Assembly (NCBI GenBank): GCA_016209865.1
Contig: JACQVL010000353.1
Coordinates: 1-27,890 of the forward strand
Source of the DNA: Candidatus Latescibacterota bacterium
GTDB lineage: Bacteria; JAAXHH01; JACQVL01
Reading direction: 5' to 3'
Length of the DNA stretch: 27,890 bases
The notes under the pieces: generated by a model
The model's input: the letters and a program-made list of their open reading frames with translations, nothing else
The model's database searches: none
Told to the model about the DNA's origin: nothing
Program-made: the position numbers and the translations under genes
Part shown: positions 1-27,890 of the stretch, one piece after another
How the letters are laid out: every line of letters begins with the position of its first letter
Position numbering within the stretch: position 1 is the first letter of the stretch

Positions 1-1005
1 CCGCTCGTCGGGCTTGACGTCGGGACGAGCGCGGTGAAGGTCGTCCAGACGCAGGAGATCGACGGCCGGAAGATGGTCATCCACGCGGCGAAGGCGGACA
101 TCGAGGATGCGGGCAACGAGGATTCGATCCGGGAGGCGATTCTGTCTGCGCTGAAGGCGTCAGAAGTGCGGGGGAAGCGGGTCTGTTGTTCGACGGCCGG
201 GCCGTCGACGGCCGTCCGGCGGCTGATGCTTCCCCGGATGGCGAAGGATGAACTGCCGGGCGCGGTCTGGTGGGAAGGCGGACAGGTCATCCCGTATGAC
301 ATGGAGGAAGTGTACCACGATTTCGAGACGATCGCCGTCAACGAGAAAGCGTCCTCCCTGGAAGTGTTGTTCGTTGCCGCCCCCAAAGAGTTGATCGACC
401 GGAAGCAGAAGATCGTCGAGAACTGCGGGCTTGAGGTCCGAGTGTTCGATACCGACTCGACCGCGCTGTTGAACGGGTTCATGGCCGGGCCCTCCAAGCC
501 GGAGGGGACGACGTTCGCCGTGATCGACATCGGCGCCAAGTACACCAACTTAGCCATCGGAGCGGACGGCCGGGTGCCGTTCGTCCGGGACATCCTGATC
601 GGCGGGGAGGATTACACGCGCGAGATCATGAACGCGCTCGACGTCACCCGCCCGGAAGCCGAGCGGGTCAAGCGCCGGTTGCGATTCCAGCCGAACCCGG
701 ACGCGGAGCTGGCGACGGTCTCTGTGACGGAGCGCTTAGCGGAAGAAATCATGCTGTCCTTCCAGTACTATGAGAAACGTGAAGAGCGGGGTGAGGGCGC
801 CCGGCCCGAGATCGTGAAGATTTGTGGAGGCACCTCCCAGTTGGTCGGCCTGAAAGGCCGGCTGTCCGTCCTCCTCGACACCAAAGTCGAATCATGGAAT
901 CCCCTGTCTGAGACGATGGAGGGCGGTTTAGGACCGGGACTGCAGGAGTATGAGCACGCATTCGCCGTGGCCGTCGGGCTGGCGATGCGCGAGGAACCGA
1001 TGTAG
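1..1005 (+). CDS. pilM: Type IV pilus assembly protein PilM (5' end outside the window)
   Basis: PilM is the actin-like cytoplasmic ATPase that docks on the N-terminus of PilN and links the pilus alignment complex to the cytoplasm. The frame is open from base 1 and already reads a phosphate-1 loop (GLDVGTSAVKVVQ, residues 4-16 of the visible part), so the true start is a few codons upstream and the GTG at 34 is internal. A second actin-like phosphate motif (FAVIDIGAKYTNLAIG) lies near visible residues 170-185, and an adenosine-side glycine motif (ICGGTSQLVGL) near 275. The 334 visible residues match a nearly full-length PilM of about 350. It is first in a canonical pilMNOPQ order, followed by an unusually long 173-bp gap. 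Identity is from motifs and gene order and is very likely. Confidence 0.93.
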   Translation, partial: PLVGLDVGTSAVKVVQTQEIDGRKMVIHAAKADIEDAGNEDSIREAILSALKASEVRGKRVCCSTAGPSTAVRRLMLPRMAKDELPGAVWWEGGQVIPYDMEEVYHDFETIAVNEKASSLEVLFVAAPKELIDRKQKIVENCGLEVRVFDTDSTALLNGFMAGPSKPEGTTFAVIDIGAKYTNLAIGADGRVPFVRDILIGGEDYTREIMNALDVTRPEAERVKRRLRFQPNPDAELATVSVTERLAEEIMLSFQYYEKREERGEGARPEIVKICGGTSQLVGLKGRLSVLLDTKVESWNPLSETMEGGLGPGLQEYEHAFAVAVGLAMREEPM

Positions 1006-1178
1006 AGGGGCGCCCGAGAAGGTCCCATTCGCCCGCCAGCAACGGGCGGGGTGATGGCCTCGATCACGGTTTCTCGGACACCCTCTCAGAAAATCCCTTG
1101 ACCTCAGTCCGCTCTTTGCGTTTCTTCCCCAATAGCCCAAATTCGACTTGACCTCAACCCACGCGGCGCGTTTTTTCC
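1006..1178 (+). other. pilM-pilN intergenic leader with hairpin and a 10-bp direct repeat
   Basis: pilM and pilN usually abut or overlap; here 173 bp separate them. The gap holds a GC-rich hairpin (CGCCCG at 1030-1035 with CGGGCG at 1043-1048, 7-nt loop) with no T-tract. It also holds the decamer CTTGACCTCA twice, at 1097-1106 and 1147-1156, exactly 50 bp apart. A run of six T directly precedes the pilN ATG and I see no Shine-Dalgarno there. It could be a secondary promoter or attenuation region; function is not established. Confidence 0.4.
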
Positions 1179-1829
1179 ATGTACAATATTAACCTGATTC
1201 ACGAAAAGATTATCCCGGTCCGGAAACAGCGGAAGCGGCTGAGTCTGGTCTCGCTGTATTTCTTGCTCTGGGCGGTGTCTGCCGTCGTCATGGCGTTTTT
1301 CGTCATCACCAACAACGCGCGAATCCAGGAATCGACGAAAGCGGTCCAGACGATCGGCGCCCGAAACGCCCTTCCGTCCAGGCTGACCCGGAACGACGTG
1401 GAGGCGTTGGGCCGGCAGCTCGACGCCTCGGCGATCGTGTTGAAGACGATCCAGCGGCAGACGATACGCTGGGGGCCGAAACTGCGCCTGCTCAGCCGCC
1501 ATCTCCCGAAAGACGCCTGGTTCGATCGGCTCTCCTGCCGGGGAACGCCGCCGGGACAACCCCCGCCCGGCGGCCAGCCGGGGGAACAGCCGCCGGTCCT
1601 GTCTGCGGGAGAATTCATCGTGGAAGGGATGCTCCTCGTCCCTGAAGGGGGGATGGGAACAGCGCCCCTGGAGGAGTATGTGGCCACGTTGCGCGAGGAC
1701 AAGGTCTTCATGACCGGGCTGTCGAAGGTCGACCTTCAGGTCGTCGCGCGGAAGGGGATCGGCCGGCGTGAGGTCGCCCTCTTCAGGCTGATCTGCACGG
1801 TCGCCGAGGGAATCAGGGTTGATACTTAA
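1179..1829 (+). CDS. pilN: Type IV pilus inner-membrane assembly protein PilN
   Basis: PilN is a bitopic inner-membrane protein that binds PilM through a short cytoplasmic N-terminal motif and pairs with PilO in the periplasm. The protein begins MYNINLIHEK, matching the family's INLLP-type PilM-binding motif, followed by a basic stretch and one membrane helix at about residues 21-42. The remaining 170 residues are periplasmic. A Pro/Gly-rich insert at about residues 124-143 (GTPPGQPPPGGQ...) interrupts the ferredoxin-like domain and is not typical. Its last 11 bases overlap pilO, suggesting translational coupling. No good ribosome-binding site is visible, but the conserved N-terminal motif fixes the ATG at 1179. 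Identification rests on motif, topology and gene order. Confidence 0.88.
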   Translation: MYNINLIHEKIIPVRKQRKRLSLVSLYFLLWAVSAVVMAFFVITNNARIQESTKAVQTIGARNALPSRLTRNDVEALGRQLDASAIVLKTIQRQTIRWGPKLRLLSRHLPKDAWFDRLSCRGTPPGQPPPGGQPGEQPPVLSAGEFIVEGMLLVPEGGMGTAPLEEYVATLREDKVFMTGLSKVDLQVVARKGIGRREVALFRLICTVAEGIRVDT

Positions 1830-2409
1830 ACGCTACCTTCCTCCACAGTCATGGACGCTCGTGGCCGTTGCCAGTTACACGGTGGCGATCTCCCTCGCCT
1901 ACCTGCTGCTCCTGCGCCCGCTGTTCGCCAAAGTGGAGCAGGTCAAGGCGGAGAATGCCGTGACAGAAGAGTATCTGATCTTAAAGAATAACGCGACCCG
2001 GCTCTCGATGTTCAAGAGCCGGCTCGCCGTCTTCAACCGCGCGACGACGCTCCGGGCTACCCTCGACTCCCTGGCTGCCCCGGCGGACGTGAAAGTGGTC
2101 TCGGTCGCGCCCGATTCCGCCGCCCAGACGCTCGACGCTGGATTCCTGCTCCAGGGGTTTCAGGTGACGGTCGAGGGGAACTATCATCAGGTCACGAAGC
2201 TCCTCTCCGCACTCGAGCACACGAACAACTATTACCTGCTGACGCGTCTGACGATCGCCCGGACGGACAACCGCTCCGGCCTGGCTCGCGCGCAATTCAT
2301 CCTGCGGGTGTTGACGGTACCGGAACTCAAACGGGAACCGCCCCGGCGCGGGACCGGGTCGAATTCCCCGGAACCGTCCCGCACGGTGACGTCAGTCCGC
2401 AACGGCTGA
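1819..2409 (+). CDS. pilO: Type IV pilus inner-membrane assembly protein PilO
   Basis: PilO forms a periplasmic heterodimer with PilN that aligns the inner-membrane motor with the secretin. The 196-residue protein has a short cytoplasmic tail, one membrane helix (about residues 13-32), a coiled-coil-like stretch (about 35-60) and a C-terminal alpha/beta domain ending near residue 170, followed by a polar tail. The start is TTG at 1819, preceded by GAGGG at 1806-1810 with 8-nt spacing and overlapping the end of pilN. That overlap and ribosome-binding site decide the start. Primary sequence conservation is low across this family, so the call leans on size, topology and its place in the operon. 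Confidence 0.85.
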   Translation: MILKRYLPPQSWTLVAVASYTVAISLAYLLLLRPLFAKVEQVKAENAVTEEYLILKNNATRLSMFKSRLAVFNRATTLRATLDSLAAPADVKVVSVAPDSAAQTLDAGFLLQGFQVTVEGNYHQVTKLLSALEHTNNYYLLTRLTIARTDNRSGLARAQFILRVLTVPELKREPPRRGTGSNSPEPSRTVTSVRNG

Positions 2410-2423
2410 AGAGGGTGATTGGC

Positions 2424-2975
2424 ATGAACAGGCTCCTGAAAAAGCTCATCATGGCTCTGCTCGTCCCCGTGATTTATTACTTCATCTACACCCAGCTCAT
2501 GCCCAACCCGGCGTCCGGGTCCGGGGCCGGACCGGGCGTACTGTCGTTCCTCCCCGTAGTGGGGAAACTGCTCGGCAAGAACATGCCGGCTGGGGCCGCC
2601 GACTCGACGGCTTCTCAGGCGGCCTCGTTGGCCGAACTCTCCCGCCTGCTCGGCCGGGCCACGGCGGATACGAGTGACACCCTGGCCGCGGATGGCAAAG
2701 GCAAACGGGAACGCGACCCGATGATCCCGATGATCCCGGCTGACGCGCAGAGCCGCACCATCCTGGCCCGCGCGCCCGCCGCGCCGACCAAGTTTCCCAT
2801 TACCCGATCCGACATCACGGGAATCTTCTGGGACGAGAAAAACCCCATCGTCCTGATGTGGCGGAAACCCTACCAGGTGGGCGCTGAGGTTCGCGGAGCG
2901 AGGATCACCGCCATCAACCGGACGAGCGTGATGTTCACCTGGCAAGGCCAGACGATCACAGTCAAACTGAAGTAG
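2424..2975 (+). CDS. pilP: PilP/GspC-like type IV pilus assembly protein
   Basis: PilP normally bridges the PilN/PilO pair and the periplasmic domains of the PilQ secretin. This 183-residue protein has an N-terminal membrane helix (about residues 8-25), a long low-complexity linker, an RDPM motif (compare the RDPF seen in PilP proteins) and a C-terminal beta domain of about 50 residues (ITGIFWDEKNPIVLMW...) like the homology region of PilP/GspC. No lipobox Cys is present, so it is anchored by a helix rather than a lipid, as in GspC. The ATG at 2424 is chosen because GAGG at 2411-2414 sits 9 nt upstream; a GTG at 2415 would overlap that site. Start 14 nt after pilO indicates one operon. Confidence 0.8.
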   Translation: MNRLLKKLIMALLVPVIYYFIYTQLMPNPASGSGAGPGVLSFLPVVGKLLGKNMPAGAADSTASQAASLAELSRLLGRATADTSDTLAADGKGKRERDPMIPMIPADAQSRTILARAPAAPTKFPITRSDITGIFWDEKNPIVLMWRKPYQVGAEVRGARITAINRTSVMFTWQGQTITVKLK

Positions 2976-2980
2976 CAGGG

Positions 2981-3015
2981 AGTCGGTAATCGGTGGTCGG
3001 TGGTCAGTGGTCGGT
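2981..3015 (+). repeat. Heptad array, five GGTCGGT-type units
   Basis: Five exact 7-bp registers (AGTCGGT, AATCGGT, GGTCGGT, GGTCAGT, GGTCGGT) followed by AAAAT. The array sits inside the pil operon, 5 bp after the pilP stop and upstream of the pilQ ribosome-binding site, so it is transcribed. Confidence 0.9.
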
Positions 3016-3052
3016 AAAATTCAGATAAGGCCCTCTCTCTCAGGAACGTCGC

Positions 3053-4357
3053 ATGGCTCATACCTTACGCCGTCTGCTCCTCGTCCTCGTCGCTCTCCAG
3101 ATTCCCGTGCGCATCGCCGCCCAACAACTGGCCCCTCCTTCTCCGGCGTCCCTGGGAACGATTACCGCCAGCATGGAAGCCCTCCCGTTAGCGGACGCCA
3201 TGCAGGTGTTCGCCCTCAAGATCGGGGTCAACATCCTCATCCAGCCCGGCCTTGAGGATAAGAAGATCTCCGCCCAGTTGGGCGAACTCCCGGTTCTGGA
3301 GGCGTTCGAGGCGATCCTGCGCGCCAATGGCTTCTGGTATGAGGTCAACCCGACCGGCAACGTCTACCTGATCAAACAAGCGGACGTGTCGTTCTCCGGA
3401 CGGGTGACCGAACGGATTCCGATCCTGTTCGGGGAACCCAGACCCCTGGAAGAGGTCGTCAAGAAAGGGACGGCGGGGAGTGGCAGTTACTTCATCGACG
3501 AACGGACGAACAGCTTTATCGTGACCGACACCCCGGCCCGGATCGCCGACATCCGGCAGGTCATCACCGCCTTAGATGTCCCGGCCCCCCAGGTGTTGAT
3601 CGAGGTGGAAATCGCCTCTATCGACCGGACGGCCAACCGGCAACTGGGCATTAGCTGGGACTTCCTGGGGCAGATCGACGCCGACTCTCCGGTCGGCTCG
3701 GCGATCGGGACATCGATGTTCGATAACAAGGAAGGCAAATTCAAACTCACGTTCGGCAAATTCGTGTCCAGCGTCGGCCAGAAAGACCTGCGAGTGACAC
3801 TCGAAGCGCTCGAACGGAACGGCCTCGTCGACATCCTGGCCAGCCCACGGCTCATGACGGTCAACCGGAGGGCTGCGTCGATCAAAATCATCGATAACAT
3901 CGCCGTCGGCACCCGCATTTCACAGAGCGCCAGCGGCCTCGGCCAATCGATCACGGAGCCGATCTACAAAGATGTCGGGGTCACCCTCGACGTGACCCCG
4001 TACGTGGCCGGAGACAGCCTGGTCGTCATGGACATCACGCCGACGGTCAGTTCCGCCCAGAAGTCCCCATTCTTCCCCGCCCTGGCGGTTGACACTCAGC
4101 AACGCACGGCTCAGACCAGGGTCATGGCGAAGAATAACCAGACGATCGTCATCGGCGGGCTCCTGCAGACGAACAAGACGAGCCAGGTCACCCGCGTCCC
4201 ACTGCTCGGCCATATCCCTCTCCTCGGCTATTTCTTCCGTCAATCGACCTCCGACATACGCAAGAGCGAGGTCATCGTCTTCATCACCCCGCGCATCATC
4301 ACTACGACCAACATCGATTCGTTGAGGAAGCCGCCGGAACCGGAGAAGAAAGAGTGA
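3053..4357 (+). CDS. pilQ: Type IV pilus secretin PilQ (short form)
   Basis: PilQ is the outer-membrane multimeric channel through which the pilus exits. The 434-residue protein has a Sec signal peptide (residues 1 to about 23, cleavage near AAQ), an STN/N0-like domain (about 35-105, with a VNILIQPGLEDKKIS core), a NolW/N1-like domain (about 115-180, with the FIVTDTPARIADI motif) and the C-terminal secretin domain (about 200-420). The latter includes PLLGHIPLLGYFFR and the final VIVFITPRII strand. It lacks the N-terminal AMIN domains of long PilQ proteins. The start ATG has AGGA at 3042-3045, 7 nt upstream. It closes the pil operon and converges with mtgA. Confidence 0.93.
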   Translation: MAHTLRRLLLVLVALQIPVRIAAQQLAPPSPASLGTITASMEALPLADAMQVFALKIGVNILIQPGLEDKKISAQLGELPVLEAFEAILRANGFWYEVNPTGNVYLIKQADVSFSGRVTERIPILFGEPRPLEEVVKKGTAGSGSYFIDERTNSFIVTDTPARIADIRQVITALDVPAPQVLIEVEIASIDRTANRQLGISWDFLGQIDADSPVGSAIGTSMFDNKEGKFKLTFGKFVSSVGQKDLRVTLEALERNGLVDILASPRLMTVNRRAASIKIIDNIAVGTRISQSASGLGQSITEPIYKDVGVTLDVTPYVAGDSLVVMDITPTVSSAQKSPFFPALAVDTQQRTAQTRVMAKNNQTIVIGGLLQTNKTSQVTRVPLLGHIPLLGYFFRQSTSDIRKSEVIVFITPRIITTTNIDSLRKPPEPEKKE

Positions 4358-4444
4358 TGAACGATGAATGGAAATCCCTTTCAGATGTCATTCCCGCGCA
4401 AGCGGGGAATCCACGATTTTTCTCGTCACTCGTCACTGGTCACT
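4354..4444. repeat. Composite repeat: heptads, ATTCCC/GGGAAT palindrome, heptads
   Basis: Two heptads (GTGATGA, ACGATGA) begin on the pilQ stop codon at 4354-4367. A palindrome of the ATTCCC-N9-GGGAAT type lies at 4390-4410, followed by three heptads (CGTCACT, CGTCACT, GGTCACT) at 4424-4444 that encode the last residues and stop codon of mtgA on the other strand. The stretch 4387-4444 recurs almost intact at 7115-7171. Confidence 0.85.
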
Positions 4445-5251
4445 GCTCTTCTCCGTGCTGTCAGGCGCGGCGGGTGTCTCGGTAGGGGGTGCTTCCTCTG
4501 TCCCGAACTCCGACAGGCTGTCGGCGGGTATGGTGACAGGCGGGCGCGTCGACGGATCGCTACGAGCGCCGTACCATTCCAGCCGTTTGAGGATCAGGCT
4601 CTGGCGCCAACGTAAGCCCCGCGTCGGACGGGCGGGGTTCGTGTGCAGGGGGTTGGGGATGGTGGCGGCCAGGAGCGCGGCTTCGTCGAGGGAGAGGGCA
4701 GACGCCGATTTCCCGAAATAGACGCGAGACGCGGCTTCCACCCCATAAATCCCGTCGCCGAACTCGATCACGTTGAGGTACAGCTCGAAGATGCGCCCCT
4801 TCGACAACTCGCCCTCCAGCCGGCGGGCGATGAGGAGTTCTTTGAGCTTGCGGATGGGACTCTTCGAGGGGGACAGGTACAGGTTCTTGGCGAGCTGCTG
4901 GGTGATCGTGCTCGCCCCGCGAGCGAACCGCCTCTTCTGCCAGTTCTCCCGGAACGCTGCCCTGATCTCCTCGGCATCGAACCCGTGATGGCTGAAAAAA
5001 TTGATGTCCTCGCCGACGAGCACCGCGTTCTTCAGGGACGGGGAAATCCGGGCATAGGCCACCCAGGATTGCACGCGTCGAGGCTGCCGGCCGGCCTGTC
5101 GCGTTTCCTCAGTTCGAATCTCCATCAACGCGGTCGTTTCTGGGTTCTTCTCCTTGAGGACGGACACGTTCGGCAGCGTGGCGTACTCGATCAGCAGATA
5201 GAGGATGAATAGACCAGCGAGCCAGACAGCGATGCGGCGGGGACGAGTCAT
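4433..5251 (-). CDS. mtgA: Monofunctional biosynthetic peptidoglycan glycosyltransferase
   Basis: A GT51-family enzyme that polymerises lipid II into glycan strands at the periplasmic face of the inner membrane. It has one N-terminal membrane anchor (about residues 9-25) and then the GT51 domain. The catalytic Glu81 is in GEDINFFSHHGFD, followed by GASTITQQLAKNL (112-124), KELLIARRLE (137-146, second conserved Glu) and FELYLN. There is no transpeptidase domain, which makes it MtgA rather than a class A PBP. At 272 residues it is slightly long because of a Pro/Thr/Glu-rich C-terminal tail. The start ATG at 5251 is chosen because the anchor follows directly; the longer frame encodes only intergenic sequence. 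The last residues (SDQ-stop) are written in a heptad repeat. Confidence 0.92.
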   Translation of the reverse strand: MTRPRRIAVWLAGLFILYLLIEYATLPNVSVLKEKNPETTALMEIRTEETRQAGRQPRRVQSWVAYARISPSLKNAVLVGEDINFFSHHGFDAEEIRAAFRENWQKRRFARGASTITQQLAKNLYLSPSKSPIRKLKELLIARRLEGELSKGRIFELYLNVIEFGDGIYGVEAASRVYFGKSASALSLDEAALLAATIPNPLHTNPARPTRGLRWRQSLILKRLEWYGARSDPSTRPPVTIPADSLSEFGTEEAPPTETPAAPDSTEKSSDQ

Positions 5252-5317
5252 GGTGATGTATGGTAGGGGCGTGGGTTGTCCACGGCAAGAGAAAAATCGG
5301 TCAGGTCTGATTAATGA

Positions 5318-5347
5318 TTGACAGTGATACTTCATCTGTATTATAGT
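5318..5347 (+). promoter_or_regulatory. Predicted sigma-70 promoter of hisB
   Basis: TTGACA at 5318-5323 and TATAGT at 5342-5347, 18-bp spacer. Transcription would start in the heptad array that follows directly. Confidence 0.5.
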
Positions 5348-5368
5348 GGTCGGTGGTCGGTGATCGGT
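5348..5368 (+). repeat. Heptad array, three GGTCGGT-type units, hisB leader
   Basis: GGTCGGT, GGTCGGT, GATCGGT followed by AAAGG. It begins on the base after the predicted -10 box and ends next to the hisB ribosome-binding site, so it makes up nearly the whole predicted hisB leader. Confidence 0.88.
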
Positions 5369-5382
5369 AAAGGATGGGAACT

Positions 5383-5967
5383 GTGCGAACGGCGACGGTG
5401 CACCGCGCAACTCAAGAGACGCAGATCGACCTGACGCTGAACCTCGACGGGACGGGTGTGTTCACCGGGTCGACCGACATCGGCTTCTTCGACCATCTGC
5501 TCGCCGCGCTGACGAAACACGCGGGGTTCGACCTGACGCTGGCCTGCCGGGGTGACCTTCACATCGATGACCACCATACGGTCGAGGATGTAGGGATCTG
5601 CTTCGGACAGGCGTTCGCTCAGGCGGTGGGGGATAAATCCGGGATCGCCCGGTTCGGCTCCAGCCACGTCCCGCTCGACGAGGCGCTCGTCCGGGCGGTT
5701 GTGGACGTCAGCGGCCGGTCGTTCCTGTCGTTCGACGTGGCGTACAGCCGGCCCGACGTCGGCCGCCTCAGCACCGAACTGGTGCGCGAATTCTTCAAGG
5801 CGTTCGTCGACCATGCCCGGATCACCCTCCACCTGACCTTGCTCTCCGGCACGAACGCGCATCACCAGGTCGAGGCCACCTTCAAGGCGGCGGCGCGGGC
5901 GCTCCGGCAGGCGGTGGAGTTCGACCCGCGCGTGTCGGGTGTGCCGTCGACGAAGGGGACGCTCTGA
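5383..5967 (+). CDS. hisB: Imidazoleglycerol-phosphate dehydratase
   Basis: Catalyses dehydration of imidazole glycerol phosphate to imidazole acetol phosphate in histidine synthesis. It is a Mn-dependent cytoplasmic enzyme. The 194 residues match a monofunctional IGPD. The two family signatures are present: FFDHLLAALTKHAGFDL with DDHHTVED (about residues 36-69) and the mirrored NAHHQVEA near residue 160, whose histidines and glutamates bind the two metals. GTG at 5383 is preferred because AAAGGA at 5369-5374 is 8 nt upstream and the product then begins MRTATVHRATQET, the usual IGPD start; an ATG at 5374 would overlap that site. No other his gene is in the window, so it is separated from any his operon. 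Confidence 0.96.
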   Translation: MRTATVHRATQETQIDLTLNLDGTGVFTGSTDIGFFDHLLAALTKHAGFDLTLACRGDLHIDDHHTVEDVGICFGQAFAQAVGDKSGIARFGSSHVPLDEALVRAVVDVSGRSFLSFDVAYSRPDVGRLSTELVREFFKAFVDHARITLHLTLLSGTNAHHQVEATFKAAARALRQAVEFDPRVSGVPSTKGTL

Positions 5968-5985
5968 AAAGAGGGAAGGCTCCGC

Positions 5986-7029
5986 ATGCATCTCGACGCT
6001 CTGGATACGCCGGCCGTCATCGCCGACCTGGCCGTCATGGAGCGGAACATCGCCATGATGGCCGCGCACTGCCGCGAGGTCGGGATTCCGCTTCGGGTCC
6101 ACACGAAGAGCCACAAGATTCCCGAGATTGCCCACAAACAGCTTGCCGCCGGGGCGATCGGGATCGCCTGCCAGAAGCTCGGCGAGGCGGAAGTCATGGT
6201 GGCGGCCGGGGTCACGGACATCCTCATCCCCTACAACATCGTCGGGCCGCTCAAGGTCGAACGGCTCACCCGCCTGGCGAAACGGGCGACGATCACCGTC
6301 GCGGTCGATTCTGAGGACACCGCCCGTGGAATCTCCGACCGGGCGCGTGCGGACGGGTGTACCGTCCGGGTGATCGTCGAGCTCGACATCGGGACGAAGC
6401 GGTGCGGCGTCCAATCCCCTGAAGCGGCGCTGGCGTTGGCGAAGACGGTCGTGGAGATGCCCGGACTGGAGTTCATCGGATTGATGCTCTACCCGAGCCG
6501 GCTCGAAGCCAGGCCGTTCCTGGAGCGCACGCTGGAGCTGCTCGGCGCGGCGGGCATTCCCGTCCGGATGATCAGCGGGGGCGGGACGGGCGCGGAGGCG
6601 GCCTCGAAGCAGCTCGGCTGCACCGAGACCCGGAGCGGGTCGTATATCTGGGAGGGGATGACGCGGATCGGCGGGTCGGCGATGCTCAACCCGGAACGGT
6701 GCGCGGGCCGGGTGGTCGTCACCGTCGTGAGCCTCCCGACGGCGGACCGGATCATCATCGACGGAGGGATGAAGACGTTCGCCAGCTATCCGCCCACCCC
6801 GTACGGTCACATCATCGAACACCCGGACGCGCACATCTACGGGATGTCGGTCGAACACGGCCATGTGGACGTCAGCGGGTGTTCGCACCGGTTCCGGGTC
6901 GGCGAGCGGCTGTCCGTCATTCCCCTCCACCAGGAGATGACCCTCAACCTGCACGACGAACTCGTCGGCGTCCGGGACGGCATAGTCGAGGCCATCTGGC
7001 CGGTGGCAGGACGGGGGAAGGTGAGATAA
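5986..7029 (+). CDS. PLP-dependent D-threonine aldolase / D-serine dehydratase-type enzyme
   Basis: A fold-type III (alanine racemase-like) PLP enzyme of the DSD1/low-specificity D-threonine aldolase family, which cleaves D-3-hydroxy amino acids or deaminates D-serine in the cytoplasm. An N-terminal TIM barrel carries RVHTKSHKIPE, with Lys41 as likely Schiff-base residue, and a phosphate-binding SGGGTGAE at 197-204. The C-terminal beta domain carries the metal site. As I recall the family, D-serine dehydratases use His-x-Cys there and D-threonine aldolases His-x-Asp; this protein has His315-x-Glu317. That argues against a standard dehydratase and for an aldolase-like variant. A GAGGGAAGG ribosome-binding site precedes the ATG, 18 nt after hisB, so it is probably co-transcribed. 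Exact substrate is unknown. Confidence 0.85.
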   Translation: MHLDALDTPAVIADLAVMERNIAMMAAHCREVGIPLRVHTKSHKIPEIAHKQLAAGAIGIACQKLGEAEVMVAAGVTDILIPYNIVGPLKVERLTRLAKRATITVAVDSEDTARGISDRARADGCTVRVIVELDIGTKRCGVQSPEAALALAKTVVEMPGLEFIGLMLYPSRLEARPFLERTLELLGAAGIPVRMISGGGTGAEAASKQLGCTETRSGSYIWEGMTRIGGSAMLNPERCAGRVVVTVVSLPTADRIIIDGGMKTFASYPPTPYGHIIEHPDAHIYGMSVEHGHVDVSGCSHRFRVGERLSVIPLHQEMTLNLHDELVGVRDGIVEAIWPVAGRGKVR

Positions 7030-7033
7030 CTGC

Positions 7034-7171
7034 AGTGACGAGTGACCAGTGACGAGTAAGACACAAACTAATCCTGATGCTTTGTGACGATGGTGCCTAA
7101 TGGTGTCTCACGTTGTCATTCCCGCGCAGGCGGGAATCCATGCTGTTTCTCGTCACTCGTCACTGGTCACT
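7034..7171. repeat. Inverted heptad arrays flanking an ATTCCC-N8-GGGAAT palindrome
   Basis: AGTGACG-type heptads at 7034-7054 and CGTCACT-type heptads at 7151-7171 are inverted copies; 7041-7057 pairs perfectly with 7155-7171 over 17 bp. Between them, at 7118-7137, is a perfect ATTCCC-N8-GGGAAT palindrome, the same layout as the neisserial dRS3 repeat. Read in frame this gives the familiar spurious peptide VIPAQAGIH. Confidence 0.88.
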
Positions 7172-7192
7172 GATTTTACAGGATCACCATCC

Positions 7193-8146
7193 ATGCACAC
7201 CCATTCCCACTCCATGACTTCCCCAGATCGCATGACCCGGCGGTTCAAGTGGTCGCTCATCTTGACGCTCCTGTTCGTCGCCGGGGAGGCGCTCGCGGGC
7301 TGGTGGGCGAACAGCCTGGCGTTGTTGTCGGACGCGGGGCACAACTTAGCGGATGGGGCGGCGCTGGGTCTCTCCTGGTACGCGCTCCGGATCAGCCAGC
7401 GGGCGCCCAGCCAGGCGAAGACGTTCGGGTATCACCGGGCCGGGATTCTGGCGGCGCTCGTCAACTCGACGTCGCTCGTCGTGATCGCGCTCGCCATCTT
7501 TTATGAGGGGGCCCATCGGCTGCTCCGGCCGGAGGTCGCACAGGGGGAAGCGATGGTCGCCGTGGCCAGTGTCGCGGTGATCGTCAACACCGTGATCGCG
7601 GTCTGGCTGAGACGCGGGGGGATGCAGGACGTGAACGTGCGGAGCGCGGTGGTGCACATGATCGGGGATGCGCTGTTCTCCGTCGGCGTCATCGTGGCCG
7701 GGCTGGTGATGCTGGCGACCGGCTGGCTGGCCGCCGACCCGATCGTGAGCCTCCTCATCGGGGTGTTCATCCTGTGGAGTTCATGGGGCATCCTCAAAGA
7801 GACGGTCAATATCTTGATGGAAGGCAGTCCCCTGGAAATGGATATGGACGCCTTAGTGGAGACGATGCGCGGCGTGCCCGGCGTCCAGGGGGTGCATGAC
7901 CTGCACGTCTGGATGATCGCCTCCGGGATGCCGATGTTGAGCGCCCATGTGTTGATCGAGGACCAGGCCCTGAGCGACGGCGCGCGCGTCATCACTGCCG
8001 TCAACCACAGGCTCCAGGAGCAATTCGGCATCTGGCATACGACCCTGCAGGTCGAATGTCTCGACTGCACTCCCAACGGGCTGTACTGCACGTTACAGCC
8101 GAACCATCCTCTCGTTCACCATCATGACCACGATCATGGGAAATAG
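7193..8146 (+). CDS. Cation diffusion facilitator metal exporter (ZitB/CzcD type)
   Basis: An inner-membrane proton antiporter exporting Zn(II) or similar divalent ions from the cytoplasm. The 317-residue protein begins with a His-rich segment (MHTHSHS), has six predicted membrane helices to about residue 215, and then the cytoplasmic dimerisation domain. The transport site is complete: H50-x3-D54 in TM2 (LLSDAGHNLAD) and H155-x3-D159 in TM5 (HMIGDALFS), the pattern of Zn/Cd exporters. The C-terminus is Cys/His-rich (CLDCTPNGLYC, then HHHDHDHGK), likely a metal sensor or buffer. ATG at 7193 is chosen because AGGA at 7180-7183 lies 9 nt upstream; the longer frame only translates the repeat. 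The final Gly-Lys-stop is written in the following heptad array. Confidence 0.93.
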   Translation: MHTHSHSMTSPDRMTRRFKWSLILTLLFVAGEALAGWWANSLALLSDAGHNLADGAALGLSWYALRISQRAPSQAKTFGYHRAGILAALVNSTSLVVIALAIFYEGAHRLLRPEVAQGEAMVAVASVAVIVNTVIAVWLRRGGMQDVNVRSAVVHMIGDALFSVGVIVAGLVMLATGWLAADPIVSLLIGVFILWSSWGILKETVNILMEGSPLEMDMDALVETMRGVPGVQGVHDLHVWMIASGMPMLSAHVLIEDQALSDGARVITAVNHRLQEQFGIWHTTLQVECLDCTPNGLYCTLQPNHPLVHHHDHDHGK

Positions 8147-8178
8147 AAGATGGGAAATGGGAAACGGAAAATAGGAAA
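8137..8178 (+). repeat. Heptad array, six TGGGAAA-type units
   Basis: TGGGAAA, TAGAAGA, TGGGAAA, TGGGAAA, CGGAAAA, TAGGAAA in strict 7-bp register. The first unit encodes the last two residues of the cation exporter and the second unit starts with its TAG stop codon. Confidence 0.88.
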
Positions 8179-8188
8179 TGGGGAGAGA

Positions 8189-8235
8189 GAAGCCGTTCTC
8201 CCGTCCACTGCCCACTGCCCATCTGCCTACTGCCC
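8189..8235 (+). repeat. 47-bp direct repeat, copy 1 (contains CTGCCCA heptads)
   Basis: The block starts GAAGCCGTTC and continues into CTGCCCA/CTGCCTA heptads with one inserted T between the second and third unit. It recurs at 9208-9254 with 3 mismatches, in the same orientation, including the inserted T. The two copies bracket the REC-HATPase gene. Confidence 0.85.
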
Positions 8236-8258
8236 GGCAGGGTAGGGAGATCAGGGAG

Positions 8259-9134
8259 TCAGACCGGAATCGTCACCAGCACCTGGTTGCCGCGACCAAG
8301 ATAGCGCAGGTCTACGTCTGCTTTAATCATGGCGATGCCCCGGCCATGGTTGTGGAAGACACGATCCGGGTCGAGCTCCAAATATTTCTCGAAATCGAAC
8401 CCCGGGCCTTGATCGGTGACCAGGAGCGTAAGCCTGTCCGGCTCTCGTGCGAGTCTGACTTCCACGTACTTGCCCGCATGTTCAGGCAGCGCCAATCGTC
8501 GCTCGATCTCCGCCCGCCATGTTCCCTTCGCGATGTAGTCGGTCTTCTCATCATATTGCATGCCCAGGCTGCCGTACTCGACGGCGTTGGCGAGCAATTC
8601 CACGATCCCGACCGCCTTCTCAGGAACGGGACTCATGTTGGCGATCTTGAGCGCTAAGTCTTCCACGTCATCCATCGTTCGAAGATGGAAGGTTCCCTCG
8701 ACGAGCAGCCGGAAGGGATTCTCATACTCCTGGACCCTGTCCAATAATTCCTGTTTATACTTGAAATCAGAGATCGCCGCCCTTACGATCGACCACAACA
8801 CCTCATGGTTCGTCGGCTTGATTAAGTAGTAGAACGCCCCCGCCTCGATCCCTTCCTTGATATGCTCCGGGCTGTTCATCGCCGTCTGCATGATGACCGG
8901 GATATGTTCCAAGCCCGGCTGCTTCTTGATCCATTTGAGCAATTGAATCCCATTCATCGGGAACATCATCCAGTCCACCAGCGCCGCGCTGATCCGCGCC
9001 GTCCGTTGGGTGATGAGCGTCTGGGCCTCCACCCCGTTCGTGGCGGTCAGGCACTGATACCCCTTGATTTGGAGCACCGTCTGGATGTAGAGGAGCAGAT
9101 CCGAGTCGTCATCGACGACGAGTATCGTGTCCAT
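8259..9134 (-). CDS. Response regulator with C-terminal RsbW-like ATPase domain
   Basis: A 291-residue cytoplasmic two-domain protein. Residues 1-120 are a receiver domain: acidic pocket VVDDD (6-10), phospho-acceptor Asp54 (ALVDWMMF), Thr84 and Lys106 (IKPT). Residues about 150-290 form a GHKL ATPase of the anti-sigma/RsbW type, with N-box ELLANAVEYG (179-188), G1-like DQGPGFDF (241-248) and GRGIAMI (264-270). There is no histidine phosphorylation domain, so it is probably a phosphorylation-controlled switch acting by partner binding or as a serine kinase, as in RsbW/SpoIIAB-like systems; this is inference. No sensor kinase, PP2C phosphatase or anti-sigma antagonist is nearby. A strong GGAGGA ribosome-binding site supports the ATG. 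The gene is isolated between direct repeats. Confidence 0.88.
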   Translation of the reverse strand: MDTILVVDDDSDLLLYIQTVLQIKGYQCLTATNGVEAQTLITQRTARISAALVDWMMFPMNGIQLLKWIKKQPGLEHIPVIMQTAMNSPEHIKEGIEAGAFYYLIKPTNHEVLWSIVRAAISDFKYKQELLDRVQEYENPFRLLVEGTFHLRTMDDVEDLALKIANMSPVPEKAVGIVELLANAVEYGSLGMQYDEKTDYIAKGTWRAEIERRLALPEHAGKYVEVRLAREPDRLTLLVTDQGPGFDFEKYLELDPDRVFHNHGRGIAMIKADVDLRYLGRGNQVLVTIPV

Positions 9135-9183
9135 GCGAGCTCCTCCTACTGGCCTCCCCCTTCAACCCATCCCCGCCGGGCAG

Positions 9184-9255
9184 GTGGGCAATAGGCAGTG
9201 GGCAGTCGAAGCCGTTCCCCCGTCTACTGCCTACTGCCCATCTGCCTACTGCCCC
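9184..9255. repeat. Inverted heptad arrays; contains copy 2 of the 47-bp direct repeat
   Basis: GTGGGCA, ATAGGCA, GTGGGCA at 9184-9204 face CTGCCTA, CTGCCCA, (T), CTGCCTA, CTGCCCC at 9227-9255 as an inverted pair. The second half, 9208-9254, is the direct-repeat copy matching 8189-8235. Confidence 0.85.
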
Positions 9256-9281
9256 GGTGGAGAGGGGCCGGGGGTGAGGGG

Positions 9282-10958
9282 TTACACCGGAATCACCGGC
9301 AACACGATATGCGACGGGCAGGCCCGGCTGTGGTGGACGGTCTGGTGCGCCGTGCGGAGTTCTGCATCGATGCCGAACTCGTGGCCGGTATTCGGGTTGC
9401 GGTCGAATCGAGGGAAGTTGCTCGACGCGACCTCGACCCGGATGCGATGCCCGGCCCGAAAGACGTTGGCGGTCACCCACAGGTCGATCTCGTACTCATA
9501 CACCTTGCCAGGCTGCAGGAGCTTTGGCGTCGCGCGATCCGGCCGGTACCGCGCCCGGATGATCCCGTCTGTCAGGTTCATTGCGTACCCATCCGGCCGG
9601 ACGTCGACGAGCTTCGCCGTCCAGTCGGTGTCCGGACCGTCCGTCGTCGCGTACAGGATGACTTTGATCGGCCCCGTCACCTCCAGGTCCTGCGCCAGCG
9701 GAGGGCTCGTGTAGCAGAGCACGTCCCCCCGGAGCTCGACGGGACGCTGGTCGTACGGGCCCCAGGCGACGATGTGCGGGGAGCAGCAGTTGTTACCGCC
9801 GATCGTCTGGACCGGGTAGGTGGGGTCGTACGTGAACGGGTCGGCCGGCTCGTCGCCCGGCGGGTCGGTCGAGAGGACGCCATCCCCCAACAGACTGTTC
9901 GCCCGGCCGGCGGAATGGAAGTACCACCGCTGCCAGTCCGTCCGGGCGAGCGGCCATTCGTGCTCATCCCGCCAGACATTCGTCCCCATGATGAACAGGC
10001 GCAAAGGCGGCTCATCGACGATGCCGTTGTCGATGCCCTTCAGCCAGTATTCGAACCATCGCACCTCCTCCGCGTCCAGGTCGACGAGCGAGCCCGGCCC
10101 GAAGTCAACGTCCCCGGTCTTCGTCGACACGCTGAGGGAATGCGGCCAGGGGCCGCAGATGAGCTTGCTCTTCCGCGCCGCTGGCGTCCGGCCATGTAGA
10201 CGCAGGCCGTTAAAGTTGACGAACGCCGCCTTCGAGTACAGGTCGAACCAGCCGCCTAAGTTGAGCGCGGGGACGGCGATTTCCCCCCACCTGTCCTCGT
10301 TCGAGATCGCCCGCCAGTAGTCGTCGTAGGAGGGATGGGCGACCCAGTCCTTCCAGAACGGCACGTCCCGGCCCGCCGCCCGTGCGACGTCACGGATGGG
10401 CAGGGTGCGGAACAGGGATGGCCAGTCATGGTACTCGATGCTCTGCGCGGTGCGGCCGTTCGTCCGCATCCCCCAGGTGGCCAGGACGCCGAGCTGGAAC
10501 GCCCCCTGGGTGTAGTTGGGGGAATCCCAGTAGTCGCTGACCGTCACCCGCGGGACGATGCAGGTGAGATGCTGGCTTCGCAGGGGGGCAGATGTCCACT
10601 GCGTGAGGCCGACGTACGACCCGCCCGCCATGCCGATCTTCCCGTTACTCCACGGCTGGCGGCCGACCCACTCCTGGGTGTCGTACCCGTCCTGCCCCTC
10701 GCCGTGGAACGGATAGTAGACGCCGTCCGAGTCGAACCGTCCCCGGCAGTCCTGGAGGACGCAGGCGTACCCCTGGCTGGCCAGGAATCGGGCGCGGGTG
10801 ATGAGCGGGGCGGTGTTGTTGTCGTACGGGGTGCGGATGAGCACGGTCGGGAACGGCCCCGGTGCGTCGGGCAGGTAGAGGTCGGCGGACAGGTTGACCC
10901 CGTCCCGCATCGGGACTTTCACGTCGAGCCGCATCGTGACAGGATAATTCAGGGTCAT
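9282..10958 (-). CDS. CocE/NonD-family (peptidase S15-like) hydrolase
   Basis: An alpha/beta hydrolase of the cocaine esterase/X-Pro dipeptidyl-peptidase group, hydrolysing esters, amides or acyl-peptides; the substrate cannot be told from sequence. The 558 residues comprise the S15 catalytic domain (about 10-300) and the C-terminal jelly-roll domain (about 325-550). The triad is visible: Ser114 in the nucleophile elbow GGSYVG, Asp239 in GGWFDLYS and His273 in GPWPHS. An RTPYDNN motif near residue 42 is typical of the group. No signal peptide is seen, so it is probably cytoplasmic. AAGGAG just upstream supports the ATG at 10958. It starts 24 nt after the binding-protein gene ends and is the last gene of the cluster. 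Confidence 0.92.
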   Translation of the reverse strand: MTLNYPVTMRLDVKVPMRDGVNLSADLYLPDAPGPFPTVLIRTPYDNNTAPLITRARFLASQGYACVLQDCRGRFDSDGVYYPFHGEGQDGYDTQEWVGRQPWSNGKIGMAGGSYVGLTQWTSAPLRSQHLTCIVPRVTVSDYWDSPNYTQGAFQLGVLATWGMRTNGRTAQSIEYHDWPSLFRTLPIRDVARAAGRDVPFWKDWVAHPSYDDYWRAISNEDRWGEIAVPALNLGGWFDLYSKAAFVNFNGLRLHGRTPAARKSKLICGPWPHSLSVSTKTGDVDFGPGSLVDLDAEEVRWFEYWLKGIDNGIVDEPPLRLFIMGTNVWRDEHEWPLARTDWQRWYFHSAGRANSLLGDGVLSTDPPGDEPADPFTYDPTYPVQTIGGNNCCSPHIVAWGPYDQRPVELRGDVLCYTSPPLAQDLEVTGPIKVILYATTDGPDTDWTAKLVDVRPDGYAMNLTDGIIRARYRPDRATPKLLQPGKVYEYEIDLWVTANVFRAGHRIRVEVASSNFPRFDRNPNTGHEFGIDAELRTAHQTVHHSRACPSHIVLPVIPV

Positions 10959-10981
10959 GGGGGCTCCTTAATACTGAGTGA

Positions 10982-12700
10982 TCAGCGAGACGCCCGGATG
11001 AGGGCGTGGTCCTTCCTGCGGACATACAGGGTGGTGGAGATGTTTTGCAGCTTGTCGGTGCGCCAGAAGCGTTGCCCATACCGATTCACCCCCAGCGCCG
11101 GGCTGATCAGATACGGCCGCCAGACCTGATTGACCCGTGGGTGCCAGAGGAACACTCCGCCCACGTCCTCGACCAGGAGACGCTCGGCCTGTTGGTACAG
11201 CCGCATCCGCTCTTTCTCATTCCCGATCAGCGCATTCGCCCGCTGGACGGTGCGATCAAACTCGTCATTCTTCCAGGCGTGCCGCCCGTTGGACATCCAG
11301 AGGCCGAGGAGGTTGCTCGGGTCGAAGTAATCGTACTGGTAGGGCACCATCGTCAGGACGATGCGGTGGGTGTTGAGCGCGTCCATGAACGCTTTCGCTT
11401 CGATGTTCCGAATCTCGACCTGGATGTTGAGGACGCGCTTCAGCATCGCCTGGATGGCCTCGGCGGCCGTGCGCGGGACGGTCCCCTCGTTGCGCAGCCA
11501 CATCTCCAGGACGGGGAACCCTCTTCCGTTGGGATACCCCGCTTCCGCCAGACGCCGGCGCGCCAGAGCCGGGTCGTACCGCTGGATGGAGGCGAGCCGC
11601 TCCTGCGAGGCCGCCGGAAACCCCGGCGGCAGCATCGCGTACGCCGGCACCCCGAAATGCTTCAGCGCCGAGTTGCAGAGCGCGTCCCGGTCGATCGCAT
11701 GACTGAATGCCTGGCGAACCCGTTTGTCCTTGAACACGCTGCGGTAGGTGTCCATCGTCAGGTAGTAGGTCATAAAGTCCGTGTAATTGTTCAACTGCCC
11801 CCGGAGCTGCGGATCGCTGTACACCCGGGCCACCTCGGCCTGGGTGGTCAGGTCGGTCGAGTCGATTTCGCGCCCTTCGTAGGCCGCGAGAACGGGCGGT
11901 GGAACCCCGACGATGTACACTTTGTAGATCACCCGCTCCAGGTAGGGCCGGAACGGACCCCGGTAGGCCGGGTTCGATTCCAGGACGATGCGTTCCCCTT
12001 TCGACCATTCCTTCAGCAAGAACGGCCCGCTCGACACCGACGTCTCTGGCCGGGTCGACCAGGCATCCCCATACCGGGTGATCGCCCGCTTAGGGGAGAC
12101 GTAGGAGTAGATGAGCAGCGCGGGAAGATAGGGCGCGGGGGCGTCGGTCGTGACCTGGAAGGTCAGGTCGTCGAGCGCCCGGACGCCTAATGCTTCCAGC
12201 GGCTTTCTCCGGGCGGACACTGCGTCCCAGTTTTGGATCGGCAGATAATACCACCCGTAGTCATAGCCGGTGTTGGGGTCGGCTGCCCGGCGGAAGGAAT
12301 AGACGTAATCGTGCGCGTTCAGTGGGGTGCCGTCACTCCAGACCAGCCCGCGGCGGATGCGGAACGTCCAGGTCCGGCCGTCCGGGGAGACGTCCCACCG
12401 TTCGGCGGCCGCCGGGAGCAGGTCGAAGTTGTGATCGACCCGGATGAGCGGCTCGCTGACCAGAAAGACCGCTGGGGAAGCCACTTTGTACGACGTTTTG
12501 AACCATTCCATGTACGGGTTGTCCAGAGTGAACATCGTGAGGACCTGTTCCTCAGGCGGCGCGGCATCGGGCGGGAGGGGAATGCCCAGCCGGTTGACGT
12601 ACCGGCTGTTGCCCAGGAGAGGCGGATGGCTCACCGACAGGATGGCCAGCAGCAGGAATGCGATCAACGTCAGGGGGAAGGTGGGACGGAGCCGTGTCAT
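10982..12700 (-). CDS. ABC transporter substrate-binding protein, family 5 (DppA/OppA-like)
   Basis: A periplasmic solute-binding protein (SBP_bac_5) for peptides, nickel chelates or oligosaccharides. The mature part shows family landmarks: ERWDVSPDGRTWTFRIRRG (about residues 90-110), the W-DGTP-NAHDY motif after it, a VRQAFSHAIDRDAL segment mid-protein, and PYQYDYFDPSNLL near the C-terminus. A hydrophobic segment at about residues 9-25 is a signal or anchor; there is no lipobox Cys. The start at 12700 is fixed because its ATG overlaps the TGA of the upstream amidohydrolase by one base, indicating translational coupling. The 572-residue length is slightly above the usual 520-550. No permease or ATPase gene is in the window, so its transporter partners are elsewhere. 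Confidence 0.9.
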   Translation of the reverse strand: MTRLRPTFPLTLIAFLLLAILSVSHPPLLGNSRYVNRLGIPLPPDAAPPEEQVLTMFTLDNPYMEWFKTSYKVASPAVFLVSEPLIRVDHNFDLLPAAAERWDVSPDGRTWTFRIRRGLVWSDGTPLNAHDYVYSFRRAADPNTGYDYGWYYLPIQNWDAVSARRKPLEALGVRALDDLTFQVTTDAPAPYLPALLIYSYVSPKRAITRYGDAWSTRPETSVSSGPFLLKEWSKGERIVLESNPAYRGPFRPYLERVIYKVYIVGVPPPVLAAYEGREIDSTDLTTQAEVARVYSDPQLRGQLNNYTDFMTYYLTMDTYRSVFKDKRVRQAFSHAIDRDALCNSALKHFGVPAYAMLPPGFPAASQERLASIQRYDPALARRRLAEAGYPNGRGFPVLEMWLRNEGTVPRTAAEAIQAMLKRVLNIQVEIRNIEAKAFMDALNTHRIVLTMVPYQYDYFDPSNLLGLWMSNGRHAWKNDEFDRTVQRANALIGNEKERMRLYQQAERLLVEDVGGVFLWHPRVNQVWRPYLISPALGVNRYGQRFWRTDKLQNISTTLYVRRKDHALIRASR

Positions 12701-13515
12701 CAGTGATCCAGCTTGAACACCCGCGCGGCCGTGCCGCCTAAGACCTGGGCGCGGTCGGCGTCCGGCATGAACGTGCAGTGCGTGCGGATGACCTCTAAGC
12801 TCTGCCGGTACGTCATGTATCGCATCGTCGGGGGGTAGTCTGACCCCCACAGCATCCGGCCCGCGCCGAACGCCCGGTAAATCCGCTCGATGTACGGCAG
12901 GACGTCCGGGTACGGGTACTCCCAGGTGTGCAGTGTAGAATAGGCAAACCCGGAAATCTTTATGTGGATATTCTCGACTTCAGCGGATCGCAGCACTTCC
13001 TCCCATTCCGCGACCGGCTGGCCGTTCCGCGCTGGCCCGCCGAGATGGCAGACGAAGAACGGGATGGAGGGATAGGCGGCCGCGAGCGCCCGGAGTTTCG
13101 GCTGATCCATCGGGGCGAGGGCGAGGTTGACGGACAGACCGAGTTCCGCGATCCGGTCAAATAAAGGCCCTGGCTGCATCCAGGCGCCCTCATCCTCCGG
13201 GCTGAACGGCTTGTAATAGCTCACTCCCACCAATCCGTCCGCGCCTGCGAATTCGTTCACCCGATCAAGGGCATCGGGTTTGTACAGATGCACGTTCACC
13301 CAGATACGGAACCGGTCGGGGAACTCTTTCGCCCGGGCGAGCGCGTTGGCGTTGTTGTTCGGGTCGTGTTCGTCGAGATGGCAGACGACGATGGCGTACT
13401 GGACACCGTTCTCGTCCATCTGGTGGAGGAACCGGGAGGTGTTCCCGGCCATCACATCCGGGCCGATGGGCGGCCAGGGGACATCCCAGATATGGTTGTG
13501 GGCATCGACGAGCAT
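12700..13515 (-). CDS. Amidohydrolase-2 family metal-dependent hydrolase
   Basis: A TIM-barrel hydrolase or decarboxylase of the PF04909 type, acting on C-N, C-O or C-C bonds (lactonases and ACMSD-like decarboxylases belong here). The metal-binding motif DAHNHIW is at residues 4-10. HLGG follows (residues 157-160, metal or substrate histidine), and WGSDYP at about 223-228 carries the catalytic Asp. Length is 271 residues, typical. AAAGGA about 8 nt upstream supports the ATG. Its TGA overlaps the start of the binding-protein gene by one base, so uptake and hydrolysis appear coupled. Substrate is not determinable. It sits between ThuA/DUF6807 and the transporter gene, which suggests sugar-acid or lactone metabolism; that is inference from context. 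Confidence 0.88.
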   Translation of the reverse strand: MLVDAHNHIWDVPWPPIGPDVMAGNTSRFLHQMDENGVQYAIVVCHLDEHDPNNNANALARAKEFPDRFRIWVNVHLYKPDALDRVNEFAGADGLVGVSYYKPFSPEDEGAWMQPGPLFDRIAELGLSVNLALAPMDQPKLRALAAAYPSIPFFVCHLGGPARNGQPVAEWEEVLRSAEVENIHIKISGFAYSTLHTWEYPYPDVLPYIERIYRAFGAGRMLWGSDYPPTMRYMTYRQSLEVIRTHCTFMPDADRAQVLGGTAARVFKLDH

Positions 13516-13536
13516 GGGTGGCGTCCTTTCTACAGA

Positions 13537-13564
13537 GGGCGAAAAGGCGAAAGGGGAAAAAGGA
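13537..13564 (-). repeat. Degenerate heptad array, four GCGAAAG-type units
   Basis: GGGCGAA, AAGGCGA, AAGGGGA, AAAAGGA on the + strand, in the gap between the ThuA and amidohydrolase genes. More degenerate than the other arrays; 7-bp register is kept. Confidence 0.55.
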
Positions 13565-13590
13565 ATACCTCATCCTTTCTCGTTTGTACT

Positions 13591-13611
13591 CGTCACTGGT
13601 CACTCGTCACC
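13591..13611 (-). repeat. Heptad array over the ThuA stop codon
   Basis: CGTCACT, GGTCACT, CGTCACC on the + strand. The last unit contains the complement of the ThuA TGA stop. Same word family as at 4424, 7034 and 7151. Confidence 0.88.
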
Positions 13612-14284
13612 GTTTCTTCCCCGCTGCCCATCGCACCCCTTGTTGGAGCATACGGCGGAACGGTTCGCATCGAAAGGTATCCGGTCCGTGACCGAGCGCG
13701 TTGTAGTGGACGCGCGCCGGGCCGTACGTCGTCGTCCATGCCATCGGCTGCAGCCGGCCGTCCCACAGCGTGGTCATCAGGGTGTGGACGTGCCGCGTGA
13801 TCGTCAGGGTATGGTACAGCTCATCATGGATGCTGAAATCCTCGATGTCTCGCGTGATCGGGTGTTCCCGGTCGACGATGTGCATCGCCCAGCCGGGCTG
13901 GTACGGGCCGTGGCCGGTCACATTCCACTCCCAGTACCCGCCCACGATCTCCCGATAGGCTGGCCAGTCGTCGAAATTGATCGTCGCCGCGTGCAGGGCG
14001 ACGAGGCCGTTGCCCGAGGCCAGAAAATCGAGGACAGTCCGGCGCTCCGCCTCGCCGAGCTGGTACGGGCCGTCCGGGCCGGTCGCCCATTCCGTCGGCC
14101 AGCGGACGCAGTTGAGGGTCAGGACGTCGAACTCATGCAGGTCTGGCCTGGCCAGATCCGCCAGCTTGTCTGTCATCTCGGCAACAATTCCCGCCTCGCT
14201 CAGGATATCGACGAGCATCGGGGAGGTGGTCGCGTAGTCGTGGGCGACACCCCCGCTCAGGATGAGCGTTCGGATCGGAGTCAT
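13607..14284 (-). CDS. ThuA-domain protein
   Basis: A ThuA (trehalose-utilisation type, PF06283) protein with the class I glutamine-amidotransferase fold, 225 residues. Visible landmarks are LILSGGVAHDY at the N-terminus, LNCVRWPTEW (about 57-66), GNGLVALHAA (about 89-98) and HPITRDIEDFSIHDELYHT (about 138-156), the usual ThuA core. These proteins act in sugar catabolism; biochemical function is mostly unknown. The ATG at 14284 overlaps the TGA of the DUF6807 gene (ATGA), so the pair is translationally coupled. ThuA and DUF6807 proteins often occur together, which supports a carbohydrate role. The last codon and stop lie in a heptad array. Confidence 0.9.
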   Translation of the reverse strand: MTPIRTLILSGGVAHDYATTSPMLVDILSEAGIVAEMTDKLADLARPDLHEFDVLTLNCVRWPTEWATGPDGPYQLGEAERRTVLDFLASGNGLVALHAATINFDDWPAYREIVGGYWEWNVTGHGPYQPGWAMHIVDREHPITRDIEDFSIHDELYHTLTITRHVHTLMTTLWDGRLQPMAWTTTYGPARVHYNALGHGPDTFRCEPFRRMLQQGVRWAAGKKR

Positions 14285-15147
14285 GGTTTCACGTCCTCCG
14301 CGAACCGGGCGAACTCCGCATCCAGCGCCGGCCGGCTCCATTCCCCGTCGTGGACGAGCACCCGGTACTTGAGCAGGAGCGTCTTGCCGGGGTCGAGGGT
14401 ATACGGGTCGTTAAATGAGAACGTGGGATTGATGAACCCAAAGCCGTCATTCCCGATGTAGTGCCAGGTGCTCGGGTGGCGGGGGTTGGCGGGATGGTCG
14501 AAGATGGCGACACCCGCGGTATGAGGCGGGCCGCCATCGACTCCGGACGCATAGTCTACCCAGCGTGCTTGTTGTCGCTCCGATTCCGGATGCATCCGTC
14601 CCTCGCTGTCGTGGCTCTTCAGATGACGTAGGGCCATGGCTCGTTCTGCCCGGTAGGACATCCCGGCGTACCGGGTGCACGCAATCTCCAGCGGCTGATC
14701 CAGGGCGGAGGTGGCGACCGTCCAGTCGAGCGCGTAACTGCCGTCTGCTCGCACCCCACGGAACGTGACCGTCCGGGTCTCCTTGCCGAGCACCTCGTCC
14801 GTGTCCGCGACGTACCGGAACTGCATCGTGATGACCGCCGTCTCCCCGCTCAGGTTGACGTACTCCGGGCTGATGATCTCCGCCCGTCCCCCGCGGTCCG
14901 TGTGCCCGGCGGCCTCCGGGAGTTCCCAGACGTTCACCCCGTTCAGGTATTTCCAGCAGAACCAGATGCCGTAGTGCCAGTGGTGATCCCACGGCTGAGC
15001 GCAGGTGACGAGCCGTCCGGACGGGGTGTAGACAGGATGGAAGAACGTCTTGGGCACATCCCGGCGGAGGTTGTACCGCCAGAGCAGACAGTCATCGACG
15101 AAACAGTCGAGCGCCACGCCCGGACGGTGGGTCCAGGTCAGACTCAT
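14281..15147 (-). CDS. DUF6807 ('PmoA') family protein
   Basis: A 288-residue protein of the DUF6807/PF14100 family, named 'methane oxygenase PmoA' in some databases although it is unrelated to particulate methane monooxygenase. It has no membrane helices. Visible features are YTPSGRLVTCAQPWDHHWHYGIW-like segments (residues about 40-65) with a His cluster DHHWHYG, an RGGRAEI stretch and a C-terminal beta-rich domain ending LDPGKTLLLKYRVLVHDG. The fold is predicted to resemble aldose-epimerase-like beta-sandwiches, and family members sit in sugar gene clusters. ATG at 15147 is preferred over GTG at 15165 because a purine-rich AAAGGGG lies directly upstream of it. It is the first gene of the (-) cluster and overlaps the ThuA start by 4 nt. 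Confidence 0.85.
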   Translation of the reverse strand: MSLTWTHRPGVALDCFVDDCLLWRYNLRRDVPKTFFHPVYTPSGRLVTCAQPWDHHWHYGIWFCWKYLNGVNVWELPEAAGHTDRGGRAEIISPEYVNLSGETAVITMQFRYVADTDEVLGKETRTVTFRGVRADGSYALDWTVATSALDQPLEIACTRYAGMSYRAERAMALRHLKSHDSEGRMHPESERQQARWVDYASGVDGGPPHTAGVAIFDHPANPRHPSTWHYIGNDGFGFINPTFSFNDPYTLDPGKTLLLKYRVLVHDGEWSRPALDAEFARFAEDVKP

Positions 15148-15178
15148 GGCCCCCCCTTTGATCACGGCTCTCAGACAG

Positions 15179-15199
15179 GTTCAGTGGTCAGTGGTCAGA
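15179..15199 (-). repeat. Heptad array, three GGTCAGT-type units
   Basis: GTTCAGT, GGTCAGT, GGTCAGA in the leader of the DUF6807 gene. GTGGTC at 15191-15196 can also pair with GACCAC at 15203-15208. Confidence 0.75.
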
Positions 15200-15240
15200 A
15201 AAGACCACCACGAATAGAGATGTACGGGTATCCGGCAGAG

Positions 15241-15269
15241 AGTATGCGCCAAACGCGGGAGCGTGTCAA
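15241..15269 (-). promoter_or_regulatory. Predicted sigma-70 promoter of the DUF6807-ThuA cluster
   Basis: Read on the minus strand: TTGACA (15269-15264), 17-bp spacer, CATACT (15246-15241). It faces away from the promoter at 15286-15314; the two -35 boxes are 16 bp apart. Confidence 0.6.
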
Positions 15270-15285
15270 TACCTTTTGCACCGAC

Positions 15286-15314
15286 TTGACAAATACTCGG
15301 AAAGGAGCTATTCT
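15286..15314 (+). promoter_or_regulatory. Predicted sigma-70 promoter of the 92-residue Cys protein
   Basis: TTGACA at 15286-15291, 17-bp spacer, TATTCT at 15309-15314. It is divergent from the cluster promoter at 15241-15269. Confidence 0.6.
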
Positions 15315-15316
15315 AC

Positions 15317-15337
15317 ACCGACCACCGACTACCGACC
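15317..15337 (+). repeat. Heptad array, three ACCGACC-type units
   Basis: ACCGACC, ACCGACT, ACCGACC (reverse complement of the GGTCGGT word). It begins 3 bp after the predicted -10 box, so the transcript would start within it. Confidence 0.85.
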
Positions 15338-15362
15338 ACCGCGTTCACGAGGTGACTCTACG

Positions 15363-15641
15363 ATGAGCAAACTCAAATCCCTCATGGAGCAGCGGACGAG
15401 GGGCCATCTGGGCGAGCACTCGAAGACCTGCTTCGATTGCGTCCACGTCCTGCCCGCGCTCACCAGCGACGAAGTGACGTGCGAGGTGTATACGTTTAAG
15501 TACGAACGGTACGGGGTACCGAAGAAGGCGTCTCTCCGGCCGTCGTTCGCCAATTCGTGTGCGTACTACCAGGCGATGACGCCGGAGGAAAAGGCCGTGT
15601 CGGAGCGGAAATTCCGGGAGTTCTACAAACGTCTCAAATAG
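15363..15641 (+). CDS. Small four-cysteine protein, unknown function
   Basis: A 92-residue protein I do not recognise. It has a basic N-terminus, a CFDC pair (Cys23, Cys26) followed by Cys40 and Cys66, an aromatic-rich middle (YTFKYERYG) and a charged helical C-terminus (about 72-92). The four cysteines could bind a metal, or an Fe-S cluster less likely. There is no signal peptide or membrane segment, so it is probably cytoplasmic. The start ATG has GAGGTGA at 15349-15355 with 7-nt spacing, and a good promoter with a heptad-repeat leader lies upstream. It is monocistronic: the riboswitch promoter follows within 50 bp. It is divergent from the DUF6807 cluster and could be its regulator or accessory, which is speculative. 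Confidence 0.75.
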   Translation: MSKLKSLMEQRTRGHLGEHSKTCFDCVHVLPALTSDEVTCEVYTFKYERYGVPKKASLRPSFANSCAYYQAMTPEEKAVSERKFREFYKRLK

Positions 15642-15689
15642 GCAGGTGATCAGCTCGAAGTCCAGGGGGTGTGACCGTAGAAAATTTCC

Positions 15690-15718
15690 TTTACATCCCG
15701 ACCGGACACTCGTATATT
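15690..15718 (+). promoter_or_regulatory. Predicted sigma-70 promoter of the riboswitch-transporter unit
   Basis: TTTACA at 15690-15695, 17-bp spacer, TATATT at 15713-15718. Transcription would start near 15725, about 25 nt before the riboswitch. Confidence 0.6.
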
Positions 15719-15750
15719 ACGCCGACATTCGACGACAATACGGATGTGAC

Positions 15751-15906
15751 AGTCGCCAAATCCGGGCAGACGCCCGGAGCGGGGGATCGTGCACACCCGG
15801 CGGGCAGGTCAGGCCGGGTGACCGGGGTGTATCCTGCGCGTCAACGACGCAGGACGGATACCTTTCGTCCGAACCCGTCAACTAACCTCGTCGGCACGGA
15901 AAGGAG
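15751..15906 (+). promoter_or_regulatory. ydaO/yuaA-type c-di-AMP riboswitch
   Basis: The leader carries the conserved ydaO-yuaA elements in order. These are a GCC-A-AATCC entry, a perfect 7-bp stem-loop (15761-15767 with 15772-15778) followed by GGAGCGGGGGA, an 8-bp variable stem (15794-15801 with 15813-15820), GGGTGTATCC, a second stem-loop (TCCTGCG with CGCAGGA), GGATACC, and the hallmark CCGAACCCGTCA followed by ACTAACCTCG (15869-15890), ending in GGAAAGGAG. Set against the Bacillus and Thermoanaerobacter ydaO sequences I remember, the invariant core is almost identical. The closing P1 helix appears short (GCC with GGC). With the downstream intrinsic terminator it should be an OFF switch: c-di-AMP binding favours termination. 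Confidence 0.92.
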
Positions 15907-15925
15907 TCGCCACGCGCGTGCCGTA

Positions 15926-15953
15926 GCCGCAGATGGACTCTGCGGTTTTTTTT
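15926..15953 (+). terminator. Riboswitch expression platform: intrinsic terminator
   Basis: CCGCAGA (15927-15933) pairs perfectly with TCTGCGG (15939-15945) over a 5-nt loop, followed by eight T (15946-15953). It lies about 20 nt after the aptamer and 49 nt before the transporter start. A competing 7-bp hairpin, CGGCACG (15892-15898) with CGTGCCG (15917-15923), uses the aptamer's closing strand. Confidence 0.9.
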
Positions 15954-16002
15954 GTGCGCCGACAGCGCGCCGTCGAGCGCAGGTCAGGAGTAGATACAGA
16001 CG

Positions 16003-17733
16003 ATGATGATGCTGGCCAAGAGGCCGCGGAACGTGAACTCGTTGCGGGCCGCAGCCATGCTGTACGGGGACTGGGGGACGAGCAAGGCGTACGTCACCGG
16101 GATTGCGTTCACCTTAGCCGGGTACGCCTCGTTCCCCCTGATCGTCGCCATGGCGATCCTGACGACGATCGTCGGGATCAACTACATCTGGGTGTGCAAG
16201 TACTACCCGGACGGCGGGGGAGTCTACTCGTCGGTGCGGAACCGTTCACGGACGCTGGCGGTCGTGGGCGGCTTGCTCCTGATCGCGGACTACGTCGTGA
16301 CTGCGGCGTTGAGTTCCTTAGATGCGTTCCATTACCTCGGCGTCGCCAACCCGGCGTGGTGGGCGATCGGGACGCTCATCCTCATCGGCCTGATCAACGT
16401 CGTCGGCCCGAAGCACAGCGGCGGCCTGGCCGTCTTCCTTGCCGCGCCGGTCATCGTCGTCGTGCTCACCCTCGTCTTCGTCGCGATTCCTCATTACGGA
16501 GCAGCGACCGTCCTGCCGCCGAGCGGTGGGGTCAAACAGACGTGGCTGACGTTCGTCGGGATCATCTTAGCCCTCTCCGGGGTGGAAGCGGTCGCCAACA
16601 TGACGGGCGTGATGCCCCTCGACCCGGGCAGCACGGACGACCGTCCCTCCGTCCATAAGACCGCCCGCCGGGCGATCGTGCCGGTCATGTTCGAAGTCAC
16701 GGTCATGACCGTCCTGCTCGGCCTGGCGATGCATGCGGTCCCCAACCTGAAGGAACATACGGAGGACATGGTCCGGTTTTTAGGGGAGTACTACCTCGGC
16801 GCCTGGTTTGGCCAGATCGTGAGCGTCGTGTTCGCGTTACTCCTGCTGTCCGCCGCCAACACCGCCATCGTCGCCCTGGTCGCCATGATGTATTCGATGT
16901 CCCGTGACCGGGAGATGCCGTTTTCCTTCAGCCAGCTCAACACCTTCGGAGTGCCGTGGCTGCCGCTGATCGTGGCGACCGCGTTGCCCGTCATCGTCCT
17001 GGCGATCGAACATGACTTAGAGCGCTTAGCCGCGCTGTACGCGATCGGGGTCATCGGCGCGATCACGATCAACTTAGGCTCCTGCGCGACCAACAAGACA
17101 CTCAACCTCAGGAAATACGAACGGCTGATCATGGGGGCCACGTTTGCCCTGTTGGCGGTCGTCGAGTTGACGATCGCCTACCAGAAGCACCATGCGCTCA
17201 TCTTCGCGGCGACGGTCATGGGGGTCGGGCTGACCGTCCGCGGGGTGGCCCGGCGGGTCGAGCGGGGAGTGCCTGAGGTCGTGGTCGAGGCGCCCCGGGT
17301 GGATATCGAAACTCTGTTGCGAGGGATGGAAGTGCCCGCCGCTGCCCTGATGGTGGCGGTCCGGGGGGTGACGGAGACCCTCCGGTTTGCGGTCGAAGAG
17401 GCCAAGCTGCGTGGCGCGACCCTGTACGTCCTGTTCGTCCGGGAGATCGCCATCCGGGGGACGGCGGAATTCACCCTCGATCAAGACTCAACCGCTCAGG
17501 CGATTTTCTCTGCGGCCAGACAATTAGCCGATGGCGTCCCGGTCATCCCGTTGTATTGTGTGAGTGATGACTCCGCCGGGATGATCCTCGACCAGGCGGC
17601 GACGCTCGGCGTGGATTATCTCATCCTCGGCACCTCGGCCCGGAGCCGGCTGGTGCACCTGCTGAGGGGGAACGTCATTCAAGAGGTGGCGGGCAAACTG
17701 CCGGAAGAGATCAAGCTGATTATCCACGGATAG
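16003..17733 (+). CDS. KimA-like potassium importer (APC superfamily) with Usp-like C-terminal domain
   Basis: A 576-residue inner-membrane transporter with about 12 helices (residues 10-415) and a cytoplasmic Usp-like domain (about 432-576). Remembered Bacillus KimA residues for potassium or proton binding have counterparts: Asp23 and Tyr30 (YGDWGTSKAY), Asp96, Tyr97 and Thr100 (ADYVVT), Ser192 for Thr (LSGVEAVAN) and Tyr346 (LYAIGV); the YPDGGGVY loop is also shared. The Usp-like domain keeps LGTSARSRL...LLRGN, but the canonical G-2x-G-9x-G-S/T nucleotide motif is degenerate; in KimA this domain binds c-di-AMP. Control by a c-di-AMP riboswitch fits a K+ importer better than an amino-acid permease, the generic annotation. 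Three consecutive ATGs (16003, 16006, 16009) follow AGGAG at 15986-15990; the first gives the shortest spacing (12 nt). Confidence 0.82.
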   Translation: MMMLAKRPRNVNSLRAAAMLYGDWGTSKAYVTGIAFTLAGYASFPLIVAMAILTTIVGINYIWVCKYYPDGGGVYSSVRNRSRTLAVVGGLLLIADYVVTAALSSLDAFHYLGVANPAWWAIGTLILIGLINVVGPKHSGGLAVFLAAPVIVVVLTLVFVAIPHYGAATVLPPSGGVKQTWLTFVGIILALSGVEAVANMTGVMPLDPGSTDDRPSVHKTARRAIVPVMFEVTVMTVLLGLAMHAVPNLKEHTEDMVRFLGEYYLGAWFGQIVSVVFALLLLSAANTAIVALVAMMYSMSRDREMPFSFSQLNTFGVPWLPLIVATALPVIVLAIEHDLERLAALYAIGVIGAITINLGSCATNKTLNLRKYERLIMGATFALLAVVELTIAYQKHHALIFAATVMGVGLTVRGVARRVERGVPEVVVEAPRVDIETLLRGMEVPAAALMVAVRGVTETLRFAVEEAKLRGATLYVLFVREIAIRGTAEFTLDQDSTAQAIFSAARQLADGVPVIPLYCVSDDSAGMILDQAATLGVDYLILGTSARSRLVHLLRGNVIQEVAGKLPEEIKLIIHG

Positions 17734-17738
17734 GGGAG

Positions 17739-17787
17739 AAGGTCGAAAGGTCAGATTCCGACCTTCCGACTTTATGACCTTCCAACC
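17739..17787. repeat. Octad (8-bp period) array with inverted halves
   Basis: Two AAGGTCGA-type 8-mers (17739-17754) are followed by four TTCCGACC-type 8-mers (17756-17787), inverted relative to each other. GAAGGTCG (17738-17745) pairs with CGACCTTC (17759-17766). It fills the gap between the convergent transporter and rho genes. It might terminate transcription, but there is no T-tract. Confidence 0.7.
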
Positions 17788-17790
17788 AGA

Positions 17791-19041
17791 TTACTCATTC
17801 ATCGACCGGAGGAATTCCCGGTTTGTCTTAGTCCGGGCCATCCGTTCGATGAGCAGTTCCATCGCCTCCACCGGCCCCAGACCGTCCAGGAATTTTCGCA
17901 GGATCTTGACCTTGTTCAGCACGTCCGGTTCGAGGAGGAGCTCGGCTTTCCGGGTGGACGAGGTGCTCAGGTCCATCGCCGGGAAGACCCACCGGTTGGC
18001 CAGTTTCCGGCTGAGTTCCAACTCCATGTTGCCCGTGCCCTTGAACTCCTCGTAAATCCCGTCATCCATCCGGCTGCCCGTCTCGATCAGGGCGGTCGCC
18101 ACGATCGTCAGGCTGCCCCCTTCCTCGATGTTCCGGGCGGCCCCGAAGAACCGGCGCGGTTTCTGGAGGGCGTTGGCGTCGATCCCACCGGAGAGGATCT
18201 TCCCGCTGTGGGGGGTGATGGCGTTGTACGCCCGGGCGAGGCGGGTGATGCTGTCCAGCAAGATGACGACGTCCTTCTTATGCTCGACTAAGCGTTTCGC
18301 CTTCTCCAGCACCATCTCCTCGACCGCGACATGTCGCTCCGGCGGCTCGTCGAACGTCGAACTGATCACTTCTCCCTTGACCGACCTCTCCATGTCCGTC
18401 ACTTCCTCCGGCCGCTCGTCGATCAGCAGCACCATCAGGACGACTTCCGGGTGATTCGTCGTGATGGCGTTGGCGATCTCCTGTAAGAGCATCGTCTTCC
18501 CGGCTTTCGGGGGGGAGACGATCAGTCCCCGTTGTCCCTTGCCGATGGGCGCCAGCAGGTCCATCACCCGGGTGGAGAGTTTTGTCGCGTCATACTCTAA
18601 GAGGAACCGCTCCTGCGGGTAGATGGGGGTCAGGTTATCGAACAGGACGCGCTCTTTGGCCACTTCCGGGTTCTCGGCGTTGACCGAATCGACCCGTAAC
18701 AGGGCGAAGAACCGTTCCCCGTCCTTCGGCGGCCGGATCTGGCCGGCGACCGTGTCCCCGGTCCGCAGGTCGAACCGTTTGACCTGGGACGGGGCGACGT
18801 AGATATCGTCCGGGCCGGACAGATAGCTGTAGTCCGGGGATCGGAGGAAGCCGCAGCGGTTATCCGGCAACACCTCCAGCACCCCTTCCCCGAAGATGAC
18901 CCCTTCTTTCTCCGTCTGGGCTTGCAGGATGCCGAAGATCAGCTCCTGCTTCCGCAGTCCGGTATACCCCTGGATGCCCAGCTCCTGGGCAATCTTGTAC
19001 AGATCGGGTAACGTCTTTTGTTTCAATTCGAGAATGTGCAT
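17791..19041 (-). CDS. rho: Transcription termination factor Rho
   Basis: Rho is the hexameric RNA-dependent ATPase/helicase that terminates untranslated transcripts. At 416 residues it is a compact, standard Rho. It has the N-terminal SAP-like helical bundle (1-45), the cold-shock RNA-binding domain (about 48-120, with [19 protein letters not shown]), Walker A SPPKAGKT (176-183), Walker B VVILLD (258-263), and the Q- and R-loops ([14 protein letters not shown] at 273-286, then [11 protein letters not shown]). There is no phylum-specific N-terminal insertion. GAGGTGAT about 8 nt upstream supports the ATG at 19041. It converges with the K+ transporter and has a long leader behind a predicted promoter at 19373-19400, compatible with Rho autoregulation by attenuation as known in E. 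coli. Confidence 0.97.
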
Positions 19042-19372
19042 GTCGCGATCACCTCATGAGGACGCAACACGCCGAATGTGCTGCGTGATGAGTGGGACAG
19101 GACGACTGAGAGAGGAAGGTGTACGATGACCGGTGACACGTGTTGTACCAATTGCGGATTGCCGATTGCGGATTGAAAGCCTCTTAACGCCCAAGTGATC
19201 ACAAGCAAAACATGGTGGTTGAAGGGGCAATCGGTATTAGACGGGAGAGGAGCGGAAGAGACTCCCAGAACCCTGGCAGATCGAAGAACCTGGACGGTCA
19301 ATCAGGATGAGGCAACGCTAAACGGGGACCCGCGTCGGTATGCTGTGGGTCGGAAGAACTGATATCACGCTC
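19042..19372 (-). other. Long untranslated leader of rho
   Basis: About 330 nt between the predicted rho promoter and the rho start, without a convincing ORF. It contains the heptad array at 19151-19178 and pyrimidine-rich tracts on the transcribed strand. Such a leader could host Rho-dependent autoattenuation, as described for E. coli rho; here this is inference from length and position. Confidence 0.5.
19151..19178 (-). repeat. Heptad array, ATTGCGG-type units in the rho leader
   Basis: ATTGCGG, ATTGCCG, ATTGCGG, ATTGAAA on the + strand, in strict 7-bp register, inside the predicted rho leader. Confidence 0.85.
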
Positions 19373-19400
19373 AATATACCGTTCTCGTGCGATCTGTCAA
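19373..19400 (-). promoter_or_regulatory. Predicted sigma-70 promoter of rho
   Basis: Read on the minus strand: TTGACA (19400-19395), 16-bp spacer, TATATT (19378-19373). This would start transcription about 325 nt upstream of rho. Confidence 0.6.
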
Positions 19401-19412
19401 GACCTTTTTGAA

Positions 19413-19426
19413 GATCGGTGGTCGGT
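19413..19426 (+). repeat. Heptad pair GATCGGT-GGTCGGT
   Basis: Two units followed by AAAAA, the same right-hand boundary (CGGTAAA) as the arrays at 2981 and 5348. It lies between the rho promoter and the stop of the Cys/His finger gene. Confidence 0.7.
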
Positions 19427-19465
19427 AAAAACGTCTATCCGGATTCGGAGGCTGCATACGGTCGG

Positions 19466-19837
19466 TTACGAGACAGAGGCCACCGTTGTTGACGCGGGAA
19501 TGGTCGGTTTGATCAGGTGTTCGTAGTGCGTCTGGCAGTATCCCTTGACGTAGTGGAGTCCTTCGCAGTCCGGGACTGAGCATCGGCGGGTCCGGTATTC
19601 CCGCTCAGGGGTCAACCGTCCGTAGATGCGGATCTGGCGGTAATGTTTGCCGCAATACCCATGGGCCCGATGTTTGCCCTGGCAGTCCGGGACGATGCAC
19701 ACCGTGTGCAACCCGCGCGGCCCGTACTCGCGGTCGAGCATCAACCGATGATGGCGCCGGACCTGAATGTAGTGTTTGTTGCAATACCCCCTCGTCTTCC
19801 TGGGGTTGAGACATCCCTCCACCTGACACCGCTCCAT
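19466..19837 (-). CDS. Protein with three tandem C-x4-C-x9-C-x2-H fingers
   Basis: A 123-residue protein made of three near-identical zinc-finger-like repeats, each with the ligand pattern C-x4-C-x9-C-x2-H: Cys4/Cys9/Cys19/His22, Cys47/Cys52/Cys62/His65 and Cys86/Cys91/Cys101/His104. Each is followed by a basic helix of the HYxQ(V/I)R...GRL...REY type in the first two. The motif GYCxKHY resembles small zinc-ribbon segments in phage- and HNH-associated proteins, but no HNH catalytic motif is present. Likely nucleic-acid binding; function unknown. The ATG at 19837 follows a GGAGGAA; the upstream extension of the frame reads only through a heptad array. It stands alone between rho and minE. Confidence 0.75.
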   Translation of the reverse strand: MERCQVEGCLNPRKTRGYCNKHYIQVRRHHRLMLDREYGPRGLHTVCIVPDCQGKHRAHGYCGKHYRQIRIYGRLTPEREYRTRRCSVPDCEGLHYVKGYCQTHYEHLIKPTIPASTTVASVS

Positions 19838-19866
19838 AGGAACCGATTCCTCCACGGGCACTCCAT

Positions 19867-19977
19867 TTTGGATTTGGGATTTTAGATTTTGGATTGACTG
19901 AAAAGACCAATCAGGCTCCAAACGGAGGGCCGGGTTGAAAATCTTTAATCCAAAATCCACAATCTAAAATCCCAAAT
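19867..19977. repeat. Inverted heptad arrays (TTTGGAT / AATCCAA)
   Basis: TTTGGAT, TTGGGAT, TTTAGAT, TTTGGAT at 19867-19894 and AATCTTT, AATCCAA, AATCCAC, AATCTAA, AATCCCA at 19940-19974. The arms are inverted copies around a 45-bp spacer and could form a long AT-rich hairpin between minE and the finger gene. The second arm ends about 10 bp from the minE stop codon. Confidence 0.88.
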
Positions 19978-19985
19978 TTATTCGC

Positions 19986-20261
19986 CTACCCAGACACCCG
20001 TTCTGATACCCGGAGCACCCGCTTGACCTCGATGCTGGAGACCAGGGCGATCGCATCGTCAGACCGTTCCCAATCGATCCGGGTGGTGTCCTCGTTAATC
20101 TCTAAATAGCGGGAGACAACCTTGATAATGTCGTTCTTCAGTTGTTCCATCAGGTCAGGGGAGAGGCCCGCCCGGTTGTTGACTAAGACGAACTGCAGCC
20201 GACGCTTCGCGGTATCACTCGGCGTCTCGTGGCGTTGAAACCATCTCAGTATGTTCACCAC
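19986..20261 (-). CDS. minE: Cell division topological specificity factor MinE
   Basis: MinE binds membrane-bound MinD, stimulates its ATPase and drives pole-to-pole oscillation so that the Z-ring forms at midcell. The 91 residues include the amphipathic membrane-binding N-terminus (NILRWFQR), the MinD-contact region (AKRRLQFVLVNNRAGLSPDLMEQLKNDI compressed at about 18-45) and the C-terminal topological domain ending in SSIEVKRV. Tandem GTG codons at 20261 and 20258 both follow AAAGGAG; the second has the better spacing (6 nt). It is the last gene of minCDE, separated from minD by a 99-bp gap with an inverted heptad pair. Identity is clear from sequence and order. Confidence 0.95.
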   Translation of the reverse strand: MVNILRWFQRHETPSDTAKRRLQFVLVNNRAGLSPDLMEQLKNDIIKVVSRYLEINEDTTRIDWERSDDAIALVSSIEVKRVLRVSERVSG

Positions 20262-20284
20262 TGGCTCCTTTGAATCTCTCAGAG

Positions 20285-20340
20285 GGGTCAGGGGTCAGGA
20301 GTCAGGGAGGCCAGAGACCTGTCACCCCTGACATCTGACA
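20285..20340. repeat. Inverted heptad arrays between minD and minE
   Basis: GGGTCAG, GGGTCAG, GAGTCAG at 20285-20305 face CCTGACA, TCTGACA at 20327-20340 as inverted copies. The array lies within the min operon and would form a hairpin in its mRNA. Confidence 0.8.
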
Positions 20341-20360
20341 CCCGCGCTCACAGGTCGTCG

Positions 20361-21164
20361 TTACGAGAGCCGCACCAGTTTCTTCAGCCGGGAGATGAAC
20401 CCCTGGTGGCCGTTGAGCGTCAGGAACGGGGTATCCTCTCCGTCCAGCCGGGCGGCGATGTTCCGGTACGCCTGCCCGGTGATCGAGCGCGGGTTGTGGA
20501 CGATGGGCACGCCCTGGTTGGTCGAGATGATGATCGTCTCGTCCTCAGGTACCAGGCCCAGGAGGTCGACGGAGAGCAGGTCGAGGATGTCCTGGACGCT
20601 CATCATGTCCCCTTGTTCGACCATCTGCGGCCGGAGCCGGTTGATGATCAGCCGGGGACGCAGACCGGTATCCGCCTCGATCAGGCCGATCACCCGGTCG
20701 GCGTCCTGGATGGCGGACACTTCCGGGGTGGTGATGATGATTGCCTCGTCCGCCCCCGCGAGCGCGTTGCGGAACCCCCGCTCGATCCCGGCCGGCGAAT
20801 CGAGGAGGATGTAATCGAACTGCATCTCCTCCCGCAGTTGCCGGCAGAGTTCGACCATCTGATCGGGGGAGACGGCGGATTTGTCCCGCGTCTGCGCCGC
20901 CGGAATCAGGTACAGCCCCTCCACTTTCCTGTCCCGGATCATCGCCTGCGGGAGTTTACACGTTCCCTCGACCACGTTCACTAGGTCGTACACGATCCGG
21001 TTCTCCAGTCCCATCACCACATCCAGATTCCGGAGCCCGATGTCGGTATCGATCACCACCACTTTTCGGCCCATCAGGGCAAGTCCTGTCCCGATGTTGG
21101 CGGTCGAGGTGGTCTTCCCGACCCCACCTTTGCCCGACGTGATGACGATAGCTTTTCCCTGCAT
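20361..21164 (-). CDS. minD: Septum site-determining ATPase MinD
   Basis: A ParA/MinD-type deviant Walker ATPase that dimerises on the inner membrane with ATP, recruits MinC and is displaced by MinE. The 267 residues show the deviant Walker A motif GKGGVGKTT at 11-19, switch I DTDIGLRNLD (39-48), switch II/Walker B YILLDSPAG (about 118-126), and the C-terminal amphipathic membrane-targeting helix GFISRLKKLVRL (255-266). These features separate it from chromosome-partitioning ParA and flagellar FlhG. GGGAGG 6 nt upstream supports the ATG. The gene lies between minC and minE, all on the minus strand behind a predicted promoter at 22124-22151. Confidence 0.97.
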   Translation of the reverse strand: MQGKAIVITSGKGGVGKTTSTANIGTGLALMGRKVVVIDTDIGLRNLDVVMGLENRIVYDLVNVVEGTCKLPQAMIRDRKVEGLYLIPAAQTRDKSAVSPDQMVELCRQLREEMQFDYILLDSPAGIERGFRNALAGADEAIIITTPEVSAIQDADRVIGLIEADTGLRPRLIINRLRPQMVEQGDMMSVQDILDLLSVDLLGLVPEDETIIISTNQGVPIVHNPRSITGQAYRNIAARLDGEDTPFLTLNGHQGFISRLKKLVRLS

Positions 21165-21245
21165 CGATGCCTCCCTCAGAGATGTGACGTGCGTCCCACC
21201 CCACAGGGTGGATGGGCGAGACGAATCGAGTGCGAACCGCTGGGA

Positions 21246-21965
21246 TCAGGGGGAGGGAAACCGGCCCCTGTAGGGTTCGATGACGATGCGGTCCCCCTCC
21301 ACGTACGCGACTTCAGACGTGAACACCAGCCTCGACCGGTCGGCCTGCGGTTCGGTCGGGGGCGGTAGTGCAAGATGCCCGGCGATGCGGAGTTGCTTGG
21401 GTTCTAAGGCGAGGGCGACGATGAGGGCGGACGTCTCCCCGCCCGCCCCGGCGTGAGCGTTGCCCCGGAGCGCCCCGACGACGACGATGTCGTTCTGCGC
21501 GATGATCTCCGCGCCCGGGTTGACATCCCCGACGATGACGATGTTGCCCGGATAGTCGACTTTGAACCCCGACCGGCACGTATGCCGGATGAGGAGCGTC
21601 TCGGCTGGCGGATGACTCGTCGCGGGCGGCGTCGGCGGCACGGCGACCCCGTCCTCGCTCACCTCGACCGGACGGCCGAACTCCTCAGACACCCTGCGGA
21701 GCAAGGCAGTCTGGCTACACATGATCCCGGACAGCCGGAGACGGAACTCATCCTCAAGGATCGCGCGCAGCGACTCGAATTCCGCCCGGCTTAACGCGCG
21801 ATCACCCACATCGATCTTGACAGGGGCGTCAGTAAAAAAATTGGACGCGGACGCGAGTCGCACCCGCAGCACGGAGGTCAATTCTGAGAGCGGCGGTCGT
21901 GCATCGAACACGATGACGATCCCGTGCTGAGTGGCTCGAATCTTGATGACGTCATTCCGTAGCAT
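21246..21965 (-). CDS. minC: Septum site-determining protein MinC
   Basis: MinC inhibits FtsZ assembly and is positioned by MinD. The C-terminal beta-helix domain is clear: GFKVDYPGNIVIVGDVNPGA-like turns at about 130-150, EIIAQNDIVVVGALRGNAHAG, then QLRIAGHLALPP. The N-terminal domain (about 1-95, starting IKIRATQHGIVIVF) matches MinC_N more loosely. A short Pro-rich linker joins them. The product is 239 residues from the ATG at 21965; a GTG at 21989 would add eight residues, and neither has a good ribosome-binding site, so the start is uncertain. It is the first gene of minCDE, with a 28-bp palindrome in its leader. Confidence 0.93.
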   Translation of the reverse strand: MLRNDVIKIRATQHGIVIVFDARPPLSELTSVLRVRLASASNFFTDAPVKIDVGDRALSRAEFESLRAILEDEFRLRLSGIMCSQTALLRRVSEEFGRPVEVSEDGVAVPPTPPATSHPPAETLLIRHTCRSGFKVDYPGNIVIVGDVNPGAEIIAQNDIVVVGALRGNAHAGAGGETSALIVALALEPKQLRIAGHLALPPPTEPQADRSRLVFTSEVAYVEGDRIVIEPYRGRFPSP

Positions 21966-22011
21966 GGCGCGTTCAGCGTCCGATCGCACGGTCTGGAAGG
22001 GACATGCAGAA

Positions 22012-22039
22012 GTAGGGGCGCAGAATGCTGCGCCCCTAC
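22012..22039. repeat. 28-bp REP-like palindrome in the minC leader
   Basis: GTAGGGGCGCAG (22012-22023) and its exact complement CTGCGCCCCTAC (22028-22039) around a 4-nt loop. Such GTAGGGGCG palindromes are dispersed in many genomes. Here it would form a very stable hairpin in the minC mRNA leader. Confidence 0.9.
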
Positions 22040-22123
22040 AGCCGTGCCATTCACCAACCGATTACCGAATTTGTTCATCAACATTCATAAATGGGGACGC
22101 TCAATCAATGTTAAGTTGACTGT

Positions 22124-22151
22124 AGTATAGTAGATAGCGAGGATTTGTCAA
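22124..22151 (-). promoter_or_regulatory. Predicted sigma-70 promoter of minCDE
   Basis: Read on the minus strand: TTGACA (22151-22146), 16-bp spacer, TATACT (22129-22124). AT-rich surroundings and the position upstream of minC support it. Confidence 0.65.
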
Positions 22152-22171
22152 GATAAAAATTAAGGGATGAT

Positions 22172-22196
22172 AAAAAAAGCCCGCTGAAGCAAGGGG
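22172..22196 (-). terminator. Probable intrinsic terminator after the kinase-M23-aminotransferase gene
   Basis: On the minus strand a short stem (22193-22189 with 22184-22180, two G-U pairs, 4-nt loop) is followed by GC and seven T (complement of 22172-22178). It lies about 20 nt past the stop codon at 22216. Confidence 0.55.
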
Positions 22197-22215
22197 TTGA
22201 GGGCACAAAACTGCG

Positions 22216-25200
22216 TCAACGGAGCTGGACAAAATCCTCCTGCAGGATTTTCTCTAACGTGTGGACGAGGAACTCCGCGTTCTCCTCCGTAAACACCAGG
22301 GGCGGCTTGATTTTCAGGACGTTGTGGAGCGGCCCGTCGGTGCTCATCAGGATGCCGTGGTCTTTCATCCGGTTGGCGATGTACGACGCCTGGTCGCCGG
22401 CGGGCTCCAGCGTCGTCCGGTCGAGCACCAGCTCCACCCCGATGAACAGGCCCAGCCCCCGGACGTCGCCGATCAGAGGATACCGCCCGATCAGTCGCTC
22501 CAGCCCGGCTTTCAGCCGCGCCCCCACCCTCAGGGCGTTCTCCTGCAGGCGCTCGTCGCGCATCACGTCGAGCACCGCCATCCCGATCGCGCAGGACACC
22601 GGGTTGCCCCCGAACGTGTTGAAATACTCCATCCCGTTGGCGAACGCGTCGGCGATGTCAGGGGAGGTGATGACGGCCGCTAACGGATGGCCGTTGCCCA
22701 TCGGCTTGCCGAGCGTGACGATGTCGGGCACCACCCCCTGCGTCTCGAACCCCCAGACATGCGTCCCGACCCGGCCGAACCCGACCTGCACTTCATCGAC
22801 GATGCACACCCCGCCCGCGTCGCGCACGTGCCGGAACGCCTCTTTGAAGTAATTATCCGGCAGGACGATCTGACCACCGCAGCCTAACAACGACTCTGCC
22901 AGAAACCCGCAGACCCCCCGGCCCTGGTCGCGCACCCGCTGGATCGCCTCATGGACGTGTCGAGCGTATTTCGTCCCCGCCTCCGGGTCCGTCCCCTTAT
23001 ACGGCCCGCGGTACGGGTCGGGCATGATCACGGTGTGGACGTGCGGGGGCGCGCCTGAGCCGCCGGGGCCGTCGAATTTGTACGGACTGACCTCGATGAG
23101 GGAGGTGAGGTTGCCGTGGTACGCGCCGTCTACGACGAGGATATCCCGCTGTTCCGTGTACGCGCGCGCTAAGCGGAGCGCTAAGTCGTTCGCCTCGCTC
23201 CCCGAGTTGACGAAGAAGCAGACGCGCAGCGGCTCCGGGAATGTCGCGCAGAGCCGTTCCGCGTAGTCGACGACGTGGTCGTACAGGTACCGGGTGTTGG
23301 TGTTGAGCACCGCCATCTGTCGCTGTCCGGCTCTGACCACGCGGGGATGGCAGTGGCCGACGTGGGGGACGTTGTTGACCGCATCCAGGTACGCGCGGCC
23401 GGCGTCGTCGTACAGGTACTGCATCAACCCGCGGACGATCTTGAGCGGCGTCCGGTAGGAGATGCTGAGGGATTTGCCGATGTGCCGCCGCCGCAGCCGG
23501 AGGGTGTCGTCCCGGCTGCGCCCCCTGGCCGGGAACCGGCTCTCCGGGACGCCGACGATGAGGTTGGGGTCGGGACACAGGCTCAGCCAGACGTCCCGCT
23601 GGCCCGGCGCGGCCACGCCGGGAAAATCCCCACACTTGCCGAGCAGGTCGGTGATGACCTGGAAATGCAGATGGGGCGGCCAGCCGCCGTTCACGGACGG
23701 GTCGCCGATGCGGGCGATCCGATCCCCCTTCTTCACCGGCATCCCGACGGACAGGCCGTCGAGCGAGTCGAGGCTTAAATGGCCGTACAGCGTGTAGAAC
23801 GGGGGGATGTCGTCCGCGACCCGGTGTTCGAGGATGATCGTCGGCCCGTAGTCGAGCGGGGCGGCGTTGTTCTGGAAGCTCTGAACGATCCCGTCGAGCG
23901 GGACGAAGATGGGCGACCCCGGCTCCAGGAACAGGTCGAGGCCGATATGGATCGTCCGCCGCTCCGGGAGTTCGTCGGAGGCGACCCGGTACTGGTCGCT
24001 CGCATAGATCAGCCGGGGTTCATCGTACCGGCCGATGCCGACCGCGGCCTGTTCCTGACGAACCCGGCGGAATAGTAAGTCGGTGAACGCCTGGGTATCA
24101 GACCGATCCTCAACTAAGGCGAGGTCGAGGTTGCCCACGCTCAGGTCGAAGACGACGGCGTTGGTGACATCCACATCCGGTCCCATCACCGCGCCGAGGC
24201 GGCCGGCGTGGGTCTTGAGCCAGTCGACCACCCCCGCAGTCTGAGGGCAGGGCGGCAGGCCGCAGGCGTGACGGAACGTGTAGTGCGCGAAGTTCGGATG
24301 GAGGTCACGAAGCCGTTCTAACAGCCCCCATGCCGGCTCCTCGCTCACGGAGAGGTACGGGTTCTCCGGCTCATCCTGCTGCTGGCGGGCGGAGATGGCC
24401 ACGCTCAAACACAGCCGCATGCAGATAAAGTCGTACAGGAGTTCCAGTTCCTGCTCGGTCAACGGATACTCCGCATGGTACCCGCTCACCACCGGCGCGG
24501 CGGCCGCCAACGGGTCGGCCTTGCCGAGCATGACGTACGCTAAGGCGACCGACAGGTCGCACACGGTGAAGGAAATCACCGTGTCCCCGAAGTCGATCAG
24601 CCCAACGGCTCGTTTCACCCACGACCGGGGGTCGTCCGGCTCCGCAGCCGCGACGAGGACGTTGTAGTCGTTCGCGTCGTCCTGGATGACGCTCCGGCGC
24701 AGGGACGGCAACGCGGGGACGACGTGCGCCTCGTAGCGCGCCAGGGCGGCCATGACTAAGCCCCGCCGTTGCGAGTCGGGGATCGACCCGGCGTAATCCC
24801 GGATGACGGCCGGGGCATTGTCGGGGTTCCACTTCAACTCCTGCTGGACGGCCGGATGGGAAAGTCCCTCGAGCGCCCGGCTCATCCGGCCGAGGAACTC
24901 CCCTAAACTCCGGAGGAGGTCGGGGGTGTGGGGCCTGACATCGACCAGCCGCTTCCCCGGCAGGTACGTCAGGAGCCGGACGAAGAACGCCGAACCGTTC
25001 GGCCCGTTCACGGCACCGATCAGCCCACCCGTCGTCGTCGGGCACACCCGAGGCCAGATGCCATCTCCCTGGCGGGCGCTGAGATGTTCGAGCACCTTGT
25101 TCTGGAAATCGAGCACCTCGCGCTGCTCGGCGGAGTTGGCGATTTTCAGGACGAACCCCTCGCCTGCCGTAGTGGTCAAATGGAAATTCTGGTCGCGGTC

Positions 25201-25305
25201 ACTCGGCAAAGGCCTGGCGGCGGCGATGAGGTTGTACAACGCGCGGGCGATGCGGACGGCATCCCCCTCGGAGAAGCGCGGCCGGTGTGGGGCGATGGCG
25301 GACAT
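22216..25305 (-). CDS. Three-domain fusion: APH-like kinase, M23 peptidase-like, class III aminotransferase/phospho-lyase
   Basis: A 1029-residue protein. Residues about 10-345 are an aminoglycoside-phosphotransferase-fold kinase like hydroxylysine kinase, with VLKIANS (nucleotide Lys) and DFG-like DFGDT at 238; the catalytic loop reads Q208-D-D-A-N-D-Y-N215, with Gln where family members usually have His. Residues about 445-560 are an M23/LytM domain with complete Zn ligands: H453-x3-D457 and H545-x-H547 (PHLHFQ). Residues about 610-1025 are a class III PLP enzyme (NSGSEAND, DEVQVGFGR with Asp837, Lys867 in TLGKPMGNG), closest to the phospho-lyases ETNPPL/PHYKPL. Kinase plus phospho-lyase would phosphorylate and then eliminate phosphate and ammonia from a hydroxy-amine such as hydroxylysine or ethanolamine; this is inferred from homologues. 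GAGGAG 7-8 nt upstream fixes the ATG. Confidence 0.92.
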   Translation of the reverse strand: MSAIAPHRPRFSEGDAVRIARALYNLIAAARPLPSDRDQNFHLTTTAGEGFVLKIANSAEQREVLDFQNKVLEHLSARQGDGIWPRVCPTTTGGLIGAVNGPNGSAFFVRLLTYLPGKRLVDVRPHTPDLLRSLGEFLGRMSRALEGLSHPAVQQELKWNPDNAPAVIRDYAGSIPDSQRRGLVMAALARYEAHVVPALPSLRRSVIQDDANDYNVLVAAAEPDDPRSWVKRAVGLIDFGDTVISFTVCDLSVALAYVMLGKADPLAAAAPVVSGYHAEYPLTEQELELLYDFICMRLCLSVAISARQQQDEPENPYLSVSEEPAWGLLERLRDLHPNFAHYTFRHACGLPPCPQTAGVVDWLKTHAGRLGAVMGPDVDVTNAVVFDLSVGNLDLALVEDRSDTQAFTDLLFRRVRQEQAAVGIGRYDEPRLIYASDQYRVASDELPERRTIHIGLDLFLEPGSPIFVPLDGIVQSFQNNAAPLDYGPTIILEHRVADDIPPFYTLYGHLSLDSLDGLSVGMPVKKGDRIARIGDPSVNGGWPPHLHFQVITDLLGKCGDFPGVAAPGQRDVWLSLCPDPNLIVGVPESRFPARGRSRDDTLRLRRRHIGKSLSISYRTPLKIVRGLMQYLYDDAGRAYLDAVNNVPHVGHCHPRVVRAGQRQMAVLNTNTRYLYDHVVDYAERLCATFPEPLRVCFFVNSGSEANDLALRLARAYTEQRDILVVDGAYHGNLTSLIEVSPYKFDGPGGSGAPPHVHTVIMPDPYRGPYKGTDPEAGTKYARHVHEAIQRVRDQGRGVCGFLAESLLGCGGQIVLPDNYFKEAFRHVRDAGGVCIVDEVQVGFGRVGTHVWGFETQGVVPDIVTLGKPMGNGHPLAAVITSPDIADAFANGMEYFNTFGGNPVSCAIGMAVLDVMRDERLQENALRVGARLKAGLERLIGRYPLIGDVRGLGLFIGVELVLDRTTLEPAGDQASYIANRMKDHGILMSTDGPLHNVLKIKPPLVFTEENAEFLVHTLEKILQEDFVQLR

Positions 25306-25354
25306 GGGATCACTCCTCAATGCCTGGCGATGTACACGGTCGTGGGCATATCGA

Positions 25355-25383
25355 AATTGAAGTGAGATTGACCCCATTGTCAA
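25355..25383 (-). promoter_or_regulatory. Possible promoter of the fusion gene
   Basis: Read on the minus strand: consensus TTGACA (25383-25378), 17-bp spacer and a poor -10 box TCAATT (25360-25355), about 50 nt before the start codon. Only the -35 is convincing. Confidence 0.35.
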
Positions 25384-25455
25384 GATCAAAATGTGAGAAA
25401 AATAAGAGAGCCCTTTCCCCGTGTCGGTCAAAAGTATTCTGATGTGAAGAGCATT

Positions 25456-25490
25456 TTATCTGTTATCCCTCAATCCTTTATCCCATCCCG
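25456..25490 (-). repeat. Heptad array over the 3' end of the DUF4382-like gene
   Basis: TTATCTG, TTATCCC, TCAATCC, TTTATCC, CATCCCG on the + strand. Units three to five contain the stop codon and last codons of the coding sequence, so the C-terminal RDGIKD is encoded by repeat sequence. Confidence 0.75.
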
Positions 25491-26246
25491 GTTGTCGTCC
25501 TCAAAGCCCGTGATAGAGGCGCGGATATTGTCCTTCACGAGATTCTCGTTGCGCCCCCCCGTATTGGCCGACCTCGGATCGACCAGTACTCCTCTGGCGT
25601 CACGGAACCAACGGTTCAGGTCTACGATGAATGTCTCATTGTTCACCGTGTCATGCACCGCCACTATCGGAAGATCGAACATGATTTGCTGTTTCTCGTT
25701 CAGGTCGGTGGTGAATGTGAACGGGACAGGATGACGCCCGGCGGACGTCCAAGTCCCCGTCACCCGGACGCTCACCCCATCGGGGAAGTCCGTGGTCTGG
25801 AGGAACCCTGTGTCGATCGGAGCCTCGCGCCTGTTATACACCTCCAACTCGACCTCATCCCAGGACCCCGCCGGGAGAGAGACCACTGAGGCGATCACTG
25901 GCTTCGTGGCGTCCAGCGGGAGACACACTAAGAACGGTTCCATCTCAACGTGGTCTTTCGCACTATCGTCATAGGCACGCTTGAAGCTGAGCGTTCGGAG
26001 GACGAGCTCGACAGTGGCGATCTGCACGACGTTGTGATTCCCGTCGGTGATGGACAGAGTGGCACGGTCCTGGCCTCCGCTGCTCGGACTCGTCGCGGCT
26101 TTGAACGACAAGGTGACGGGGACCTTGCTCAAGGGAAGGGTGTTGCCGGTGTTGCAGGCCACCGGCGTGGCCGCGGCCATCAGAGCAAGAAGGAAATGGC
26201 CCACGGCTGAGAGAAGGCTCCGCAAACCTCCCAGAGTCGCGTTCAT
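25470..26246 (-). CDS. Putative DUF4382-like lipoprotein
   Basis: A 258-residue secreted protein. The N-terminus has a hydrophobic signal (about residues 8-27) ending PVAC, a weak lipobox, so an outer-membrane or surface lipoprotein is likely. The body is beta-rich, with RATLSITDGNHNVVQIATVEL-like strands and a SLPAGSWDEVELEVYN motif (about 125-140) typical of DUF4382-type Ig-like domains. The C-terminus reads DDNRDGIKD, an EF-hand-like DxNxDGxxD calcium loop, partly encoded in a heptad array, so it may be fortuitous. AGAAGG about 8 nt upstream supports the ATG at 26246. The frame stays open for 77 more codons upstream, but that stretch is a broken gene. Family call is tentative. Confidence 0.68.
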   Translation of the reverse strand: MNATLGGLRSLLSAVGHFLLALMAAATPVACNTGNTLPLSKVPVTLSFKAATSPSSGGQDRATLSITDGNHNVVQIATVELVLRTLSFKRAYDDSAKDHVEMEPFLVCLPLDATKPVIASVVSLPAGSWDEVELEVYNRREAPIDTGFLQTTDFPDGVSVRVTGTWTSAGRHPVPFTFTTDLNEKQQIMFDLPIVAVHDTVNNETFIVDLNRWFRDARGVLVDPRSANTGGRNENLVKDNIRASITGFEDDNRDGIKD

Positions 26247-26460
26247 GAGACATGCCTTCTCGCCGTCCTTCATTGCCATGGACGACCCCGTTCCAGCAGC
26301 ACCGCCGGCGGCTGCTCCGATTAAGGTGCTCTTCCCGTCACGAGCGTAATGGAGTCGAACGTCAGAGTCATCGAGGCCTTGTGACTCATCCGTCCAGCCG
26401 GGTTGACCTCGTTGACCGCCCCATTGATGATGGTACCCGGCGTAATGACCTCGTCCACCT
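26247..26460 (-). pseudogene. Remnant of a glycine-zipper envelope protein gene
   Basis: Two fragments of one recognisable protein type lie in different frames. The frame from 26458 to the TAA at 26321-26323 reads VDEVITPGTIINGAVNEVN, PAGRMSHKASMTLTFDSITL, VTG, matching the 'IPAGT-x-G-x-V-x-PAGR-x-L-x-FDS' module. The frame continuing into the next gene's leader reads STLIGAAAGGAAGTGS and MAMKDGEKA, matching the glycine-zipper half of the same family. The linker and zipper start between them are missing and the frame changes, so an internal deletion is likely. The 5' part is also gone (a TAA precedes the first fragment). The comparison is from memory of the family. Confidence 0.55.
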
Positions 26461-26502
26461 TTTAGACGAACGATCATCTCGAACGTTACAACGATTCAGC
26501 CC

Positions 26503-27630
26503 TCAACTGCCCGCCGCGGTCGCCAGGCGCTCGTCGCGGACGACGAACCGGGCGTCGAGGGCGCGCAGCTTCTCGACGATGCCGGTGTACTCCAGTTCGT
26601 CCTTCCCTAACATCGCCGCCCCGGAGAACCCCTGCCGCCGGATCTCGATGGCCTTCTGCGCGACGTGCTCCCGGACGTAATCCCAGAACGGATGATCGAA
26701 CGCATCCGCCGGGTCGGTGAGCTTGCCGGCATGCACGCAGAAGCCTAAACAGGACACGACCGGCGGCCCGTCGAAGTAGGACGTTGTCCCGTTCTTCTTC
26801 ACCGGCATGAGCGGCCCGACATGACTCCCGCGCATGAACCCCGCCACATAATGGCCGATGGCGTAGGGGGCGACGACCTCGCCGGTGGCCGGGAACCCGC
26901 CCTGGGTGCGGACGAGCAGCACCGGGTCGTCCTTCCCGGTGTACTTGCCGGCGATGTTGTGCAGCCGGGTGGTGGAGACGGCCGCGGCCTGCTCCCCGTC
27001 GGTGCGGGAGTAGATCGCCTCCACGACGAACCGCTGGTTGTCCCGCAGGAGGGCGGCGATGTCGTAGAGGTCTTCCGGGGCGTTCAGCTCGATCACCCGG
27101 TCGCCGTCGGTGTGGGCGACATCCAGGATGACGAACCGGAAGCCGTGACTCATCTTGGGGGAGAGGAGCAGGCCGGCGTTGTGCATCGGGTCGGCGAAGG
27201 TGAGGTACAGGGGCAGGTTGTAGGCGCCGGGGTCGGTCTTGTCGGCCATGAACAGCAGGAACGGCTCGTTGGGACGTTCCTCGAACTCCAACTCCGCCAC
27301 GGCCGGCCCCAGGCCTTTGACGTTGCCGGAGAAGGCGTCCTTCAGCAAGTCCTGGCCCGCCCCGTACAGGCCCTGCTCTTTGGCCAGGGCGGTGCCAGCG
27401 ACGAAGGCGTCCCAGGCGAGTTGATGGACGCGGGCATCCCCGACGCCGCGCGGGTGGGTGCCCAGGATGGCGATGTCATCCCCGGTGGCCCCGACGTAGG
27501 CATCGGTGAGCAGCCCCCCGCCGTGCCGCCGGACGTGCGTCTGGACGCAGTCGACCAGTTGGGGGCTGGGCATGAGGTGGCCCGCGACCCCCCCGATATC
27601 CGCTTTGATCACACTCAACGTCGTCCGCAT
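26503..27630 (-). CDS. Archaeal-type bifunctional fructose-1,6-bisphosphate aldolase/phosphatase
   Basis: A class V FBPase (FBPA/P) that condenses triose phosphates and dephosphorylates the FBP in one active site, making gluconeogenesis unidirectional. The 375 residues match the family length. Visible active-site residues are SVIKADIGGVAGH (Asp11, His18) at the N-terminus, GDD (50-52), Gln93 region, ADKTDPGAYN (129-138) and GKYTGKDDP, with Tyr230 and Lys233 equivalent to the Tyr and Schiff-base Lys at 229/232 of the Thermoproteus enzyme as I recall it. All metal-binding acids look intact. AGGAGG upstream supports the ATG. In bacteria the enzyme occurs in a few, often deep-branching or thermophilic lineages. 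Confidence 0.95.
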   Translation of the reverse strand: MRTTLSVIKADIGGVAGHLMPSPQLVDCVQTHVRRHGGGLLTDAYVGATGDDIAILGTHPRGVGDARVHQLAWDAFVAGTALAKEQGLYGAGQDLLKDAFSGNVKGLGPAVAELEFEERPNEPFLLFMADKTDPGAYNLPLYLTFADPMHNAGLLLSPKMSHGFRFVILDVAHTDGDRVIELNAPEDLYDIAALLRDNQRFVVEAIYSRTDGEQAAAVSTTRLHNIAGKYTGKDDPVLLVRTQGGFPATGEVVAPYAIGHYVAGFMRGSHVGPLMPVKKNGTTSYFDGPPVVSCLGFCVHAGKLTDPADAFDHPFWDYVREHVAQKAIEIRRQGFSGAAMLGKDELEYTGIVEKLRALDARFVVRDERLATAAGS

Positions 27631-27649
27631 CGTCTCTTCCCTCCTGGAA

Positions 27650-27747
27650 ATGATGAACGATGAATGATGAACGATGAATGAAAAATCTACACGCTGTCAT
27701 GCCCGCGCAAGCGGGAATCCATTCATTCAGCATTCATCATTCATCGC
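27650..27747. repeat. Inverted heptad arrays flanking a palindrome
   Basis: ATGATGA, ACGATGA, ATGATGA, ACGATGA at 27650-27677 face ATTCATT, CAGCATT, CATCATT, CATCGCT at 27721-27748 as inverted copies. Between them at 27699-27718 is the palindrome ATGCCC-N8-GGGAAT, one mismatch from those at 4390 and 7118. Same architecture as 7034-7171. Confidence 0.85.
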
Positions 27748-27752
27748 TGCTT

Positions 27753-27890
27753 TCAATGAGCCACTGCCAGTTCGGAGAGTCGTGTCACCAAATCCTGGTA
27801 CGTGTCAACCCCGGCACCGCCGAAGAACGCATGTCCCTCGTGCCCGTGGTAGACGGCGGTGAGCACCCCGTGCAGTTCATCCGGCGCGAC
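27753..27890 (-). CDS. C-terminal end of an unidentified protein (5' part beyond the window)
   Basis: The minus-strand frame is open from the window edge for 45 codons to a TGA at 27753-27755. It reads APDELHGVLTAVYHGHEGH, then AFFGGAGVDTYQDLVTRL, ending SELAVAH. The composition and codon choice look coding. I do not recognise the family. The gene lies upstream of the FBP aldolase/phosphatase on the same strand, with 122 bp of repeats between them. Confidence 0.6.
   Translation of the reverse strand, partial: VAPDELHGVLTAVYHGHEGHAFFGGAGVDTYQDLVTRLSELAVAH

Follow-up and report, generated by a model that had tools for sequence, protein, structure and literature searches.

The window, by which we mean the entire 27,890-nucleotide stretch that was analysed, carries tandem arrays of seven-base words in its intergenic gaps. 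Tandem Repeats Finder resolved about 20 separate period-7 arrays, together with one period-8 array at 17756. The first-pass annotation had counted about 24 arrays, which is slightly high, and had correctly singled out one 8-bp array. Its list of ten words holds in that words recur, while TTATCCC forms no array and the GCGAAAG array at 13538 is weak, with 12% indels. The elements formed by the arrays are collected in Table 1.

Table 1. Heptad and period-8 elements located in the window
Element	Position	Strand	Description
Solo arm GGTCGGT	2982..3015	+	directly 3′ of the stop codon of gene 2424-2975
Mixed element	4357..4444	.	left arm GATGAAC/GATGAAT; core palindrome GTCATTCCCGCG..GGGGAATCCA; right arm CTCGTCA
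Solo arm GGTCGGT	5346..5368	+	directly 3′ of promoter-like TTGACA-17-TATTAT
Complete foldback element	7034..7171	.	arms AGTGACG (7034-7057) and CTCGTCA (7149-7171); RNA fold z = -5.8
Chimeric element	8136..8235	.	left arm GGGAAAT; core GAAGCCGTTCTCCCGTCC and right arm ACTGCCC of the GGGCAGT family
Foldback element, GGGCAGT family	9178..9253	.	core GAAGCCGTTCCCCCGTC; RNA fold z = -5.7
Mixed element	13538..13610	.	GGCGAAA-like array and ACTCGTC array
Element with related arms	15181..15341	.	GGTCAGT (15181-15198), CACCGAC (15316-15341); around a divergent gap, promoter-like core
Period-8 foldback element	17740..17787	.	GGTCGAAA / TTCCGACC; RNA fold z = -3.2
Solo arm ATTGCGG	19151..19175	+	ATTGCGG pattern match, Tandem Repeats Finder
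Complete foldback element	19865..19977	.	arms GATTTTG and AATCCAA; RNA fold z = -5.1
Foldback element	20283..20345	.	arms GGGTCAG and complement; RNA fold z = -3.1
Complete foldback element	27649..27745	.	arms GATGAAC/GATGAAT and TTCATTC; core with GTCATGCCCGCGCAAGCGGGAATCCA; RNA fold z = -3.9

We have studied the periodicity in 695 kb of the 3.75 Mb assembly that holds the window (G000), comprising the window and 60 further stretches. At a score of 13 or above, 123 arrays were found at lag 7, none in Markov-shuffled sequence, and 0-7 at each of the other lags (2-6, 8-13 and 15). Lowering the threshold to 9 gave 176 lag-7 arrays in noncoding DNA (2.22/kb) against 45 in coding DNA (0.073/kb), the two being separated with a custom dicodon gene finder. 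Part of the sample was picked as contigs with ATTGCGG matches and the absolute densities may be slightly high, but the contrast between lags and that between coding and noncoding DNA are independent of this choice. The first-pass annotation had claimed a period of 7 in intergenic DNA and arrays confined to gene edges, and had proposed a lag-7 comparison of coding with intergenic DNA; run on these 695 kb, that comparison upholds the signal.

The noncoding arrays fall into 15 word families. ATTGCGG alone gives 55 pattern matches across the whole genome, which bears out the earlier remark that the same word recurs at distant sites. G000 thus contains tandem heptads in intergenic DNA, the mark of heptanucleotide STRRs or SSRs. 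Such bacterial repeats have been described since the STRRs of cyanobacteria, and we know of no accepted origin for them.

Inverted pairs, polarity and cores

Inspection of the gaps one at a time shows that the arrays flank them, with one array at either edge and the later one reverse-complementary to the earlier. Inverted same-word pairs account for 30 of 47 neighbouring arrays in G000, where permutation of the word labels gave a mean of 3.7 and a maximum of 11, and the two copies lie 20-160 bp apart. G exceeds C in the 5′ arm of 34 of 35 pairs, with one tie. The corresponding counts are 32 versus 2 with 4 ties in G060, and 50 versus 0 with 14 ties in G059; both are genomes of Pyrinomonadaceae (Acidobacteriota). 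The order of the pair is constant within each word (ACGAGTG 12/12, AAGGACG 7/7 and AAAATCC 5/5 in G000). The polarity is unchanged in the convergent gaps of G000, and is therefore a property of the element and not of gene leaders. With same-word inverted pairs, and the G-rich strand nearly always in the 5′ arm, the arrays are the arms of foldback elements.

The gene-less foldback elements of G000 measure about 70-250 bp, and their arms adjoin stop and start codons; many other arrays are solo or mixed. The cores are mostly unrelated to one another, only 5 of 33 G000 cores having a similar core elsewhere in the sample, with the GGGCAGT family as an exception. RNA folding of the window elements gave z-scores from -3.1 to -5.8, and complementary ends capable of forming a long stem are found both in these elements and in the S23p loci described below. 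Neither the inverted pairing nor the fixed polarity figured in the first-pass description of the arrays. Its suggestion of a maintained or copied system is right as to copying, since the elements are dispersed and replaced; the unit that is copied is the hairpin with its two inverted arms, not the array.

Inverted ends of short tandem repeats around a variable core are also the plan of the eukaryotic foldback (FB) transposons, whose long inverted ends vary in unit number and enclose a core, and whose movement depends on a DNA transposase of the FB-NOF/MULE kind and duplicates the target. The elements described here differ in having much shorter ends, in showing no target-duplication signal, and in their association with S23p.

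An S23p gene between heptad arms

An ordinary gene has the inverted word W′ upstream and the word W downstream, whereas a gene borne by an element is expected between W and W′. A scan of G000 for the latter arrangement gave four genes. One encodes an S23p four-helix bundle protein (PF05635/TIGR02436); the remaining three (a protein with no Pfam assignment, a methyltransferase and a cohesin/fn3 protein) were taken as ordinary genes lying between single arms. Proteins of the S23p/four-helix type are very widely annotated, yet to our knowledge they have no known role and no known catalytic activity. The first-pass annotation had called the agent that writes the repeats unknown; a gene enclosed by arms of the same type provides a candidate.

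By a strict test, 53 of 94 PF05635 loci are bracketed by same-word inverted heptad arrays, and such enclosure occurs in many phyla. This total is made up of 19 of the 30 best loci from 24 genomes, with many different words; 10 of 20 in a second set; 11 of 14 plasmid loci (Cyanobacteria, Bacteroidota, Gemmatimonadota and Azospirillum); and 13 of 30 in a held-out set from another class, five of which were clipped by contig ends. Ordinary genes were bracketed at a rate of about 2% (8/438, 3/230 and 8/226), and among control loci encoding Y1 transposase or reverse transcriptase (RT) heptad arms bracketed 0 of 26. The first 64 PF05635 loci have arrays on both sides in 43 cases, and the two match as inverted copies of the same word in 40 of these, where shuffled partners gave an expectation of 2.7 and a maximum of 8. 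The arrays flanking these 64 loci number 105 at lag 7, 12 at lag 8 and 7 at lag 9, with 0-1 at lags 5, 6 and 10, and the median length of the enclosed elements is 488 bp.

Within G000 the gene-bearing and gene-less forms are connected by their sequences. The S23p element of contig C104 has GGGCAGT arms, with the 13-mer GACGGGGGAACGG just inside its left arm. Five other G000 contigs contain small elements with this 13-mer as their core, and the core of the window element at 9178-9253 is the reverse complement, GAAGCCGTTCCCCCGTC. A second S23p copy in G000 (C67) has arms of AAGGACG, and the copy in G060 (C110) has arms of AGTGACA, each a major local word. The shared core and arm words indicate that the families of the window elements have S23p-bearing forms in the same genome, or share words with them, and we consider kinship between the heptad elements and the S23p elements very probable. 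In the draft genome G059, arrays of a single word account for about 330 matches, yet S23p gave none; nor was S23p matched in phages.

S23p genes are otherwise familiar from the intervening sequences (IVSs) of 23S rRNA, which have been described as inserts in rRNA helices. An Azospirillum locus (L358) joins the two directly. It matches LSU rRNA (Rfam, 1554 bits) along its entire 2175 bases, and its S23p gene lies between GGACGGA-type arms inside the 23S rRNA; it is therefore a classical IVS with heptad arms. In Coxiella three or two GACAGAT heptamers lie upstream of the S23p gene of the IVS, the number differing by strain, and RNase III is the enzyme that excises IVS RNA (PMC4990558). The elements described here share with the S23p-bearing IVSs of Leptospira, Coxiella and Azospirillum the protein family, the hairpin-forming ends and a length of about 0.4-0.5 kb, together with the heptamers of the Coxiella (PMC4990558) and Azospirillum IVSs. 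They differ in being mostly intergenic and mostly gene-less, in their hundreds of copies and in their word families. An S23p/four-helix ORF is present in the putative parent form (G000 C104 and C67, G060 C110 and many others) and not in the small window elements, and location inside 23S rRNA was found only for the Azospirillum locus. As the window elements lie in intergenic DNA and not in 23S rRNA, we regard them as IVS-like, and not as IVSs in the strict sense.

Word turnover, filled sites and empty sites

Exact 24-mers of AGTGACG were found in at least 117 stretches from many phyla, and these loci contain further words and inverted pairs with the same architecture. Horizontal spread of AGTGACG was considered and rejected, because a reversed control word is equally common in relatives and heptad arrays are widespread. 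For the same reason, possession of the same word says little about common descent.

Along roughly 90 kb G059 and G060 are syntenic, at about 94-95% identity. Cores of about 20-60 bp can be recognised within their word families, and for some of their elements there are about 40 relatives with an identity of 84-91%. By a count made by eye, about 31 orthologous gaps contain an element; the word is kept in about 18 and replaced in about 12, and one gap is empty in one genome. In the replaced gaps both arms carry a different word and the core is different, between the same flanking genes. Examples are GTGACGA to ATTGCGG (L228 2429), GTGAATC to GTTTCAA (L231 6181) and GTTTCAA to GTCAGTT (L227 12207). 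The draft state of both assemblies is a caveat, although the word swaps lie within long contigs with unique flanks. The unit number also varies between the two genomes, and nested and doubled elements occur (e.g., L231 11197). A ratio of replaced to empty sites of about 12 to 1 is not expected from plain transposition. Empty slots may be rare because the arrival of a new element entails removal of the previous one, or because filled gaps are at an advantage.

Filled and empty sites can be compared directly in Nostoc and on plasmids. In Nostoc (N6) a 182-bp gene-less element of the same word lies within an S23p ORF; the site is intact in two relatives, and the target bases have been neither duplicated nor lost. 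The plasmids pNsp_a and pNsp_c carry S23p elements in neighbouring gaps of one operon, so that each provides the other's empty site; TTCTA flanks one gap on either side, and extra sequence is present in the other. Further empty sites were found on other plasmids, and in two comparisons a short target stretch is replaced and not merely split. Genome-wide, direct repeats in the flanks are no higher than in shuffled flanks, and the target-site duplication characteristic of DDE-type MITEs was thus not found.

Origin and movement of the elements

We conclude, with a probability of roughly 0.8, that the heptad arrays are the arms of mobile hairpin elements of the IVS/S23p type and of their gene-less derivatives. 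Each element consists of a G-rich heptad array, a core and a complementary array, with one word for both arms. The parent form would be about 0.5 kb in length, with S23p/IVP (PF05635/TIGR02436) as the single gene of its core, and the gene-less intergenic elements of 70-250 bp would be its deletion derivatives or descendants. Several results weigh against this conclusion: 41 of the 94 PF05635 loci fail the strict bracket test, G059 is rich in arrays yet gave no S23p match, many G000 arrays are solo or mixed and most G000 cores unrelated, Y1_Tnp and RVT_1 are absent from G000, G059 and G060, replaced sites far outnumber empty ones in G059 and G060, and part of the target is replaced in two plasmid comparisons.

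Several other origins must be weighed against this. Simple sequence repeats might arise by slippage of DNA polymerase with a preference for a seven-base step, the pairs and gene links being by-products. The unit number does vary, both between G059 and G060 and between Coxiella strains (PMC4990558), and polymerase slippage has been invoked to explain the over-representation of heptamers in bacterial intergenic DNA (Mrazek 2007, as cited in PMC4692102). Yet slippage does not create an inverted copy of the same word 20-160 bp away, as seen in 30 of 47 cases against an expected 3.7, and it generates neither fixed polarity nor the exchange of whole elements, nor the enclosure of a single gene family by one word in 40 of 43 cases. 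This origin is highly improbable, and the first-pass annotation had rightly judged local slippage insufficient. The elements might instead be selected regulatory structures (terminators, RNase III sites, G-quadruplexes or translational leaders) in which the word is free provided that the structure is kept. The hairpins are strong, with z down to -5.8, the arms adjoin stop and start codons, and the slots of G059 and G060 stay filled as their words change; moreover, a translational role has been proposed for TAACTGA arrays (MacGregor, PMC4679880), and G-quadruplexes for GGGAATC repeats (Rehm, PMC4692102). But the polarity holds even in convergent gaps, in which it could serve no leader, and regulation leaves unexplained why copies with shared cores are dispersed, why S23p is enclosed, why elements have inserted into an ORF and into 23S rRNA, and why sites are empty in relatives. 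As an origin it is very unlikely, although regulation may be a secondary role of the elements.

Two further possibilities invoke a known mobility enzyme. Short, palindromic, dispersed intergenic elements recall REPIN/BIME or MITE families, and could be non-autonomous elements of a conventional transposase (RAYT/REP-like or DDE), with the S23p gene as a passenger. REPINs and BIMEs are likewise short inverted pairs scattered through intergenic DNA, but they are not heptad and require the Y1 transposase of RAYT. No Y1_Tnp (PF01797) was found in the three most array-rich genomes (G000, G059 and G060), whereas array-poor relatives have up to 13, and on these grounds RAYT/Y1 was rejected as the agent. 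Nor was any Y1 locus among the controls bracketed by heptad arms, and neither the shuffled-flank comparison nor the N6 insertion reveals a target-site duplication; we consider movement by such a transposase improbable, although a DDE enzyme might act in trans. The remaining alternative is retro-mobility, in which S23p would act with an RT on the excised hairpin RNA. S23p proteins match DivGenRetAVD at 1e-6 to 1e-8 and bAvd-like at 6e-5, and by these profile comparisons S23p is a remote relative of Avd, the protein of diversity-generating retroelements. The excision of IVS RNA by RNase III (PMC4990558) and the lack of target duplication are also consistent with this possibility. Against it, the Avd matches score 27-33 bits, under the curated cut-off of 80, and RVT_1 (PF00078) gave no match in G000 or in G059-G064. 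RT was accordingly rejected as the agent, and retro-mobility as a whole appears unlikely.

For mobile hairpins of the S23p type we tentatively prefer a mechanism in which the hairpin, in the form of RNA or of single-stranded DNA, is bound by S23p and mobilised with the help of host enzymes that copy it to new sites. Slippage would alter the unit number, and arm-to-arm copying would keep the arms alike, so that the word could drift without loss of period or symmetry. The elements might be tolerated in gaps and in rRNA because the hairpin can be cut out by RNase III or is harmless. We offer this mechanism as a possibility, short of an even chance. Were S23p indeed to mobilise hairpins without transposase or RT, it would constitute a new mechanism.

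Linking the heptad repeats with S23p would bring two unexplained observations together in a single class of mobile element that can be tested. S23p would gain a place as the gene inside the arms, the IVSs of 23S rRNA would become one landing site of many, and filled and empty sites are predicted to be trackable in culture collections. It is conceivable, at somewhat less than even odds, that bacterial heptanucleotide repeats in general, from the cyanobacterial STRRs through GGGAATC of Xanthomonas and TAACTGA of Beggiatoa to the multi-word sets found here, form the termini of a single class of mobile hairpin that spans phyla, has S23p as its sole gene, moves without known transposase or RT and rewrites its own ends, keeping the 7-base period as the word changes. 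Heptad repeats and IVSs are each known already; we have found no description of them as a single class in which forms with and without the gene occur across phyla and the word turns over rapidly. We found no paper joining heptad repeats at large with S23p; among the papers searched, only the one on the Coxiella IVS mentions both terms (PMC4990558).

The repeat systems closest to the present elements can be compared in this light. The TAACTGA repeats of Beggiatoaceae also have a period of 7, are intergenic, adjoin start codons and are patchy across phyla; they differ in consisting of one word and in being reported as almost all direct repeats, with a single indirect set among 169 (MacGregor 2015; PMC4679880). 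The GGGAATC repeats of Xanthomonas and Nostoc and the cyanobacterial STRRs share the period of 7, about four units, the intergenic location and a G-rich strand facing away from the ORF. In Xanthomonas the same polarity, a preference for four units and 70-75 convergent pairs per genome have been reported (Rehm 2015; PMC4692102). The GGGAATC repeats differ in having one word per genome, and have been read as SSRs or G-quadruplexes, with no mobile-element reading and no link to S23p. X. campestris has an S23p protein of known structure, XCC0516 (2gsc).

Cores and arms of the foldback elements

The cores of several heptad elements, both in the window and elsewhere in the genome, contain a second palindromic repeat, GTCATTCCCGCG..CGGGAATCCA, which resembles the dRS3 repeat of Neisseria. 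In some foldback arms the period is 8 rather than 7, as at 17740-17787 of the window and at one locus outside it (L354). Arms of period 8 also flank S23p, as seen in the lag-8 test at 4 of the 64 loci first examined for flanking arrays.

Features of the window and S23p genes in plasmid CRISPR operons
Feature	Location	Remark
Palindromic repeat in element cores	4385-4410; 7118-7145; 27692-27718	approximate
c-di-AMP riboswitch (RF00379)	15744-15911	61 bits
Amino-acid permease	16003-17733	C-terminal universal stress domain
Fusion in a single ORF: APH-type phosphotransferase, M23 peptidase, class III aminotransferase	22216-25431	1071 aa
S23p, Anabaena sp. 90	L351	
S23p, Pseudanabaena galeata	L356	
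S23p, Picosynechococcus PCC 7003	L357	

Array ends and word vocabularies

Two arrays, within 5325-5368 and 15290-15341 of the window, begin 1-7 bases beyond a -10-like box, as if placed at a transcription start. In the Pyrinomonadaceae genomes G059 and G060, start codons often directly abut the outer ends of GTGACRA elements (GTCACTGTTTTCTTATG), with no clear Shine-Dalgarno sequence at these junctions. The GTGACRA word gave at most one match in each of three relatives of G060 (G065-G067), but its reversed form occurred 7-19 times, indicating that vocabularies differ among related genomes.

Neighboring genes

The riboswitch lies upstream of the permease gene. In CRISPR operons of cyanobacterial plasmids, S23p genes occupy the cas6-cas4 or the cas10-cmr3 interval; a 99%-identical Dolichospermum plasmid carries a different insert at the S23p position.
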